DNA of 64,000 nt from assembly GCF_034314045.1 (NCBI RefSeq), contig NZ_JAVIWL010000001.1, forward strand, positions 744,001-808,000. Direction: 5' to 3'. This document shows, piece by piece, positions 1-64,000 of this stretch (position 1 is the first letter of the stretch; every line of letters starts with the position of its first letter). Source of the DNA: Glaciimonas sp. CA11.2. GTDB taxonomy: Bacteria; Pseudomonadota; Gammaproteobacteria; Burkholderiales; Burkholderiaceae_D. The translations under genes and the position numbers were made by a program. The notes below the pieces were generated by a model. The model was not told the origin of the DNA. It worked only from the letters and a program-made list of their open reading frames with translations, and ran no database searches.

Positions 1-969
1 ATAGATGTAATCGATTCTGTCGATAGAAGGAATGAAAGTACCTGTACCGACCGGAATACGTGCGCCGATCCAGTATGAATGCTGACGACTCCAGGTATAG
101 GCGTAAGCTGCCGCACCGGGCGCACCAACGGTCGCAGCCGGGCTCAAATTAGCAAAATTGCTTGGTCCGATGAATTGATAAGCGCCAAGAAATACCTTAG
201 CAAAATCGAAGGTATAAGAACCACCGGCGATTTGCTCACTCACCCACTCAGGCTTAGCAGTTGCAAGAATACTATCTTGCGCCTGACGCAGACGGGTAGC
301 CGACAAACTCAATGACAACGGACCATTGTCGTATGTCACGCTAGGGTTGATCAATTGGCCTGTATTGCGCGTATTTTCATCACCAGCTGCCAACATCAAC
401 TTAAATGTCAGACCGGAAGTTTTAAATGTTCCCAACAAAGAGTTGTTTACACGGGAAGTCGACTGCCATGTTCCACTAGTTGCGGTCGCACCAATAGTCG
501 GATAGATAGCATGGTTGGTTGCCGTTGTCGCGTTACCAAAGTACAGACCATACGATGGATCGATCGCAGCAAAGATGACGTCGATCGGCGCATATTGACG
601 ACCTGCAGACAGAGTCCAGTTAGAACCAGCCAAACCAACCCATGATTGACGACCAAACAACACACCACCCTGCTGACTAGCACCGGTATCCGCACCAAAA
701 CCAGCCTCAAGCACGAAGTTAGCGCTCAGCCCGCCACCAAGATCTTCGGTACCACGGAAACCCAAACGACTCGCTGGACCAACGCCAGAATCTTCACGCA
801 GGATATGCGCTGAATTTACACCGACTGAACCGCCCGGTTTTGTCGTGCCGCCGATTGTACTCACCGATACAATCGCTGCATCTACGTTACCGTAAATGGT
901 CACGCTGGAATCGGCTTGTGCTACGCCGAAAGGTGCCAATATGGCGATTGCAGCAACTAATTTTTTCAT
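1..969 (-). CDS. Gram-negative porin, 3'-truncated by the window edge
   Basis: Outer-membrane general porin of the Gram-negative porin (OmpC-like, Porin_4) family, expected to form a trimeric beta-barrel for passive diffusion of small solutes. Reading from the ATG at 967-969 gives 323 codons with no stop before the window edge, so the C-terminus is missing. A signal peptide (MKKLVAAIAILAPFGVAQA) is followed by SSVTIYGNVDAA, a typical first beta strand, and then SRLGFRGTEDLGGGL, which matches the usual porin loop and strand. Alternating glycine/aromatic strands such as FGRQSWVGL and LSAGRQY continue through the visible part. No strong ribosome-binding site is seen. It is the only outer-membrane uptake gene visible and may serve the catabolic block, but this is inferred from position alone. 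The family call is firm; the substrate is unknown. Confidence 0.9.
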   Translation of the reverse strand, partial: MKKLVAAIAILAPFGVAQADSSVTIYGNVDAAIVSVSTIGGTTKPGGSVGVNSAHILREDSGVGPASRLGFRGTEDLGGGLSANFVLEAGFGADTGASQQGGVLFGRQSWVGLAGSNWTLSAGRQYAPIDVIFAAIDPSYGLYFGNATTATNHAIYPTIGATATSGTWQSTSRVNNSLLGTFKTSGLTFKLMLAAGDENTRNTGQLINPSVTYDNGPLSLSLSATRLRQAQDSILATAKPEWVSEQIAGGSYTFDFAKVFLGAYQFIGPSNFANLSPAATVGAPGAAAYAYTWSRQHSYWIGARIPVGTGTFIPSIDRIDYIY

Positions 970-1480
970 TTGTGATGTCCCGTGATCATTTCGTTTTTAT
1001 ATTTAACAGTGCTATCTCTTGAAGACCACACTCAATTCGATGATTTCATACTCACTTATGAGCTTCTTGCGTAAACTAGCTAAAGCGGAAAAAAGAGGAT
1101 CAACTTTGCCTAATGTGTAGTTTTTTTGAGCTAGGTTGGCACGCTTAATTTAATGCAGGAAACTGTTATTTCAATTAGCAGTTGAGCCCCAGTTTAATTA
1201 TTTTTTTAATCACTTTTCCGTCCGATAAACTTGTCTCAGTTTGGATGCAGTTCAGTTGGGATCTTTTTGGGTGGTGTTAGTAAATAATGCTAATTCGACT
1301 TATTTCTGGCGATCCCGGCATTGATGCAAAATGCACCGTACCGGGCCCCAGACTCTCCATTCACTAATCACGTACAGGCGACGTGAAATCAGAAAAAATT
1401 TGTTGCGCTTCTACGAGCGTTGTTTTAAATCACACCAGTTGTCAACTACAGGCCGCTTTTAGCCAAACTTCTAGTCAACC
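970..1480. other. Intergenic region between porin and livF
   Basis: About 510 bases without a credible gene. It lies upstream of the minus-strand porin and downstream of the minus-strand livF, so it should hold the porin promoter and leader and the end of the transporter transcript. The part nearest the porin is AT-rich with several T runs. I see no convincing hairpin terminator or known operator; the small open frames here lack ribosome-binding sites and family resemblance. Confidence 0.5.
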
Positions 1481-2200
1481 TTACAGTCCCATATACGAGC
1501 GCTGGATATCAGGGTCTTGTAACAAGTCCTTACCACTCGCAATCTTGAGGATACGACCGTGCTCAATGATGCAACCGCGCTGACACATGCGTAGTGCATT
1601 GCCGACATTCTGCTCCACCAACAACACAGAAATCCCTTTTGTTGCCACCAGTTGGCTGACAATCTCAAAAACTTTATCAACCATGATCGGCGCAAGCCCG
1701 AGTGAAGGCTCATCCAACATCAGCAGTTTCGGCAATGCCATCATCGCGCGGGCGACTGCACACATCTGGCGTTCGCCACCGGAGAGGCGGCCAGCAAGTT
1801 GGGTGCGGCGTTCAGCCAGCAAAGGAAACAACGTCATGACCTCGTCCAGCGACTGCGCCATGCGCGCCCGCGCCTTTGGATGGTAAGCGCCAAGTTGTAG
1901 ATTCTCCAGCACGCTCATGAAGGGAAACAAACGACCGCCTTCAGGCACCATGACCAGACCACGTTCCGCTGCTGCATGGGCGGGCAGGTTAGTGATATCT
2001 TGCCCATCAAACATAACCCGGCCGGAATGCGCTTTCAAATGACCGGTAATCGTGAGTAGCAAAGTCGTCTTGCCAGCGCCATTGGCACCAACGACAGAAA
2101 CAAATTCACCCTGTCCGACATCCAGCGTCATGCCATGTAACACCGGCAGTTCCGAATATCCGGAACATAGCGCTTCGACCTGAAGAATAGCGTTGGTCAT
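1481..2200 (-). CDS. livF: HAAT ABC transporter ATPase LivF (system 1)
   Basis: Second ATP-binding subunit of a branched-chain amino-acid type (HAAT) importer, 239 residues, normal for LivF. It carries Walker A GANGAGKTT near residue 38, the ABC signature LSGGERQ near 138, and Walker B LLMLDEPSLGL, followed by a switch histidine region. The start ATG overlaps the livG stop in an ATGA arrangement, so the two ATPases are translationally coupled. It is the last gene of a livKHMGF operon read from 6251 to 1481. HAAT systems also carry amides, urea, aromatic acids and other carboxylates, so the substrate here is open; the nearby SDR and GST genes suggest a catabolic substrate rather than leucine. 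Confidence 0.95.
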   Translation of the reverse strand: MTNAILQVEALCSGYSELPVLHGMTLDVGQGEFVSVVGANGAGKTTLLLTITGHLKAHSGRVMFDGQDITNLPAHAAAERGLVMVPEGGRLFPFMSVLENLQLGAYHPKARARMAQSLDEVMTLFPLLAERRTQLAGRLSGGERQMCAVARAMMALPKLLMLDEPSLGLAPIMVDKVFEIVSQLVATKGISVLLVEQNVGNALRMCQRGCIIEHGRILKIASGKDLLQDPDIQRSYMGL

Positions 2201-2955
2201 TGTTGATCTCCCAGATACGCTTTAATAACTTCGGGTGAACTGAGAATCTGCTCGGCGCTGCCTTCTGCGATCATCCGTCCGCGGTCTAATACCACCACCC
2301 GATCCGAGAACGCACGCACCACTTTCAGGTTGTGTTCGATGATCAAAAAAGTCAGTCCATTCGCATGCAAATCCTGCAGCAATTCGATGACTTGACCGAC
2401 TTCACTTTGATTCAGACCTGCCATGACTTCATCGAGCAGCACCAGTTCCGGTTCAAGCGCCAGCGCTCGCGCCACTTCCAGTCTGCGTCGCTCACTCAGT
2501 GTCAGGTCGCCCGCGCGTCGCAATGCATGGCGCGCCAATCCGACGCGCTGCAACACTTCCATCGCTTTGTCGCGCGCAGTCGTCAACCGCGAATGCCGCA
2601 TGAATGCGCCGATCATCACGTTTTCCAACGCACTCAACGTAATCAGTGGCTTGGCGATCTGAAAGGTACGGCCGATGCCACGTTGCGCACGGGCATGCGG
2701 GGCCAGACGGTTAATCGACTCACCGCGCAGGCATACTTCACCTTGACTGGGCGATAACTGACCGGAGAGCAAATTAAAGAAGGTCGTTTTACCGGCACCA
2801 TTGGGACCGATAATGCTGATAATCTCGCCTTTTTTGACCGACAACGTGACGTTATCGACCGCCCGTAAGCCAAGAAATTGTTTGCTGACGCCAGAGACTG
2901 AGAGCAAGGCCGTTGCTGTATTCTGCGATTGTATTTGAGACATTGTTTGCGTCAT
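2197..2955 (-). CDS. livG: HAAT ABC transporter ATPase LivG (system 1)
   Basis: First ATP-binding subunit of the HAAT importer, about 252 residues. Walker A GPNGAGKTTF, a LivG-type signature in which LSERRRLE replaces LSGGQ, and Walker B LVLLDEVMAGLN are all present. A longer frame reaches 2991, but the ATG at 2953-2955 overlaps the livM stop as ATGA, the usual coupling in this operon, so I prefer that start. The C-terminal part ends with the typical LivG tail (ILSSPEVIKAYLG). It works with LivF on the LivHM permease at the inner face of the membrane. Confidence 0.94.
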   Translation of the reverse strand: MTQTMSQIQSQNTATALLSVSGVSKQFLGLRAVDNVTLSVKKGEIISIIGPNGAGKTTFFNLLSGQLSPSQGEVCLRGESINRLAPHARAQRGIGRTFQIAKPLITLSALENVMIGAFMRHSRLTTARDKAMEVLQRVGLARHALRRAGDLTLSERRRLEVARALALEPELVLLDEVMAGLNQSEVGQVIELLQDLHANGLTFLIIEHNLKVVRAFSDRVVVLDRGRMIAEGSAEQILSSPEVIKAYLGDQQ

Positions 2956-4091
2956 TTTTTTGCCATCCACAGGTTTTGCAGCTTGCGCCACAAGTCACTC
3001 AATGCGCCAACCAGACCGCGCTTCATGAACAAGGCTGCCAACACCATCAAAAATCCCAGGATCGCCAGATTGATACCGGGAAGCGCGCTTGCCAGTTCAG
3101 CACGTAAAAAATTCTCGAACGGAATAATCAACGCCGCGCCCAGTAACGGGCCAGCAATGGTACCGATGCCGCCAATCAAGGTTATCAATGCAAATTTGAC
3201 ACCTACATCAGTCATCGTGAACAACGTCGGTGGATCGATATAGCGCAGGTACATTGCAAACAAAGTACCGCCAATCGAAGTCAGTCCAGCGCTCAATGCC
3301 ATGCCGCGCAACTTGACGCTGAGCACGTTGATGCCAGCTGCACGTGCAGCGTCTTCATCCTCGCGCACCGCCAGCAGGTAATAACCAAGGCGACTACGAC
3401 GCAACACCACGGTCACACCGATTACCACAGCGGCGAAGATAAACATCAGCAAACAGTACTGCCAGCGTTCGACAAAAATCATATTCGCAAAACCTGGCTT
3501 AAATGGGATCAAAATGCCACTTGGTCCATTGGTCAGTGAGTCGAAGTGATTAGCGATTACGAACGCGACCTCATTAAACGCCATGGTTGCGATGGCGAAA
3601 AATGGTCCACGCAAACGGAATGTCGGCCATGAAATCAGCACCGCGATGAGCGCCGCAAACACGGCCGCGGGAATCATGCTCAGCCACGGCGACACGTCAA
3701 ATAGCGTGTAAAACCTTGCCGTGACATACGCGCCAATGCCGAAAAATACACCGTGACCGAGTGAGAATTGTCCCGCAAAACCGCCGATAATATTCCATGC
3801 CGCCGCCAGCCCACCCATTAAATAAGTGAACGCGATAATGTTGAGCCAGTAAGCATCATGCACCAACAATATAAACGGCAAGAATGCCACTGCCATGCCG
3901 CCCGCATATTTCAATAACGTTTGCCGTCTTGTATCGATCCCGCTTTCGCGGTGCAAAGCGCCGTAATGTTCCAACTCAGATTCTGCCTGAGGCTGCACAT
4001 TAGGCTGCACCTGCGGTTGGACCAAAGGCACCTGTTTATCCAGCGTACTTGTTTCATTGTTGTTCACGGAATCCCACTTCTTCCGCGCCAA
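2952..4091 (-). CDS. livM: HAAT ABC transporter permease LivM (system 1)
   Basis: Inner-membrane permease subunit of 379 residues with about nine to ten hydrophobic segments. It shows the LivM core AGQFSLGHGVFFGIGAY and the coupling region VREDEDAARAAGIN that contacts the ATPases. The first 60 residues are hydrophilic and unusually rich in Gln and Val, longer than in most LivM. The frame overlaps livH by 38 bases, and a GTG at codon 9 (position 4067) is a credible alternative start that would shorten the overlap. The partners are LivH upstream and LivG downstream. The family assignment is clear; the start is uncertain. Confidence 0.93.
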   Translation of the reverse strand: MARKKWDSVNNNETSTLDKQVPLVQPQVQPNVQPQAESELEHYGALHRESGIDTRRQTLLKYAGGMAVAFLPFILLVHDAYWLNIIAFTYLMGGLAAAWNIIGGFAGQFSLGHGVFFGIGAYVTARFYTLFDVSPWLSMIPAAVFAALIAVLISWPTFRLRGPFFAIATMAFNEVAFVIANHFDSLTNGPSGILIPFKPGFANMIFVERWQYCLLMFIFAAVVIGVTVVLRRSRLGYYLLAVREDEDAARAAGINVLSVKLRGMALSAGLTSIGGTLFAMYLRYIDPPTLFTMTDVGVKFALITLIGGIGTIAGPLLGAALIIPFENFLRAELASALPGINLAILGFLMVLAALFMKRGLVGALSDLWRKLQNLWMAKK

Positions 4092-4944
4092 CCTGACCGA
4101 AAAGGCCTGACGGACGCAAGATTAAAACGATAAGAAAAATGATGAACCAGATCGCACTTTTCAATGATGGATCGATGTAGTAGCCAGCAAACGCTTCAAC
4201 GATACCAACGATCAGGCCGCCGATATACGCGCCCCAGACACTGCCCAACCCACCAAGAACCACCACAGCAAAAGCGGCAAGAATAAAATTGCTACCGACT
4301 GTTGGCGTGATCGAATAAATTGGTGTGAGTAGCACGCCAGCCAGGCCAGCGAGGCCAGCGCCGAGACCGAAGGTGTACAAGAAAGTACGTTCGACGTTGA
4401 TCCCCATCACCCGTGCCGAGCGCTTGTCCTGCGTCACCGCCCGAATCGATTTACCCGCCATTGTGCGCGACAGAAAGAGATGCAAACCGATGGTAATGAG
4501 CGTGGTCGCTATAAAAGTCACCAGCCGGACGACGCTGATTTTCATATCACCGACCGTCAATACCGACGCGCCAACCTGACCGCCAATACTGACTGCCTCG
4601 CCTCGCGACACTGCCAGCATGATGTTCTGAAACATCATCAACAGACCGAAAGTGGCAAAAATTTGCATGTTCGACTCATTATGCAGCGGTTGAATCACCA
4701 GTCGCTGAATCGCCATTCCGATCAGGCCGACCAATGGTGCAACGATCAATGCGGCCAGGTAAGGGTTCAGACCCAGATAGGTGTACGCATAGTAACTGCC
4801 GTACATACCAAACATCACCAGTTCGCCTTGCGCAAAATTAACGATTCGCACCACGCCAAAAATCAGGTTCAATCCAATACTGACCAGGCCGTAAATGCCT
4901 CCCAGCAGAATGCCAAACACCAGCACATTTAAAATTTGATCCAT
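4054..4944 (-). CDS. livH: HAAT ABC transporter permease LivH (system 1)
   Basis: Inner-membrane permease of 296 residues. The N-terminal segment contains GGIYGLVSIGLNLIFGV followed by VNFAQGELVMFG, the hallmark LivH sequence, and the coupling loop RAVTQDKRSARVMGIN is intact. The C-terminus IWFIIFLIVLILRPSGLFG is also typical. A ribosome-binding site (AAGGAAAGTAGG) precedes the ATG. It pairs with LivM to form the channel for system 1, and the receptor gene livK lies 71 bases upstream on the same strand. Confidence 0.95.
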   Translation of the reverse strand: MDQILNVLVFGILLGGIYGLVSIGLNLIFGVVRIVNFAQGELVMFGMYGSYYAYTYLGLNPYLAALIVAPLVGLIGMAIQRLVIQPLHNESNMQIFATFGLLMMFQNIMLAVSRGEAVSIGGQVGASVLTVGDMKISVVRLVTFIATTLITIGLHLFLSRTMAGKSIRAVTQDKRSARVMGINVERTFLYTFGLGAGLAGLAGVLLTPIYSITPTVGSNFILAAFAVVVLGGLGSVWGAYIGGLIVGIVEAFAGYYIDPSLKSAIWFIIFLIVLILRPSGLFGQVGAEEVGFREQQ

Positions 4945-5015
4945 TGCCTACTTTCCTTAAGTAGAATGCCGCCAATTAAAGCGTGGGCGGCATCCACGAT
5001 AAACAATGCCTGATA

Positions 5016-6251
5016 TTAGTTACGTGCCAGGGGTTTAAGTGTGGCGCCAGTTGGGGAGGCATTTTCTGGAAACACTGTCACCATCTTGCCGGCCTGCCAC
5101 TGCGCTGTGACGGGAAGTGCGCGCACGTTTTGGAAATTTTTATCAAATTTGAGGCCATAACCGGTTGCGTACGTACCGTTCGGTTTATCCATTGCGGCAG
5201 CGGCGGCACGGACTTTTGCGACGTCCAGACTGTTAGCGGCGCGAATCGTATCGAACAGCATTTGCATACCGACATACGCAGTCATACTTTGCGATGCAAT
5301 CGGGTCAGTTTTATATTTGGCGCGATATGCTGCAAGAAAACCTTTTGCACCAGGACCGTATTTTTCAGAAATATCGGTACGCGGATAGCTGACCACCAGC
5401 ACGCCTTCAACAGATCCTGCGCCTAACGATTGCAAAGTCTCCGGGGTGTCACCCACGCCAACCAACATAATCGCGCCAGGCTTAAAGCCTTGATCACGTG
5501 CTGTACGCAACAATAAATTGCCATCCGGCACGTAACCTGTCTGGATCAGCACGTCTGGATTGGCTTGCTTGGCACGCAGGACCGTGTCGTTCAAGTCAAT
5601 TGAACGCATTGAATGTGCGCCAACGCCGACGACCTTTGCGCCGAGGGCTTCCAATAAACGTTTCTGGGTCTGGGCAATCGACGTACCGTAGAGCGAGTCT
5701 TCATGCTCGATCCAGATCTTGACATCCTTCAGGTTCTTTTTAAGTGCAGGCGCTATCAATTCGCGCACTGCGGTCACCGACAGGAGTGCAAAATCGCCGC
5801 CATTAGGACTCATACGGATATAGTTTGGCAGGCCACGATCGGTTAGATTTTGTGCCAGTGCGCCGGTTTCCCAATACAGCTTGTTATAGCGTGATGCTGC
5901 ATCGCTGGCCGCGTTGGAGACAGGGCTGGTGTAGGTGCCGACAAATAGGTCGACCTTATCTTTAGCGACCAATTGCTCAACGGTCGCAATGCCTTGTTGT
6001 GGTGTGGAAGCATCACCGCGCACGATATCGATCTTGCGTCCGAGAACACCACCGGCGGCGTTGGCCTGATCCACGGCGAGCTCATAACCGCGGGTAACCT
6101 CAACACCGTACAGTGCGAGTGGACCACTGAAAGGATTGATCGCACCAATTTTAATGGGATCTGCGGCCATTGCCAACTGTGGCAACAAGGTCGCGCCAAC
6201 CAATAACGCGATACCAACAACCGGCTTTAATACAGATTTAAATGCACTCAT
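5016..6251 (-). CDS. livK: Periplasmic substrate-binding protein LivK-like (system 1)
   Basis: Type I periplasmic-binding protein (Peripla_BP_6) of 411 residues that delivers the ligand to the LivHM permease. The start chosen is the ATG at 6249-6251 because AGGAG lies just before it and a clean signal peptide follows (MSAFKSVLKPVVGIALLVGA, cleaved after AMA). The mature protein begins DPIKIGAINPFSGPLALYG, the usual ligand-binding entry of HAAT receptors, and has the N-lobe motif RGYELAVDQANAAGGVLGRK. A frame extending to 6317 lacks signal-peptide character. It heads the livKHMGF operon. The ligand is unknown. Confidence 0.93.
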   Translation of the reverse strand: MSAFKSVLKPVVGIALLVGATLLPQLAMAADPIKIGAINPFSGPLALYGVEVTRGYELAVDQANAAGGVLGRKIDIVRGDASTPQQGIATVEQLVAKDKVDLFVGTYTSPVSNAASDAASRYNKLYWETGALAQNLTDRGLPNYIRMSPNGGDFALLSVTAVRELIAPALKKNLKDVKIWIEHEDSLYGTSIAQTQKRLLEALGAKVVGVGAHSMRSIDLNDTVLRAKQANPDVLIQTGYVPDGNLLLRTARDQGFKPGAIMLVGVGDTPETLQSLGAGSVEGVLVVSYPRTDISEKYGPGAKGFLAAYRAKYKTDPIASQSMTAYVGMQMLFDTIRAANSLDVAKVRAAAAAMDKPNGTYATGYGLKFDKNFQNVRALPVTAQWQAGKMVTVFPENASPTGATLKPLARN

Positions 6252-6342
6252 ACTTGTCTCCTGGTGAAAATGAATTATTTTTTTATACGATGTAAAGTAA
6301 ACGCCGTCTTTCAGCAAACGCTTCAGGCGAGCAGGATAGCGA

Positions 6343-7296
6343 CTACGTCAAACTAGTTACCCTATTGAGAACGTAACCAATTCTTGGAAAATGTACGTGC
6401 ACAAATCCTGCACGTACGTCATGGCGGCGTAAGGTGAAATGGGACCGCGTCGCCGCGACCAGTTCGCCCTCCGTCGCTTCTGGCCCGAAACTCTCTGCCG
6501 TGATCGACACGCGGCTGCCAAGCGGAATACCATGCTCGTCTTGAAAAAAGTTGTCGGGTAAATGGCTACGACCCTGACCAATCGGCAGTGGCTCAGCGTT
6601 AGCGGCAATGGCAACCGCATCGGAAGAATCAATCTGCTGGATCTGTCCATGACCAAATGCCTGCATACGCTCCATCCATGAAAGTATTGCTGGCACGCTA
6701 CGCAGCATTTCCTCTACCACTGGCGTGAATTGGCGACTAAACCACAATGAGTGATATACCGAAAAATCGGCGATGCATGGCGCCTGGCCTAGCAAATAGG
6801 GTTGGCCGCTTAGCATATCCGATACACGCTCCAGATAGTCTTTGCAGGCCGCGGCGGCATCGGGGCCGCGAAGTCTGAGCATCGGGCCTTTCATCGTTTC
6901 GCGGTCCAGGCTAAACAAGCTGGCCGTATCGGGTGGTGCGCCAGCAAACATATGTGCGGTATTTCTTGGTGGTGCCAGAACGCTCCAGAACAGCGTGGTA
7001 TCTGCCCACTGCGCCAAAGTGCGCGCCACACCGTTGCCATGTGAAGGATATAAGGCCGGACTCGGTTGCACTTGCTCTAGCACTTCACAGATCAGCGCAC
7101 TGTCACAATAAATATCAGCACCGATTTGCAGGAAAGGTGTTTTACGATAACCGCCGGTCAGCGCGACGACATCAGGTTTAGGCATGACGCCCGGAACAAT
7201 GACCGACTTCCAGGCAAGTTTTTTATAACCTAATGCCAGGCGAATTTTCTCTGAAAATGGAGATATTAAAAAGTGATGCAGAATCAGGTCAGCCAT
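6343..7296 (-). CDS. Glutathione S-transferase family protein with extended C-terminus
   Basis: The N-terminal 80 residues form a thioredoxin-fold GST domain: FLISPFSEKIRLALGYKKL holds the Ser/Cys active-site region, KTPFLQIG gives the cis-proline loop, and CDSALICEVLE the glutathione-binding Asp-Ser pair. An all-helical C-terminal domain follows up to about residue 210. The protein is 317 residues, about 100 longer than a normal GST; the extra tail contains short beta-like stretches (RVSITAESFG, ELVAATRSHFTLRRHD) of unknown role. It sits between an SDR and the livK gene of system 1 on the same strand, with gaps of 80-91 bases, and GAGG precedes the ATG. Detoxification of a reactive pathway intermediate, or an isomerase role, is plausible but unproven. 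Confidence 0.8.
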   Translation of the reverse strand: MADLILHHFLISPFSEKIRLALGYKKLAWKSVIVPGVMPKPDVVALTGGYRKTPFLQIGADIYCDSALICEVLEQVQPSPALYPSHGNGVARTLAQWADTTLFWSVLAPPRNTAHMFAGAPPDTASLFSLDRETMKGPMLRLRGPDAAAACKDYLERVSDMLSGQPYLLGQAPCIADFSVYHSLWFSRQFTPVVEEMLRSVPAILSWMERMQAFGHGQIQQIDSSDAVAIAANAEPLPIGQGRSHLPDNFFQDEHGIPLGSRVSITAESFGPEATEGELVAATRSHFTLRRHDVRAGFVHVHFPRIGYVLNRVTSLT

Positions 7297-7376
7297 GGTT
7301 TAAATCCCTCGGATTGTGCAATCCATTTAATTTAAAATATAAAGCATTAATACGGTAATGCGGCTAAGCGGCAATC

Positions 7377-8228
7377 CTAACGCTCGTAGCCAGCCCGTGG
7401 CACCAGACTCAGCAACATGCCGGTAAAGCCACCATCAATGGTCAACGCGTCCCCATTGATATAGGACGCGCGATCACTAGCCAAAAACAACACGGCGTCC
7501 GCCACATCCTCAGGCTTACCAATACGTCCTATTGGAATTGCTTTGCTGCGCTGCTCTAACACGCCAGGCTGGTCATACATCGCAGCAGACAACGGCGTCA
7601 AAATCATGCCCGGGTGTACCGCATTGCTGCGAATTCCTTGCGCCCCCCACTCCACCGCAAGCTGCTGCGACAACATGGTCACACCCGCTTTGGCGACACT
7701 GTATGCGCCACTAAAGGCCGTCGGATTACTTCCTGCAATTGAGGCAACATGCACCAATGCACCCTTACCTTTGGCGCGCATTTGCCGACCGAAAATTTGC
7801 GAGCAGAGAAAATAGCCGGTCAAGTTCACCGACAACAACAAATTCCATTCCTCGACAGGCAACGTATCAAGGCCGCCTGCGCGAATCAGGCCGGCGTTGT
7901 TAACCAATACATCGCAAGGACCAAAGGCGGCAAGAGAGAAATCGGCGGCCGCTTCAATACTGGCAGGATCAGCGACATTGCAATGGATCGCGATGGCCTG
8001 TCCACCCGCATCGATAATTTCTCTGACGGTTTCAGCGCTGCCTTCAGGATTGACATCGAGTACAACAACCCGCGCACCAGCTTTACCAAAAGCAGTGGCG
8101 ATGCTACGCCCAATACCGCTACCAGCACCGGTTACTACGCAGACTTGCTGTGCGAGGCCGAATAGATCCTGACCAACGGTACTGCTTAAGCTGGCTGGGA
8201 TTGGACTCACATCTGTTGCAATACTCAT
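7377..8228 (-). CDS. Short-chain dehydrogenase/reductase (SDR 1)
   Basis: Classical NAD(P)-dependent SDR of about 283 residues. It has the cofactor glycine motif TGAGSGIG, the NNAG motif, the catalytic Ser in VASIAGS and the YSVAK Tyr-Lys pair. Asp after the second strand (VVLDVNPEG) suggests NAD rather than NADP. The ATG at 8226-8228 is chosen because AAAGGA lies seven bases upstream; an ATG six bases earlier is too close to that site. It lies between livF of system 2 and the GST gene. Oxidation of an alcohol to the ketone used by the nearby Baeyer-Villiger monooxygenase is a reasonable but unproven role. Confidence 0.9.
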   Translation of the reverse strand: MSIATDVSPIPASLSSTVGQDLFGLAQQVCVVTGAGSGIGRSIATAFGKAGARVVVLDVNPEGSAETVREIIDAGGQAIAIHCNVADPASIEAAADFSLAAFGPCDVLVNNAGLIRAGGLDTLPVEEWNLLLSVNLTGYFLCSQIFGRQMRAKGKGALVHVASIAGSNPTAFSGAYSVAKAGVTMLSQQLAVEWGAQGIRSNAVHPGMILTPLSAAMYDQPGVLEQRSKAIPIGRIGKPEDVADAVLFLASDRASYINGDALTIDGGFTGMLLSLVPRAGYER

Positions 8229-8325
8229 AGCCATTTCCTTTAAAGTTGTGACGTGCAATCTTGAGAACAATGCTGCTAAAGATAGTTATCGACGAAAATT
8301 CCTTCTATTATTCCGCTCTCGCCAT

Positions 8326-9048
8326 TCAATGCATTCCAAGATAGGCGGCCCGCACATTTGGGTCATGCATCAGATCAGCGCCCTTACCGGATTGTGTGAT
8401 GCTGCCGTTTTCCAGGACATATGCGTAATCGGCAATCCCAAGCGCCTGATTCGCCATTTGCTCGACGAGAAAAATAGTTAATCCTTCTTCTCGTAAAGCG
8501 CATATCGTCGCAAAAATTTCCTGAATCATGAGCGGTGCCAGGCCGAGCGAGGGCTCATCGAGCAACAGCAGTTTTGGCTCACTCATCAAAGCTCGGGTGA
8601 TCGCCAGCATTTGCTGTTCGCCACCGGAAAGCGTACCCGCAGGCTGGTGTTGGCGGCTTCCAAGAATCGGAAATCGTTCGTACGCACGCAGGATGTCGCG
8701 CTCGATAGCAGCCGGATCGCGGCGTCTCAGATACGCTCCCAGTATCAGATTGTCGCGTACGCTCTGATCGGGAAAAATGCCACGGCCTTCCGGCGACAAT
8801 GCAATTCCCAAGCCTGCACGGCGATGAGATGGCAAGCGCGTAATATCCCGTGCCATACCGCCATCCGTAAAACGGATTGATCCGCTGGTCGGTATTTCCC
8901 ACCCTGCGATACTTTTCAGCAAAGAACTTTTACCAGCACCGTTGGCACCAATAATCGCCACCACCGTGCCTGCCGGAACTTCCAGCGAAATTTTGCGCAG
9001 CGCAGAAATCGGCCCGTAACAAACATCAATTTCGTCAAGTATTAGCAT
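8326..9048 (-). CDS. livF: HAAT ABC transporter ATPase LivF (system 2)
   Basis: ATP-binding subunit of 240 residues. Walker A GANGAGKSSLL, signature LSGGEQQMLAI and Walker B LLLLDEPSLGLAP are intact. The ATG overlaps the last codons of the fused livM-livG gene by seven bases, showing tight coupling. The C-terminus ends with the usual LivF tail (PNVRAAYLG). It is the last gene of system 2 (livK, livH, livM-livG fusion, livF). SDR 1 follows 97 bases downstream on the same strand and may be part of the same transcript. Confidence 0.95.
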   Translation of the reverse strand: MLILDEIDVCYGPISALRKISLEVPAGTVVAIIGANGAGKSSLLKSIAGWEIPTSGSIRFTDGGMARDITRLPSHRRAGLGIALSPEGRGIFPDQSVRDNLILGAYLRRRDPAAIERDILRAYERFPILGSRQHQPAGTLSGGEQQMLAITRALMSEPKLLLLDEPSLGLAPLMIQEIFATICALREEGLTIFLVEQMANQALGIADYAYVLENGSITQSGKGADLMHDPNVRAAYLGMH

Positions 9049-10901
9049 GTCGCTTCCTCGGCTTTCGCAGCGAGCGCGGTCTCATCAACTGGCGCGCCCA
9101 GATACGATGCGATGACCCGTGCGTCAGCGCGTACTGCAGCTGGCAAGCCTTCGGCAATTTTGCTACCGTGATCAAGCACAATGACGTGATCGGAAATTTT
9201 CATCACCAGATCCATGTGATGTTCAACCATGACGATGCTGATTCCAAGTTTGGCGATACTGACAATCAGATCCCCTAGTTCAGCACATTCCTGAGGATTT
9301 AACCCGGCGGCGGGTTCGTCAAGCAAGAGCAATAGCGGTTCGGTTGCGAGGGCACGCGCCAGTTCCACACGACGTTGCAGGCCATAAGCAAGACTACCGG
9401 CGGGCCGCAACGCCAATGACGTCAGACCAAAAAAATCCAGCACTGACGCGGTATGTTCGCGGGCTTGATGCTCCTCAGCGCGAGAGGACGGCAGTCCCAA
9501 CAAGGCACTGAAGAAACCGTTTTGCATGCGACAATGACGGCCAATAAGGATATTTTCCTGGACCGACAGCGCGCCAAACAAACGCAGGTTTTGGAACGTG
9601 CGCGCAATGCCCTGCCGACAAATAGCATGGCTGCTAAGCTGACCGATATCTTTGCCAAGAAACGCGATTCTTCCCGAACTGGCTGGAATGACGCCGCTAA
9701 GCATGTTAATCATGGTGGTTTTGCCAGCGCCGTTAGGACCAATCAGCGCATGAATTTTTCCTGACCGCAGAGAAAACGATACATCCTGAACCGGATGAAT
9801 GCCACCGAATGATTTGGCAAGATGGTGAACCTCCAGCAGTTCAGGCTTCGTTCCGCCCGCGTGTATTGCAGGAATCTCTTTTGCCAGTGCGGACAGTGCT
9901 GCGCGAGCGCCGCTCAATTCTGGCGACACTTCCGGCGCGGATGAGCGCGAGCGCACTAAGCGCGCACTTACCTTTTTGAGCAAACCAGCGACACCTTCAG
10001 GCATCACATACAGTGCAAACAGCAACAGCGCGCCATAGCCGAAATGCTGCACCGATGGCCAGCGAGCCAGATAAGCATCAATCAGCGTCAAAGTTATCGC
10101 GCCAATCAACGGTCCATACAGAGAACCGGCTCCGCCGAACAACACCAGCAATAAGATAAAAATCGACAGATTAAAACTGATGTAGTCGGAGTTAATATAC
10201 TGGCCATGTTGGGCTACCAGCCCACCGGCAACCCCGCAGCACACCCCAGCTATGACAAACGCCAACACCTTGTAACGATACACATTAACGCCCGCACAAG
10301 CGGCGGCAATTTCATCAGCCTGAATCGCCAGCCAGGCTCTGCCAAAGCGTCCAGTTAACAGATTACGCAATAGTAAATACGTAATCACCCCAAACACCAC
10401 CACCAGCCAGACCCACTGCAAGCCTGACAAGGGCGCGCCAGACAACGTCAGCGGTTTGACACCGTAAATCCCTTGCGCACCGCCAAAAACTTCGGTCCAT
10501 CCTGCGACCAATTTCTCTACCACGATGCCAAAAGCCAGTGTCACCATCGCCAAATAAGGACCACGCACGCGCAGCGAAGGCCATGCGATTAACGCACCGC
10601 ACAAGCCGGACAACACTGCGGCACCCAACAGCGCGCATACAGGATTCCAGTCGAAACGTGTACTCAAGATCGCTGTGCCATAAGCGCCAGCCGCAAACAA
10701 TCCAGCCTGTCCTAGCGATTTTTGTCCCGCAAATCCAACCAGAACATTCATTCCGGCGGCACAGAGAAAATACACGCCCATCATAAACAGCAGGCCCAAC
10801 TGATAGTCGTTGTCAGCCAACAAGCTAACGATAACAATCGCACCGACAACGGCAATGAGACCTAGCATCCCTTTGCGATCCATTTTGTGGTGCGCGCGCA
10901 T
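9042..10901 (-). CDS. livM: Fused HAAT permease-ATPase LivM-LivG (system 2)
   Basis: One frame of about 619 residues joins a complete LivM permease to a complete LivG ATPase. The first 330 residues hold the membrane segments and the LivM core VGFAGQKSLGQAGLFAAG plus the coupling loop QADEIAAACAGVN. After a linker rich in Ser, Ala and Glu, the ATPase half begins LEVHHLAKSFGGIHPVQDV, with Walker A GPNGAGKTTM, the LivG-type signature LAYGLQRRVELAR and Walker B LLLLDEPAAGLNPQ. The ATG at 10899-10901 shares a base with the livH stop (TGATG), so I prefer it to a start at 10949. Such fusions occur in other HAAT systems of proteobacteria. With one fused chain, the complex would need LivH and LivF as partners. 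Confidence 0.92.
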   Translation of the reverse strand: MRAHHKMDRKGMLGLIAVVGAIVIVSLLADNDYQLGLLFMMGVYFLCAAGMNVLVGFAGQKSLGQAGLFAAGAYGTAILSTRFDWNPVCALLGAAVLSGLCGALIAWPSLRVRGPYLAMVTLAFGIVVEKLVAGWTEVFGGAQGIYGVKPLTLSGAPLSGLQWVWLVVVFGVITYLLLRNLLTGRFGRAWLAIQADEIAAACAGVNVYRYKVLAFVIAGVCCGVAGGLVAQHGQYINSDYISFNLSIFILLLVLFGGAGSLYGPLIGAITLTLIDAYLARWPSVQHFGYGALLLFALYVMPEGVAGLLKKVSARLVRSRSSAPEVSPELSGARAALSALAKEIPAIHAGGTKPELLEVHHLAKSFGGIHPVQDVSFSLRSGKIHALIGPNGAGKTTMINMLSGVIPASSGRIAFLGKDIGQLSSHAICRQGIARTFQNLRLFGALSVQENILIGRHCRMQNGFFSALLGLPSSRAEEHQAREHTASVLDFFGLTSLALRPAGSLAYGLQRRVELARALATEPLLLLLDEPAAGLNPQECAELGDLIVSIAKLGISIVMVEHHMDLVMKISDHVIVLDHGSKIAEGLPAAVRADARVIASYLGAPVDETALAAKAEEATC

Positions 10902-11821
10902 CAGACTTTTTCCACCGGACGCAGACCCATCAGACCGTAAGGACGACATGCCAATACCACGATCACTAGCAGGAATACCACCACCTCACGCCATTGCGCC
11001 TGCCACAAATTGACCATCGATTCCACTACTCCCAGCGCGAAGCCACCCAGCACGCAGCCGCGTGGGTTCGACAATCCGCCGATGATGGCGGCAGAAAAGC
11101 CTTTGAGTGCAATGGCCAGACCGATAAATAGCGAAGCTGAGGTAATCGGCGCGATAAGGAATCCACCCAATCCGGCGAGACCGGAACTAAGCACGTAAGC
11201 GCCGATCATCATCGCCGATGCATTGATACCCATGGCCCCGGCGACGCGCGGATCATGCGCCACAGCACGCATCGCCTTACCAGTCATGGTGCTACGCATT
11301 ACCCAATCGAATACAAGCATGATGCCGATACTCACGCCGAGCGTGAGTATTTCCTGCGGACGCACACCGATACCGAACAGGTGCAATACCTTGTCGCCCA
11401 CCGGAGATGGAACAAATACTTGTGATGGTCCCCACAACGCGAGACCGCCGCTGGTCAGGATGATGCCGAAGCCGATGGTACTCATCACCCACGACATTCC
11501 GCCCTTGCCAGCAAACGGCCGTACCGCCAACAGATACAATAACAAGCCAGTACCACCGACGATGACCATCACTGCGATCGCCGCGAGAACCTGATGCCAG
11601 ACGACGAGCGGGACGTCGGACAATGAGGCATTCATCGGTTTTCCGGTCAGAAACCAGAGCGCCGATAAACCGATAAAAGCGCCAAAGGAAATAAAATCGC
11701 CCTGAGCAAAGTTCAGCGTTTTGGTCGTGGTAAAGGTGATGCTGAAGCTCAATGCGAACAACGCATAAGCTCCGCCGACCGCAAGACCGCTGATAATCGC
11801 TTGAATCACTGTGATCAGCAT
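10901..11821 (-). CDS. livH: HAAT ABC transporter permease LivH (system 2)
   Basis: Inner-membrane permease of 306 residues. GGAYALFALSFSITF and LNFAQGDFISFGAFIGL are the LivH landmark segments, and the coupling loop RAVAHDPRVAGAMGIN faces the ATPases. The C-terminus VVFLLVIVVLACRPYGLMG is the usual LivH end. It lies directly upstream of the fused permease-ATPase and 42 bases after livK of system 2. The family call is clear; the ligand of system 2 cannot be read from this protein. Confidence 0.94.
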   Translation of the reverse strand: MLITVIQAIISGLAVGGAYALFALSFSITFTTTKTLNFAQGDFISFGAFIGLSALWFLTGKPMNASLSDVPLVVWHQVLAAIAVMVIVGGTGLLLYLLAVRPFAGKGGMSWVMSTIGFGIILTSGGLALWGPSQVFVPSPVGDKVLHLFGIGVRPQEILTLGVSIGIMLVFDWVMRSTMTGKAMRAVAHDPRVAGAMGINASAMMIGAYVLSSGLAGLGGFLIAPITSASLFIGLAIALKGFSAAIIGGLSNPRGCVLGGFALGVVESMVNLWQAQWREVVVFLLVIVVLACRPYGLMGLRPVEKV

Positions 11822-11863
11822 GGCGAAATAAACCTTTCAGGAAAGTTAGCGTTGACGTCGATC

Positions 11864-13060
11864 TTATTTTTTATAATCGACAGTCATCAATGACTTGATC
11901 ACTGGATCGGAGTAAGCCACTAATTTTCCGTCTTGCCATTTCACCCAGCGATAGTCCGAGGAGCTGAGCGCTTCGCGATTGGTTGCCGAGAATGGTTTGG
12001 CATAGGTCTTCATCACGCCATCGACATTGCCCTGCAAATTTTCCAGTGCGTTGCGCACCTTTGCACCGTCAGTACTATTGGCTTGCTTGATCGCCGCCGA
12101 TAGCAGCAGAACCGCATCATAGGCATGACCGGCGATACCAAACGGGCTCGACGGCATCTTTGGCGCAATACGCTCAAACAGTTTTTGTTGGCGTGGGGTG
12201 CGGTCATCGGTCAGCGTTTGTAGGAAAGTTGGACGCATTGCGGCGCCGCCAGCTATCTCGTTAAAGGAAGGTTGCTGGATGCCCCACGACATCAGCGTCG
12301 TTGGCGTATAACCTATCTTTTCCATGCTACGCATCAGTTGGGCGGAAGGAACAGCCTGCGCCCACACGATCAAGGTGTCGACTCCCGCGGCTTTGCATTT
12401 ATTTAATTGCGACGTCATGTCGGTATCCGCCACAGCAAATTTTTCGCTGCAACCGGGTACGATTTGATGTAACTGTCCGACTTCTTCAATATCCTTCAAG
12501 CCGCCCTGACCGAAACCCGTGGTCTCGACCATGTAGCCGATCTTTTTACTCGTCGGATTTTTGCTGGCGTAGGCCATTAGTGCTGCGATGGAATCACGGT
12601 CAACCATGGAGACGCGAAACATATAGTTATCCACCCCTTTGCTCATCGGAAAGGTAATCGCAGTCGCTGATCCAATCGCGCCAATAACGGGAATTTTCTT
12701 TTGATTGGCAATATGCTTCCAGGCCAACGCATTGCCTGAATTGGTCGGCCCGATCACGGCGACGACCTTCTCGGCGTCGATCAGTTCGGACATGTTTTGC
12801 ATCGACTTTTGTGGCTGCGAAAGATCATCCCGCGTGACCAGACTCAGCTTGCGCCCTAAAACACCACCACTGGCATTGATGTCTTCGATTGCAGCTTGAA
12901 TACCGAATACCGCGGCCTTCCCGCTAAGTGCCGATGGCGATGCCGACAGATCGCCGTTAAAGCCGATCTTAATGTCCTCGGCATGCACCGCTACAGTGTT
13001 TGCCGCGAACAATGCTGCCAGCGCCAATCCCTGTCGAATTTTTTTCTGTGTAATTGTCAT
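11864..13060 (-). CDS. livK: Periplasmic substrate-binding protein LivK-like (system 2)
   Basis: Periplasmic type I binding protein of 398 residues. GGAGGGG precedes the ATG. A signal peptide ends near AVHA, and the mature protein begins EDIKIGFNGDLSASPSALSG, then GIQAAIEDINASGGVLGRK, typical of HAAT receptors. It heads the system 2 operon and follows BVMO 1 after a 121-base gap. The placement behind a BVMO and ahead of an SDR and GST suggests the ligand belongs to the same degradation route; this is inference from neighbours. Confidence 0.93.
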   Translation of the reverse strand: MTITQKKIRQGLALAALFAANTVAVHAEDIKIGFNGDLSASPSALSGKAAVFGIQAAIEDINASGGVLGRKLSLVTRDDLSQPQKSMQNMSELIDAEKVVAVIGPTNSGNALAWKHIANQKKIPVIGAIGSATAITFPMSKGVDNYMFRVSMVDRDSIAALMAYASKNPTSKKIGYMVETTGFGQGGLKDIEEVGQLHQIVPGCSEKFAVADTDMTSQLNKCKAAGVDTLIVWAQAVPSAQLMRSMEKIGYTPTTLMSWGIQQPSFNEIAGGAAMRPTFLQTLTDDRTPRQQKLFERIAPKMPSSPFGIAGHAYDAVLLLSAAIKQANSTDGAKVRNALENLQGNVDGVMKTYAKPFSATNREALSSSDYRWVKWQDGKLVAYSDPVIKSLMTVDYKK

Positions 13061-13181
13061 ATTGTGTCCCCTCCGGTTGGTTGCACCTGTGCCGTAGTTA
13101 ATCTGCGGTCTACTGGTGTGCTGGGTGCTGCTGGGTCTTGCTGGTGTTGTCTGCTTCTAATTACTCTGATTGCTACAATAT

Positions 13182-14849
13182 TTAAGAAAGAGTGCTTAGA
13201 TGAAAGCCCTCATATCCGCGTTCTGCGACCTCATTACATTTTTTGCGGTAGGGCACCACACCGCCAACATACGGCATGAACACGCGTGGCTTGCCGGGTA
13301 CGTTGGCACCGACGTACCATGAATTAGCTAGCGGAAACAAAGTCTTGTCGGCGACTTCGTTGACATGCGCCACCCACAGCTCTTCTGCCACGCGATCAGC
13401 CTCAATCGTTTTATGTCCATGTTCACCCATCCATGACAGACAATCGGCGATCCACTCAACATGCTGCTCGATGGCAAAAATCATATTCGACAGCACCGAA
13501 GGGCTGCCCGGGCCGGTAATGGTGAACAGGTTAGGAAAACCCGCCATCATCAAGCCCAAATAAGTGCGCGGGCCATTTTCCCATTTGCTGGCCAGGGTTT
13601 CCCCGGCACGACCAACGATATCGATCTTCGATAGTGCACCGGTCATGGCGTCATAGCCGGTTGCAAAGACAATGCTATCGAGCGGGTAATGTGTGTCCGT
13701 CGTCTGCAAGCCGCTAGCCGTAATGGAAGTGATCGGCGCGGCACGCAGATCGACCAATGTGACGCTATCGCGGTTATAGGTGCTGTAGTAGTTGGTGTCG
13801 ACGCAAATCCGTTTAGCACCAATTGGGTAACCTTTTGGCGTCAGCAAATCGGCCACTTTAGGATCATCTACGATAGCGCCGATCTGGCTTCTGACGAATT
13901 CCGCAGCGCTATCGTTGGACCTGATATCAAGCATCAGGTCGTTGAACGAGTGCATAAAATTGACACCACCCGCTTGCCAACGGCGTGAATATTCGACCTG
14001 TTGTTCAGCGCTGCTAACCTCGTGCGCTTTATGCGGACTTTTTTCGTACAAGGTTCCGGAGCTGGTGTCCTCACGGGCCTGCTGACGCAAACCGGCGTAG
14101 TTATCCTTCCATTTCCGCTGAGCCGCGTCTGTCATAGGAACATTGCGCGCTGGCACGCTGAAGTTCGGCGTGCGCTGAAATGCAAACAATTGCGCCGCCT
14201 GTTGCGCGATGACAGGAATACACTGAATTCCCGAAGATCCGGTACCGATTACGCCGACGCGCTGGCCACAAAAATCGACAGGCTCGTGCGGCCAGTTACC
14301 GGTGTGATAGACATTTCCTTCGAAGGCATCGATACCAACAATATCCGGCATGCGGGTCGACGACAGGCAACCGGTTGCCATGATGCAGAAACGTGCAAAA
14401 ATGTGCTCACCATGCTCGGTACTGACATCCCATAAACCTTGTTCTTCGTTGTAATGTGCAGCGCTAACGCTGGTCTGGAATGTAATATCCTTGCGCAAAT
14501 CGAAACGCTCAGCGACATGCGACGCATAAGCCAATATTTCAGGCTGCGCTGCGAATCGTTCAGTCCATTCATACTCCTGCTGCAACTCTTCGGAAAACGA
14601 GTAGGAATACTGCATGCTCTCGACATCACAACGCGCACCGGGATAGCGGTTCCAATACCAAACGCCACCGACGTCATCGCCTTTTTCAAATGCACGCACC
14701 TTCAATCCCAATGCGCGCAAACGGTGCAGCATGTACAAGCCGCCGAAGCCTGCACCAATCACAACGGCATCCACCACTTCGCCACTGGCACTGGACAAAG
14801 GAGTAGTTTTCGCCTGCGCGTTACTAAACGGTTCGACAGCATCTGGCAT
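13182..14849 (-). CDS. Type I Baeyer-Villiger monooxygenase (BVMO 1)
   Basis: FAD- and NADPH-dependent monooxygenase of 555 residues that would insert an oxygen atom next to a ketone to give an ester or lactone. The FAD Rossmann motif GAGFGG lies at about residues 32-37, the BVMO fingerprint FxGxxxHTxxWP at 176-187 (F176, G178, H182, W186), and the second NADPH-binding GTGSSG at 202-207. DVGGVWYWNRYPGARCD matches the cyclohexanone/phenylacetone monooxygenase group. GAGGAG precedes the ATG. It is a close relative of BVMO 2 (55130) and BVMO 3 (62961). Length and motifs are complete, so it should be active; the ketone it uses is unknown. Confidence 0.93.
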   Translation of the reverse strand: MPDAVEPFSNAQAKTTPLSSASGEVVDAVVIGAGFGGLYMLHRLRALGLKVRAFEKGDDVGGVWYWNRYPGARCDVESMQYSYSFSEELQQEYEWTERFAAQPEILAYASHVAERFDLRKDITFQTSVSAAHYNEEQGLWDVSTEHGEHIFARFCIMATGCLSSTRMPDIVGIDAFEGNVYHTGNWPHEPVDFCGQRVGVIGTGSSGIQCIPVIAQQAAQLFAFQRTPNFSVPARNVPMTDAAQRKWKDNYAGLRQQAREDTSSGTLYEKSPHKAHEVSSAEQQVEYSRRWQAGGVNFMHSFNDLMLDIRSNDSAAEFVRSQIGAIVDDPKVADLLTPKGYPIGAKRICVDTNYYSTYNRDSVTLVDLRAAPITSITASGLQTTDTHYPLDSIVFATGYDAMTGALSKIDIVGRAGETLASKWENGPRTYLGLMMAGFPNLFTITGPGSPSVLSNMIFAIEQHVEWIADCLSWMGEHGHKTIEADRVAEELWVAHVNEVADKTLFPLANSWYVGANVPGKPRVFMPYVGGVVPYRKKCNEVAERGYEGFHLSTLS

Positions 14850-14895
14850 TATGTCTCCTCAGCCCTACGGCCCTAATATTTATTTTTATAGTATT

Positions 14896-14993
14896 GACTT
14901 ACCCCAAAATGCCCCAGCGGCGTTGTGCTCTCCTTGCCGTAGTAGCGCACTGTCTCCGTCGGCACGCCTTCCTGGGACAATTTTGGGTAAGTC
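14896..14993. repeat. Dispersed inverted-repeat element, copy A
   Basis: A 98-base element with terminal arms GACTTACCCCAAAAT and ATTTTGGGTAAGTC, which pair except for one extra C. Inside, in reverse orientation, are the family core pieces GCCCCAGCGGCGTTGTGC and CGTCGGCACGCCT. It lies 17 bases downstream of the amidohydrolase stop codon and upstream of BVMO 1 on the opposite side. The central hairpin is weaker in this copy than in the others. No open frame of interest is present. Confidence 0.85.
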
Positions 14994-15010
14994 CTAATCA
15001 TCAAAGCAAC

Positions 15011-16042
15011 TTAACGTCCCAACCGATAAAAGTTGCTCGCCGTATCGTGGAACAATGACGCTTTTTCCGTTGCTGATGCACCGGAGGCTATGCGCTTGAA
15101 TGCGTTCCATAGAACGGGATAGCTACACATACCTTTATCGACCGGAAAATTACTTTCAAACATGCAGCGATCTGCACCGAAGTGTTCGATACAAGCTTCG
15201 ATGTACGGGCGCCATGCAGTCGACAACTCGCCGGACGATGGTGGAATCGGTTCTTTATGAAATTCAAATCCGATGACCGCCATTGCCAAACCACCCAACT
15301 TGACGTGCACATTAGGACACGTCGCTAACGTTTTCATTGAAGCTAACCAGTGCGTAAATACGGTGTCACGTTTACCAACATAGGGACCCACACCAAGTGG
15401 ACCGCCGGTATGATTCAACACAATCGGGGTCTCGGGAAAAGCCCGCGCCAATGCCGTCAGTTCATCAATTTGCGTGTGATAAAGCCACGCATCAAACGTC
15501 ATATTAAACGCCTGCAAACGACCAAAACCGGTACGGAATGTCGGGTCAGAAAATAGGTGCTCTTGTGGACGCCCCAACAAACTGGCGGAAAATGCCTCAT
15601 GCCGTGCCGAGATATGGCGGATACCGCGGAAGCGGCCATGGCCTGCGTCGATGTGTGCCGCTAACAAGGCATCAACTTTGTCTCCCAAAAGCAAATTGCC
15701 AGCACCGACAATACCGGCGCAAATGCGGGTTTTTTCATCGCGGCGTTCGCACTCTTCAGCAACTGCCGTGACGAATGTCGTTTCTCCAACCGAACGCAAT
15801 TCTTCCGGTCCATCGGTACGATATGCATATCCACACTGAGAAAAAACAGTCGCTACAACGTTGTGACCGGAATTGGTATCAGCTAAAATTTCGTCAAGGA
15901 AATAGCCGCCTTCGCGCTCCCACAAATGATGGTGCGGATCGATGATCGGCAAATCCGGTTCGATGATTTCTTCCTGCAAACGGAGCAACCAGGCTGGATC
16001 AAGTGAAATGTGCTGTAAAACCGGAATGGACGTATTTGACAT
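15011..16042 (-). CDS. Amidohydrolase_2 family metal-dependent hydrolase, possible lactonase
   Basis: TIM-barrel hydrolase of about 343 residues in the amidohydrolase_2 group (COG3618), which includes fuconolactonase-like and pyrone-dicarboxylate lactonase-like enzymes. The metal-binding HxH motif is in LPIIDPHHHLW near the N-terminus; later VLNHTGGPLG and the terminal CMFESNFPVDKG give the further His and the catalytic Asp region. The ATG at 16040-16042 is chosen because the longer frame to 16114 adds residues not expected for the family. It stands between the TauD-like dioxygenase and BVMO 1 on the same strand. Opening the lactone made by a BVMO is an attractive role, inferred from family and position. 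Confidence 0.85.
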   Translation of the reverse strand: MSNTSIPVLQHISLDPAWLLRLQEEIIEPDLPIIDPHHHLWEREGGYFLDEILADTNSGHNVVATVFSQCGYAYRTDGPEELRSVGETTFVTAVAEECERRDEKTRICAGIVGAGNLLLGDKVDALLAAHIDAGHGRFRGIRHISARHEAFSASLLGRPQEHLFSDPTFRTGFGRLQAFNMTFDAWLYHTQIDELTALARAFPETPIVLNHTGGPLGVGPYVGKRDTVFTHWLASMKTLATCPNVHVKLGGLAMAVIGFEFHKEPIPPSSGELSTAWRPYIEACIEHFGADRCMFESNFPVDKGMCSYPVLWNAFKRIASGASATEKASLFHDTASNFYRLGR

Positions 16043-16149
16043 GGGAAAGCTTTCAGTTAGCGTTAAAAACAAGCACGATTTGCCATCTTCAGTCCAGAGC
16101 CGCACATAAACCAATACGCTTGAATCTTGACTGAAATATCTACCGCGAT

Positions 16150-17046
16150 TTAGGCCGCAACCACCGCTGCTTCGCCCACGATTGTGGTGCGATGCATGAC
16201 GCGACGTTCGTCAGCGTCGAACTTGGTCACCTGATGCATGGTGCAACGGTTGTCCCACAACACGACATCGTCGGTTTCCCAACGATGCGAGTAAACAAAT
16301 TGCGGCTGGCCCGAGAACGCGGTCAGTTCGGCAATCAGTTTGCGTCCTTCTTCAGAAGACATGCCTTCGACTTCCTCGTTATAGATCGGGCTGATGTAAA
16401 GCGATTTACGGCCAGTTCCTGGGTGAATCCGCACCAGTGGTTGCCATACCGGTGGCATCGCAGCGCGCTCTTCGTCTGTCAGTGGACGCAAGGAATTCTG
16501 TTTTTGCAAAAATTCAAAGTCATGCAAAGCGCGACGGCCTTCAATGGCCTTCTTCAGTGATTCTGGCAGCGCTTCATAGACCGCATACATATTGGTGAAT
16601 TGGGTTTCGCCTCCACTACGGCTGACTTCGATCCCGTGCAGCAGAGATCCGGTGCAGGGTATCGCACGGTAGCTACTGTCGGTGTGCCAAAATTGCGCCA
16701 ATGACACCTGACGCGCTGTTGGGTGCGACAGTGGCATCAATACATTATTTTCATCAACGTTGGAGACACGGAAAATTTCGCGTACGCTTTTTGAGCGAAT
16801 GATGTCCTGGTGAAATATTTCGGGCTCACCGAAATTGCGCGTAAATTCAACATGTTCCTGATCAGTAATATGCTGATTCGGAAAAACTAACACCAGATGA
16901 TCCATCCAGATATCGTTCAACAGACGCATGGTTTCCTGATCCAGCTTCTGACGCATATCGACACCAAGTACTTCGGCGCCAAGCGTGGTGCCCAACGGGC
17001 GTACCGTAAGTGACGCGTTGGACGTATTTTTGACGTAAGACGACAT
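16150..17046 (-). CDS. TauD/TfdA family Fe(II)/2-oxoglutarate dioxygenase
   Basis: Non-haem iron dioxygenase of 298 residues. The iron triad appears as H121 and D123 in FWHTDSSY and H271 in CTMHQV, with R282 or R286 placed to bind 2-oxoglutarate. These spacings fit TauD, TfdA and related enzymes that hydroxylate a substrate and couple it to 2-oxoglutarate decarboxylation. GGAG precedes the ATG. It follows the cupin gene by 118 bases on the same strand and leads to the amidohydrolase. Substrates in this family range from sulfonates to phenoxyacetates and carboxylates, so the exact reaction is open. Confidence 0.9.
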   Translation of the reverse strand: MSSYVKNTSNASLTVRPLGTTLGAEVLGVDMRQKLDQETMRLLNDIWMDHLVLVFPNQHITDQEHVEFTRNFGEPEIFHQDIIRSKSVREIFRVSNVDENNVLMPLSHPTARQVSLAQFWHTDSSYRAIPCTGSLLHGIEVSRSGGETQFTNMYAVYEALPESLKKAIEGRRALHDFEFLQKQNSLRPLTDEERAAMPPVWQPLVRIHPGTGRKSLYISPIYNEEVEGMSSEEGRKLIAELTAFSGQPQFVYSHRWETDDVVLWDNRCTMHQVTKFDADERRVMHRTTIVGEAAVVAA

Positions 17047-17163
17047 AAAGATATCTCCAGATCCACAAAAGGAATGTTTAGTTTTAGGTGTAATTTAGGT
17101 GTAGCAAAAGGCGGCACAAACGTGCCGCCATGGTGGACTGCTGCCGCGCTCAAAGGAGGCCAA

Positions 17164-18111
17164 TCAGTCGGCGAAAGAAAAGCCCATCGCCCGGGTGTAA
17201 TAGTAGATGCCGCCATCCTGGATAATCAGGAACATGGCGCGCTTGTCACCCTCGTTGTGATGCGAGTGAACTGACACCGCTGGCGTCACGGTCGTGGCCC
17301 ATTGCGACCAATCCTTACGCTTGCCATCGACAATCGAATAGCAGCCTTCGCCCTGAATAATCAGTGCCATCGCCATCGCATTGTGTCGATGCGGACGCTG
17401 TGCATCGCCAGGCTGAAGAGAGTTCATCGCCACGGTCAGCGTTGGCAACACATTGCGAATTGCCAGTTGCGACGTAGACGATAAAATCAACGCAGAGCCG
17501 GGAATGTCTTTGCCACGCCCTACCGCGTATAACAGATCGATTTGTTTAGTAATTTCATCGGCGGGATAGTGAACGACGCAGGTTGGAGATTTGCCTTGCT
17601 CAGGCGCGCGCAGATGCTCGAACGCGAGTTGCGGTTCGTTCGTGACGATCCACAATACGGCATCGGTGCCGTGCGCGTGATAACGATGCACGCCGCCACC
17701 GGGAAGCACGAACACATCGCCAGTGCTCCAGTCGATTTGCTCGGATTCGCAATCGGTCGTGCCGGTGCCCGTGATGACATAGACGATGATTCCGCTGGCA
17801 ATAAATTCGGTGCTTAAGGTCTCACCTGCTTTGATCTTGGCGTAACGCGCCAACGACAAAGGTGTCGTTGCCGGAACCGCGCTTTCCAGCTGCGCCGAGA
17901 CGTCACAAGCGATCAGGCCAGTTGGCGTGTCGGGATGCAAAGCCTTTGCTGGCTCATCAATAAAGCTTTGATCAGGTACCGCGGGCAGTTTGACGTCAAA
18001 GGCGTTACCAGTATTGAAATACCGGGCCGATGCTTGTGCCTTAGTTTTCGGTGCAGCCGCTAGCTGAACGGGTAAATCCGCAATTGTCGTAGGACGCGTT
18101 GCTTCAGTCAT
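17164..18111 (-). CDS. Double-cupin, gentisate 1,2-dioxygenase-like protein
   Basis: Bicupin of 315 residues. The first cupin spans about residues 95-165 with GDVFVLPGGGVHRYHAHG; the second has RPHRHNAMAMALIIQGEG and ends with SVHSHHNEGDKRAMFLIIQDG, the arrangement seen in gentisate and salicylate ring-cleavage dioxygenases. Metal-binding His residues are visible in both halves. AGGAG precedes the ATG. It is the first gene of the minus-strand block that continues with the TauD-like dioxygenase and the amidohydrolase. No accessory gentisate genes (maleylpyruvate isomerase or hydrolase) are nearby unless the GST-like protein acts as an isomerase, so gentisate itself is not assured. Confidence 0.8.
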   Translation of the reverse strand: MTEATRPTTIADLPVQLAAAPKTKAQASARYFNTGNAFDVKLPAVPDQSFIDEPAKALHPDTPTGLIACDVSAQLESAVPATTPLSLARYAKIKAGETLSTEFIASGIIVYVITGTGTTDCESEQIDWSTGDVFVLPGGGVHRYHAHGTDAVLWIVTNEPQLAFEHLRAPEQGKSPTCVVHYPADEITKQIDLLYAVGRGKDIPGSALILSSTSQLAIRNVLPTLTVAMNSLQPGDAQRPHRHNAMAMALIIQGEGCYSIVDGKRKDWSQWATTVTPAVSVHSHHNEGDKRAMFLIIQDGGIYYYTRAMGFSFAD

Positions 18112-18207
18112 GGTGATCTCCTAGTGTTCTGTTGCCGTTGGTCCTCCCTCGCGGGTAAGCGCCAAACGATCTTTATGTGTATTACGTTACGCCGCTCACC
18201 CCGCAGG

Positions 18208-18232
18208 GTCAAACGAGAAATTCTTGTCGATA
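18208..18232. promoter_or_regulatory. Candidate operator upstream of the cupin gene
   Basis: A 25-base stretch starting GTCAAACGAGAAATTC, about 97 bases before the cupin start. Its core ACGAGAA-A-TTCTTGT is an imperfect inverted repeat. Almost the same 25 bases (two differences) recur at 21317-21341, in the region upstream of the acyl-CoA ligase. Two copies in non-coding DNA around LysR and AraC genes suggest a shared regulatory site; the regulator is inferred only. Confidence 0.45.
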
Positions 18233-18322
18233 CCGATCACTGCAAACACCACTTAACAACATTGTTGCGTGGCTTTAGGACACCTTTCCACTGAGTCTAT
18301 GCACTACACCTATTCACTGCAC

Positions 18323-19216
18323 CTATTCAAGCACCGACGGCAATCGGCACACCTCAGTCACAATAGCTGCAAAATCCGCAATAGCCGGATCGAGACTATC
18401 AACACGGGTAGCCACGAAAAAGGTAATGGAAGGGATCGGTGGCTGCGTTTTCAACACACATAACGTCCCGTTCTCAACATCATCCTTGATCAACTCTTGC
18501 GGCATCATGCAGATGCATACGCCGCCGCGCGCGACATACAACATGGTCGACATATTATTGCAAAAACTGATCGAACCCGGCATCACACCGTCATCCGCGA
18601 ACCAGCTTTGCATCTGGGAAAATAAGCGCGCTTCCCGACTGAGCGAAATGATCGGCAATGCAGCGATCTCGCGCGGACTCACCACTTTCAAGTCGCCTAT
18701 CAGAGCGGGAGCACCGACCCATACCACCTTCATTGCACCAATTGGCATCGCATTGATCTCGGGCGCATGGATCGGCCCACCGACAATGGCAACATCGATT
18801 GCCCCACGCCCCAGTTTCTGCAACAAACTTGCGTTCAAATCGATATCGACCTCAACCGCCAGCCCGGGATAACGCAACTTCAATGCATTGATCATCGCCA
18901 CCAATGAACGTGCGGCGATCACTTCCCCAAGACCAATCTTAACCACGCCGCTGGTGATCTCCGGTTTGCCAGCAGCAAGCCGTAACTGAGACGCATCGAT
19001 CACCACTTTTTCGGCATGAACCAAAAGCTCACGCCCTTTTAGCGTTAGCTGAACATGCCGCCCGATACGATCAAACAAGACTACGTCCAACTCCATTTCG
19101 AGTTCTCGGATGCGTGAAGATACACTCGCCTGAGATGTGTACAGACGCTCGGCCGCGGCACTGAAAGTGCCGAGCCGGGAAATCCAGCAAAAGGTCTCAA
19201 GCTGCTGAATATTCAT
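18323..19216 (-). CDS. LysR-family transcriptional regulator
   Basis: LysR regulator of 297 residues. The N-terminal winged helix reads MNIQQLETFCWISRLGTFSA followed by AAERLYTSQASVSSRIRELE, the standard LysR DNA-binding helix, and the rest is the two-lobed effector domain. The ATG at 19214-19216 is preferred over a frame to 19297 because the LysR fold begins there and GGAGG lies upstream. It lies between the cupin gene, which it may control, and the acyl-CoA ligase. It resembles the second LysR at 48081 in its first helix (ETFCWISRLGTF versus ETLCWISRLGTF), so the two may be paralogues. Confidence 0.92.
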   Translation of the reverse strand: MNIQQLETFCWISRLGTFSAAAERLYTSQASVSSRIRELEMELDVVLFDRIGRHVQLTLKGRELLVHAEKVVIDASQLRLAAGKPEITSGVVKIGLGEVIAARSLVAMINALKLRYPGLAVEVDIDLNASLLQKLGRGAIDVAIVGGPIHAPEINAMPIGAMKVVWVGAPALIGDLKVVSPREIAALPIISLSREARLFSQMQSWFADDGVMPGSISFCNNMSTMLYVARGGVCICMMPQELIKDDVENGTLCVLKTQPPIPSITFFVATRVDSLDPAIADFAAIVTEVCRLPSVLE

Positions 19217-19304
19217 TGTGTTCTTCTTACCTCCACATTTAGTCTGTTGGTTCGTAAGTGGGCTAGTCGGTGGTTGCTTACATCTTTCCTTGGCCAATTA
19301 CCCC

Positions 19305-20942
19305 TTATTTACTGGGAGCAATCAACGCAGTCGCCATCGCCTTCAACTCCCTGCGCAAGACCTTGCCGGTCGCAGTGACTGGCAGCGCCTCACAAATTTC
19401 GATACGATTAGGTACTTTGTAACTGGAAGCAATTGCACGGCAATGGGCCTGCAATTCTTCACAACTCACTTCCATACCCGGCACTGGCACAATAAAAGCC
19501 ACAATCATTTCGCCGCGGTCGGCGTCCGGTGCACCGGTTACGCCAGCCAGCGCAACAGCGCCGTGCTGCTGCAATAACTCTTCAATTTCGGCGGGCGCGA
19601 CGTTGATGCCTGCACGCTTAATCATTTCGGTATTCCGACCAACAAATTGCAAACAACCATCGACGGTCAATTGCCCCAGATCACCCGTTGGAAAATAGCC
19701 ATCCGATGTAAAGGCCGAGTCGTTTAGTTCGATGCTAGTGCCGGTATATCCCGGCGTTACATTGCCGAATACCTCAATCATGCCGACTTTACCTTGCGGC
19801 ATTTGCTCGCCAGTATCCGCGTCAACAATACGTACCGTCACACCAGGCAGCGGCTGTCCCTGCATTTGTTTGCGTTGCTCCAGCGGCCAATGATGCCAGG
19901 TGACGCAACAGTTTCCGTAGCTTTCAGTTTGTCCGTAGACGTTACAGATTTCGTGCGCGCCGAGGATTTCGGCGGCATTGACGACATCCTGCGCGCTGCC
20001 GATCGTGAGGCCGGTGCGCAGACTACGCGTGCGGTCCTGATGAAATGACGGATGCGTGACAATACTTGTCGTCATTGCTGGCAAGGTATAGATCGCCGTA
20101 CAAGCATGCCGCTCGATCAATTCGATAGCGCCAGCCGGTTCAAAGCGCGTCTGCAATACCAGCGCGGCGCCGTGCGTGAAGGTGGCGCACATCGCATTTG
20201 CTGATCCATACGACCAAAACAACGGCAATGCCAGCAGCACTTTGTCGTAAGGAGAATACCCTTGCCGTTCACCGATGTTGAAGGCGTTTTCAAGCATGGC
20301 GCACTGCGTCAATCGCACTGCTTTCGGATAAGAAGTTGAGCCTGATGTGTAAAGAATCATCGCATCATCGCCGTTATGACCACCGGCACCTGGCGCCTGA
20401 GATTCATCGAGCGGCGGATGGCGGCTGACGAAAGCCTCATAATCGATCGCGCCAATCAGTGGCAGGCCACCGGAACCACTGCCGCCAATGGCAACAACGG
20501 CATCCATCTTTGGATAGCGCGCCGAACGCCATTGACCAGACACGACGATGCCCAACTCAGGTATCAATGCGATCAGGTCAGCGGCATAATCCTGTTCCCC
20601 AAACTGTTCCAGAGTGAACAATACTTTGACTTCTGAGTCTGCCAGTAAAAAATCGAGTTCCGCACGTTTCGACCAGGTACTGAAAGGCACGGCGACTGCA
20701 CCAATAGCCGCCGAAGCGATACACACTTCGATCCATTCCGGACGGTTATTGACCAAAATGCCGATACGATCACCGCGACCTACGCCAGCAGCACGCATTC
20801 CCGCGGCGACGCGGCGAATTCGTAGTTCCAGCTCGGGATAAGTAACACGCTGATCTCCTGCAATGATGGCAGGCCGATCAGTATACCGCTCAGCCATTTC
20901 ACACACAAGGTCAAATAAATTTCTACTGTAAGGTGCACGCAT
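19305..20942 (-). CDS. AMP-forming acyl-CoA ligase (class I adenylate-forming enzyme)
   Basis: ATP-dependent acid:CoA ligase of 545 residues. The phosphate-binding motif ILYTSGSTSYPKAV is near residue 200, the adenine-binding motif YGQTES follows, and the C-terminal hinge is in GRNTEMIKRAGINVAPAE; the late catalytic Lys lies in TATGKVLRRELK. The ATG at 20940-20942 is chosen because the longer frame would need TTG. Its closest relative in the window is the ligase at 36889, with which it shares many stretches (for example GITIGSAQ/GVTIGSAE regions and CNVYGQTESYGNC versus CNIYGATETCGNC). The acid substrate is unknown; hydroxy acids from lactone opening would fit. Confidence 0.92.
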   Translation of the reverse strand: MRAPYSRNLFDLVCEMAERYTDRPAIIAGDQRVTYPELELRIRRVAAGMRAAGVGRGDRIGILVNNRPEWIEVCIASAAIGAVAVPFSTWSKRAELDFLLADSEVKVLFTLEQFGEQDYAADLIALIPELGIVVSGQWRSARYPKMDAVVAIGGSGSGGLPLIGAIDYEAFVSRHPPLDESQAPGAGGHNGDDAMILYTSGSTSYPKAVRLTQCAMLENAFNIGERQGYSPYDKVLLALPLFWSYGSANAMCATFTHGAALVLQTRFEPAGAIELIERHACTAIYTLPAMTTSIVTHPSFHQDRTRSLRTGLTIGSAQDVVNAAEILGAHEICNVYGQTESYGNCCVTWHHWPLEQRKQMQGQPLPGVTVRIVDADTGEQMPQGKVGMIEVFGNVTPGYTGTSIELNDSAFTSDGYFPTGDLGQLTVDGCLQFVGRNTEMIKRAGINVAPAEIEELLQQHGAVALAGVTGAPDADRGEMIVAFIVPVPGMEVSCEELQAHCRAIASSYKVPNRIEICEALPVTATGKVLRRELKAMATALIAPSK

Positions 20943-21316
20943 AGTTCGCTCAAGTCTTTTCAATGGTTATAACAACTGCGAGTACCTATAAAGTATTTCG
21001 CAAGGGAATATAAAAAATGACTAAGCAAAATCATGCAACCAGCGTCAAGCGCCAGGCAGATTCCGAGCGGCAGATAATGCGGTGATGTCGTGCATTCACG
21101 CTGATAGTCGTTACGCCCGATTACGTAAAACCGGTCGTTACAGCTATCAATATCTTGTGTTAATTATTCGCGCAAACTTTCACATCGCTGCGTTGATCAA
21201 AAGGCTCTCGGAAGAGTGTTGATAAACGCTTTTTTCTGTCTCCGGTCGTATCAGCATATTGCTGTCGACTCTTTGTCATTTTTTTATACCCAACAGTAGA
21301 GCGCCCACGTATTGCA

Positions 21317-21341
21317 GTCAAACGAGAAAATCTTGTAGATA
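21317..21341. promoter_or_regulatory. Second copy of the 25-base candidate operator
   Basis: GTCAAACGAGAAAATC and the next nine bases match the site at 18208-18232 with two differences. It lies six bases before repeat copy B, in the 619-base gap between the AraC gene and the acyl-CoA ligase. It is about 375 bases from the ligase start, which is far for a simple operator, so it may instead mark a remnant of a duplicated promoter. Confidence 0.4.
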
Positions 21342-21346
21342 TTTAT

Positions 21347-21464
21347 TAGGATTTACGAAAAATCGCCCCAGCGGCGTTGTGCTCTCCTTGCCGCCAACGT
21401 GGCCCGGTACTAGCGTACTGCCTGCGTCGGCACGCCTTGCTGGGACGGTTTTTCGTAAATCCTA
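21347..21464. repeat. Dispersed inverted-repeat element, copy B
   Basis: A complete 118-base copy in reverse orientation. The arms TAGGATTTACGAAAAATCG and CGGTTTTTCGTAAATCCTA pair at 18 of 19 positions, although their sequence differs from the arms of the other copies. The interior holds GCCCCAGCGGCGTTGTGC, a central GTAC-loop-GTAC hairpin and GTCGGCACGCCTTGCTGGGAC. It sits in the ligase-AraC gap (20943-21561), of which it and copy C are the main recognisable content. Confidence 0.9.
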
Positions 21465-21489
21465 ATGATGCAACTGGTTTGCAACCCCT

Positions 21490-21558
21490 CCGCCGCAGAC
21501 AAGATGCTTGGGCGGCAAAGAAAGCACAACGCCGCTGGGGCGATTTTGCGTAAGTCCT
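21490..21558. repeat. Dispersed inverted-repeat element, copy C (half copy)
   Basis: Only the right half of the family is clear: CCGCAGACAAGATGC, then GGCGGCAAAGAAAGCACAAC and GCCGCTGGGGCGATTTTGCGT ending in AAGTCC. It is in forward orientation, 25 bases after copy B, and ends about three bases from the stop codon of the AraC gene. It may be a decayed copy or the second half of a B-C pair. Confidence 0.75.
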
Positions 21559-21561
21559 TTT

Positions 21562-22401
21562 CTAAGTAGCGTTGGGGGGCGGGATAGCCTGTCCATACAT
21601 GTTGATTTTGTGGCAGTTCTTAAATAACAGTGTTGGCGTCATGCCAAAAACCTGACGCACTGAATGGCTAAAATGGGTAGAGTCCGGATAGCCGGTATTG
21701 AGTGCCAGATAAACCAGATTAGTCGAATCCATCAAGCGATAAAGCAAACTACGTCCCCGTTTCCATGACCGAAAACTACGGAAAGGCACACCCACAGTCT
21801 CCCTGAACAAATGCAAAAACCGCGATACCGAAAGTCCTGCATCACGCGCACTATCGATTGCCGATGCCTGACCGCAAGGATTAAGTTTAATAGAGGCAAC
21901 TAACGATGCAATCCGTGATTCGAAAGTACGCGGACGCGTCAGCAGTTGTCCGAAAAAAAACATATCAAAGTCTTCAGTCTGCGGATCGATAATATCTCCC
22001 AGACTGTTAATTTTTGCATACGCCTCACGCATCTGCCGCACCACTGCGTCGTCGTTTCGTTGACCGGAAACTGCTTTCAAATAACTCGGCAGAAGACTCA
22101 CATCAACTGTTTCTGGTTCTATATGTATCACCGCGACCAGACGGTTATCACATTCAATTCGGTGCGGCGTATAGGCTTGCACAATCGCGAGGTCGGTGCT
22201 TAACCAATCACCTCCGTCGATACTAATCCGTATTGGCTCAGCCAGCGATACATACATAATAATGCTGCCCATCACGCGGGTAGTGCGCTGACCGATCAAT
22301 CCAGCATAAAACACCCTGTCAGAATTAATCCATATGTGACGTTGGCGCTGCGGACGTTTGCCTGCGTCTGTGTTAACTGGTAATGCATCATTTTGTTTCA
22401 T
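21562..22401 (-). CDS. AraC-family transcriptional regulator
   Basis: Regulator of 279 residues with a C-terminal AraC DNA-binding domain: the first helix-turn-helix includes SARDAGLSVSRFLHLFRETV and the second LALNTGYPDSTHFSHSVRQV, ending FGMTPTLLFK. The N-terminal 170 residues would hold a cupin-like sensing domain. The ATG at 22399-22401 follows GGTGG by eight bases and is preferred over a frame to 22452. It stands alone between the ligase and the tctBA genes. Its stop codon is next to repeat copy C. Target genes cannot be read from sequence. Confidence 0.88.
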   Translation of the reverse strand: MKQNDALPVNTDAGKRPQRQRHIWINSDRVFYAGLIGQRTTRVMGSIIMYVSLAEPIRISIDGGDWLSTDLAIVQAYTPHRIECDNRLVAVIHIEPETVDVSLLPSYLKAVSGQRNDDAVVRQMREAYAKINSLGDIIDPQTEDFDMFFFGQLLTRPRTFESRIASLVASIKLNPCGQASAIDSARDAGLSVSRFLHLFRETVGVPFRSFRSWKRGRSLLYRLMDSTNLVYLALNTGYPDSTHFSHSVRQVFGMTPTLLFKNCHKINMYGQAIPPPNAT

Positions 22402-22676
22402 TGCAATATCCACCAATATTGAGTATCGGGCGCTAGGCCCCGCATGTTGCAATTACTTTGTTATGTCGCCCTTGCCCCATGAAATGGTGGAAGGCAAACC
22501 TGATGTCACGCTATTAATGTTCCGGTAACAGCCAGTTCTAATTCAAAGGGCGCAATGCGGTAGGGCGAACCAAAATATCCGATAAGCTGCATGCGGTATC
22601 AACACCCCATGCAGCAGACCCTTCGCAATCCAAGACTATTTGTTCTGCAACAACCGGGACAGAAGTCCCGGCGCTA

Positions 22677-24230
22677 TCAACCTTCCTCTACCACCGGAAT
22701 CACTGGATGCAATACAGATTGCAATTTCGCCGATTTTTTTCGATGCGTGGCACGAATCGCAAAATACACCTGAATCAGGATCAGGAAAGCACACACTCCC
22801 AAGAACGCACCACTAATTGGCCGCTGCACGAACACCATCATGTCACCACGAGAAAGCAACAAGGCACGACGGAAGTTTTCCTCTACCATGGGTCCAAGCA
22901 CATAGCCGAGCAAGATCGGCGCGACTGAAAAATCCAGAGCAACGAAGATAGCCCCGATCAGACCGAATACCAGCACCTCACCAATTTCAAACAGACTATT
23001 GTTGGTACTGTAGACGCCTACCGCGATAAAGAATAAGGCGGCTGGATACAGATAGCGATAAGGCACCTGAAGCAGTTTTACCCAAATACCGATGAGTGGC
23101 ACATTCAATATAACGAGTAATACGTTACCGATCCAGAAGCTAGCGATAAGACCCCAGAAAAGGTCAGCATGTTCAGTGATCAGTTGCGGTCCAGGCTGGA
23201 TTCCCTGAATCAGTAATGCGCCCAAAATAAGCGCCATCACGGCATCGCCTGGAATACCGAGACTCATCGTCGGAATAAAATCAACCTGGGTTTTTGAGTG
23301 TGAAGCAGCTTCCGGGCTGGCGACACCTTCAATTGCACCATGACCGAAACGTTCAGGTGTTTTGGATATTTTGCGCTCAAATGCATACGCAATAAATGTC
23401 GTGATAGTCGGTCCGGTTCCGGGCATTGCACCGAATAAAGTTCCAATCAAGGTGCCTCGCACCATCGGAAAGAATGACTGTTTCAGCTCAGCCTTGCTAG
23501 GCCGCATATCGCGCAAGCGCATTTTGACGCCTTTAGCAACAACCTCCATGCGGTTCACGCTGCGCAAAAATTCAGTCACACCAAATAAACCCAGTGCCAA
23601 AGCAACCAACTCAACTTTGTCGGAAAGTTCGATCAAGCCCATAGTAAAGCGGGCGGTTCCAGTGTTCACATCGGTTCCGACTAATCCGATCATCAAGCCG
23701 ACCAGCGTCATCGCCACCCCTTTTAAGGGTGATCCTTTTGACATGGTGCCACCGCAAATCAGACCCAGCAACATGATCGAAAATATTTCCGTTGGGCCAA
23801 ACTTGAAGGCGACACTCACCAACAAAGGCGATGCAAAAATCATCACAACAATACCAAATGATGCGGCAAAAAATGATGAAATCATGGTAATGCCGAGCGC
23901 GGTTCCTCCCTTGCCCTGTTTGGTTAGCGGATAACCGTCAAGACAGGTAACAGCATGCGGAGGATGACAAGGCAGGTTAAGTAAAATCGCACCAATTGCG
24001 CCGCCATATTGCGAGCCGTAAAAAATGCCGGCAAGCATTAATATTGCAGGAATCGGATGTAAAGAATAAGTCAACGGTAGCAGCATGGAGATCGCCGAAA
24101 GCGCACCCATGCCAGGCAATACACCGATCAGATTACCAATTAATACACCAACAAACGACCACATCAGATTGTGTGGCTGAAGCGCAACGCCGAAGCCTTG
24201 CCACAAATCCATTAAAGACTGTCCGATCAT
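22677..24230 (-). CDS. tctA: Tripartite tricarboxylate transporter large permease TctA
   Basis: Large membrane subunit of 517 residues of the tripartite tricarboxylate (TTT) family, with about eleven to twelve membrane segments. GVLPGMGALSAISMLLPLTY near the N-terminus and TPGRFGH-like FGAMPGTGPTITTFIAYAFE in the middle are the repeated TctA signatures. It works with the small permease TctB, whose stop is three bases upstream, and a periplasmic Bug/TctC receptor. No receptor gene is adjacent; the likely partner is tctC at 38511. TTT systems import carboxylates using an ion gradient; the ligand here is not known. Confidence 0.93.
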   Translation of the reverse strand: MIGQSLMDLWQGFGVALQPHNLMWSFVGVLIGNLIGVLPGMGALSAISMLLPLTYSLHPIPAILMLAGIFYGSQYGGAIGAILLNLPCHPPHAVTCLDGYPLTKQGKGGTALGITMISSFFAASFGIVVMIFASPLLVSVAFKFGPTEIFSIMLLGLICGGTMSKGSPLKGVAMTLVGLMIGLVGTDVNTGTARFTMGLIELSDKVELVALALGLFGVTEFLRSVNRMEVVAKGVKMRLRDMRPSKAELKQSFFPMVRGTLIGTLFGAMPGTGPTITTFIAYAFERKISKTPERFGHGAIEGVASPEAASHSKTQVDFIPTMSLGIPGDAVMALILGALLIQGIQPGPQLITEHADLFWGLIASFWIGNVLLVILNVPLIGIWVKLLQVPYRYLYPAALFFIAVGVYSTNNSLFEIGEVLVFGLIGAIFVALDFSVAPILLGYVLGPMVEENFRRALLLSRGDMMVFVQRPISGAFLGVCAFLILIQVYFAIRATHRKKSAKLQSVLHPVIPVVEEG

Positions 24231-24233
24231 GAC

Positions 24234-24704
24234 TCAACCCCACTGAAACAAAGGAAACTGCATTTTAAGCGCCCACCAAAACACGACTACGCACACTGCC
24301 ACCATTGCTAACGATAATAGGCATGCGCTCTTCAGTGAATTTTTCCGATCTCCCATTGCGGAGATGAAAACAATCGCAAACGTCGCTGGCAACAATCCAC
24401 CATAGCGACCCAGGACCACAAAAGCGACGATGGAAAGAGCGATGCAGATCCAGCCACGCCATTCGGGCCGCAAATGTTTTTCTTCCTCTGCCGAAACGCC
24501 ACTTTTAGCGGTAAGCGCAATTGCTGCACCTACCAGCATCAGCATCGTTCCCAGCGCCACGGGAAAAAATCCTGGTCCCATTTTGCTTAACGTGCCAATG
24601 TTATATGTGCGCCCCTGTACCACAGCGCCCAAACCCAACAACATCATCAAACCGCCGCCGTAATAATCTTTATTATATTTATTGATTAAATTGCGCATTG
24701 TCAT
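24234..24704 (-). CDS. tctB: Tripartite tricarboxylate transporter small permease TctB
   Basis: Small membrane subunit of 156 residues with four hydrophobic segments (for example MMLLGLGAVVQGRTY, FFPVALGTMLMLVGAAIALT and the C-terminal LLSLAMVAVCVVVFWWAL). The motif GTLSKMGPGFFPVALG is typical of TctB. AGGAGG precedes the ATG. It forms a two-gene unit with tctA. A pair of palindromes resembling the sites at frc and tctC lies about 300 bases upstream, which links the unit to the rest of the catabolic island. Confidence 0.9.
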   Translation of the reverse strand: MTMRNLINKYNKDYYGGGLMMLLGLGAVVQGRTYNIGTLSKMGPGFFPVALGTMLMLVGAAIALTAKSGVSAEEEKHLRPEWRGWICIALSIVAFVVLGRYGGLLPATFAIVFISAMGDRKNSLKSACLLSLAMVAVCVVVFWWALKMQFPLFQWG

Positions 24705-25386
24705 CCTCCTATTGCTACATTAAATTTTTATTTCTTGCGCGACTTATCGAACCGATATCCGTCAAACCTGCACTTTCCGACGAAAAGTTCATTGTCTTAA
24801 GAGCACTCTAAAAACCGCAATGAACACGCTTGCCACCCACAACCAAGGTCGACTGAAAAGCAAGGCCGCACAGCTGTGCGGTGAGCGTCGACAATGCAAG
24901 ATTGATTCGCGTAATGCGTTTTAGAGATCACTCTAAGCTTGCGCTGGTATTTTTATGGGCGAAGACTGCCTTCTGCCTGACTCCAACTAGCTTAATTTAT
25001 TATTCTACTATTTGGTATTGTAATGTACTTTTAGGTACAAATTAAAACTTTAGAATATGACGTATTGCTGCAACAGACTGCAGTGCAGATAAGTCAACGA
25101 ACATTCCTTTTTAGGAATGTAGCAACCCTCAAGCCTTAACTTTAAGGTGCCTTTCGATGCACCGCCTAGGGATGAAAAAAGCTCGGAGCCGCCTTGATGC
25201 AGATAAATCAAGGTCGGATAGAAGCGAGGGTAAATGGGAAGGTCTTATTGCAAGAGCTTCCTTTGAGCAAATGTTAGCGAGATAAAATTAGAAAAATGTG
25301 TAGCAATTTCTATACATTTTTCCTCAACGATTACTTAGTCTTTTCAGTTTTTTTAAAACTAACTAACCAGCCAACGTAAATTGACG
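24705..25386. other. Long non-coding leader between tctB and the acyl-CoA dehydrogenase
   Basis: About 680 bases without a credible gene. It contains the operator-like pair at 25005-25038 and, between that and tctB, a 16-base perfect palindrome CCGCACAGCTGTGCGG at 24866-24881 flanked by GTCGAC on both sides. The flanks around 24796 and 24940 (GAGCACTCTAAAA and TTTTAGAGATCACTC) are imperfect inverted copies, so the whole 24796-24940 stretch could fold. A hairpin ACATTCCT-TTTT-AGGAATGT lies at 25101-25120. The tctBA transcript would therefore have a leader of some 300 bases if it starts at the operators. Confidence 0.55.
25005..25038. promoter_or_regulatory. Paired TAC-N6-GTA palindromes upstream of tctBA
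   Basis: CTACTATTTGGTAT at 25005-25018 and GTACTTTTAGGTAC at 25025-25038, start to start 20 bases apart. The same 14-base pattern, again paired at 20-21 bases, is found before frc and before tctC. Two-turn spacing suits two dimers on one face of the DNA. The TetR protein encoded at 29996 is the nearest candidate to bind here. Confidence 0.6.
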
Positions 25387-26553
25387 CTATGCAGCAACCG
25401 GTTTTCGGACCTTTGGCAGTATTGCATTACCAATGATTTGCTTCATTACCTCGGCAGTACCACCACCCAAACGGCACATACGGGCATCGGCAAACGCACG
25501 TGCGATTGGGTATTCCCACATGTAGCCCCAACCACCGAAGAACTGCAAGCACTGATCCATTACCTTACCTTGCAGTTCAGTAGTCACCAATTTCGCAACT
25601 GCAGCATCGGTCGAGTCCAGCTCGCCCTTCAGATGCAACTCGATACAACGGTCAACAAATACCCGTTGCGCTAATACTTCAGCATGCAATTCAGCCAACT
25701 TGAATCGCGTATTCTGGAAGTCCCCAAGCGTCTGGCCGAACATCTGGCGCTCGGTGACGTACGCTTTGGTCCATTCCAATGCCGCTTCAGAACTCGACAC
25801 GCCACGGATTGCCTGAACCAGACGCTCTTGCGCAAGTTGTGTCATCAGCAGTACAAATCCCCCGCCTTCATCACCAAGCAAGTTGCTCACAGGCACACGC
25901 ACATCGGCGAAAAATAACTCGGATGTATCTTGTGCTTTGCAGCCTAACTTTTCAAGCTTGCGCCCACGTGTAAAGCCCGGCGAATTGGTCTCAACCAAAA
26001 TCAGACTGACGCCCTTGCCGCGCGCCTTTGGATCGGTCTTACAAGCCAATACCAATAGATCGGCGCTATGACCGTTAGTGATAAAAACCTTCTGTCCATT
26101 GATCACGTATTCGTCACCGTCACGCAACGCCTGCGTGCGCATGGCCTGCACGTCGCTACCGCCAGATGGCTCGCTCATGCCTAGCGCTACTACCACTTCG
26201 CCGGTCGCCATTTTCGGCAACCACTTTTGTTTCTGTTCTTCCGTACCGAAATCCACCAGATACGGAGCGATGATGTCTGATTGCAGATAAAAAGTCGGGC
26301 CAGTTGCGCCTACACGGGCCATTTCCTCTATCAGGATCGCACTGTGTAAAAAATCGCCGCCCATGCCGCCGTATTCTTCTGGAACATTGCAACAGAGCAA
26401 ACCTAACTCACCCGCCTTAAGCCACAGTTCACGCGGCACTTGACCGGCTTTTTCCCAGTCGGCATGAAAAGGGACGATATGTTCAGCGATAAAGCGCCGC
26501 ACGGTGTCGCGGAAGAGTTCGTAATCGGCTGTAAAAATGGTACGTGGAATCAT
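25387..26553 (-). CDS. Acyl-CoA dehydrogenase
   Basis: FAD-dependent acyl-CoA dehydrogenase of 388 residues that would form an alpha,beta double bond in an acyl-CoA. LGMSEPSGGSD (about 125-134) is the FAD/substrate motif and KVFITNG follows. The catalytic base is probably E243 in AQERLVQA, as in isovaleryl-CoA and some long-chain enzymes; the C-terminal position used by the medium-chain type is Gly in GGGTAEVMK. That suggests branched or cyclic acyl substrates, though this is only suggestive. It follows the enoyl-CoA hydratase by 122 bases on the same strand, giving an oxidation-hydration pair. Only a weak ribosome-binding site (TTGAG) is visible. Confidence 0.93.
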   Translation of the reverse strand: MIPRTIFTADYELFRDTVRRFIAEHIVPFHADWEKAGQVPRELWLKAGELGLLCCNVPEEYGGMGGDFLHSAILIEEMARVGATGPTFYLQSDIIAPYLVDFGTEEQKQKWLPKMATGEVVVALGMSEPSGGSDVQAMRTQALRDGDEYVINGQKVFITNGHSADLLVLACKTDPKARGKGVSLILVETNSPGFTRGRKLEKLGCKAQDTSELFFADVRVPVSNLLGDEGGGFVLLMTQLAQERLVQAIRGVSSSEAALEWTKAYVTERQMFGQTLGDFQNTRFKLAELHAEVLAQRVFVDRCIELHLKGELDSTDAAVAKLVTTELQGKVMDQCLQFFGGWGYMWEYPIARAFADARMCRLGGGTAEVMKQIIGNAILPKVRKPVAA

Positions 26554-26675
26554 GGCACACTCAAGGTTATAGGTTTGCGGCGCACGCCCAAGAGTAGACT
26601 GTCGCCATGGTATGTAGACTTAGGTTTGAATTATTATCGTTGAAGTCTTATTTTTAACTTAGCTACTAACAGCGT

Positions 26676-27440
26676 TCAAGTACCTGTCCACTTAGGCGCG
26701 CGCTTTTCGGCGAACGCCAATGCGCCTTCACGTGCATCGTTGGAGCGCAACACCGGGCCGGTAATAGCATCCTGGCGTGCAAACATCTCGTTAATTGGCC
26801 AATCACGCTGTTCAACAATCACGCGCTTACTTGCCGCGACTGACATCGGCGCGTTCGCCAGAATCAGACGCGCCAGACGCTTGGCTTCGGCCAGCGCACC
26901 ACCAGGTTCCACCAATGCATTGATCAGTCCATAACGTTCTAGCCGCTCGGCAGATATCATTTCGCCGGTAAGCGCGATTTCCATCGCAATACGCTGCGGG
27001 ATCAAGCGCGGCAAACGCAACAATCCTCCCGCCGCGGCAGCCAGTCCGCGCTTGACTTCGGACAGGCCAAACATTGCCGTGCGCGATGCCACCAAAAGAT
27101 CGCAAGCTAACGCCGATTCGAATCCACCAGCCAACGCATAACCTTCAACAGCAGCAATCACAGGCTTAACCGGAGGCGTCACGGTCATACCCAGGATGCC
27201 TCTTCCCTCAACCCGCGTGACTTCACCGCGTGCAAATGCCTTGAGATCCATCCCAGAGCAGAAATGACCACCCGCGCCAGTGAGAATGGCCAAATGCAAG
27301 TCATCGCGCCGATCCATCTCATCCATTGCCTCACACACGCCGAAAGAAACCGCACGATTGGCTGCATTTCTCGCCTGTGGTCGGTTGATTGTGATGATCA
27401 CCAGACCATCTTCATGTTCGACCAATACTTCATCTGCCAT
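26676..27440 (-). CDS. Enoyl-CoA hydratase/isomerase family protein
   Basis: Crotonase-fold protein of 254 residues. The oxyanion-hole segments GHFCSGMDLKAF and YALAGGFE are present, and both hydratase glutamates are kept: E108 in GGFESALACD and E128 in GLSEVKRGL. This pattern fits true hydration of an enoyl-CoA rather than an inactive paralogue. AAGGA precedes the ATG. It heads a two-gene unit with the acyl-CoA dehydrogenase and shares a divergent promoter region with the CoA-transferase at 27720; three overlapping half-site palindromes lie 85-118 bases before its start. Confidence 0.92.
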   Translation of the reverse strand: MADEVLVEHEDGLVIITINRPQARNAANRAVSFGVCEAMDEMDRRDDLHLAILTGAGGHFCSGMDLKAFARGEVTRVEGRGILGMTVTPPVKPVIAAVEGYALAGGFESALACDLLVASRTAMFGLSEVKRGLAAAAGGLLRLPRLIPQRIAMEIALTGEMISAERLERYGLINALVEPGGALAEAKRLARLILANAPMSVAASKRVIVEQRDWPINEMFARQDAITGPVLRSNDAREGALAFAEKRAPKWTGT

Positions 27441-27524
27441 GGGTTACATCCTTCATTGTGCGTTCGGTACTACCGATAATTTCTATGCCTCCAGTGCGAG
27501 GGGCTCCGGCCAGCATTGCTCATA

Positions 27525-27558
27525 ATACTAAACGGTACTATTCAATACGGTCAAGTAT
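27525..27558. promoter_or_regulatory. Cluster of TAC/GTA half-sites on the echA side of the divergent promoter
   Basis: ATACTAAACGGTAC (27525-27538), GTACTATTCAATAC (27535-27548) and ATACGGTCAAGTAT (27545-27558) overlap so that half-sites occur exactly every 10 bases. The first and third match the TAC-N6-GTA pattern; the middle one is a partial match. They are 85-118 bases before the enoyl-CoA hydratase start. The regular phasing suggests cooperative binding of two or more dimers. Confidence 0.6.
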
Positions 27559-27649
27559 ATACTTTACGGCATGATCAGTCGATTTCAAAAAACCACGCAT
27601 TTCTGATGTTTATGCGTTTCGGCCAACAATTCGTTAATCAGAATCACAC

Positions 27650-27684
27650 ATACTATTTAGTATTTGTTTTATACTCTTCGGTAT
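27650..27684. promoter_or_regulatory. Paired TAC-N6-GTA palindromes upstream of the CoA-transferase
   Basis: ATACTATTTAGTAT (27650-27663) and ATACTCTTCGGTAT (27671-27684), 21 bases apart start to start. They lie 36-70 bases before the CoA-transferase ATG. A TATACT sequence at 27669-27674 could be a -10 element overlapping the second site, which would fit repression; no good -35 is obvious. Confidence 0.65.
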
Positions 27685-27719
27685 TGAAGCATCAACTATC
27701 GCTTATTAGGCAACCTCTT

Positions 27720-28826
27720 ATGGCAGCACTTCCATTAGCCGGCATTCGCATCCTTAGTCTGGCCGAACAATATCCCGGCCCCTTCGCGACGATGCTATTA
27801 GCTGACCTCGGCGCGGATGTGATTCTGATTGAACGACCAGATGGCGGTGATCCGTCACGTCGCTTCCCCGGGCTATTCTCCTCACTGAATCGCAACAAAC
27901 GCTCAGTGACGCTGGATCTTAAATCTTCGTCAGGCAAAGAACAGTTCTTGCAACTGGTCGATACGGCCGACGTCGTCATCGAGGGATTTCGCCCTGGTGT
28001 CATGGCACGCTTAAAGTTGGACGCTGACACATTGCGCACGCGCAAACCCTCGCTCGTATTTACCTCGATTTCGTCGTTTGGCCAAAATGGCCCGATGGCA
28101 GGCGTCGCCGGACATGACATCAGCATCCAGGGTTCGGTCGGCATGCTGGACGTACCGCAAGGCCAGGAGGCTAACGCCACGCTACCCGTGTTGCCACTGG
28201 CCGACATCTCTTCGGCGATGTTCGCTGCATTAGGTGTTGTGACCGCACTGTTCGCACGATCCCAGTCCGGCAAAGGCGCCCAAATCGATGTCTCCATGTT
28301 CGATTCATTAGTCTGCTGGATGACGCCGTTTTTGGTCCCTGTGATGAACCAGCAACCGATCCGCCCGCTGCCCCCCGAAGATCCGGGTTATGGATTGTTT
28401 GGCACTGCCGACGGACGCCAGATCACGTTGAGTATTGCAGGCGAAGATCACATGTGGCGGGCGCTTTGCGAGTTGATCGGGCTCGACGAATTTGCGGGTC
28501 TGCCGGAGCTAGAACGGAATGCACGCAACCAGGAAATCGATCCACATTTGCGCAATGCAATTGCTGGCCGCAGTTTCGACTGGCTATGTCAAAACCTGGA
28601 AGCGGAACGTATCGCTTTCGGTCCGGTGTTAAAGGCAGAAGACGTGGTACAAGATGCCCATGTCAACGCACGCCGCATGGTGGTTGAAATAGAAGGGCAG
28701 TATAAAAATGCGCAGAAAAAAGAACGTTTCATTCGGCAACCACTGATTTTAGACGGACAAATCGGCACCATCGCCCGTCCTGCTCCGGGGCTAGGTCAGC
28801 ATAATAGCGAAATATTAGGGGGATAA
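27720..28826 (+). CDS. Class III CoA-transferase (CaiB/BaiF/Frc family)
   Basis: CoA-transferase of 368 residues that would move CoA between two carboxylic acids. The N-terminus LAGIRILSLAEQYPGPFATM and the motif LADLGADVILIERP are the family entry; the likely catalytic Asp is D162 in PLADISSAM. The ATG at 27720 is chosen because the family begins there; a longer frame to 27516 would run through the operator region. It is one of only three plus-strand genes and is divergent from the hydratase-dehydrogenase pair. It could activate the acid imported by the TctABC system or exchange CoA with a pathway product. Confidence 0.92.
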   Translation: MAALPLAGIRILSLAEQYPGPFATMLLADLGADVILIERPDGGDPSRRFPGLFSSLNRNKRSVTLDLKSSSGKEQFLQLVDTADVVIEGFRPGVMARLKLDADTLRTRKPSLVFTSISSFGQNGPMAGVAGHDISIQGSVGMLDVPQGQEANATLPVLPLADISSAMFAALGVVTALFARSQSGKGAQIDVSMFDSLVCWMTPFLVPVMNQQPIRPLPPEDPGYGLFGTADGRQITLSIAGEDHMWRALCELIGLDEFAGLPELERNARNQEIDPHLRNAIAGRSFDWLCQNLEAERIAFGPVLKAEDVVQDAHVNARRMVVEIEGQYKNAQKKERFIRQPLILDGQIGTIARPAPGLGQHNSEILGG

Positions 28827-28832
28827 AAGTGG

Positions 28833-28858
28833 GCGCAATATCGGGGAGGATATTGCGC
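28833..28858 (+). terminator. Hairpin downstream of the CoA-transferase
   Basis: GCGCAATATC, loop GGGGAG, then GATATTGCGC: a perfect 10-pair stem beginning seven bases after the CoA-transferase stop codon. No T run follows on the plus strand, so it may stabilise or terminate the transcript only in part. Confidence 0.55.
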
Positions 28859-28986
28859 GATTGCAAGCAGACCGAATAAACAGAATAGTAGTCCTGGATT
28901 GTCGTCAACAATCCTTGCAGAACATTCATTAGTTTAATAACTTCTATTCAACTGCCGGGTTAAAGTTAGGGACATGTAAGCGCCTG

Positions 28987-29349
28987 TCACTTTATCTTTA
29001 TCAGAGCCTGCTCAATTTGGGCCAGGAGTAAATACAAATTACGATGTATCGTATTCCATACTATTTCAAAATCGACTTTGTGATAGCCATGCGCCAAGGC
29101 ATTGCGCATTTCGTAGGCAAATCCCCAGGGAATTTCACTGTGCTGAGCCGCGAATTCTGGATGCTTCTTTATAATGTTTTTACAAGCCTCTCCAACGATT
29201 TCAAAATTACGAACAACCGCATCCTGAGTTTTCTCATCGTCAAGAAATTGCATTTCTGTCATGCCGGTTTTATACCATTCGATACGCTGAATTGCTTCAA
29301 TAATGTGGCCTAAGTATTCAGCCACACGTGGTTGATCAGTCCTGCTCAT
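28987..29349 (-). CDS. hepT: HepT-like ribonuclease toxin (DUF86)
   Basis: Small helical protein of 120 residues of the HepT (HEPN, DUF86) family. The catalytic RX4HXY motif is present as R82, H87 and Y89 in MRNALAHGYH. HepT proteins act as RNases or as targets of nucleotidyl transfer and are neutralised by MntA. The ATG overlaps the stop of the upstream mntA gene as ATGA. The pair has no connection to the neighbouring metabolism and looks like an inserted stability module. Confidence 0.9.
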   Translation of the reverse strand: MSRTDQPRVAEYLGHIIEAIQRIEWYKTGMTEMQFLDDEKTQDAVVRNFEIVGEACKNIIKKHPEFAAQHSEIPWGFAYEMRNALAHGYHKVDFEIVWNTIHRNLYLLLAQIEQALIKIK

Positions 29350-29636
29350 ACGGGAATTGCCTCCGCAAGCACTTGGGCCCTGAAGCTTTCCGGCAGCGCT
29401 TTGGGTGTAAGGACATCAACTGCAATGCCTAGTAACTGGCGCAGTTCGTAACGAATCGCACCGATATCCATCATCGTGGTTTCACTGGTAGGATCAACCA
29501 GTAAATCGAGGTCACTCCCTTCTTCATCCTCGCCGTGTAAAACAGAACCAAACACACGCGGATTGGCCGTATGAAATCTACTTGTGATTTCGCGTACGGC
29601 AATACGGTTCTGCTCAAGAGCAGTAGAAGGCTTCAT
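29346..29636 (-). CDS. mntA: MntA-like nucleotidyltransferase antitoxin
   Basis: Minimal nucleotidyltransferase of 96 residues. The signature GSx10DxD is intact: G30 and S31 in VFGSVLHG, then D42 and D44 in GSDLDLLVD. In HepT-MntA (type VII) pairs the enzyme adds AMP to a tyrosine of HepT, probably the Tyr in the RX4HXY motif. The gene order mntA-hepT with an ATGA overlap is standard. It lies between the CoA-transferase and tetR. Confidence 0.9.
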   Translation of the reverse strand: MKPSTALEQNRIAVREITSRFHTANPRVFGSVLHGEDEEGSDLDLLVDPTSETTMMDIGAIRYELRQLLGIAVDVLTPKALPESFRAQVLAEAIPV

Positions 29637-29995
29637 CTTGATCTTTCAAGGGGGAATGATGTTCCACGTTAATACTAAAAAATATACTTATAAAAATGCT
29701 TATATTAGCTAGATGCACGTGGAAAAACACCAATATAGCCCATTCTGATTGCCAACTATTTATTTGGCTAATAAATTTGGCTGGCTAAGTAGACTATTTT
29801 TTGGCCTTGACGGAGAAATCTTTAACGGATTTTAAGTGAAACTCTTCCAGCAACGGGTTTATGAACCCTTTCGCTGAAGGTAGTTTGCTGGCGCGATAAG
29901 GAAGTTAGTCTCGTTAGAGCAATATACGTAAAGTCAATCACGGAAGGAGCCCTAAAAGCTGATGTTGAAATAATATGCGGCTCGCAACCGAAAAC
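29637..29995. other. Non-coding region between mntA and tetR
   Basis: About 360 mostly AT-rich bases with no credible gene. An imperfect hairpin at 29844-29879 has a GGGTT-TATG-AACCC core with outer CTTC and GAAG arms; it lies downstream of the minus-strand tetR and could end that transcript. The mntA promoter must lie in the part next to 29636. No TAC-N6-GTA site of the regulon was seen here. Confidence 0.45.
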
Positions 29996-30784
29996 TCAAG
30001 CAGTTTCCACCGCAGCACGCGCGCGTTTGCGGCGATTTGACTTGGCCTGGATCATGGCTAATACCAAATCAGACACGTGCTCGGCGGTTTCAACCTGTTT
30101 CAGGCGGCCGTGAGGTCTGAACCATACGCATGACCAGCTGACGATGCCGCCGACTGCCAACGACGTAATTCTGACATCCGGTACGGTGAATTCGCCGGTG
30201 GCGATGCCGTCCTCCAGCAATGCACACAATTTACGATCAAACTCGCGTCGCATCTCTTCAATGACTTCGCTATCCATCTTTGACAAATGCTTTTGCTCGC
30301 GCATGTAGATGGCAATTGCCTCCTGATTTTCCAGGACTGCCAGCGTAAAGTCATGCACCAGCGAGCGTACTTTTTCGGTCGGCGAATGTCCGGTGGCAAC
30401 GATCTGATTCAATACTTCTAACGATGCACGAATACCGCGTGAGCATATTTCTGCCAATAAATCGTTCTTCGATTTGAAGTGCGAATAAATGAATGGCTTG
30501 GTGACGTTGATTTTCTCGGCGACTGCTTCAAGCGTGGTGTTGTTGAACCCGCTGTGATAGAACAGCTCAACCGCGACCGAGATGATACGTTCACGTTTGA
30601 GTCTGGAAACTGCGTCGCGAATATCTTCTATCTCGGTGGGTGCATGACGCGTGGTATTGCGTGATGAGATGCCCTGTACGCTACGATCAACTTTGCAGGG
30701 AGTGGCCATTTTTGCCGCCACGGTTCCCCGCATCTTGACGATATCGACTGGATCTTTACTCTTATGCTCGGCGTTATTTTTCAC
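29996..30784 (-). CDS. TetR-family transcriptional regulator
   Basis: Regulator of 262 residues. A TetR helix-turn-helix lies at about residues 65-110: RIISVAVELFYHSGFNNTTL, then VAEKINVTKPFIYSHFKSKN. The first 55 residues are an unusual basic extension. The start is GTG, overlapping the upstream DUF35 stop as GTGA, so it is the last gene of the tctC-to-DUF35 run. Being encoded inside the island whose promoters carry the TAC-N6-GTA palindromes makes it the best candidate regulator of that set, possibly responding to an acyl-CoA; this is inference. An internal ATG start is possible. Confidence 0.88.
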   Translation of the reverse strand: MKNNAEHKSKDPVDIVKMRGTVAAKMATPCKVDRSVQGISSRNTTRHAPTEIEDIRDAVSRLKRERIISVAVELFYHSGFNNTTLEAVAEKINVTKPFIYSHFKSKNDLLAEICSRGIRASLEVLNQIVATGHSPTEKVRSLVHDFTLAVLENQEAIAIYMREQKHLSKMDSEVIEEMRREFDRKLCALLEDGIATGEFTVPDVRITSLAVGGIVSWSCVWFRPHGRLKQVETAEHVSDLVLAMIQAKSNRRKRARAAVETA

Positions 30785-31191
30785 TTTAATGGGTCTGGAC
30801 TTGACTCAAAAATCAGATCAGCCGTTTCATCCCGCGGTACAAATCGGCCTTGTACCAACTGCCCGATGACAGGCGTACCGCTCTGCCAAAGCCCCAGCGC
30901 ACGGACACCGGCGTCCAAATCCACCGTTACCAACGTGTACGGCAGTTCGGCCGCGAAAGCAGGGTGAAATGCATGGTGCGCAACGGTCCAGCTATGTACT
31001 CTGCCGGCACCGCTGGCGGCCTTCCATTCCACCGCATCTGAATAACATGCATCGCACAACAGGCGCGGATAATGACGGGCTTTGCCGCATGCGGCGCAAT
31101 GCTGAATCACCAGGCGACCTTCTACAGCGGCCTCCCAGTAAGGTCGTGACAGTTCGTTAAATTGTGGAATCGGTTTGGTTGGAACGGTCAT
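30781..31191 (-). CDS. DUF35 OB-fold zinc-ribbon protein (a)
   Basis: Protein of 136 residues with an N-terminal zinc ribbon followed by an OB fold. All four ribbon cysteines are present in HCAACGK and LLCDACY. Such proteins bind acyl-CoA and pair with thiolase-fold partners, as in steroid side-chain retro-aldolases (Ltp2 with the DUF35 domain of ChsH2) and benzoylsuccinyl-CoA thiolase BbsAB. Its ATG comes four bases after the stop of the thiolase-like gene at 31196, so the two almost certainly act together. Confidence 0.88.
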   Translation of the reverse strand: MTVPTKPIPQFNELSRPYWEAAVEGRLVIQHCAACGKARHYPRLLCDACYSDAVEWKAASGAGRVHSWTVAHHAFHPAFAAELPYTLVTVDLDAGVRALGLWQSGTPVIGQLVQGRFVPRDETADLIFESSPDPLK

Positions 31192-31195
31192 TTTA

Positions 31196-32350
31196 TTATC
31201 CTCTGCGCATGATGGCTAAAGCGCCATCGCCCATATCGCCATAGCCGGTCACGAGACCGACTTCGGCATTCTCAACTTGTGCGCGGCCACCTTGACCGCG
31301 TAATTGCCGCACCAATTCAACGATATGATTCAGACCCCATACATGCGCTTGCGACAATAAACCGCCGTGCGTGTTGGTCGGCAATGCACCGCCGAGTTGC
31401 AAGCGACCGTTTTCCACGAATGGACCGCCCTCGCCTTTAGCGCAGAAGCCGATATCTTCAAGCTGGCGAATCACGGCATAGGTGAAACAGTCGTAAATTT
31501 GTGTGAGGTCGATATCATCATGCGTTACGCCCGCCATTTGAAATGCGCGCGGTGCCGCTTTAGCAATGCCGAGACTGGTCATATCCGGGCGTTGCGTGAT
31601 GGACCCTGGTGAATCGGGATGACCGGCGGCAACGCCAGAAATATATACCCGTGGTTGACGCAAATCACCGGCACGTTCAGCAGCGCTCACAATAATGGCT
31701 GCGCCACCATCGCTTTCCAAACTGCAATCGAGCAAGCGGAACGGATCGGCAATCATGCGCGAGTTGCGATGATCTTCGAGCGTAATCGGTTTCTTCATCA
31801 GGGCGTTGTCATTAAGCAGCGCGTGCTTGCGACAGGCCACCGCCACCTCGCCGAATTGCGCAACCGTAGTGCCGTACAACTCCATATGGCGGCGTGCCAT
31901 CGGCGCATACAATTGCGCCGGAGCGATTGCACCGATAGGGTATTCGAATTCTGTCACGAAATGGAACTGCGGCATCTGGTGGATGCGTGCGCCGGCCTTG
32001 TTGGATCCAGCACTGACGTTTCGGCCAAAGGTAATCAATACATGATTACAGACACCAGCGGCGATTGCCGCAGCGGCGCATTGCAGCGCCATCACTGGAC
32101 TAGCACCGCCATGCGGAATCACCGCTGAGAAACGCAAATCGGGAATGCCGAAGTTTTCGATAAAATCGTCGGATGTACCACTGACGATGCCGACCGGGAT
32201 GATTCCGTCGATATCTTTTGGTGTCAGCCCTGCGTCCGCGATCGCTTTCAATGAGGCTTCGATTTGAAGTTCGAATGCTGTTTTAGTAGAACCGCGCATG
32301 TAGACGGTTTCACCGACACCAGTTACACAGGATTTGTCACGTAATGACAT
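31196..32350 (-). CDS. Thiolase-fold protein, SCP-x/Ltp-like (thiolase 1)
   Basis: Thiolase-superfamily protein of 384 residues. The usual nucleophilic Cys position is Gly in HGGASPVMALQ, as in Ltp-type retro-aldolases, whereas the C-terminal His is kept in THGGLLSQAH. That combination suggests carbon-carbon cleavage of a hydroxyacyl-CoA rather than classical thiolysis. It is directly followed by DUF35 protein (a), the same pairing as Ltp2/ChsH2. The enoyl-CoA hydratase at 26676 could supply a hydroxyacyl-CoA. The substrate is not known. Confidence 0.85.
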   Translation of the reverse strand: MSLRDKSCVTGVGETVYMRGSTKTAFELQIEASLKAIADAGLTPKDIDGIIPVGIVSGTSDDFIENFGIPDLRFSAVIPHGGASPVMALQCAAAAIAAGVCNHVLITFGRNVSAGSNKAGARIHQMPQFHFVTEFEYPIGAIAPAQLYAPMARRHMELYGTTVAQFGEVAVACRKHALLNDNALMKKPITLEDHRNSRMIADPFRLLDCSLESDGGAAIIVSAAERAGDLRQPRVYISGVAAGHPDSPGSITQRPDMTSLGIAKAAPRAFQMAGVTHDDIDLTQIYDCFTYAVIRQLEDIGFCAKGEGGPFVENGRLQLGGALPTNTHGGLLSQAHVWGLNHIVELVRQLRGQGGRAQVENAEVGLVTGYGDMGDGALAIMRRG

Positions 32351-32489
32351 AGTAGTAATCTCATTTCAAAGTTGTCGGACTGCCGCGCACTTGCCAGGAT
32401 TTACATCGGAATCGGACTAACCGTACTATCTTTGGCGCCAGGGTTGACACGCCCATTAATGAGATAGTTTTACGTTAGTCTTCCGCTAT

Positions 32490-33860
32490 TTATGTGGACG
32501 CTGACTTAGCAACTGAATTTTCAACCACATCGATCGACACCCGCTGCGCAACACGTTGCCGATAACCAAGGCTACGCTTGCGCTCTTTTGCGAGTTGCTT
32601 GCGATAGAAAGTTGGATCGAGTTCAAGTGCATAGCGCGGGCTGGCGGGGTAATGGCGTTGCAGGAAAGCTTGCTCTTCCTTTATCGCGGCGCGCATTCCG
32701 GCCTGATCCGGCAAGTCGACATCACCGCATACCATCTCGGCGAGCCATTCGGCCTGATCGTCCATCATGCGGATGTTGCCGCCACCGGCGACGTTAAACA
32801 ATCCCACAAAATACAGGCCAGGTTGCGTTGGTGAAACGACGCGCAGGAACAAATCTGGTTTGTGCTCTTCGGTCTCTCCCGCATCTTTAGTCAGGAATGG
32901 CAGTCCAACTGAATAGCCAGTGGCCGCAATGATAGTGTCAAATGACGCGACGCTACCGTCCAGAAAGCGCACTTCGTTACCGGTCACCGATTCAATTCCG
33001 GGTTTAGCCGTGATGCGGTTCCAGACGAAATGTCCCATCAGACTTGGATGACTGGTCGGATGTGTTCGTGTTTTAGGTGCAACAAAACCCCATTGCTTCA
33101 TACTGCCGTGCACGACGCGGGTGAGCATTTCACGCATGGTACGGCGCATCGGCCAAGGCATCCAGCGTTTTTCAATCTTGCCCAGCACGCGTGAAGTCGG
33201 CACGCCGAACAACATACGCGGCATGACTAATACAGGCGAACGTGCAGAAATTGTGGTTGATTTAGTGACGACGCAAATATCGGAGGCGATGTCGACTGCA
33301 CTGTTACCCATACCGACCACCAATACGCGCTTATCGCGGAAAGGTTCGGGAACTTGATAACTGTTTGAATGCAGATATTCGCCAGCAAAGTCATGACGCC
33401 AGGCGGCATGCTTAGGCACGCCCTGATGTCCGCTAGCGATCACGACCGAGGTGAACTGTTCAACGGTATCGTCATCGAGACGAACCTGCCATCCACCATT
33501 TTTGGCCGCAACATCCACCACTTTAGAGTGGAACCGGATGTGTGGCACTACGCCGAATTTTTCGGCATAAGCTTGCAAATAGCGACTGACGCCGAAGTGA
33601 TCCGGGTACAGCGGGCCATCTTTAGGAAAAGGGAAATCTTTATATGCTGTGATGCTGACTTCGGAATTCAAGTGCAGCGATCGGTAGGCCGGTGAAAGGC
33701 CATTATCATTCTGGTAGACCCACAGTCCGCCAATGAATGAACCAAGTTCGTAGACTACGACGTCGACCCCGCGCGCCAATAAGTGCTTGGCGGCGCAGAG
33801 GCCAGCCGCCCCGGCACCAATCACCGCAACCCGCTGTGCGGTTCTGGATGCCGTTTGCAT
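32490..33860 (-). CDS. Flavin-containing monooxygenase (FMO-like)
   Basis: FAD/NADPH monooxygenase of 456 residues. FAD motif GAGAAG near residue 15, the FMO/BVMO-type motif FAGEYLHSNSY in the middle and the NADPH motif GMGNSAVD follow in order; ATGYSVGLPF near the C-terminus is the usual FMO ATGY. It differs from the three larger BVMOs and belongs to the shorter FMO class, which can oxidise N, S or ketone carbon. Its ATG shares a base with the stop of DUF35 (b) (TGATG), so it is cotranslated with the thiolase-DUF35 genes. Confidence 0.88.
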   Translation of the reverse strand: MQTASRTAQRVAVIGAGAAGLCAAKHLLARGVDVVVYELGSFIGGLWVYQNDNGLSPAYRSLHLNSEVSITAYKDFPFPKDGPLYPDHFGVSRYLQAYAEKFGVVPHIRFHSKVVDVAAKNGGWQVRLDDDTVEQFTSVVIASGHQGVPKHAAWRHDFAGEYLHSNSYQVPEPFRDKRVLVVGMGNSAVDIASDICVVTKSTTISARSPVLVMPRMLFGVPTSRVLGKIEKRWMPWPMRRTMREMLTRVVHGSMKQWGFVAPKTRTHPTSHPSLMGHFVWNRITAKPGIESVTGNEVRFLDGSVASFDTIIAATGYSVGLPFLTKDAGETEEHKPDLFLRVVSPTQPGLYFVGLFNVAGGGNIRMMDDQAEWLAEMVCGDVDLPDQAGMRAAIKEEQAFLQRHYPASPRYALELDPTFYRKQLAKERKRSLGYRQRVAQRVSIDVVENSVAKSAST

Positions 33861-34318
33861 CAGATTGCTTCCAGCTCGAACCAGAAATCAAGGACATCAC
33901 CAGTGCGGACTTCTGCAAATTTAGTGACGACACGTGTTTTCAATGCCATTTGTTTAGCTGCTTTATCTGGATCTGTCAGGTCGATACCTTTGAAGAAACC
34001 ACCAATTGCAGTATCAGCACCATCCAGCAAAACATAACCGAAAGCATACGGAGGATCTGGCAAGCCTTGAAATGGCTCATAGACCATCGTGAACGTTTCG
34101 ATACAACCGCCTGGACCGACTTCAACCCATTCCGTGGTTGGCTCTAAAGTTTGGTCAGAAAAAGCGCGTGGTGGGACCAGTACACGACCGGTTTCGCCAC
34201 AACGACGACCATAAATCTTAGCGTGGTCACGAATCTGAACGTAGAACCAGCTTGCTGTTTCTCCCAGTGCGTGATTGTAGGTAATGTTCCAAGCCTCGCG
34301 GCGTTTCAGCAGTTCCAT
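33860..34318 (-). CDS. DUF35 OB-fold protein with degenerate zinc ribbon (b)
   Basis: Protein of 152 residues that matches DUF35 in GRVLVPPRAFS and the OB-fold strands. The zinc ribbon is broken: where the family has CxxC and a second CxxC, this protein has RRCGETG and FSDQTL, leaving one of four cysteines. The ATG at 34316-34318 follows GAAGGA and is preferred to a frame to 34432, which would run into repeat copy D. It lies between thiolase 2 and the flavin monooxygenase. It should be a scaffold or acyl-CoA-binding partner of the two thiolase-fold proteins upstream. Confidence 0.85.
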   Translation of the reverse strand: MELLKRREAWNITYNHALGETASWFYVQIRDHAKIYGRRCGETGRVLVPPRAFSDQTLEPTTEWVEVGPGGCIETFTMVYEPFQGLPDPPYAFGYVLLDGADTAIGGFFKGIDLTDPDKAAKQMALKTRVVTKFAEVRTGDVLDFWFELEAI

Positions 34319-34404
34319 TTTTTTTCCTTCAGAAAATTGATTGATTTTTGGTGATCTCTGAAACATTCTTGAGGAGATGTTTCCTGAGATCGCCTTTTCA
34401 CTCT

Positions 34405-34507
34405 TAGGACTTACGTAAAATTGTCCCAGCAAGGCATACCGACGCAGACATTACGAATGTAACGCAAGGAGGTATAACGCCGCTGGGGCGGTTTTGCTTA
34501 AGTACTA
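34405..34507. repeat. Dispersed inverted-repeat element, copy D
   Basis: A 103-base copy in forward orientation, inserted between thiolase 2 and DUF35 (b), starting about 12 bases after the thiolase 2 stop. The arms TAGGACTTACGTAAAAT and GTTTTGCTTAAGTACTA pair at 13 of 17 positions. The central hairpin is TTAC-GAAT-GTAA, different from the GTAC and GCAC stems of other copies yet still paired. It interrupts an otherwise tightly packed operon. Confidence 0.85.
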
Positions 34508-34519
34508 ACACTCTCGATG

Positions 34520-35713
34520 TTATGCCTCGATGACCATTGTTCCAAAGAACTGGTGATCACCACCGTTACCGCTGGCGACGCCTACGCGTGCGCCTTTTAC
34601 CTGATGCGCTCCAGCTTTGCCCCACACTTGCAGCGCTACTTCTGCTACGCGAATCATCGCAGTCACCGCAATCGCGTTAGTACATAAAGTACCGCCCGAT
34701 GGATTGACCGGAATCTCGCCGCCGATCGTATAGCGTCCTTCTTTCAACTGCTCCACCGATGTGCCGATTTTAGCCAGGCCAGCTGATTCGATTGAGTGAA
34801 ATTCAGTGTTGCTGAACGGTGCATACAATTCGGCCACATGGATCTGCTTTTGCGGGTCGGTGATACCGGCCATTTTATAAGTACGCTCAAACGAACGGCT
34901 TAATGCAAAAGCGTCAGCATGGTCGGCCAAGAAGTCATTACCCATACGGTCGCCGATGTAATAACTCTCTGAGCAATGGCCCAGACCAGTAATCCACACA
35001 GCGTCCAGATTGCGGTCTTTAATGTACTTTTCTGAAGCTAGAATCATCGCACCGCCACCGCTGGACTGTGGACAGCAATCCATCAGCTTGATCGGATAGC
35101 TGATCATGCGTGAATTCATCACTTCTTCGACAGTCGTCGTTTTACGCAAATGCGCATTGGCATTCAATGAAGCGTGGTAACGGTTCTTCACGACTACCGC
35201 TGCCATGTCTTCTTGCGACATGCCATACTTATCTGCGTATCGAATTGCCGACATCGCCAGCATGGTGATCGTGCCTAGGGGCAATGGACGCTCGTAGATA
35301 GGATCCCAGATTTTGTTCAGTACGGTTTGTGAATCACCGCATTCGCCAACTTTGTCAGCACCAGCTGTCATCACGACATCACTTGCACCCGAAGCGATGT
35401 GGTAATACGCAGCAGCAACACTGGAAATACCAGTTGCACCGCCGGTGTTAATACGCAGGAAGCGCTTGTTACGTCCACCGACTGCATCAACGCCCAGGCG
35501 TTCTGCGTTACCGATACCAACCATCGCATCTGGCGACAGGGAATACACAATAGCATCGATATCGTCGAATTCAAGTTGGCTCCCGGCCATCGCCAGTACA
35601 ACTGCTTCGCGTACCAGATCCGGATAACTTGCGTCGTCGCGCTTCGGTTTGAATGCGGATTGACCGATGCCGATAATACCTACACGTGGTTGATTCGTAC
35701 GTGATTGACTCAT
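34520..35713 (-). CDS. Thiolase-fold protein (thiolase 2)
   Basis: Thiolase-superfamily protein of 397 residues. The nucleophile segment reads NTGGATGISSV, with Gly where classical thiolases have Cys, and the C-terminal motif is NPSGGTLCTN, where the usual GH is replaced by TN. It is therefore unlikely to be a normal thiolase by itself. Its ATG overlaps the thiolase 3 stop as ATGA, so the two are made in equal amounts and probably form a heteromer, with DUF35 (b) as third subunit. A similar three-part make-up is known for the PhlACB acyltransferase. Confidence 0.83.
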   Translation of the reverse strand: MSQSRTNQPRVGIIGIGQSAFKPKRDDASYPDLVREAVVLAMAGSQLEFDDIDAIVYSLSPDAMVGIGNAERLGVDAVGGRNKRFLRINTGGATGISSVAAAYYHIASGASDVVMTAGADKVGECGDSQTVLNKIWDPIYERPLPLGTITMLAMSAIRYADKYGMSQEDMAAVVVKNRYHASLNANAHLRKTTTVEEVMNSRMISYPIKLMDCCPQSSGGGAMILASEKYIKDRNLDAVWITGLGHCSESYYIGDRMGNDFLADHADAFALSRSFERTYKMAGITDPQKQIHVAELYAPFSNTEFHSIESAGLAKIGTSVEQLKEGRYTIGGEIPVNPSGGTLCTNAIAVTAMIRVAEVALQVWGKAGAHQVKGARVGVASGNGGDHQFFGTMVIEA

Positions 35714-36861
35714 TGGGTTCCTCCCAGTTTGTTTCCGAATACGACAACGGTCTGATACATCATGGCTGGACCGCTTGCTGCGTGCGCCAGCGCGGTGTCA
35801 ACCTTGGCTGCCTGATGCTTACCGGCCGTTCCCATGACCTGATTAGCAGCTTCGGCAATACGTACCAGTCCGCCGCAAAATACAGAATTGATTGACGCCA
35901 CACCGCCGGACAGATTGAGTGTCGGATGTGCGTGTTCTGTGCTGACGACTTCAGCCCATTGTGCTGGCTCTGCAATACCGAGCGCTTGATAAGCGATTAA
36001 TTCTTGAAACGGTGTAGGACCACTGATTTCAGCAACGTCGATTTCTTTAATACTGGCAACACCGGCGTCACTAAATGCCTGACGTGCAGCTTCTTGCAAC
36101 GCTGTCGCAGCAGTTAAATCACGATCACCCAGGAATGCTGCTTCAGTCGCCCAACCCATGCCGCGAATCCACGCCGGATTAGTAATTCCCGCTTTGGCAA
36201 CGTACTCATCCGATGCCAGTACGAGTGCTACCGCGCCTGTAGTTGGTGTGCGCAGCATGGCTTCACGGACAGGCCAGCGTACCGCTTTTGACGCATTGAT
36301 CTCTGCTGCTGTCTCAACCGGACCGGTTGCTTCCGGATAGGCGTGAGATCCGCGGCGACGATTCTGCTGCACCAGTTGTGCAGCTAATGTTTGTGCTTCA
36401 GGCTGTGCGGCGATCAGCGCATTAGCTTGCAATGCATACGAAGATAAATCATCCAGCGGCAATTTGCGATGAAAATAAGGATCGTTAGCCAGGCGCTCGA
36501 CTTCAGAAAGTGACGATGATTCTCTTGTGCCCCAGGAAACAATTAACTGCGTCTCGAAATGGGCTGAAGCGATACGCAATACACCCATTACGAAGGCATG
36601 TTCGCCAGCCGATGGTGTGGACAGGATGTCGCGATCGACACCACCAACAGAGCCAGATGCGGCCATGATGGAGATAGCACGACCGTCGACCTGGTCATTA
36701 GATCCGACGATGATGCCGTCGATATCTTCGATAGGGATACCGGCGCTCTTCAGGGCCGCCTGTGCAACGTCGTACAGGATTTCCTCTAGGGAACGGCGGT
36801 CCGAGTTAATCGGGACCATGATGGCTGACCCGATAACGGCCGTAGGTCGGTTAAGTGGCAT
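35710..36861 (-). CDS. Thiolase-fold protein (thiolase 3)
   Basis: Thiolase-superfamily protein of 383 residues. The nucleophile position reads TPSAGEHAFVMG without Cys, and the C-terminal motif is NLSGGVASINSVFCGG, again with Asn in place of the usual His. GAGG precedes the ATG. It precedes thiolase 2 with a four-base overlap and follows the acyl-CoA ligase by 27 bases. Lacking canonical catalytic residues, it may be a structural or altered-function partner of thiolase 2. How the two divide the work is not clear. Confidence 0.82.
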   Translation of the reverse strand: MPLNRPTAVIGSAIMVPINSDRRSLEEILYDVAQAALKSAGIPIEDIDGIIVGSNDQVDGRAISIMAASGSVGGVDRDILSTPSAGEHAFVMGVLRIASAHFETQLIVSWGTRESSSLSEVERLANDPYFHRKLPLDDLSSYALQANALIAAQPEAQTLAAQLVQQNRRRGSHAYPEATGPVETAAEINASKAVRWPVREAMLRTPTTGAVALVLASDEYVAKAGITNPAWIRGMGWATEAAFLGDRDLTAATALQEAARQAFSDAGVASIKEIDVAEISGPTPFQELIAYQALGIAEPAQWAEVVSTEHAHPTLNLSGGVASINSVFCGGLVRIAEAANQVMGTAGKHQAAKVDTALAHAASGPAMMYQTVVVFGNKLGGTQ

Positions 36862-36888
36862 AAATACCTCAGGAGTGAAGCGCGACGA

Positions 36889-38514
36889 CTATACTGCCGA
36901 AGCGCGTTTTTGGGACGCGATGGCAGCAAGTGCCAAAGCGCGTTCGAGAGCCAATTGCTTAAGTTCGCGCCGCTGCAGTTTGCCGGTCGCAGTAAGCGGC
37001 AGACTCGTGCAGGACTCGATATGGTCGGGCACCTTATATTTCGACGATTCCGCCGCACAATGCCGCAGTAAAGCAGCAGAGTCGAAGGCCTCGGACGAAA
37101 CAGGTACCACGAATGCGAAAATCAGTTCACCGCGGATCGCATCCGGTACGCCAACTACGGCGACATCTTGTACTGATGAATGGTGTCGTAAAACGGCTTC
37201 CACCTCGGCCGGCGAGACATTAATACCGGCACGCTTAATCATTTCACCAACCCGACCGACGAATACAAAATCGCCATCGGCATTGAACTTGCCCAGATCG
37301 CCGGTGCGGTAGTAGCCGTCTTCGGTGAACGCGGTCGCATTCTGTTGCGCGCTGAATCCTGTGTAGCCAAGTGTGGTGTAACCGCGCACTTCAGCTAATC
37401 CCGGCATACCGGGCAATGCTTCTTCGCCGGTATCTTCATCGATAAAGCGAATTTGTTGTCCTGGCAGCGGCGGGCCCTGACTATGGGCGCGGCGTAAAAC
37501 TGGCCAGTGGTACCACGTCACTGCACAATTACCGCAAGTCTCGGTAGCGCCGTAAATGTTACATAACTCGTCAGCGCCCAGCGTCTCGACCGCGATCAAA
37601 AACTCTTCGGCGCTTCCGATGGTGACACCGGTACGCAGACTTGCCAGACGCTCTTTGCGATAGTCACGGTGATGCGCTAACGCTGAAGTCATTGCTGGCA
37701 AAGTATAGATAGCGGTGCAGCGTTCAGTCTCGATGATTTTCATCGCGCTTGCGGCATCGAATTTTTCCATCAATACTAATGTCGCGCCGTGACCAAAGGT
37801 GGCGGGCAATGCATTTGCGCCACCAAATGCCCAAAACAAAGGCGATGACAACAGTACTCGATCGTCGCCCGTGAAGCCTTGGCGTTCACCGATATTGAAG
37901 CCGTTTTCGACGACTGCAAACTGGCGCAAAGGCACGGCTTTCGGTGCGCTTGTTGAACCGGATGTATAAAGTACTAACGCATCATCGTCTGCGCAAGGAC
38001 CGGCACCTGATGCCAACTCGCCTAGTGCAATGGCGGTATCGAAAATCGTGTTATAAGAAGAGAACGTGCTAACGCCGATCACGTTATCAAGCAACCAGAT
38101 GTGCTCTGAGACCGGTACACCTGGCAGGCCCTGAAGCGCAACGAAATCAGCTTCAAAATCACGGTCGCCGAAGCGAGCCGCTGAAATCAACAGCGAGAGG
38201 CTTGAGTCTTTCAACAAGAAAGCCAGTTCATTCCGGGTAGACCAGGTACTCAGCGGTACCAGAATAGCGCCCAAAGCACCGGCGCCCAGACAGACATCAA
38301 TCCATTCAACGCGGTTACTCAGCAATACACCCACGCGGTCGCCACGTTTTATTCCGGCAGCTTGCAAAGCGCTGGCTACGCGAGAAGCGCGTTCCGCCAG
38401 ATCCACGTAAGTGAAGCGTCCTTGCTCGCACACCAAAGCGCAGGCTTGCGGCGCGCGCTGGGCTTGCTCACGAACTAATTCGATCAGCGTTCGGCTAAAA
38501 GGCGGCGTCATCAT
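36889..38514 (-). CDS. AMP-forming acyl-CoA ligase
   Basis: Class I adenylate-forming ligase of 541 residues. VLYTSGSTSAPKAVPL is the phosphate loop, YGATETC the adenine motif, YRTGDLGKF the ribose-binding Asp, and TATGKLQRRELK holds the catalytic Lys. The ATG at 38512-38514 overlaps the tctC stop as ATGA and is preferred to a frame to 38607. It is clearly related to the ligase at 19305. Directly after tctC, it could activate the carboxylate that the transporter brings in, giving the CoA ester used by the thiolase-fold proteins downstream. Confidence 0.93.
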   Translation of the reverse strand: MMTPPFSRTLIELVREQAQRAPQACALVCEQGRFTYVDLAERASRVASALQAAGIKRGDRVGVLLSNRVEWIDVCLGAGALGAILVPLSTWSTRNELAFLLKDSSLSLLISAARFGDRDFEADFVALQGLPGVPVSEHIWLLDNVIGVSTFSSYNTIFDTAIALGELASGAGPCADDDALVLYTSGSTSAPKAVPLRQFAVVENGFNIGERQGFTGDDRVLLSSPLFWAFGGANALPATFGHGATLVLMEKFDAASAMKIIETERCTAIYTLPAMTSALAHHRDYRKERLASLRTGVTIGSAEEFLIAVETLGADELCNIYGATETCGNCAVTWYHWPVLRRAHSQGPPLPGQQIRFIDEDTGEEALPGMPGLAEVRGYTTLGYTGFSAQQNATAFTEDGYYRTGDLGKFNADGDFVFVGRVGEMIKRAGINVSPAEVEAVLRHHSSVQDVAVVGVPDAIRGELIFAFVVPVSSEAFDSAALLRHCAAESSKYKVPDHIESCTSLPLTATGKLQRRELKQLALERALALAAIASQKRASAV

Positions 38515-39497
38515 GAATCCAGTTTCGCACCGGAAAGTTGTACAACATCTTTCCACTTCACGCGCTCTTTTTGGGCAAACGCGACCGCATCTTGCGGCGA
38601 CGACCAAATCGCACGCGCTCCGGTTTCAAGAAAACGCTGCTTGACCACCGGATCGTTCTCGATTTCTTTCAGTGCTGCAGATAATTTGGCAACGATTGGG
38701 GCTGGCGTGCCTTTAGGCATGACGAAGGTACCCCATGACGTAACGACAAAATCAGGAATCCCCACTTGCGCCATGGTCGGCACTTGCGGCAAAGTAGGCC
38801 AGCGTTCGGCCGAAGTGACTGCCAGCGCCCTCACTTTGCCAGCGCGAATCAGGCCCATGTAGCTGGCAATATTATCGATCGCAAAGTTGGTGTCACCAGC
38901 CAATAATGCAGGCATTGATTGCGATGCGCCGCGAAATGGAATGTGCTGCGCCTGAATCCCGGTACGGGCACGGAATAATTCTCCGGCCAGATGCGGCGTG
39001 GTACCGATACCGGCAGAACCGTAAGACACGCCCTTAGGTTGCTTGCGCGCCCAGAGCAGAAATTCTTGTACTGTTTTTGCGGGATGTTCTGCCGCGACAA
39101 CAAACACGTTGCAGTTTTCCCAGATCATCGAAACGTAGTCAAAATCTTGCGCCGGATCGTAGCTCATTTTATTGAACAAGAACTGATTGATCGACAGCGT
39201 GCCGACCGTAGCCGATGCAATCGTATATCCGTCAGGTTTGGCGCTACGCACCACTTCCATACCGATATTGCCACCGGCGCCGGTACGATTATCGACAATG
39301 AAGCTTTGCCCCAACTTCGCCTGAAGTTTGGCAGCCAGCAAACGGGTCAAGACGTCGGATGCACCACCGACACTAAACGGCACCACGATGCGAACATTCG
39401 CTTCGGGCCAGGAGCTGGTTTGCGCCGAAGCTGCTTTAAATACAATCGCAGCACTACCGGCAATAGCCGCCTGAATTACCGTACGTCTTGAAACCAT
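38511..39497 (-). CDS. tctC: Tripartite tricarboxylate transporter receptor TctC/Bug family
   Basis: Periplasmic receptor of 328 residues. The signal region begins MVSRRTVIQAAIAGSAA and has a twin arginine, so export may be by Tat or Sec. The mature protein shows VRIVVPFSVGGASDVLTRLL and later DNRTGAGGNIG, the Bug-family landmarks. GGGGGAGA precedes the ATG. It opens the operon tctC, ligase, thiolase 3, thiolase 2, DUF35 (b), FMO, with thiolase 1, DUF35 (a) and tetR following. It is the only receptor in the window for the tctBA permease 14 kb away, and both promoters carry the same paired palindromes. Confidence 0.93.
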   Translation of the reverse strand: MVSRRTVIQAAIAGSAAIVFKAASAQTSSWPEANVRIVVPFSVGGASDVLTRLLAAKLQAKLGQSFIVDNRTGAGGNIGMEVVRSAKPDGYTIASATVGTLSINQFLFNKMSYDPAQDFDYVSMIWENCNVFVVAAEHPAKTVQEFLLWARKQPKGVSYGSAGIGTTPHLAGELFRARTGIQAQHIPFRGASQSMPALLAGDTNFAIDNIASYMGLIRAGKVRALAVTSAERWPTLPQVPTMAQVGIPDFVVTSWGTFVMPKGTPAPIVAKLSAALKEIENDPVVKQRFLETGARAIWSSPQDAVAFAQKERVKWKDVVQLSGAKLDS

Positions 39498-40264
39498 TTT
39501 ATTGTCTCCCCCGTTGTGTCCGTTGTGTCTTTTGCCATCCGCTGTGGCTGGTCGACCGAATGATGCCTGAGTCGATTAATCTGATGTTACATTATTCTTT
39601 GGAATTTTAAAATACTTATTAGAATTTTTTTTGTACTAGCCAGTACATTTTCTCTATATTACGACATAAAGAAGACTCGGTTAAGTGTGATGCAAGGACG
39701 GCAAATGGTGTCCCGACCAGCTATTAGCTGAAGGTATCCGTATCGACCAAAGCGAAAGACACATCATGCCTTCTGCTTTAACCAACAAATAAAGACAAAT
39801 TTATAATTTCCGAACGGCAATAAAAAATATGGCAACGCTTATGGGTCCAGCTTTACTTAACTTATTCCCGCTCGAATGTTGAAATAATCACTCAAAATTC
39901 GCTGGAAATACATCCATCAATGCATTCCTGGTCGGCTCTCTTCATCAACCTACTCTGGCAAAAGTTGCCGACTGTTCTCGGGCTCGCGATCTTGACAACA
40001 GCACTGGAGAAAGGCTCTGAAATAGCCAGCTCGCCGATGATCTAAAGGACATTATGCTGGAACTGAAATATGAGGATGTTTTGATAAAGATCAATTTTTG
40101 TATTAACAAAGACTTATACAATTAACATCATTATTTTGTGTTTTGATACGGCGAATATTTTCACAATCAAGAGTGCTACTTTATCCCTTGAAACGTCGTT
40201 TTTTATAGCGTGAAACTGCTTCAATTCCTAAGTGTCACGTTCTACCTAATTTAAGGAGTGCGCG
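39498..40264. other. Intergenic region upstream of tctC and of the CzcE-like gene
   Basis: About 770 bases that separate divergent genes. The tctC side holds the palindrome pair at 39612-39646. The middle part (39660-40060) shows neither a conserved frame nor an obvious structure. The end nearest 40264 is AT-rich, with AGGAG directly before the CzcE-like ATG. I see no trace of a transposase or a known gene remnant. Confidence 0.5.
39612..39646. promoter_or_regulatory. Paired palindromes upstream of tctC
   Basis: GTACTAGCCAGTAC at 39633-39646 fits the TAC-N6-GTA pattern; ATACTTATTAGAAT at 39612-39625 is a weaker match with one arm imperfect. They are 21 bases apart start to start, as at frc (21) and tctBA (20), and lie 115-149 bases before the tctC ATG. 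Confidence 0.55.
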
Positions 40265-40717
40265 ATGAGCAAGAAAATAATTTTACGGCCGTCCGACGCC
40301 TGCTTTGACAGGCTGTTTAATAAGACATCAACTCACTCTGTTTCCAAGATTCCTGACGGCGATCGCCTATCCAGACTCCCTAGCTTGTTGGCAACGTTAA
40401 TGGCAGCATTGCTCATCACGGTATGCGCACTATTGTCAGCGCCAGCATCTGCAGCAACGATCACAATGGTATCGTTGGGTAGCGCTGCTTCAGCCAGATC
40501 GGCGACGGTCACCGTCAGAGTTGATCCCACCACCACTCACATCAACGTAACCGATGCAACAACGGTCAATTTTGTTGTTGGAAGCAACGCATTTGCATGG
40601 CGATTTGATGTGCCACACAATGTTTTCCTATTCGATTTAAACCGAATAGCACCACCTAATGTTGTTGACCATCAAGTCGAAGTCTATGTTGCACCAAGTA
40701 TGTTGTCGATTTTCTGA
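40265..40717 (+). CDS. CzcE-family periplasmic protein
   Basis: Exported protein of 150 residues. A hydrophobic segment at about 39-64 ending SAPASAA should act as a signal peptide with a long n-region. The mature part has HINVTDATTVNFVV, FAWRFDV and LFDLNRIAPP, the pattern of CzcE, a periplasmic copper-binding protein of metal-resistance clusters. AGGAG precedes the ATG. No other metal-resistance gene is nearby, so this is an orphan. CzcE-like proteins are often found singly, so a metal role is possible but unproven. Confidence 0.75.
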   Translation: MSKKIILRPSDACFDRLFNKTSTHSVSKIPDGDRLSRLPSLLATLMAALLITVCALLSAPASAATITMVSLGSAASARSATVTVRVDPTTTHINVTDATTVNFVVGSNAFAWRFDVPHNVFLFDLNRIAPPNVVDHQVEVYVAPSMLSIF

Positions 40718-40767
40718 CTAAAGCGACTTTAGTAAAAGTACGCATTAAAGTTATTTACTTTTTTTAT

Positions 40768-41127
40768 CTACTTTTCGCCTGCGACAACATAGGCGAAAAG
40801 TGATGCTATTTCGTCTTGCGACAACACGCTTTTCCACGGCGGCATACTATTTTTCCCGTTGCTTACCGAAGTAATAAAACGCGTCCGTTGTTGGGGCGGA
40901 AAAGTACGCAAGTCAAAAAATCCACCGCCCTCATCTACCATATGGCCGCCATGACAAACAGCACAGTTTGCGGCATACAACTTGGCACCCTGCGCAACTT
41001 GTTCTGGCGACGGTGTCGCTATATCTTGCGCCGTTGCGGCAACAGTCGCGAAGACAAATAGACCTGCAATCGCAGTTGAATATAACCGGCGGGGAACACT
41101 AACTAAGTTACCAAAGATTTGATGCAA
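40768..41127 (-). CDS. Class I cytochrome c, partner of the PQQ dehydrogenase
   Basis: Small periplasmic cytochrome c of about 119 residues. One haem-binding CAVCH motif and a distal Met in SMPPWK are visible; a signal peptide (RRLYSTAIAGLFVFATVAAT) precedes them. The start is uncertain: a TTG at 41125-41127 has GGGAG seven bases upstream, whereas the longer frame to 41163 begins with GTG and has no such site. The gene follows the PQQ dehydrogenase by 65 bases, so it is the natural electron acceptor of that enzyme. Confidence 0.85.
   Translation of the reverse strand: MHQIFGNLVSVPRRLYSTAIAGLFVFATVAATAQDIATPSPEQVAQGAKLYAANCAVCHGGHMVDEGGGFFDLRTFPPQQRTRFITSVSNGKNSMPPWKSVLSQDEIASLFAYVVAGEK
40770..40801. 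terminator. Stem-loop at the 3' end of the cytochrome c gene
   Basis: ACTTTTCGCCT (40770-40780), a ten-base loop and AGGCGAAAAGT (40791-40801) form a perfect 11-pair stem that includes the last codons of the cytochrome gene. It lies between convergent genes. T-rich bases (40756-40766) are on the plus strand before the stem, so it is not a standard terminator for the minus strand; it may protect the transcript end. Confidence 0.5.
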
Positions 41128-41192
41128 TTTATTTCTCCCGGCGTACACCCTTGACGGGTGCACGCACGTAAAACGTCTTTTTTTATATCTGC

Positions 41193-42884
41193 TTATTTAG
41201 CCGGTAGCGCGAAAGTCCATACTGAACCACCTTGTGGAACATTTTTCGCCTCAGGACCAACCCATCGCTTACCCAAGCCGCCGAAGCCAGACAATACGGT
41301 GACATATTGTCTGCCATTCATAGTCCACGTAATTGGACTAGCATTGATGCCGGAACTCGTTTGAAATTGCCAAAGCGTCTTACCATTGTCCGCATCCAGT
41401 GCAATAAATTCACCGGTATGACGGCCGGTAAATAGCAAGCCGCTTGCAGTGGCCAACATCGAACTCCAATTGGCGTGATCGCTCAACGGAATCTGCCACT
41501 TTGCTACGCCAGTCATTGGATCGATTGCTGAGATAAAGCCATGTGGCGCATTCGGCTCAAAAGCGAATTTAATATCTTTTACGCCAACCCAACGCATGCC
41601 GGATTTATAGGTCGCTACGGTATCGAGTGAGTAGGACGACGACATGTGGATAGTGTTGGCATACAACAAACCGGTATGTGGATTAAACGCGGCATGTGAC
41701 CAATTCTTGGCACCGATAATATTCGGCCAGATATCGGCCGACTGGCCATCACGCAATGTCTTGGCGACACCGGTTTCGACCGGACGACCCGTCGCCATAT
41801 CAATATGCGAAGCCCAATTAACTTTTGCATAGGGATTGGCTGCCAACAACTTGCCATCGGTACGATCAATCACATAAGCAAAGCCATTGCGATCAAGCTG
41901 CATCAATACACGCCGCGGTTTGCCATCAATTTTCAATTCGCCGAGGATCATTTCGGACGTTGCATCAAAGTCGAACATGTCGTTCGGCGTGAATTGATAA
42001 TGCCAGACGATTTCACCGGTTTTTGGACGGAACGCAATCACAGAAGCGGTGTAAAGGCTGTCACCACCGCGAGAATTTGGATTCCAGGGTGCCGCGTTAC
42101 CTGTACCCCAATAGACCAGATCCAACTCTGGATCATAACTGCCCGTCAGCCAGGTGCTGCCGCCGCCGTTCTTGTACGCGTTCTCGACCTTCCAGCTTTC
42201 GCCCGCTTTTTCATCCGGGCCAGCTGTTGTATGACGACGCCATAATTGTTTGCCAGTGGCTGGATCGTAGCCATCGACAAAGCCGCGAACACCAAATTCA
42301 CCACCAGAAATACCGGTCATCAATACACCGTTGGCCACCAATGGTGCACCGGTGATGGAATATCCTTCTTTCCAATCGATCACTTTCGTCTTCCAGATTT
42401 CTTTTCCGGTCTTTTGGTCCAACGCCACGATATTCGCATCCAGCGTGCCACGGAATACCATGCCGTTATATAAGGCAACACCCTTATTCGACACGCCGCA
42501 ACAAACCACTCGCGGGGTATCAGGATCAAAATCAACCGCGGTGCGCCAGATTTGCTTGCCGGTTAGGGCATTAATGGCAACGGTCCACTTGGCGTTACTA
42601 ACGTACATCACGCCATCCTGCACCATCGGCTGGGCTTGCTCGCCATATTCATTTTCCAGACCCAGCGCCCAAACAGGTGCCAACTTTTTGACATTCTTTT
42701 TATCGATTTGTTTGAGCGTCGAATAGCGTTGCTGGGAGTAACCCATGCCATAAGTCAACACGTTTTCCGGATGCGCGGCATCGTTCTTCAAATTGTCCAT
42801 CGTCTGCGCCTGTAAAGGTGACGACGCCACCGCACATAGTGCGATCAAACAGCCTAAGGAACGTAACTTTTGTTGATACTTCAT
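41193..42884 (-). CDS. PQQ-dependent alcohol dehydrogenase, lanthanide-type signature
   Basis: Periplasmic quinoprotein of 563 residues with an eight-bladed propeller. A signal peptide ends LQAQ. Adjacent cysteines C128-C129 (RVVCCG) form the vicinal disulfide over PQQ. The metal/catalytic segment FTPNDMFDFDATSEM places D305 as catalytic base and D307 two residues later; an Asp at that second position marks lanthanide-dependent enzymes (XoxF, PedH), whereas calcium enzymes have Ala, Ser or Thr. AGGAGGAG precedes the ATG at 42882-42884. It follows livF of system 3 and is followed by cytochrome c. It should oxidise an alcohol or aldehyde in the periplasm and pass electrons to the cytochrome. 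No PQQ-synthesis genes are in the window. Confidence 0.9.
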   Translation of the reverse strand: MKYQQKLRSLGCLIALCAVASSPLQAQTMDNLKNDAAHPENVLTYGMGYSQQRYSTLKQIDKKNVKKLAPVWALGLENEYGEQAQPMVQDGVMYVSNAKWTVAINALTGKQIWRTAVDFDPDTPRVVCCGVSNKGVALYNGMVFRGTLDANIVALDQKTGKEIWKTKVIDWKEGYSITGAPLVANGVLMTGISGGEFGVRGFVDGYDPATGKQLWRRHTTAGPDEKAGESWKVENAYKNGGGSTWLTGSYDPELDLVYWGTGNAAPWNPNSRGGDSLYTASVIAFRPKTGEIVWHYQFTPNDMFDFDATSEMILGELKIDGKPRRVLMQLDRNGFAYVIDRTDGKLLAANPYAKVNWASHIDMATGRPVETGVAKTLRDGQSADIWPNIIGAKNWSHAAFNPHTGLLYANTIHMSSSYSLDTVATYKSGMRWVGVKDIKFAFEPNAPHGFISAIDPMTGVAKWQIPLSDHANWSSMLATASGLLFTGRHTGEFIALDADNGKTLWQFQTSSGINASPITWTMNGRQYVTVLSGFGGLGKRWVGPEAKNVPQGGSVWTFALPAK

Positions 42885-43020
42885 GAATGGTCTCCTCCTT
42901 ATTGTTATATTTTTTTGTAAAAATAAAATCTGAATCAAAAACAAAATAAAGATACGAGACAAGCCTCTGTCTCGCTTACAGCAACTACATGAATATCAAT
43001 GGGAATGCTCCCCAACCGGG

Positions 43021-43737
43021 TTACACAGAGAGATATCGGCGTTTAATGGGCTCATTATTACGCAAGCCTTCGACCGAATCGCAATAAACGATTTTTCCTT
43101 TGTCGATAACAGCAACGTGCGACGCCACATGCAGGCAAAAATGCATATTTTGCTCGGCAAGTAAAATGGTCGTTCCGCCTTTTCGTAATGCCTTAATCTG
43201 CACCGCTATTTGTTGGACAATTACCGGCGCTAATCCTTCGCTCGGTTCGTCCAGCAACAGCACCGACGGGTTGCCCATCAACGCACGTCCAATCACCAGC
43301 ATTTGTTGCTCGCCGCCAGATAACTGTCCCGCTAATCGATTGCGCAATGGCACTAACAGCGGGAAGGCTTCATAAACACGCTGTAACGTCCAGTCACGCT
43401 GATTCTGCAAGCCAGTCTTTTCTGCCAGCGTCAAATTGTCTTCCACTGAATGCTCTGGAAACACTTGCCGGTCTTCCGGTACGAATCCCAGCCCGGCGCG
43501 AGCGATGCGGTAGGATGCGATGCCGTTGATGCTTTTTCCATGCAGATCTATTTTCGTGGCGGCGCTGGGAATAATGCCCGCGATAGCTTTCATCGTGGTC
43601 GACTTGCCCGCGCCGTTGCGACCCAACAATGCCAGGCATTGACCTTGGCCCACTTCCAGATTAATACCGAATAACACTTGGCTGGCGCCGTAAAATGCGG
43701 TTAGTCCGCCGACCGACAAACTGCTGTCGGCGCTCAC
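43021..43737 (-). CDS. livF: HAAT ABC transporter ATPase LivF (system 3)
   Basis: ATP-binding subunit of 238 residues. Walker A GRNGAGKSTTM (Arg replacing Ala in the usual GANGAGK), signature LSGGEQQMLVIGRALM and Walker B LLLDEPSEGLAP are intact. The ATG overlaps the livG stop as ATGA. It ends system 3 and is followed after 136 bases by the PQQ dehydrogenase on the same strand. The substrate is unknown. Confidence 0.95.
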   Translation of the reverse strand: MSADSSLSVGGLTAFYGASQVLFGINLEVGQGQCLALLGRNGAGKSTTMKAIAGIIPSAATKIDLHGKSINGIASYRIARAGLGFVPEDRQVFPEHSVEDNLTLAEKTGLQNQRDWTLQRVYEAFPLLVPLRNRLAGQLSGGEQQMLVIGRALMGNPSVLLLDEPSEGLAPVIVQQIAVQIKALRKGGTTILLAEQNMHFCLHVASHVAVIDKGKIVYCDSVEGLRNNEPIKRRYLSV

Positions 43738-44501
43738 GCAGCAGCCTCTTCAAATCCAGTGCCCAGATAAGCGTCAATGACAGCCTGATTGTTACGAATT
43801 TGATCGGGCGTGCCTTGGGCCAGCAATGCGCCGTAATACAATACGCGGATGGTTTGCGCACGGGCAAATACGATGTCCATATCATGCTCAATAAAAATGA
43901 TCGTTATTTTTTCCCGCTGCCATAAATAGTGGACTCGCTCCATCATCAACAACCGCTCTTCCGGTCCCATGCCCGCCGTCGGCTCATCAAGTAACAACAA
44001 ACGCGGTTCAAGCGCGAGCGCTAAACCGATATCGAGCAGCTTCTGATCCCCATGCGGTAATTCTCGGGCTAGCGTATTCGCCTTTAATTCCATGCCGAGC
44101 ATTTCTACGATTTCTGCTGCCCGCTCCTTCACCAAAGACGGCGAACGCGGCGTTGAAAACGAGGCAAAGATATTACTCATTTGGCCACGATGTGCCATCA
44201 CCGCTGCTTCTAGCGATTGCGCCACAGTCAAGGTGGGAAAAATACTGGACACCTGAAATGCGCGTCCGATCCCGCGTTGAACAATCGCCTTCGCTGGCAA
44301 GGTGGTAATGTCTTTTCCGTCAAAAATAATGCTGCCGGAATCTGCTTTTATTTTGCCACTGATGAGATTAAATAGCGTGGTTTTGCCTGCACCATTAGGG
44401 CCGATGATTGCTGACAAGCTGCCGCGCTCAAATTCTGCCGAAAAATCATTGGTTGCAACGACGCCACCAAACGCCTTTGTTACATTGGTCATTTTTAGCA
44501 T
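43734..44501 (-). CDS. livG: HAAT ABC transporter ATPase LivG (system 3)
   Basis: ATP-binding subunit of 255 residues. Walker A GPNGAGKTTLF, a signature of the LivG type (LARELPHGDQKLLDIGLAL) and Walker B LLLLDEPTAGMGPEE are present. The DQKLLDIG form resembles LivG proteins of urea- and amide-type systems more than leucine systems, but this is only a weak hint. It starts 61 bases after the livM stop and overlaps livF. Confidence 0.93.
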   Translation of the reverse strand: MLKMTNVTKAFGGVVATNDFSAEFERGSLSAIIGPNGAGKTTLFNLISGKIKADSGSIIFDGKDITTLPAKAIVQRGIGRAFQVSSIFPTLTVAQSLEAAVMAHRGQMSNIFASFSTPRSPSLVKERAAEIVEMLGMELKANTLARELPHGDQKLLDIGLALALEPRLLLLDEPTAGMGPEERLLMMERVHYLWQREKITIIFIEHDMDIVFARAQTIRVLYYGALLAQGTPDQIRNNQAVIDAYLGTGFEEAAA

Positions 44502-44562
44502 GGCGTGTCCCGAAAAATGGCAACCTGTCTAACAACAACAGCAGAGAAATACGTTGAAAAGT

Positions 44563-45576
44563 TCAAGGAAGTCTCGATTCCACGGGGTTGTCAAATTTGA
44601 CCAATTGGGCAGGCTTCGTGCGTCCAAGGCGGAAGGCAATAAACCGCTCAACGACAATATCCAGCAAGCCTTTACGTAACAAAAGTACGTAGAGCAAAAT
44701 AATGGTGCCTAAGACCAGCCCGTAGTATTTGGTATGTGCAGTGACATAATGATTAAGCAAGGTCAACATGGTCGCACCCACCAACGGGCCAAGGAACGTA
44801 TTCACACCACCTAACATAATCATGAAAATCGCTTCTCCCGACATGGTCCAGTAACCAAAGTTAGGATAAGCAGCGCTGACGTACAAACTCATCAGCACCC
44901 CGGCGACACTGGCAAAAGCCGCTGCGATCACGAATGCCGCGACGCGATATCCACGCACGTTCATCCCTAAAAACTCAACCCGCGCAGCATTATCGCGAAC
45001 CATGCGTAGTGCATAGCCGAAAGGTGATTTGGTGATGTGCCACAACAATCCGAGCGATACGATAACGACGCCGGCGATGAAGTAATACACATGATGCGTA
45101 TTCGCCAGATCGATACCGAGAAAAATCGGTTTCTTAAAACCGCCGGTCAATCCCTGATCGCCGCCGGTCAGTGTCTGCCAACTCAGGATCGTGCTGTAGA
45201 ACATCATCTGAATCGCCAGCGTTAGAAAAGTAAAATAAATTTCTTTGGTTTTAGTGCAAATCAGACCCACGATCAAGGCGAGTAACGCACTGCTTAGTAC
45301 CGCCATTGCCATCGCTGCCGGGATCGACCACATGCCGGTTTGCATCAACAAGCCGAACGCGTAAGCACCGGAGGCATAAAACATGGCGTGACCGAAAGAA
45401 ATCAGGCCGGTATAACCGATTAACAAATTAACCGAGATCGCAAATAATCCAAATATAGCGATGTGAATGATCAAGTCCAGCACCATCTGTGAGGCGATCA
45501 CGCTAGGCAGCCCCGCCACAATAATAAAGGCTACGATCACCCATAACGAGGTTGATGAGAGCAGGCGATTGTTCAT
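44563..45576 (-). CDS. livM: HAAT ABC transporter permease LivM (system 3)
   Basis: Inner-membrane permease of 337 residues. The LivM core IGYTGLISFGHAMFYASGAY and the coupling loop RMVRDNAARVEFLGMN are clear. The start overlaps the livH stop by four bases (ATGA). The C-terminal tail after LLRKGLLDIVVERF is hydrophilic. It forms the channel with LivH of system 3. Confidence 0.94.
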   Translation of the reverse strand: MNNRLLSSTSLWVIVAFIIVAGLPSVIASQMVLDLIIHIAIFGLFAISVNLLIGYTGLISFGHAMFYASGAYAFGLLMQTGMWSIPAAMAMAVLSSALLALIVGLICTKTKEIYFTFLTLAIQMMFYSTILSWQTLTGGDQGLTGGFKKPIFLGIDLANTHHVYYFIAGVVIVSLGLLWHITKSPFGYALRMVRDNAARVEFLGMNVRGYRVAAFVIAAAFASVAGVLMSLYVSAAYPNFGYWTMSGEAIFMIMLGGVNTFLGPLVGATMLTLLNHYVTAHTKYYGLVLGTIILLYVLLLRKGLLDIVVERFIAFRLGRTKPAQLVKFDNPVESRLP

Positions 45577-46478
45577 CGTTGAGCGCCTTTTCCAAAGAGG
45601 CCATCGGGCCGTAAAACCAGCACTACAGCCATCAACGCAAACACACCAATTTCAGTAAACATCGGAAAGCCGACACTGCCGAATGAACGGCATACGCCAA
45701 TCAAAATTGCCGCAACCAGGGCGCCGCCGATTGAACCCATGCCGCCAATGACGGTGACGATGAATGACTCGATCAAGATAGAGAAACCCATTCCCGGCAC
45801 TAACGATCGGACCGGAGCGGCTAATGCGCCAGCCAGACCGGCAAGTCCGGCACCGAGTGCAAATACACCGGCATATAGCAACGAAGTATTGATTCCCAAC
45901 GCGCCTGTCATGGATGTATTGGTCGCCGCCGCGCGGACCTTGCTGCCGAAGGATGTTTTCACAATCAGCATCCAGACCGCCAGCGCCACCAAAAAGCTAA
46001 TGCCGATCAGGAAAATATAAAAGAGGGGAATTGGTGCGCCAGCAATCATTAATGGCGCTGTTGCAAAAAAAGATGGCATACCCATCGACTGAAATTCCGC
46101 ACCGAACATCAATTGAACCAGATCGTCCAGTACCAGAATCCAGCCGTAACACATCAGCAGTTGCATCAAAAAATTACTTTGATACAGACGCCGGAAAAAG
46201 ATCCGCTCGAGGAATACACCGAACACAGCAATACCTGCTGAAGCGATGATGACTGCCAACACATAGCTATCTGTTATCCCATAGATGTAATAGGCGAGAT
46301 AAGCGCCCATCATATACAAGGAGCCGTGCGTAAAGTTGACCACCTTCAAGACACCGAAAATTAACGTTAAACCGGATGCGACCAAAAATAACAACATCCC
46401 GATAACGAAGGCATTCAGGCCTTGGGTCATCATGCAAGAAGCCGACGACACACAGTCTGATAACGCAGTAATATCCAC
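45573..46478 (-). CDS. livH: HAAT ABC transporter permease LivH (system 3)
   Basis: Inner-membrane permease of 301 residues. GLTLIFGVLKVVNFTHGSLY, with Thr-His where most LivH have Ala-Gln, and the coupling loop RAAATNTSMTGALGIN are present. The start is a GTG at 46476-46478 with GGAG eight bases upstream; the next ATG pair (46430-46433) has no such site. The receptor gene lies 114 bases upstream on the same strand. Confidence 0.92.
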   Translation of the reverse strand: MDITALSDCVSSASCMMTQGLNAFVIGMLLFLVASGLTLIFGVLKVVNFTHGSLYMMGAYLAYYIYGITDSYVLAVIIASAGIAVFGVFLERIFFRRLYQSNFLMQLLMCYGWILVLDDLVQLMFGAEFQSMGMPSFFATAPLMIAGAPIPLFYIFLIGISFLVALAVWMLIVKTSFGSKVRAAATNTSMTGALGINTSLLYAGVFALGAGLAGLAGALAAPVRSLVPGMGFSILIESFIVTVIGGMGSIGGALVAAILIGVCRSFGSVGFPMFTEIGVFALMAVVLVLRPDGLFGKGAQR

Positions 46479-46592
46479 TCAAGTTTCTCCGACGACACCC
46501 ACAAAATCTGAAAACTACTTGCTTTCGATTCTGGGGCAAAATTAACTCCACCAAGCAACCAGAACCGAGCAACAGGGTTTAAGCGACTAACC

Positions 46593-47855
46593 TTAAGCCC
46601 AACCGTTTTCTTTTTTCCACTTCAGTTCCAAATCGGTGATAACACCCCAATCGGCCATTTTTGCGTTTTCAATGAACGGCAATTTATTTGAGATACGGCC
46701 CCAACCAGTGGCATAGTCAACCAGCGTCTGGTCGCTAGCACGCAGTGTCAACATTCCTTTGCTGCCGAATGGCGATTTGATTTGCATACCGCGCAACGCA
46801 TCGGACATTTTTTTCGAATCAACCGACTTCGTCTGGCGTATAGCCTCAAGCATAAAATCCATACCGGAAGCGGCTTGCCACGACCAGTTTGTCGGAGAAT
46901 CCTTAAATTTTGCGCTGTAGGCATTCGCCCACGCCTTGTTGGCCTGCGTGTTCGGAAAAGCGCTTAGATAACGGGTGCCAGAGTGAACCCGCTTCGGCAT
47001 CGCTTTTACTTTAGAAATAGTGGTGAAATCTGCCAGTGCAACCGCAAACACCTCAATCTCATTGAACAAGCCATACAGATTGCCCTGATCGATGAAAGAC
47101 ACCAGATCGCCGCCGATCAGACAGGTAAATATTGCCTGTGGCTTTTCCTGCATAATTTTGGTGATGAACTCGGTGTAATCTGGCTGCGACATTTTTGGCC
47201 ACGCTTCGCCGACGATCTGCGCTGATGGACTGAAATGTTTCAAATACCGGACGAAAAGCGCAGTGGTATCGCGACCATACGCATAATCAGGACCGATGGT
47301 CATCCACTTTGTAAAATTGTTTTGCTTTGCTACTTCGGCAGCATATTGTCCAGCCACGATTGCATCTTGCGCACCTTGACGTGCTGTACGGAAGGCGTTT
47401 GGAATTTTCATCTTAGGGTCAGCGGTCAGTGTCGAAATTTCCGGGCTGGCGTGGATGCATAAAGTGCCGGTCCCGCGCACTACTTCGTGCACCGCGAACG
47501 CGCCATTGGAAGCATCGCAATCAAGGATAAAGTTGCACTTATCACTGTTGATCAAATCGCGCGTCAATCGGCTCGATTCTTCTGGTTTACCCTTTGAATC
47601 ACGGATCAACAACTCGACCATCTGCCCGTTGAAGCCACCAGCTGCATTAAAGGCATCTACCTCTAATTGCGCGCCATTGGTTGACGAAATACCCAATTGC
47701 GCAATGCGTCCCGACATGATCGTTGGAATACCGATTTTGATGGTTTGCGCGGTTTGAGCCCGCAAAATTGAAGGAAATCCTAAGCTTGCACCAGCCACAC
47801 CCAGGGAAGCGGCCGCACCTAATATCCGGCGCCGCTTGAGCGATATTTTTGTCAT
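46593..47855 (-). CDS. livK: Periplasmic substrate-binding protein LivK-like (system 3)
   Basis: Type I periplasmic-binding protein of 420 residues. The leader MTKISLKRRRILGAAASLGV has a run of arginines and a long hydrophobic stretch, suggesting a Tat-type signal. The mature part begins TIKIGIPTIMSGRIAQLG. The ATG at 47853-47855 follows AGGTGGAG and is preferred to the GTG at 47864. It opens the operon that continues through livHMGF to the PQQ dehydrogenase and cytochrome c, so its ligand may be linked to the alcohol oxidised by that enzyme. Confidence 0.92.
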   Translation of the reverse strand: MTKISLKRRRILGAAASLGVAGASLGFPSILRAQTAQTIKIGIPTIMSGRIAQLGISSTNGAQLEVDAFNAAGGFNGQMVELLIRDSKGKPEESSRLTRDLINSDKCNFILDCDASNGAFAVHEVVRGTGTLCIHASPEISTLTADPKMKIPNAFRTARQGAQDAIVAGQYAAEVAKQNNFTKWMTIGPDYAYGRDTTALFVRYLKHFSPSAQIVGEAWPKMSQPDYTEFITKIMQEKPQAIFTCLIGGDLVSFIDQGNLYGLFNEIEVFAVALADFTTISKVKAMPKRVHSGTRYLSAFPNTQANKAWANAYSAKFKDSPTNWSWQAASGMDFMLEAIRQTKSVDSKKMSDALRGMQIKSPFGSKGMLTLRASDQTLVDYATGWGRISNKLPFIENAKMADWGVITDLELKWKKENGWA

Positions 47856-47959
47856 TGTCTCCACCTATATCTATTATATTTTTTAGAAAATTTGATGTTA
47901 TTTTTATAATTAAATTACGTACTTTTATTATTTTCAAGCTTGATTTAAAATAATTTAAT

Positions 47960-48000
47960 TTTCGAATTTAAGAAAATATATTCATTATTTCGAAAATAAT
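47960..48000. promoter_or_regulatory. Weak TTTCGA-type palindromes upstream of the system 3 operon
   Basis: TTTCGAATTTAAGAAA (47960-47975) resembles the TTTCGA-N4-TCGAAA sites found elsewhere with two mismatches, and ATTATTTCGAAAATAAT lies at about 47985-48000. The stretch is about 105-145 bases before livK, in a strongly AT-rich gap. It may be a weak member of the IclR site family or a chance product of AT-rich DNA. Confidence 0.3.
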
Positions 48001-48080
48001 ACCCTATTTTTTTATGAAATAATTTTATTTCGGGACTCGGCGATGGTTTTTATTGGATCGCTATGAACAACGCTGCGGCG

Positions 48081-49013
48081 TTACAACTTCGGTGACGCAA
48101 CCATGTCAGTAATGGCCATTTCGAAGGTAGTACATTGCAGCGCCACTTCGACAATATTGCGAATAATTAATTGTTCCTGGTCGACATTCCATGCGATGAC
48201 GAATTCGAGTTCTGGCATTGCCAATTCGGGCAATAAGGGTACAAGTTCTGATCTCGCAAGGTGCGAGCGCACCAGAATTTCAGGTAACAAAGCGATACCT
48301 GCACCGCTGGAGATAATAGCAATTAGTGCCATGATGTTGTTGCAGGTACCGATTGCATCCCTATCTACGCCTTGCTCGCGTAATACGTCCATCGTCATGG
48401 AATGGCTGGCTGACGGTTTCGACAAGGACCAAATGGCATGTGTTTCCAGTCGCTCGCGCAATGTTGCCGAGTCTGGATACTTGCCTTGAAGTGCGGGCGC
48501 CATCATCCAGCACATACGCACTGTGCCCAACGATTCTGATCGAATATTCGGGCCTACCGCTGGCGCGGCAAACAGGGCGACGTCCAGCTTCCCGATTTCA
48601 AGGCGTTGACGCATTGATGTGGTCAGATCGATTTCAATTTGATATACCACCTTGGGCATCAATTGGCGCAAGTTAGCAATGAAGGTTGGAAACCAACTCA
48701 ACGCCGCGATCTCTCCCGCACCGATACGAACAGTGCCACTGGCAGTTTCGGCATTGTCCAGGTCACCAACTACGCTATCTAGGCGGCGCAATAATGGCTC
48801 AACCATTTGCACCAGTTCGCGGCCCTGGAAAGTCAATTCCATGCGCCTTCCCTGACGCCGGAACAGCGCCACACCCAAGGCAGTTTCCATTTCACGCACG
48901 CGCGCCGAGATTGCTGGCGGCGAGGCATTCATTTTCAGCGCCGTGGCGTGAAAAGTGCCAAGCCGGGAAATCCAGCACAGGGTTTCAAGATTGAGGAGTG
49001 TGACGCGCTTCAT
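48081..49013 (-). CDS. LysR-family transcriptional regulator
   Basis: LysR regulator of 310 residues. The winged-helix region reads LLNLETLCWISRLGTFHATA and NASPPAISARVREMETALG; the rest is the effector domain. No clear ribosome-binding site is visible before the ATG at 49011-49013. It lies directly upstream of the system 3 operon on the same strand and downstream of the flavin reductase. Its first helix is nearly the same as in the LysR at 18323, so they may descend from one gene. Its target is not known. Confidence 0.92.
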   Translation of the reverse strand: MKRVTLLNLETLCWISRLGTFHATALKMNASPPAISARVREMETALGVALFRRQGRRMELTFQGRELVQMVEPLLRRLDSVVGDLDNAETASGTVRIGAGEIAALSWFPTFIANLRQLMPKVVYQIEIDLTTSMRQRLEIGKLDVALFAAPAVGPNIRSESLGTVRMCWMMAPALQGKYPDSATLRERLETHAIWSLSKPSASHSMTMDVLREQGVDRDAIGTCNNIMALIAIISSGAGIALLPEILVRSHLARSELVPLLPELAMPELEFVIAWNVDQEQLIIRNIVEVALQCTTFEMAITDMVASPKL

Positions 49014-49062
49014 ATAAACATTATGTGAATCTAATGTGAATTAAAACTAGGTTGGTCTGCTA

Positions 49063-49620
49063 CTAGCCCAGGTCGGCCCACATGGCACTGACATCCGATG
49101 ATATCGAACCCATCTGAAGAGGCAAAGCCGTGCAATAACGTCCCGCATTGAAAATCAAGGGCTCGCCATCGTGGTAAGAAACCTTATGCACCCGACCGAC
49201 GAACAATACATGATCGCCGCCATCAATGGTGCTTTGAGTCTCGCATTCGAAACTAGCCAGCACGCCATCCAGCACCGGCGAGCCACCCAATCCCTCCTCG
49301 TACGCGAGTCCACCGTATTTGTTTTCATTGGGCGTCGCGAAGCGTTGTGACAAATCGGATTGACCCACGCCGAGAACATTGATCGCAAAATGCCCCGATG
49401 CCAAAAATCCTGGCAGCGAAAGCGCGTTCCGTCTGATACTCCACAACACCAACGGCGGGTCCAACGATAAGGCCGAGAAGGAATTTGCCGTCATCCCCTC
49501 CAATTTTCCGTCGGGTGCGCGCGTGGTAATAACAGTCACGCCCGTAGGAAAACGGCCCAGCGCATTTCGTAGCTGTCGAGTGTCATGCTGACCGTCCAGA
49601 TACAAGTGAGTCACCGCCAT
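49063..49620 (-). CDS. Flavin reductase (HpaC-like) component
   Basis: Flavin reductase-like protein of 185 residues that would supply reduced flavin to a partner monooxygenase. LGRFPTGVTVITT at the N-terminus, GMTANSFSALSLDPPLVLWS for flavin binding and GDHVLFVGRV near the C-terminus are the family landmarks. AAGGGGC precedes the ATG. It lies 75 bases after the luciferase-like monooxygenase on the same strand, forming a two-component pair. Confidence 0.9.
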   Translation of the reverse strand: MAVTHLYLDGQHDTRQLRNALGRFPTGVTVITTRAPDGKLEGMTANSFSALSLDPPLVLWSIRRNALSLPGFLASGHFAINVLGVGQSDLSQRFATPNENKYGGLAYEEGLGGSPVLDGVLASFECETQSTIDGGDHVLFVGRVHKVSYHDGEPLIFNAGRYCTALPLQMGSISSDVSAMWADLG

Positions 49621-49695
49621 GATTGCCCCTTAACGTCGAGGGCAAACGCAACCACATGCAAAGGAATTGACGACGGGGCGATCATGATCTTGCTC

Positions 49696-50781
49696 TTAGC
49701 CATTGACCACATTGACCAGAGGAAGTACTTTTTCGGCCATCAAGATCATAGAGTCGCGCGCCAGTTCGCGGTCAGTCCAGTCGACACCTGCATACAGCAT
49801 CGTACCAAATTGGCCAGTGACTTCTTGCAACGCATGGATCTCATCGGCGACCTTTGACGGCGAACCATAAATGACGAGTTGCTTCATGACATCTTCAAGG
49901 GTCACGCTGTCATCGGACATTTTAGGATCGCTTTTGAAAACACCCAGCGAACCACGGCGTTTCAGTTTATTGAACAAAGAACGGTAATAGTAATAATAAG
50001 GACCATCGGTGCCTAACGCATAAGCCTCGGCGGTAGCATCATCCTTCGCCACAAACACGGTCTTGGCGACGCGCCAGTTCGCAGGGTCGGCTTCCCGCTC
50101 CGCCCGTGCGCAACCTTCGACATACTTGGTCCAATGACTCTTGACCCACTTCGGCAGCAAGAAATTGGCTGAAATAGGATCCCAACCACGCGCTGCGGCT
50201 TCGGTAATACCTTGCGAAAATGGCGCGACGGCTGTCACGACAATCGGCGGATGCGGACGCTGGAGCGGCTTCGGAATCGACCCCATCCCGGTCTCCGCGA
50301 TGTAAGTACGTTCCGTCGATATATTCCAGTGCTCACCTTTGAGATTGTAAGGCGGCTCAGTCGTCCATATTTTCAGCAACTGATTGATCGACTCCAAAAA
50401 CATCGCAGGACGTGGCAAATCGAAGTTGCCATAAGCTTCAGCATCCGAAGGCAGCGCGCCCGGGCTAATCCCGAGGATAAAACGCCCACCCAGCAAATGA
50501 TCCAGCATCGCGATGTGACTAGCGAGAGTCACAGGATGGTGATTCGGGAGATTGAGCGTGCCGGTTCCCAGCTTCATTTGCTTGGTCGCATCGACCAGCG
50601 TTGCCAAAAACAAAGCGGATGAAGTGATGTTTTCTTCCGGATCAGTCGCGTGCTCACCTACATAACCTTCAACGAAGCCCAACTGATCAGCCAAAATAAA
50701 AGCTTCGCGGTCCTCGCGCAGCGAAATTTGCCAATCTTTGCCAATAGGATGCATAGGCATCGTGAAAAATCCGAGTTTCAT
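49696..50781 (-). CDS. Luciferase-like flavin monooxygenase (two-component)
   Basis: Luciferase-family (LLM) oxygenase of 361 residues. The first strand MKLGFFTMPMHP, the loop GYVGEHATDPEENITS and the motif LGISPGALPSDAE are typical of the group that includes diketocamphane monooxygenases (type II BVMOs) and limonene monooxygenase-like proteins. AAAGGAG precedes the ATG at 50779-50781; a longer frame to 50820 is not supported. With the flavin reductase next to it, it would use reduced flavin and oxygen. A type II Baeyer-Villiger role is possible given the BVMO-rich setting, but other LLM reactions cannot be excluded. Confidence 0.87.
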   Translation of the reverse strand: MKLGFFTMPMHPIGKDWQISLREDREAFILADQLGFVEGYVGEHATDPEENITSSALFLATLVDATKQMKLGTGTLNLPNHHPVTLASHIAMLDHLLGGRFILGISPGALPSDAEAYGNFDLPRPAMFLESINQLLKIWTTEPPYNLKGEHWNISTERTYIAETGMGSIPKPLQRPHPPIVVTAVAPFSQGITEAAARGWDPISANFLLPKWVKSHWTKYVEGCARAEREADPANWRVAKTVFVAKDDATAEAYALGTDGPYYYYYRSLFNKLKRRGSLGVFKSDPKMSDDSVTLEDVMKQLVIYGSPSKVADEIHALQEVTGQFGTMLYAGVDWTDRELARDSMILMAEKVLPLVNVVNG

Positions 50782-51009
50782 CAAATCTCCTTTAATCTTT
50801 ATATTTATATTTATATTCAATCTATATCGCTTAGAGCCAGTTTAGGCAAGGCAATAGATAAATAAAAGACACTTGATTGGACCGTAACCAATCAGTTTTT
50901 CTGATGATTTGGATTATTAACTAAATCGCAGGGTTGGTTGACCGCCTAAGCTGTTGAGGATTAAACGTGTAAAAAAGGCAAAACCGCGAGTTGGATGCCA
51001 AGCTAGACG

Positions 51010-51455
51010 ATGGTCCATACGCAAAATGGTTTCTGCAAGGGGCTTTGGCAACGCAGACAGTGCCCAGAAGTAGGAAAAGCAAAAGCCGTCCTGGGTTTTG
51101 TTAAATGTCAGTTTGTCCGTTCAGTCCTGACGCAAACGCGTCCCGGCAAGGCGTGCCGACGCAGACAGCACGCTAGTGCGGCAAGGAAGGCACAACGCAT
51201 CTTGGGGGAGGTTAAGACGGTCGCCAAGTCAGCCAACGGTCCTGACGCAAACGCGTCCCAGCAAGGCGTGCCGACGCAGACAGCACGCTAGTGCGGCAAG
51301 GAAGGCACAACGCATCTTGGGGGAGGTTAAGACGGTCGCCAAGTCAGCCAACGGTCCTGACGCAAACGCGTCCCAGCAAGGCGTGCCGACGCAGACAGCA
51401 CGCTAGTGCGGCAAGAAAAGCACAACGCCGCTGGGGCGCGTTTACGTCAGGACCG
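51010..51455. repeat. Dispersed repeat element amplified in tandem, copy E
   Basis: Three units with a period of 115 bases start at 51124, 51239 and 51354, each beginning GTCCTGACGCAAACGCGTCC. Units 1 and 2 are almost identical (one base differs early: CCCGG versus CCCAG); unit 3 ends with the family right arm (GCCGCTGGGGCGCG, then TTTACGTCAGGACC). A diverged unit starts near 51010. The central hairpin GCAC-GCTA-GTGC is present in each. The right end overlaps the last codons and stop of iclR. The flanking part of this gap (50782-51009) shows nothing else of note. Confidence 0.92.
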
Positions 51456-52200
51456 GCCGTATGTTGCCTAGGCTGCGCTCAATCTGCTCTGCGCAAGCAC
51501 GGGCGGCATCCAATAGTTTATGTTCGTGCGACTTGGTTGCCCGCCGACCAATGACGGAAACGTGAATCGCCCCCGCCAAATTACCATTGGCATGTCGGAT
51601 GGGAATGGCATAGCCGACCACGCCTTCGACCGCTTCCTCTTCGCTTTTCGCGTAACCCTGCTTGCGAATGCGCTGATATTCCGCTTCCAATGCACGCGCA
51701 TCAGTGATGGTATTAGTAGTCAGTTTTTTTAGCGGCCCAGATAAAGCCTTCGCAGCAAGGCGCGTATCGTTGGCGGCGAATAGCTTGCCGGTCGCGGTGC
51801 AGTGCAGCGACAGCCGCTCGCCCAAACGAATATCGAGCGAAATACGCTGCGTACCCATGCATCGGTCAACATAAAACACACGCTGCCCCATATTCATTCC
51901 GAGATAGACGTCGTCGCCAATGATTTTTGCCAGATCTTGCAAATGGCGGCGCGCCAATGGCCGCACATCGAGCGAGGCCACGGTCGATAAAGCGATGCCG
52001 ACCACACGTGGACCGATTGAGTAGCGCAAGTCTTCGGTCATGGTCAGCACTTCTGCCGCCACCATGGTTTGCAACATATTGTGGACACTGCTGACCGGCA
52101 GGCCTAACGCTTCTTTGATTTCGGTCAGGCGCAGACCTTCTTTAAAGCGCACTAACAAGTCAAGCACATCGAAGGTGCGTAGATATCGGTCGGGACTCAT
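51442..52200 (-). CDS. IclR-family transcriptional regulator
   Basis: Regulator of 252 residues with an N-terminal winged helix (TFDVLDLLVRFKEGLRLTEI, then ALGLPVSSVHNMLQTM) and an IclR effector domain (GYAIPIRHANGNLAGAIHVS). GAGG precedes the ATG. The last four codons and the stop lie inside repeat copy E, so the C-terminus may have been changed by the element. A 16-base palindrome of the TTTCGA-N4-TCGAAA type lies 81 bases upstream of the start, and related sites lie before the orphan receptor/SDR pair and importer system 4; autoregulation and control of those genes is the natural reading. Confidence 0.92.
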   Translation of the reverse strand: MSPDRYLRTFDVLDLLVRFKEGLRLTEIKEALGLPVSSVHNMLQTMVAAEVLTMTEDLRYSIGPRVVGIALSTVASLDVRPLARRHLQDLAKIIGDDVYLGMNMGQRVFYVDRCMGTQRISLDIRLGERLSLHCTATGKLFAANDTRLAAKALSGPLKKLTTNTITDARALEAEYQRIRKQGYAKSEEEAVEGVVGYAIPIRHANGNLAGAIHVSVIGRRATKSHEHKLLDAARACAEQIERSLGNIRPVLT

Positions 52201-52280
52201 GGGATGCCTCGTTAAACAGAAATTACCGATCCTGCCACGGATGGCGACAAGATACTGTTATTGACCAAATGATTTAGTAG

Positions 52281-52296
52281 TTTCGAAATATCGAAA
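52281..52296. promoter_or_regulatory. Candidate IclR operator before iclR
   Basis: TTTCGAAATATCGAAA, an inverted repeat with 6-base arms and a 4-base centre. A second, weaker element (TTTTTCGACTAGAAA) follows at about 52303. Both lie in the 253-base gap between iclR and the orphan receptor. Confidence 0.6.
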
Positions 52297-52373
52297 AGTG
52301 ATTTTTCGACTAGAAATTATAGCAAAATTTGTGCCATCTCAACACGTCAACTTTACGCACTGCCGATACCGTC

Positions 52374-52398
52374 ATTCCTTCACATTAATTGAAGGAAT
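52374..52398 (-). terminator. Stem-loop downstream of the orphan receptor gene
   Basis: ATTCCTTCA, a seven-base loop and TGAAGGAAT form a perfect nine-pair stem 55 bases after the receptor stop codon. No T run follows on the minus strand. Confidence 0.4.
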
Positions 52399-52453
52399 AA
52401 CGTGGGCGTATTTGTGCGTATTGAGAGAGATCGTTTAATAAACTATTTCAGGA

Positions 52454-53743
52454 CTATTTAACGTACTTGAGATAATCGCTGTACTTGCCGTAGGCTTTAA
52501 AGCGTTTTGCATCGTAGTCATAACTGTAGACCCGCAACGCTGACATACCGAGATGATTATCCGGGCTAAATTTTAGCGGTGAAGAAACGCCCTTCGTGTC
52601 GACTTCAAAGCCTTTTGACATTGCTTCGACCATCGCTGCACGGGTCGGCTCCTTCCCGGCTCTTGCAATCGCATCCGCCACCAGTTCGCCAACCACCCAT
52701 CCGCCGACAAAATTGACATTGGTCTTCAATCCGCCGAAACCGTATTTATCAGCGGCGGCGGCCATTTCCTTGATACCGCCCGGTTCTTCAATGTCGCCCG
52801 GCGTGAAGCAGCTGACAAAATGATAATCGCGACCGGCCTCAGGGCCCAGCGCAGAATAGATATCAGGCGTACCAAGTTGCGTAATGGAAAAAGTAGGAAT
52901 TTTCAAACCATATTGCAGCATCGTCCGCATCAGCAAAATGGTCGGAGTAGGAACGCCGTATACCGTCACAACATCCGGCTTCATGGCGATGATTCCCATC
53001 ACTTGCGCGGTCACGTCGGCCGAACCGACCTTGACTGGAAACGCCTGAGATGTGCCGCCATATTTATGCACTTCTGCGTCGACATAATCAGCATATTCCT
53101 TTCCGCCCGCCACATCCATGTGAACAGTTGCAACTTTGAGCGCCTTGAGTTTAAGTTTATCCGCAAAATAGCCGACCCCGACCTGCGCCATTTGCTTGAA
53201 CCCGCAGTACCCGTTGTAGAACATCGGCGACGGCGGTTCGATACCGGCTTTGGTGACGGCGAAGGTTCCGACGACGGGTAGTTTGCCACGGCGAATAGAT
53301 GGCATTAACGCGACCTGGGCGCTGGTGTTACCCAATCCTGATATGCCAATGACTGGCGTCTGGCTACTCAATTTTTCATAGGCGATGCGTACCAATGGCG
53401 CCTCGTAACGATCATCCTCAAGTACAAGATTAACTTTACGGCCGTTGATTCCTCCGGCCTCGTTAAGGTTGCGCATGTACGACTGCATTCCGCGGACCCA
53501 AGGTATCTGCGATCCTGACGCCGTGCCGCTCATATCCATGATCACGCCCCAATCAATCCTGTCGGCGTACACGCCATCGTTAGGTTGTTCAAAGGCATGC
53601 GCGGTGATCGCTAAGGTGGCGATGACCAGACTGACGCTTACTCTTCTGACACAGCTACTCAGACCTGATGTGGGTGTTTTATATCTGAAAAAGAAAGTAG
53701 ACGGTTTGACCGCATGATTATGGTGATGATGATGGTGATTCAT
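52454..53743 (-). CDS. Orphan HAAT periplasmic receptor with an N-terminal His tract
   Basis: Type I periplasmic-binding protein of 429 residues. The start at 53741-53743 follows AGGAG and begins MNHHHHHHNHAVKPS, a natural stretch of six consecutive histidines ahead of the signal peptide (SLVIATLAITAHA). The mature part begins FEQPNDGVYADRIDWGVIMD, nearly the same as the system 4 receptor (FEQESDGVYADHIDWGVMMD); the C-termini match as well (KGFEVDTKGVSS and RFKAYGKYSDY versus RFKAYGKYGDY). No permease or ATPase gene is adjacent, so it probably shares the LivHMGF of system 4. It is divergent from the SDR at 54178. Confidence 0.9.
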   Translation of the reverse strand: MNHHHHHHNHAVKPSTFFFRYKTPTSGLSSCVRRVSVSLVIATLAITAHAFEQPNDGVYADRIDWGVIMDMSGTASGSQIPWVRGMQSYMRNLNEAGGINGRKVNLVLEDDRYEAPLVRIAYEKLSSQTPVIGISGLGNTSAQVALMPSIRRGKLPVVGTFAVTKAGIEPPSPMFYNGYCGFKQMAQVGVGYFADKLKLKALKVATVHMDVAGGKEYADYVDAEVHKYGGTSQAFPVKVGSADVTAQVMGIIAMKPDVVTVYGVPTPTILLMRTMLQYGLKIPTFSITQLGTPDIYSALGPEAGRDYHFVSCFTPGDIEEPGGIKEMAAAADKYGFGGLKTNVNFVGGWVVGELVADAIARAGKEPTRAAMVEAMSKGFEVDTKGVSSPLKFSPDNHLGMSALRVYSYDYDAKRFKAYGKYSDYLKYVK

Positions 53744-54177
53744 TTTGTCTCCTGAATTTGGCAACTATGCCAAGTCGTATCGAACGTCTCGATTAATTTC
53801 TGAGCGCCCTTTTGACGACTGACATGGATTCGAGCGTGATCTTTCACGTCTCTTTTATTTTTTTCTTCTCTTCTTTGGCTTTGTTAACCCCCTTTTATTT
53901 CCCTCTTTTTGATTTATAAAAAAGTTGCAGACGTAACGAACACTGTTTCGTCCAAAGCACCGATCTGTTCGAACTCAAAGTCTTCATCATCAATTTTATT
54001 AAAATCATTATGTGTTAATATTTTCGAAAATAAAAAATATATTTCGATATTTGGAAAAATACTTCCATGACACCTGCCATGGAAATCACCTCTTCAAACG
54101 CGCCGCAACGTTAAACATTAATCCGCACAACTTCGGACATGCAAAGTATTGCAGCGCACAACCAAAAGGAAACACAC
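53744..54177. other. Divergent promoter region between the orphan receptor and SDR 2
   Basis: About 430 bases, AT-rich with pyrimidine runs near 53850-53920. It holds the palindromes listed at 54019-54057 and should carry promoters for both genes. No further gene is supported. Confidence 0.5.
54019..54057. promoter_or_regulatory. Candidate IclR operators in the divergent promoter
   Basis: TATTTTCGAAAATA (54019-54032) is a perfect palindrome, and TTTCGATATTTGGAAA (54042-54057) fits TTTCGA-N4-TCGAAA with one mismatch. They lie 121-159 bases before the SDR start and about 280-310 bases before the orphan receptor start. Confidence 0.5.
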
Positions 54178-54954
54178 ATGGACATTTCTTCGAACATGGC
54201 ACCGCAGGTGCTGACTGGACGTTTGGCGCTGGTAACCGGTGCAGGGCAAGGAAACGGTCGCGCCATTGCAATTGGCCTGGCCCGAGCTGGTGCGCGTGTC
54301 ATCGTCACCGACATCAACGCAGCCAACATCAAGCAAGTGGAAGAAGAGATTCGTGCCGCTGGCGGAGAAGCGTGGGCGCACGTTCTCGATGTTACGTCGA
54401 CCGACGCCTGTGCGGCTCTTGCGCAAAAAATTGGTGATGAAATTGGTCAGGTGAATGTGGTTGTTAATAATGCTGGAATCCTGATCCGCGAGAATATAGA
54501 TAGTCCACGTGTTGTCGCCAATATGCAGCGCATGATGGATGTCAATGTCAATGGCACTTTCAACGTGACGCACGCATGGTTACCAGCATTGCGTGCAACA
54601 CGTGGAACAGTCATTAATGTGGCTTCAGTCGCTGCCTTTGCCGGACAGCCTAACAGCATGGGTTATTCGCCCTCTAAAGGCGCGGTCAAACTGCTTACCC
54701 AATCGCTGGCGGTGGAACTTGCCAAAGACGGCATCCGCGTGAATGCTATCGCCCCGGGATTGATCGAAACACCAATGACTATTGATAGTCGCGGCGCACC
54801 TGAAACGCTGCATAAATTTATGCTTAGAATGCCGTTGGGACGCGTTGGGCAAGCGGAGGAATTGGTTGGACCAGTCGTGTTCCTGGCCTCTGAGATGGCG
54901 AGTTATGTCACTGGCGTCATATTGCCGGTCGATGGTGGATTTCTGGCCTGTTAA
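54178..54954 (+). CDS. Short-chain dehydrogenase/reductase (SDR 2)
   Basis: Classical SDR of 258 residues on the plus strand. The cofactor motif is TGAGQGNGR, where the usual Ile of GxGIG is Asn; NNAG and the catalytic YSPSK are intact, and VTDINAAN suggests NAD. AAAAGGA lies eight bases before the ATG at 54178; the longer frame from 54139 is less likely. It is divergent from the orphan receptor, and convergent with BVMO 2. A role in making the ketone used by BVMO 2 is suggested by position only. Confidence 0.9.
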   Translation: MDISSNMAPQVLTGRLALVTGAGQGNGRAIAIGLARAGARVIVTDINAANIKQVEEEIRAAGGEAWAHVLDVTSTDACAALAQKIGDEIGQVNVVVNNAGILIRENIDSPRVVANMQRMMDVNVNGTFNVTHAWLPALRATRGTVINVASVAAFAGQPNSMGYSPSKGAVKLLTQSLAVELAKDGIRVNAIAPGLIETPMTIDSRGAPETLHKFMLRMPLGRVGQAEELVGPVVFLASEMASYVTGVILPVDGGFLAC

Positions 54955-54987
54955 GCTGCATCAACGTCTAATGACGCAGTAGAATGT

Positions 54988-55015
54988 GCCTACGATGAAA
55001 TCGTTCATCGTAGGC
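54988..55015. terminator. Hairpin between SDR 2 and BVMO 2
   Basis: GCCTACGATGAA, loop ATCG and TTCATCGTAGGC form a perfect 12-pair stem 33 bases after the SDR 2 stop codon. It is placed between convergent genes. A clear T run is missing. Confidence 0.6.
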
Positions 55016-55129
55016 GTGATAACAAGTTGAAGTAATGTTGCAAGCGTGAGGTTGAAACCTGAAATAAATTCAGGTATTCATCACAGCAATTTTAATTTTA
55101 AGATTGTGGTTTGATTGCGGTCTGATCAA

Positions 55130-56785
55130 TTATGCCGCGGTCAGGATAAACCCGCGATAGGCATTATCCGCAATCTCATCACACTCCTTGCGGTACACCC
55201 CAATTCTTGCCACATACGGCATGAATACGCGTGGTTTCCCCGGAATATTGGCACCCAAAAACCATGAATTAGCCAGTGGGAAAAGTGTCTTGTTAGCCGC
55301 TTTATTGACATGCTCTACCCAGTCTTTTTCCGCCGGCACTCCCGCCTCAATAGTGGTGATTTTCTCTCGATCCAGATAGGTTATACAATCACTAATCCAC
55401 TCAACATGCTGCTCAATACCGACCACCATATTGACTAGCGCAGACGGACTTCCCGCGCCTGTGATGATGAACATATTGGGGAAACCGGCCGTCATTAAGC
55501 CCAGATAAGTGCATGGCCCATCGGCCCATTTATCGACCAGCGTCAAGCCGTTTCTGCCACGAATATCCATGTTCAGTAGCGCCCCGGTCAATGCGTCGTA
55601 ACCGGTCGCACACACCAGCGCATCTAACGCATATTCTGTGTCACCACAACGCACCCCTTCAGCACTTACTTCGGTAATCGGCGTCTTTTTTAAATCGACC
55701 AGTTTAACGTTGGTGCGATTGTATGTTTCGTAATAACCGGTATCTACACAAATACGTTTGGTGCCAAGCGGATGATCGTGTGGACAGAGCATTTCTGCCA
55801 CGACAGGATCTTCTACTGTATTTCTAATTCGGGCGCGAACGAAGTCTGAAATCGTGTCATTGGCACGCTTATCGACCATCACATCATTAAAGGAATGAAC
55901 GAAGTTGACGCCGCCTTTATTCCAGCGACGTTCGTATTCTTGTGCGCGCTCTTGTTCCGTCGCCTGCATCGCGCCTTTATCTGAAAACTCATACAAGGTC
56001 CCCACTTCGCGCGCCCGGGTGCGGTGTTCGCGATAGACGCTTTTCCATTGTTGCTGGTCTTCGGGCTTGAGCGCTTCGTTCCATCCTGGAATGGAAAAGT
56101 TGGCGGTACGTTGAAAGACCACTAAGTTTTCTACTTGACGGGCGAGTGCAGGAATCGTTTGAATGCCGGAAGAACCGGTCCCGATCACGCCCACCCTTTT
56201 GCCACTGAAATCGACACCTTCATGCGGCCATGCGCCGGTATGATAAATCTTGCCGGTGAACTTGGCCAGACCCGGAATATCCGGCAATCTTGTGGCAGAG
56301 AGCGAACCACTTGCCATCACGCAAAAACGTCCGGATGCCTGTGCGCCAGTATCAGTTTCCAATTGCCAGCGATTTTGCGTTTCATCGAAAATTGCAGCCG
56401 TAATGCGCGTATTAAAATCAATATCCCGACGCAGATCGAAGCGATCCGCTACGTGCATGATATAGCGTAATATTTCTGGCTGTGCCGCGTACTTTTCGGT
56501 CCAGACCCATTCCTGCTCAAGTTCAGTAGAAAACGAATACGAGTACTGTAAGCTTTCTACGTCACAACGAGCGCCGGGGTAGCGATTCCAATACCAGACA
56601 CCACCGACATCATTTGCGGCCTCGAAGACACGCGCTGTCAAACCCATTGCACGAACCTGATGCAGCATGTGCAAGCCGGCAAATCCGGCTCCGATGATTA
56701 AGACGTCGTACGCTGCATCCGATGCAGAATTCAATGATTTGACTTGGGCGTCGCCATGCTGCAACGGTGGCTTGGAATGTGGCAT
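55130..56785 (-). CDS. Type I Baeyer-Villiger monooxygenase (BVMO 2)
   Basis: Flavin monooxygenase of 551 residues, colinear with BVMO 1. GAGFAG at 32-37, the fingerprint FxGxxxHTxxWP at 176-187 (FTGKIYHTGAWP) and GTGSSG at 202-207 are complete. DVGGVWYWNRYPGARCD is the same as in BVMO 1. AGAG lies before the ATG. It follows livG of system 4 by 54 bases on the same strand, so it is probably the last gene of the system 4 operon, linking import to ketone oxidation. Differences from BVMO 1 in the middle third may reflect a different ketone. Confidence 0.93.
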   Translation of the reverse strand: MPHSKPPLQHGDAQVKSLNSASDAAYDVLIIGAGFAGLHMLHQVRAMGLTARVFEAANDVGGVWYWNRYPGARCDVESLQYSYSFSTELEQEWVWTEKYAAQPEILRYIMHVADRFDLRRDIDFNTRITAAIFDETQNRWQLETDTGAQASGRFCVMASGSLSATRLPDIPGLAKFTGKIYHTGAWPHEGVDFSGKRVGVIGTGSSGIQTIPALARQVENLVVFQRTANFSIPGWNEALKPEDQQQWKSVYREHRTRAREVGTLYEFSDKGAMQATEQERAQEYERRWNKGGVNFVHSFNDVMVDKRANDTISDFVRARIRNTVEDPVVAEMLCPHDHPLGTKRICVDTGYYETYNRTNVKLVDLKKTPITEVSAEGVRCGDTEYALDALVCATGYDALTGALLNMDIRGRNGLTLVDKWADGPCTYLGLMTAGFPNMFIITGAGSPSALVNMVVGIEQHVEWISDCITYLDREKITTIEAGVPAEKDWVEHVNKAANKTLFPLANSWFLGANIPGKPRVFMPYVARIGVYRKECDEIADNAYRGFILTAA

Positions 56786-56839
56786 CGTATCGGTCTCTTT
56801 TTTATAGTTATCGCAGCGAAAAGCTGGTGTGTAAAAAAT

Positions 56840-57667
56840 TTAAACGTTGTCCGTGGCAGCGCCATGTTCGGTGCCAAGATACGCCTTGATCACCGCTGGA
56901 TTTGCCTGCACCTCGCGCGGCGTTCCCTCAGCGATTTTGCGGCCAAAATCAAGAACGACGATCTTGTCAGAAATATCCATGATCACCGGGATGTCATGTT
57001 CCACAATCAAAAAGCTGACGCCGTATTGCTCACGCACGCGCAAGATCAATTCGGTCATTGCGCTTTTTTCCGCGCTACTCATACCAGCCATCGGTTCATC
57101 GAGCAACACCAAGCGCGCTTTTTGCATTAACGCACGGGCGAATTCGACTTGCTTTTGTCGTCCATAAGGTAACTCTCCCGGCAACACGTCAGCGATATCG
57201 GGCATACCTAAAAATTCCAAAACCTCGGTCGCTGCCGTGAATGCGGCCCGTTGCTCCGCACGCGCCCGCCAGCTTGTGACAGCACCTTGCAGCAGGCCGG
57301 ATGCGCCTTGCCGATATGCGCCAACCAACAAGTTATCCATCACCGTCAGGCCACCGAACAATGCCAAATTCTGGAACGTCCGCGCCACGCCATGCCGCGA
57401 GACCTGATGCGCTGCTTTCCCTGTAATGTCGGCACCGTCGAAAACCACCTGTCCCGATGTTGGCCGATACATGCCAGTGACGCAGTTAAATAAGGTGGTT
57501 TTTCCGGCGCCATTAGGACCGATCAACGAGGTAATCTGCCCTGTTTGTGCGGTAAATGACACGTCATCCAGCGCACTTAAACCCTGAAAGCGCATTTGCA
57601 ACGATGCAATATTGAGCAAAACGTTACTCTTCATAGTAGTCGTTGATGGCATCTTGCTAGTGTTCAT
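56840..57667 (-). CDS. livG: HAAT ABC transporter ATPase LivG (system 4)
   Basis: ATP-binding subunit of about 275 residues. Walker A GPNGAGKTTLF, signature LPYGRQKQVEFARALM and Walker B LVLLDEPMAGMSSAE are intact. The longest frame begins with TTG at 57685; the ATG at 57665-57667 is preferred, though later ATGs (57652, 57634) are possible. In this system the order is livK, livH, livM, livF, livG, the reverse of the other three for the two ATPases. Confidence 0.92.
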   Translation of the reverse strand: MNTSKMPSTTTMKSNVLLNIASLQMRFQGLSALDDVSFTAQTGQITSLIGPNGAGKTTLFNCVTGMYRPTSGQVVFDGADITGKAAHQVSRHGVARTFQNLALFGGLTVMDNLLVGAYRQGASGLLQGAVTSWRARAEQRAAFTAATEVLEFLGMPDIADVLPGELPYGRQKQVEFARALMQKARLVLLDEPMAGMSSAEKSAMTELILRVREQYGVSFLIVEHDIPVIMDISDKIVVLDFGRKIAEGTPREVQANPAVIKAYLGTEHGAATDNV

Positions 57668-57681
57668 CTCACTCGGGGCGC

Positions 57682-58434
57682 TCAAACTGTTGCCTCTTCG
57701 CGCTGACTGCCAAGGTAAGATTGCTTGACCAATGCGCTGGCGGCTACTTCACTCGCAGGACCGGACAATACAATCCGGCCACGATCCAGGACATAAGCGG
57801 TGCTGGCGAATTGCAGTGCCAATCGCGCGTTTTGCTCGACCACCAACATGGAGGTTCCCAAGGTGTCGCCGACGACTTTCAGTTGCTCATAAATCGTTTC
57901 CACGATCAAGGGCGCGAGGCCTAGCGACAGCTCATCGACCAGCAATAGTCGGGGTCCTGCTACCAACGCCCGTCCTAACGCCAGCATTTGCTGTTCACCG
58001 CCGGAAAGCCAGCCAGCGGCTTGTCGACGTCGCTCAAGCAAGCGTGGAAAAAGTGTGTATACCGCTTCCATCCGTTTGCTGACAGCGGCCCGCGGCAATA
58101 TAGCAGCGCCGACCTGTAAGTTTTCTTCGACGCTTAATTGCTTGAATACCAGTCTGCCTTCCGGCACCTGCGCCATACCAAGTCGCACCAATTGGTGCGA
58201 AGGCAAACCAAGAATAGAATTCCCTGCGAAATCGATCCTGCCAGCTGTGACGCCGCCGCCATGCAAACCCAGCAAACCGGTAATCGCGCGGATTAAGGTG
58301 GTTTTGCCAGCACCATTAGCGCCTAGCAGGGCGACGATGCTGCCCGCTGGCAAGGCCAGACTGACCGAATCCAGCGCCAAACCTTTACGTGCATAGGCAA
58401 CCGACAGATTGTCTACATTGAGCATTATTTCCAT
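57682..58434 (-). CDS. livF: HAAT ABC transporter ATPase LivF (system 4)
   Basis: ATP-binding subunit of about 250 residues. Walker A GANGAGKTTLI, signature LSGGEQQMLALGRALV and Walker B LLLVDELSLGLAP are visible; the usual Pro after the Walker B Glu is Leu. Three starts are possible (58449, 58434, 58425); the ATG at 58432-58434 has GGAG six bases upstream, while the last would form TAATG with the livM stop. It precedes livG. Confidence 0.92.
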   Translation of the reverse strand: MEIMLNVDNLSVAYARKGLALDSVSLALPAGSIVALLGANGAGKTTLIRAITGLLGLHGGGVTAGRIDFAGNSILGLPSHQLVRLGMAQVPEGRLVFKQLSVEENLQVGAAILPRAAVSKRMEAVYTLFPRLLERRRQAAGWLSGGEQQMLALGRALVAGPRLLLVDELSLGLAPLIVETIYEQLKVVGDTLGTSMLVVEQNARLALQFASTAYVLDRGRIVLSGPASEVAASALVKQSYLGSQREEATV

Positions 58435-59543
58435 ACGTTGCTCCGCCATGAGGAAAACCGCTTACGCAATTGGACGCCAAGGCCAGCCATGCCGCCCGGC
58501 GCAAAAATCAACAATATAACCACCAGCAGTCCAAAAGTCAGATTCACCAGTTGCGGCTTACTATTTAGCAAAAACTGACCAACCACACCAGGCGATCCGC
58601 CCGCATGGGTCGCAAAACCGCTGATCACGGCTGGCAACAATAACCAGATAACCGCCCCACATACTGAACCGGCCAGCGATCCCATCCCGCCAATAATGAT
58701 CATGGCGATGAACTGGACCGCGAAGTTGATGCTGAAAAAATCCGCAGCAACATTGGTCATGAAATACGCGTATAAAGCACCCGCCATTGCAGCGATGGCG
58801 GAGCTAAAAGCGAAGGCTTTCAAGCGCAAAATGCGTACGTCGATACCAGCCGCAGTGGCAGCCAGCTCATGATCACGCATTGCCATCAATGCGCGCCCTT
58901 CACGTGAGCGCATGGTGTTGCGCAAACACATATAAACCACGGCCACCAATGGCAGCAAAAAGAAATACCAGCGCAATCCAGAGTCGAGTGCAAACGGTCC
59001 GACCTTAGCTTCGTTGAAAGGAATACCCACTACGTCAAAGAATTTGTACTGGTATTCGGCAAGCAGATATACGACGATAAAATGCAACGCTAACGTTGAC
59101 AGCACAAAATACAATCCGCGCACGCGTAACGACGGCAAACCCGCGAAGACTCCGGCTAAGGCGCCAGCTACTCCCGCGGCGATCAGCACCAATGGAAAAG
59201 GCCAGCCCCATTGCGTTCCCGTCACGGCGGCAGCAATCGCACCAACCGCATAAAACGCAGCGTGACCGATAGAAATCAAACCGGCACAACCCGTTAAATA
59301 ATTGAGCGATAGTGCACCTAAAATGGCGATCAGCGTCAGGTTGACTTGCGTTAAACCAATATTCAGCAGTTGCAGGTTAGATAGCCGAAAACCGAATATC
59401 GCACGTTGATCCAGTACCACCGGTAAGTAGCACAGAATAGCGATAGCAGCGATGATGCCGATCCAGCGCCAGGGAAAAACAGCGGCTGGTGTTGGGATCA
59501 CCAATGTTTGGGCGGATGCCTGTAATTGAGGTTGAGTACTCAT
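58425..59543 (-). CDS. livM: HAAT ABC transporter permease LivM (system 4)
   Basis: Inner-membrane permease of about 372 residues. The LivM core GCAGLISIGHAAFYAVGAI and the coupling loop MAMRDHELAATAAGID are clear. The ATG at 59541-59543 is chosen as it lies just after the livH stop; a frame to 59567 would overlap it. A hydrophilic N-terminal stretch of about 35 residues precedes the first membrane segment. It pairs with LivH of system 4. Confidence 0.93.
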   Translation of the reverse strand: MSTQPQLQASAQTLVIPTPAAVFPWRWIGIIAAIAILCYLPVVLDQRAIFGFRLSNLQLLNIGLTQVNLTLIAILGALSLNYLTGCAGLISIGHAAFYAVGAIAAAVTGTQWGWPFPLVLIAAGVAGALAGVFAGLPSLRVRGLYFVLSTLALHFIVVYLLAEYQYKFFDVVGIPFNEAKVGPFALDSGLRWYFFLLPLVAVVYMCLRNTMRSREGRALMAMRDHELAATAAGIDVRILRLKAFAFSSAIAAMAGALYAYFMTNVAADFFSINFAVQFIAMIIIGGMGSLAGSVCGAVIWLLLPAVISGFATHAGGSPGVVGQFLLNSKPQLVNLTFGLLVVILLIFAPGGMAGLGVQLRKRFSSWRSNVWK

Positions 59544-59547
59544 CGCA

Positions 59548-60414
59548 TCACACCCGACCGAGTTCACGTTGACCGAACAAACCCCACGGTCTCACCATCA
59601 GAATCATCAATAGCGGTGCATAAATCAATATGTCACGCGCTTTAGGTGAGATATATGCGGACCCGAATTGTTCAATTAAGCCAACCAGCAAACCACCCAC
59701 AATGGCGCCCGGAATACTTTGCAAGCCACCGATCACCACCGCTGGTAAGGCCAGCAAACCAATGTTTTCCAGCTCGACAGTCGCCACTTGCAACTGTCCT
59801 AAAAAGACGCCCCCGATAGCCGCCAGGACGCATCCGATAGCCCACGCCAGGGCATTGATGCGATTGACGTTGATGCCAGACACAAGCGCTGCTTCATGAC
59901 TATCAGCAGTGGCCCGCATCAGTAAACCGGCCGACGTGAACTTGAAGAAAGCACCCACGCCTGCCATACAGGCCCAACTCACCAACGCAGCGGTTAAATG
60001 CAATTCTGATATCCGTACACCGCCGACTAAAAAACTGCCGGTTGGCAAGGGCGTCATCAATGACCTTGCCTGTGGTCCGTAAATCAATTCGATCATGGCA
60101 CGCAGCACAATCGCCAATGCAATAGTGATCATAATCACCGGTAACAATGGACGACCGGCCAAAGGACGAATCAATAACGCATGGATTGCAGCGCCCAATA
60201 ATGCCGCGGAAAGGACGATGAAAACCACCGCCATCGGGAAAGGCAAACCGAGCTGCGTACTGCCAGTCACGGCCAAATAAGCACCGACAACAACCAACAT
60301 ACCCTGGGCAAAATTAAACACCCCGGTCGCCTTAAATATCACCGCGAAGCCAAGCGCCACCAAGCCGTAAATGCTACCCAGCGCTAAGCCGCTGAAAAGG
60401 ATTTGGGTCATCAT
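59548..60414 (-). CDS. livH: HAAT ABC transporter permease LivH (system 4)
   Basis: Inner-membrane permease of about 288 residues. GSIYGLVALGFAVIFKATGV and FNFAQGMLVVVGAY are the LivH landmarks, and the coupling loop RATADSHEAALVSGIN is present. The two adjacent ATGs at 60409-60414 come right after the livK stop and are preferred to a frame to 60453. The ribosome-binding site is weak, so translation may depend on livK. Confidence 0.93.
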   Translation of the reverse strand: MMTQILFSGLALGSIYGLVALGFAVIFKATGVFNFAQGMLVVVGAYLAVTGSTQLGLPFPMAVVFIVLSAALLGAAIHALLIRPLAGRPLLPVIMITIALAIVLRAMIELIYGPQARSLMTPLPTGSFLVGGVRISELHLTAALVSWACMAGVGAFFKFTSAGLLMRATADSHEAALVSGINVNRINALAWAIGCVLAAIGGVFLGQLQVATVELENIGLLALPAVVIGGLQSIPGAIVGGLLVGLIEQFGSAYISPKARDILIYAPLLMILMVRPWGLFGQRELGRV

Positions 60415-60415
60415 A

Positions 60416-61645
60416 TTATTTGGCGACCTGCTGATAGTCACCGTACTTGCCATACGCCTTGAAGCGCTTGGTGTCGTAATCGTAGTTATAAGGTCTCAGT
60501 TGCACTAACCCAAGATGATTGTCGGGTGTGTATTTCAGTTGCGACGATACGCCTTTAGTATCTACTTCAAAGCCTTTCGCCATTGCTGCAACCATCGCAG
60601 CACGGGTCGGCGCAGCGCCAGCCCGGGCGATCGATTCGGCTGCCAGTTGGCCAACCACCCATCCGGCGACATAATTACCATCGTTCTTCAACGCGCCATT
60701 GCCATATTTATCGGCTAACGCCGACATCTCTTTAATAGCAGGCGTTTCTTCGATTCCGCCCGGCGTGAAGCAGCTGACAAAATAATAGTTGCTGCCAGTC
60801 TTAGGGCCCAAAGCCTCATACACACCCGGCGTGCCGAGATAAGTAATGGCGAAGGTTGGAATATTCAAACCGTATTGCTGCATCGCCCGCATTACCAAAA
60901 TGGCGGTAGTCGGTACGCCATGAATGGCGACGAAATCCGGTTTCATTTTAATGATTTCGAGCACTTGCGCAGTCGCATCAGCAGCGGCTACTTTTATTTG
61001 AATCGACTTCGACGTGCCGCCGCGCTGCGCCACCGCTTCATCAATATATCCTGCGTATTCTTTACCGGACGCGACATCAAGGTTGATGGTGGCGACCGTT
61101 GGCGCTTTCAGTTTCAGCTTATCGATAAAAAATCCGACACCAACTTGTGCCATTTCACGGAAACCGCAAAAGGAACCATAAAATAGTGGCGATGCAGGCT
61201 CAACCGCTGGTTTGGTCGTCACATAAGTACCGACAATAGGCACCTTGCCACGTCGGATTGACGGTGCCAAGGCAACCTGCGCGCTCGAGTTGCCGACGCC
61301 AGAAATGCCTAATACGGGAGTTTGATTGACTAGCTTGTCGTAAGCGACGCGATCCAGCGATGCGTCGTAGCGGTCATCTTCAGCCAGAATGTTGATTTTG
61401 CGGCCATGAATACCGCCGCTTTCATTCACCTTGCGCATATACGCCTGAAAACCCTTTACCCAAGGCAACTGGGCTGCCGAAGCCGGTCCACTCAGATCCA
61501 TCATGACGCCCCAATCAATATGATCGGCATAGACGCCATCGCTTTCTTGCTCGAAAGCATTAGCGCTAAAAGCGAAGCTGGCTGCGATTAAGCCAAGCGC
61601 AAATTTACCAACAGAGGCGCGTGCGCCACTTTTCAACATAGTCAT
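60416..61645 (-). CDS. livK: Periplasmic substrate-binding protein LivK-like (system 4)
   Basis: Type I periplasmic-binding protein of 409 residues. GGGAG precedes the ATG and a signal peptide ends AFSANA. Apart from the leader it is colinear with the orphan receptor at 52454, with many shared stretches such as GVSS, DNHLG, VSCFTPG and FEVDTKG. It opens the operon livK, livH, livM, livF, livG, BVMO 2. A perfect 18-base palindrome lies 70 bases before its start. Two near-duplicate receptors with one membrane complex suggest two related ligands. Confidence 0.93.
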   Translation of the reverse strand: MTMLKSGARASVGKFALGLIAASFAFSANAFEQESDGVYADHIDWGVMMDLSGPASAAQLPWVKGFQAYMRKVNESGGIHGRKINILAEDDRYDASLDRVAYDKLVNQTPVLGISGVGNSSAQVALAPSIRRGKVPIVGTYVTTKPAVEPASPLFYGSFCGFREMAQVGVGFFIDKLKLKAPTVATINLDVASGKEYAGYIDEAVAQRGGTSKSIQIKVAAADATAQVLEIIKMKPDFVAIHGVPTTAILVMRAMQQYGLNIPTFAITYLGTPGVYEALGPKTGSNYYFVSCFTPGGIEETPAIKEMSALADKYGNGALKNDGNYVAGWVVGQLAAESIARAGAAPTRAAMVAAMAKGFEVDTKGVSSQLKYTPDNHLGLVQLRPYNYDYDTKRFKAYGKYGDYQQVAK

Positions 61646-61714
61646 TTCATCTCCCGTGGTCGCTCACCTGTCAACGCTAAGCGATCGCAGGAAAGTCGTT
61701 TTAATATTTAGTGT

Positions 61715-61732
61715 TTTTCGAATATTCGAAAA
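61715..61732. promoter_or_regulatory. Candidate IclR operator before the system 4 operon
   Basis: TTTTCGAATATTCGAAAA is a perfect 18-base palindrome, the best match to TTTCGA-N4-TCGAAA. A partial second site (TGCGAAAATATTATC) follows at about 61744. They lie 70-115 bases before the livK ATG. Confidence 0.65.
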
Positions 61733-61985
61733 CCAATCTTTGTTTGCGAAAATATTATCACGAATATGCATCCCAGCAAGGTTGATTTAACGATTTATCG
61801 CCGAAACATTTCAATGCTTAATGCATCCAGGAAATAGTGATAAGACATAGGCAACTTTGCCCCGCGAAGTGGCTATGAACCTTCACCACAAAGACATTAA
61901 CTTGGGGAGTAAAGGTAGAAAAGTACGGGAAGAAGAAGAAGAAGAATACCCCGTTGGCGGAGCACTTGGATGCCAAATCGGTTTT

Positions 61986-62102
61986 GTAGGAGTTACGCAA
62001 ACCCGTCCCAGCAACGGGCTTGCCAATCCTGCCGACGCAGACAGTACGCCAGTACGGCAAGGAAAGCACAAAGCCGCTGGGGCGGGTTGACGTAGCTCCT
62101 AC
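61986..62102. repeat. Dispersed inverted-repeat element, copy F
   Basis: A complete 117-base copy in forward orientation. Arms GTAGGAGTTACGCAAACCCG and CGGGTTGACGTAGCTCCTAC pair at about 16 of 20 positions, and the central hairpin is GTAC-GCCA-GTAC. It ends three bases before the stop codon of SDR 3 (62106). A short GAA run (61929-61946) precedes it. Together they fill most of the 460-base gap before the system 4 operon. Confidence 0.9.
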
Positions 62103-62105
62103 AAA

Positions 62106-62861
62106 CTATAGGGCGGCACCGCCGTCCATAGCTACTTCCGATCCGGTCATGTATGCGCTGTCATCAGACAAAAGAAACAACACCAATTTGGCAATTTCTT
62201 CCTTGGTGCCAAGACGTTTCATTGGCACTTGCTGTACCCGACGAAGGTTTTCTTCGCGGCTACGGATGTTGAGCATATCGGTATCAATCGGCCCTGGATG
62301 AACCGAGTTGACACGAATATTGCGATCCGCCAACTCTAGCGCGGCGGCCTTGGTCATACCGCGCACCGCCCATTTGCTGGCCGTGTAAGCAATTGAATTA
62401 GGCGCGCTGCGCAAGGCCACAGTGGATGACATATTCACGATCGCGCCGCTGCCGGTTTCTTCGAAAGCTGCGACCACAGCGCGCATGCCAAGAAAAGTAC
62501 CCAATTGATTGATGCGCATATGCCGTTCGAACTGGGCGGTGTCGGTATCGACTAGCGCTTGCGGGGTGTACACGCCAGCATTGTTGACCAAACCGTGTAA
62601 TTTTCCCATGCTGCGGGCAACGGCAACGGCTGCATCCCACTGCGCTTCGGAGGTGACATCCAACGGCTGAAAAATACACGCGTCGCCTAATTCTTGCGCC
62701 AGTTGCTGGCCTTCTTCGATCAGGACATCGGCAATCACAACCTTCGCGCCTTCGGCCACCAGAAAACGGGCTTGCGCAGTACCGAGGCCACGTGCGCCGC
62801 CGGAAATCAAAAATACTTTGTTAGTAAAACGCGTCTGTTCGTGATTCATATTGGCATTCAT
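62106..62861 (-). CDS. Short-chain dehydrogenase/reductase (SDR 3)
   Basis: Classical SDR of about 251 residues. SGGARGLG is the cofactor motif, with NNAG, the Ser in NMSSTVAL and YTASK; VVIADVLIEEG suggests NAD. It resembles cyclohexanol- and hydroxysteroid-type dehydrogenases in general pattern. The start is uncertain: the frame to 62930 begins with GTG, while ATGs at 62861 and 62849 lack strong ribosome-binding sites. It follows BVMO 3 by about 100 bases on the same strand. Alcohol-to-ketone oxidation before BVMO 3 is a plausible role. Confidence 0.9.
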   Translation of the reverse strand: MNANMNHEQTRFTNKVFLISGGARGLGTAQARFLVAEGAKVVIADVLIEEGQQLAQELGDACIFQPLDVTSEAQWDAAVAVARSMGKLHGLVNNAGVYTPQALVDTDTAQFERHMRINQLGTFLGMRAVVAAFEETGSGAIVNMSSTVALRSAPNSIAYTASKWAVRGMTKAAALELADRNIRVNSVHPGPIDTDMLNIRSREENLRRVQQVPMKRLGTKEEIAKLVLFLLSDDSAYMTGSEVAMDGGAAL

Positions 62862-62960
62862 AATAAGGTTTGAAAGGCTCTGCACCTGATGCAAAATTGG
62901 TCCGTTGATCGCACGGGCTGTTATAGCCACATCAGGTGTTTGGATCGGTCCAGCGCAACG

Positions 62961-64000
62961 TCAGGCAGATGTAAATGCAAAGCCACGATAGTCATCGGCG
63001 ACTACTTCTTCGCAAATCACGCTGTAATTTCCGAAGCCGCCCACGTAAGGCAAAAAGACTTGCGGTTTCCCCGGAATATTTGCGCCCATAAACCAGGACT
63101 TCGTACTTGGAAAGAGTGTCTTTGAGGCGACTTCATTCACGTGGGCTACCCAATCGTTCTCGGCACTCAGATCCGCCTCGGCCACGCCACGCTCGTTTTT
63201 TTGCATGGAAGCAAGACAATTGGCAATCCAGTTCACATGCTGCTCGATGGCCACGACGACATTGGTCAAAATCGATGGACTGCCAGGACCCGTAATGAAG
63301 AAGAGATTAGGGAAACCAGCTGTCATCAATCCCAGATAAGTCCGCGGCCCATCAGTCCACTTATCTTTTAGTGCGAGACCTCCGGTTCCACGAATATCAA
63401 TGCGATCAAGCGCGCCGGTCACCGCGTCGTAACCGGTGGCAAACACGATACAGTCCAAATCATATGTAGCAGCAGCGGTACGCATTCCTTCCGGTACGAT
63501 TTCTACAATCGGTGCAGTGCGCAAATCGACCAGACTGACGTGCGGTTGATTAAATGTCTGGTAATAATCGGTGTCGACGCAAATACGTTTGGTGCCGATG
63601 GCGTGGTCGTTCGGTGCTAGCAATGCCGCGATATCGGGATCATTGACCGTGGTGTGAATTTTATTTCGCACGAATTGTGCAGCGCTGTCGTTCGAGCTGC
63701 GGTTGGTATAAATATCGTTGAACGCATGCGTGTAGTTGGCTCCGCCACGCTGCCAGCGGCGCTCGTATTCCGCCTCGCGCTCAGCTTCCGGCACGTCGGT
63801 GGTGGCGCGCGTGCTGTATTCATACAAGATACCGGAACGGGTGTGTCGCGCTTTTTCGCGGTTCGCGGCGTAGTCAGCCTTCCAACTTTGTTGGTCTTCG
63901 TCCGATAGTGGACGATTCCAGGCAGGAATGCTGAAGTTAGGTGTGCGCTGAAACACCACTAATTCGCTGGCCTGACGCGCAATCACCGGTATGGTCTGGA
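62961..64000 (-). CDS. Type I Baeyer-Villiger monooxygenase (BVMO 3), 5'-truncated by the window edge
   Basis: C-terminal 346 codons of a third BVMO. The frame continues unbroken to the window edge, reading TIPVIARQ at the cut, which matches the region just after GTGSSGIQ in BVMO 1 and 2. Shared stretches include KRICVDT, FATGYDA, YLGLM and GFPNLFFITGPGSPS. The FAD motif and fingerprint lie outside the window. It is upstream of SDR 3 on the same strand. It is about as close to BVMO 1 as BVMO 2 is, so the three form a local paralogue set. Confidence 0.92.
   Translation of the reverse strand, partial: QTIPVIARQASELVVFQRTPNFSIPAWNRPLSDEDQQSWKADYAANREKARHTRSGILYEYSTRATTDVPEAEREAEYERRWQRGGANYTHAFNDIYTNRSSNDSAAQFVRNKIHTTVNDPDIAALLAPNDHAIGTKRICVDTDYYQTFNQPHVSLVDLRTAPIVEIVPEGMRTAAATYDLDCIVFATGYDAVTGALDRIDIRGTGGLALKDKWTDGPRTYLGLMTAGFPNLFFITGPGSPSILTNVVVAIEQHVNWIANCLASMQKNERGVAEADLSAENDWVAHVNEVASKTLFPSTKSWFMGANIPGKPQVFLPYVGGFGNYSVICEEVVADDYRGFAFTSA

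Follow-up and report, generated by a model that had tools for sequence, protein, structure and literature searches.

The window analysed here, a 64-kb stretch of the genome of Glaciimonas sp. CA11.2 (the host), contains seven elements, each of which was matched by covariance model R2 with an E-value of at most 1e-10 on the higher-scoring strand (Table 1). The R2 alignment includes copies B, C and D3, and the scores on the window copies are thus not independent, as the model was partly built from them. Three units form a 115-bp tandem array at site D, and the half copy beside copy B was found by DNA match only, with no R2 match. The preliminary description had listed these sites as a dispersed family; they are indeed copies of one hairpin family of about 104-118 bp, and R2 recovers every full copy that was named. 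The sites had been placed correctly, with borders a few bases off, and the stretch 51010-51121 is not a full copy. The repeat is also visible by plain DNA search of the host genome (45 matches to copy B, some overlapping), and the genome-wide profile search that had been proposed confirmed the dispersal, with 54 distinct host places at E<=0.001 (model R1; 150 of 1,407 first-look candidates scored).

Table 1. Copies of the element and associated features in the 64-kb window.
Feature	Position	Strand	Support
Copy A, full element; right end TTTGGGTAAGTCCTA	14893..14996	+	R2 69 bits, E 2.6e-16
Copy B, full element with optional internal hairpin; both ends TAGGATTTACGAAAA, paired changes	21347..21464	+	R2 90 bits
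Half copy adjoining B, the element's 5' half, leftward	21490..21558	-	DNA matches: 21511-21558 92% to copy B; 21490-21554 82% to unit D3
Copy C, full element; flanks ACTCT/ACACT, a 4/5 target duplication	34405..34507	-	R2 91 bits
Terminal repeat TAGGACTTACGTAAA of copy C, IS701-type	34405..34419	+	14/15 to IS701 terminal repeat
Opposite terminal repeat of copy C	34493..34507	-	13/15 to IS701 terminal repeat
Site D tandem unit 1, one arm diverged	51122..51220	-	R2 49 bits; 115-bp direct repeat
Site D tandem unit 2, one arm diverged	51237..51335	-	R2 51 bits
Site D unit 3 (D3), full element, arms CGGTCCTGACG../..CGTCAGGACCG	51352..51455	-	R2 104 bits, E 6.6e-26
Copy E, full element; 4 bp past the stop codon of an SDR-type gene, 62106-62930 (-)	61987..62101	-	R2 60 bits

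The inner 60 bp or so of the element, its core, consists of GGC/GCC, two facing bulges (GTT and TT), a covarying stem of 8 bp, an internal loop of conserved sequence (CTTGCC / TGTCTGC) and a hairpin with GTAC, and in some Glaciimonas copies the internal loop carries an optional small hairpin. No Rfam family exceeded its gathering threshold in the window, and relaxed Rfam searches of site D and 12 loci returned only miRNA families far below their thresholds. The family was present in 24 of 60 genomes searched, namely the host, four genus mates and 19 others. While the host and its genus mates gave 25-58 matches each, genomes outside the genus included G009 with 51 matches and G059 with 26. Of 299 Pseudomonadota genomes drawn, 31 (the host among them) gave a match at E<=1e-4; scoring was limited to 13 candidates per genome, and copy counts there are lower bounds. 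Records of Massilia, Eleftheria and Cupriavidus contained 1-5 places each for a 58-mer of the core. Many Pseudomonadota carry the core with different arms, and no core match was found in phage records.

The position of the elements relative to genes was analyzed with simple ORF and codon-use scripts rather than annotation. The edge comparisons were made without L188 and without copies lying inside a called gene or lacking a called gene on both sides (5 of 44 host copies, 6 of 20 in genus mate G003, 1 of 15 in G009). The core tends to be oriented with its 5' end towards a gene boundary, in many cases a sense-strand stop codon. In 33 of 39 host copies coding sequence lay closer to the 5' edge of the oriented element than to its 3' edge (p 1.4e-5), and within 15 bp the 5' side had 14 stop and 5 start codons compared with two boundaries on the 3' side. 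The same bias was observed in 13 of 14 copies of G009 (p 0.0018) and in 10 of 14 of G003 (p 0.18, not significant). The stop codon of a long ORF fell within -10 to +15 of an element end in 11/15 copies of G009, 3/4 of G059 and 8/20 of G003, as against 130 of 2,000 random flank positions. With shorter ORFs admitted, 10 of 15 G009 copies had a stop codon that ended no further in than base 3 of the mapped element (base 12 in one other), and in all four G059 copies it ended within 2 bases. Ten stop-adjacent genes were scanned (nine from G009, one from G059) and belonged to mostly unrelated families, with TerD found twice; several of them (LamB, alanine racemase, TerD) match to the last profile positions, so that these are natural gene ends. 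Since a transposase is blind to reading frame, either selection keeps the stop-adjacent copies or the insertion target is a short motif contained in stop codons. Base composition was considered as a possible cause of the bias, and at 80-150 bases AT content was higher on the 3' side for the host (29 v 9 copies) and for G009 (10 v 5) but not for G003 (8 v 9).

With many copies at the 3' ends of genes, and with AAA/TTT inside the arms of 43-44 of 47 aligned copies beside a GC-rich hairpin, it could be argued that the elements are bidirectional intrinsic terminators of an ordinary kind which have multiplied in the genome. We consider this unlikely: a scan of site D (51100-51500 only) found one terminator-like site where 0.5 were expected, the four G059 copies have a short T run or none, and a terminator has no need of a conserved core.

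Conservation of the fold was assessed with alignment A2, which comprises 47 copies from 11 genomes and a structure written by hand from individual folds. It draws on 11 of the 39 host loci and, with L063, L071 and L078 left out, on 36 of the 39 others; from alignment A1, 11 of the 39 host loci had been dropped (L007, L013, L016, L020, L022, L027, L033, L034, L035, L037, L039). In A2, 84.0% of cells pair versus 67.4% in shuffles, and double-sided changes occur in 36 of 43 pairs versus 27.1 when shuffled. Double-change cells numbered 352, compared with 123.0 in shuffles and at most 90 when the partner was slid by 1-3 columns, a control which somewhat flatters the structure as it was chosen from the same sequences. 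When the genus was left out, 31 of the 43 pairs were still double-changed among the remaining 26 rows. The central stem was found to change while pairing, as the preliminary description had it, and its claim that the arms differ between copies and yet pair was likewise borne out: across 40 host copies, 37 positions within the outer 16 bp carried the same new letter on the two sides, where about 5 were expected. For these tallies the four partial copies named below were left out, and one further copy of 41 was dropped for too many mismatches. Both sides had changed differently at six positions and one side only at 102, and as these one-sided changes outnumber the paired ones, many host copies are evidently also decaying and constraint does not extend to all of them.

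Mean identity in A2 was 66% for arm columns and 70% for the 8-bp stem, while most bulge and internal-loop columns reached 96-100% (the GTT bulge, T44, C48, T77, C80, T81 and C83). The less conserved unpaired columns were 45 (55%), 82 (53%) and those of the apical loop (37-81%). Columns 22 and 104 were unpaired in 28 of 47 copies, and column pair 46-79 was G-U in 36 of 47. These conserved positions bear on a second alternative, in which the paired changes arise from copying of one arm onto the other, by template switching in a palindrome, and not from selection for the fold. Arm-to-arm correction is known for quasi-palindromes, and the outer 16 bp of both arms are identical (16/16) in 5 of 41 copies; the GTT bulge and the C48/T77 mismatch, which such correction would erase, are however among the most conserved positions, and we regard this explanation as quite improbable. 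Selection for a fold, which had been read from the paired changes, is supported in that pairing is kept across copies and genomes, although paired changes in the outermost 16 bp may arise without selection for a folded RNA, as one transposase must read both ends. With respect to whether the folded molecule would be RNA or single-stranded DNA, the fold itself is kept, and the counts of G-U versus A-C conflict, with 63 v 14 for the core pointing one way and 49 v 103 for the arms the other.

Pairing was also kept at a single gene locus. In five of six loci of family f33, from three genera (G082, G353, G113, G318 and G117), the element lies at one place, directly after a gene whose protein ends in ..ITGRYG and before phoU. 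The top NCBIfam family of the upstream gene was PstB for both proteins tested (L087, L097), below the family cut-off because these proteins are partial; for L088 and L089 the assignment to pstB was from the protein C-terminus, and for L096 from DNA only. The downstream gene of L087, the sole one tested, matched NCBIfam PhoU. Among the five sequences, 14 of 36 predicted pairs were double-changed, with arms that diverge and still pair. If this is one inherited site, pairing has been kept there without transposition.

The preliminary description did not recognize the family and would have taken a match to a described repeat or insertion sequence as evidence against its reading. Such a match was found in part, in that the core is that of the Neisseria Correia elements and the outer arms are terminal repeats of the IS701 family. 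The core 58-mer was found at 40 or more places in each of two N. gonorrhoeae PLSDB records (listed as plasmids, about 2.17 Mb). Model R2, built without Neisseria, aligned a gonococcal copy end to end (61.2 bits, E 3.7e-15), with identities mostly within the core, and the ends of that copy are each one base off a Correia repeat variant given in the available part of PMC5039591. Genome G164 has at least 11 places, and the two examined bear Correia repeat ends, as far as the same extracts define them, or a near variant. By eye, the insert in a longer gonococcal copy beside the L104 match splits the core before CCGTAC; a 50-bp insert distinguishes the long Correia form in the excerpted text of PMC2229807. 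The 26-bp Correia inverted repeat was absent at the host ends, where the arms are of the TAGGACTTACGCAAAA type. In 2009 the mover of Correia elements had not been established and the repeat was said to be confined to Neisseria, according to the portion of PMC2649163 available; we found no report of the core outside Neisseria in the open-licence papers searched, which makes for a weak claim.

The outer 16 bp of the Glaciimonas arms are identical to the termini of insertion sequences of the IS701 family (NF049921) from other genomes. A 37-mer of the arm gave an 18-base match (E 5, in itself no evidence) to a transposase locus on Paraburkholderia aromaticivorans pBN3, and this locus proved to be an insertion sequence with TAGGACTTACGCAAAA at both ends and a transposase of NF049921, IS701 family (E 1.5e-123). 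Of 12 loci drawn from NF049921 matches, three contained TAGGACTTACGCAAA exactly, at both ends in Paraburkholderia and at one end each in G055 (L127) and G028 (L128). No exact 15-mer was found in the other nine, which were mostly fragments or weak matches. Related insertion sequences of Moraxella, Nostoc, Gloeocapsopsis and Planktothrix have (T/C)AGGACTTACGCA ends; in a Nodularia copy one such end was found and no second. Within the window, all seven end matches (<=3 mismatches) lie inside the elements. A TA start at both ends was seen in 13 of 40 host copies only.

Target duplications were scanned in the host for lengths of 2-12 and six offsets (-1 to 4), leaving out partial copies (L168, L184, L185 and L188), and 5 bp was the best length. 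Among 41 host copies the 5-bp flanks matched at 2.68 of 5 positions versus 1.61 when shuffled (z 7.0), and seven duplications were perfect. Five bp was again the best length in G003 (4 of 20 perfect, z 4.6); copies with quite different arms had no perfect 5-bp duplication. An imperfect duplication or none was thus seen for 34 of the 41 host copies and for 16 of the 20 from G003. The insertion sequences had a perfect 5-bp duplication in six of nine copies, read from (T/C)AGGAC ends in the flanks; two of these six were called automatically, and in the other four the automatic call had placed the border further outward. G009 showed no clear duplication (z 2.8 at best over 130 combinations), and no insertion sequence with ends of the G006 type was found in plasmids. 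Palindromic insertion targets were considered and rejected, as the flanks were no more complementary than shuffled ones.

No element was present at sites A-D in any of eight corresponding stretches of sister species G001 and G004. Site C gave a clean insertion alignment; at sites A, B and D the sister stretches were too diverged for an exact border, and the G001 stretch for site B is without the left neighbour. The elements have the terminal inverted repeats, the target-site duplication, the ends common to an autonomous element and the empty sites in relatives (cleanly aligned at site C only) that are expected of MITEs. An autonomous partner in the same genome was not found by search for NF049921 in the host and its genus mates (G000-G004): the host has no intact transposase of this family (one 19.9-bit match probably belongs to another), G003 has only a broken remnant, and G001, G002 and G004 have none. 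A Correia-type core was found in none of 11 insertion-sequence loci, so that their link to the elements consists of the ends and the length of the duplication only. Without the core in the insertion sequences, and with no intact NF049921 in the genus, the elements look like orphaned MITEs in which two origins are combined.

These observations also bear on whether the elements are Correia elements proper, acquired horizontally from Neisseria. Such an origin would account for the same core, the similar length and an optional insert in the same internal loop. It is nevertheless very unlikely, as the arms match none of the four Correia repeat variants listed in the accessible part of PMC5039591, and the target duplication is 5 bp and not the 2 bp implied by the 107 v 105 bp of filled versus empty sites in the extracts of PMC2229807. 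The family is moreover present, with different arms, across many Pseudomonadota. An assignment to the REP/REPIN type, with a RAYT (Y1 transposase) as the mover, is hardly credible in spite of one Y1_Tnp-like gene in the host genome, given that this protein has LMGNQIQLL in place of the HUH motif that we take to be expected of a Y1 transposase, that G039 and G055 carry elements and gave no Y1_Tnp match, that the elements leave 5-bp duplications, and that Y1_Tnp was common (46 of 60 genomes searched) with or without elements, for which reason the link was rejected.

The homology of the core, the ends, the duplications, the empty sites and the placement are documented at the level of sequence, and from them we infer, with a probability of about 0.7, that the elements were moved in trans by an IS701-type transposase and are built on a Correia-type core. 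The inner 60 bp or so are the Correia-type hairpin core, and the outer 16 bp on each side are, in Glaciimonas, terminal repeats for an IS701-family transposase (NF049921, ISPlag1-like), which in moving the elements would have generated the 5-bp target duplications. In other genomes the same core sits between different, equally complementary arms, of which the Correia repeats are the Neisseria version. A transcribed copy, often read from the gene that ends at its 5' edge, would place a long hairpin in the mRNA at or just after the stop codon. By analogy with the RNase III binding or cleavage of Correia transcripts published for Neisseria (available part of PMC2649163), this hairpin probably serves as a substrate of RNase III and may also hinder decay from the 3' end.

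That the ends differ among genomes while the core stays argues for a core that changes ends, and the data suggest one hairpin core changing ends between lineages with its shape kept. In a tree of the core, 6 of 48 inner branches were well supported, too few columns being available to tell end exchange from slow change, and slow change of the ends may account for the pattern instead. The family is real, folded and mobile, and related to a known kind; what is new is the link between a Correia core and IS701 ends, together with the stop-codon register. A Correia relative with identifiable ends and target duplications provides a testable mover and suggests a wider distribution for the core than for the ends; from the pstB-phoU site and the register with stop codons it would seem that the host makes some use of the core. 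More speculatively, and at somewhat less than even odds, a single hairpin module, known as the Neisseria Correia core, may have spread through Pseudomonadota and survived by two routes, riding different transposases via changed ends and settling in sense orientation at stop codons, including the old pstB-phoU site; in that case a single widespread host protein, perhaps RNase III or an RNA chaperone, might bind at its conserved bulges.

Compared with known systems, the elements share with Correia elements (CREE/NEMIS) the core sequence and hairpin, the length class (104-108 bp for the short form in the available part of PMC2649163), the many, mostly intergenic copies and, by eye, the optional insert in the same internal loop. 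They differ in their ends (TATAGTGGATTAAC.. in Neisseria, TAGGACTTACGCAAAA in the host), in a duplication of 5 bp in Glaciimonas versus the 2 bp implied for Correia elements in the excerpts of PMC2229807, and in being found in other genera with arms that vary among genomes. With IS701-family insertion sequences (NF049921; ISPlag1-like) they have in common the terminal repeat TAGGACTTACGCAAA and the 5-bp duplication, whereas those sequences are about 1.1-1.3 kb long, encode a transposase and contain no Correia-type core. REP/REPIN sequences with their RAYT are likewise palindromic, intergenic and dispersed; the elements described here are longer, leave 5-bp duplications and showed no RAYT link. 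MITEs such as RUP and ERIC are similarly small, with IS-like terminal repeats (RUP) and a stable RNA fold, and RUP is proposed to be moved by IS630-Spn1 (PMC2229807, in the part available). The present family differs from these in that its core is common to several bacterial families while the ends differ.

The dispersed hairpins, which have a Correia-type core and, in the host genome, outer arms of the type found in IS701-family insertion sequences, were observed at several kinds of position relative to genes. Five genomes, all from a single family, had a Correia-type hairpin in the intergenic site that separates pstB from phoU (loci L087, L088, L089, L096 and L097). Many elements in genomes G009 (L198-L211) and G059 (L212-L215) lay in sense orientation with a stop codon directly at the element start, the register being near-constant across these loci and the adjoining genes mostly unrelated. 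In a tally of 5' neighbours of start type, host copies close to start codons tended to be antisense, with their 5' edge facing the gene.

Tandem repetition was seen both of the element and of its optional internal hairpin. The first two units of the array in the window were 99% alike, each with one arm damaged.

Coordinates of the tandem repeats and of the RAYT-like protein in the host genome
Feature	Location	Description
Tandem array	window 51122-51455	115-bp unit, three copies; unit = element plus spacer
Element L020	G000:C1:2831796-2831964	single element; optional internal hairpin CCAGCGTGGCCCGG three times in tandem
RAYT-like protein	L043:1432-2139	LMGNQIQLL in place of HUH motif

A second class of copies, with arms differing from the IS701 repeat (e.g., TAAGTGTTCTCAAAA), was present within the genome of the genus mate G003 (L224, L230, L233 and L236), and none of these four loci had a perfect 5-bp duplication.

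Distant matches from other families and classes (L099, L101, L102 and L103), compared by eye, retained the core in part, namely GTTG/GTTA past the first stem, CTTG in most, and CCTTG, with an entirely different apical stem. Two Neisseria gonorrhoeae records of 2.17 Mb, NZ_CP119140.1 and NZ_CP119142.1, are entered in PLSDB as plasmids and look like chromosomes. In the host RAYT-like protein, LMGNQIQLL replaces the HUH motif.
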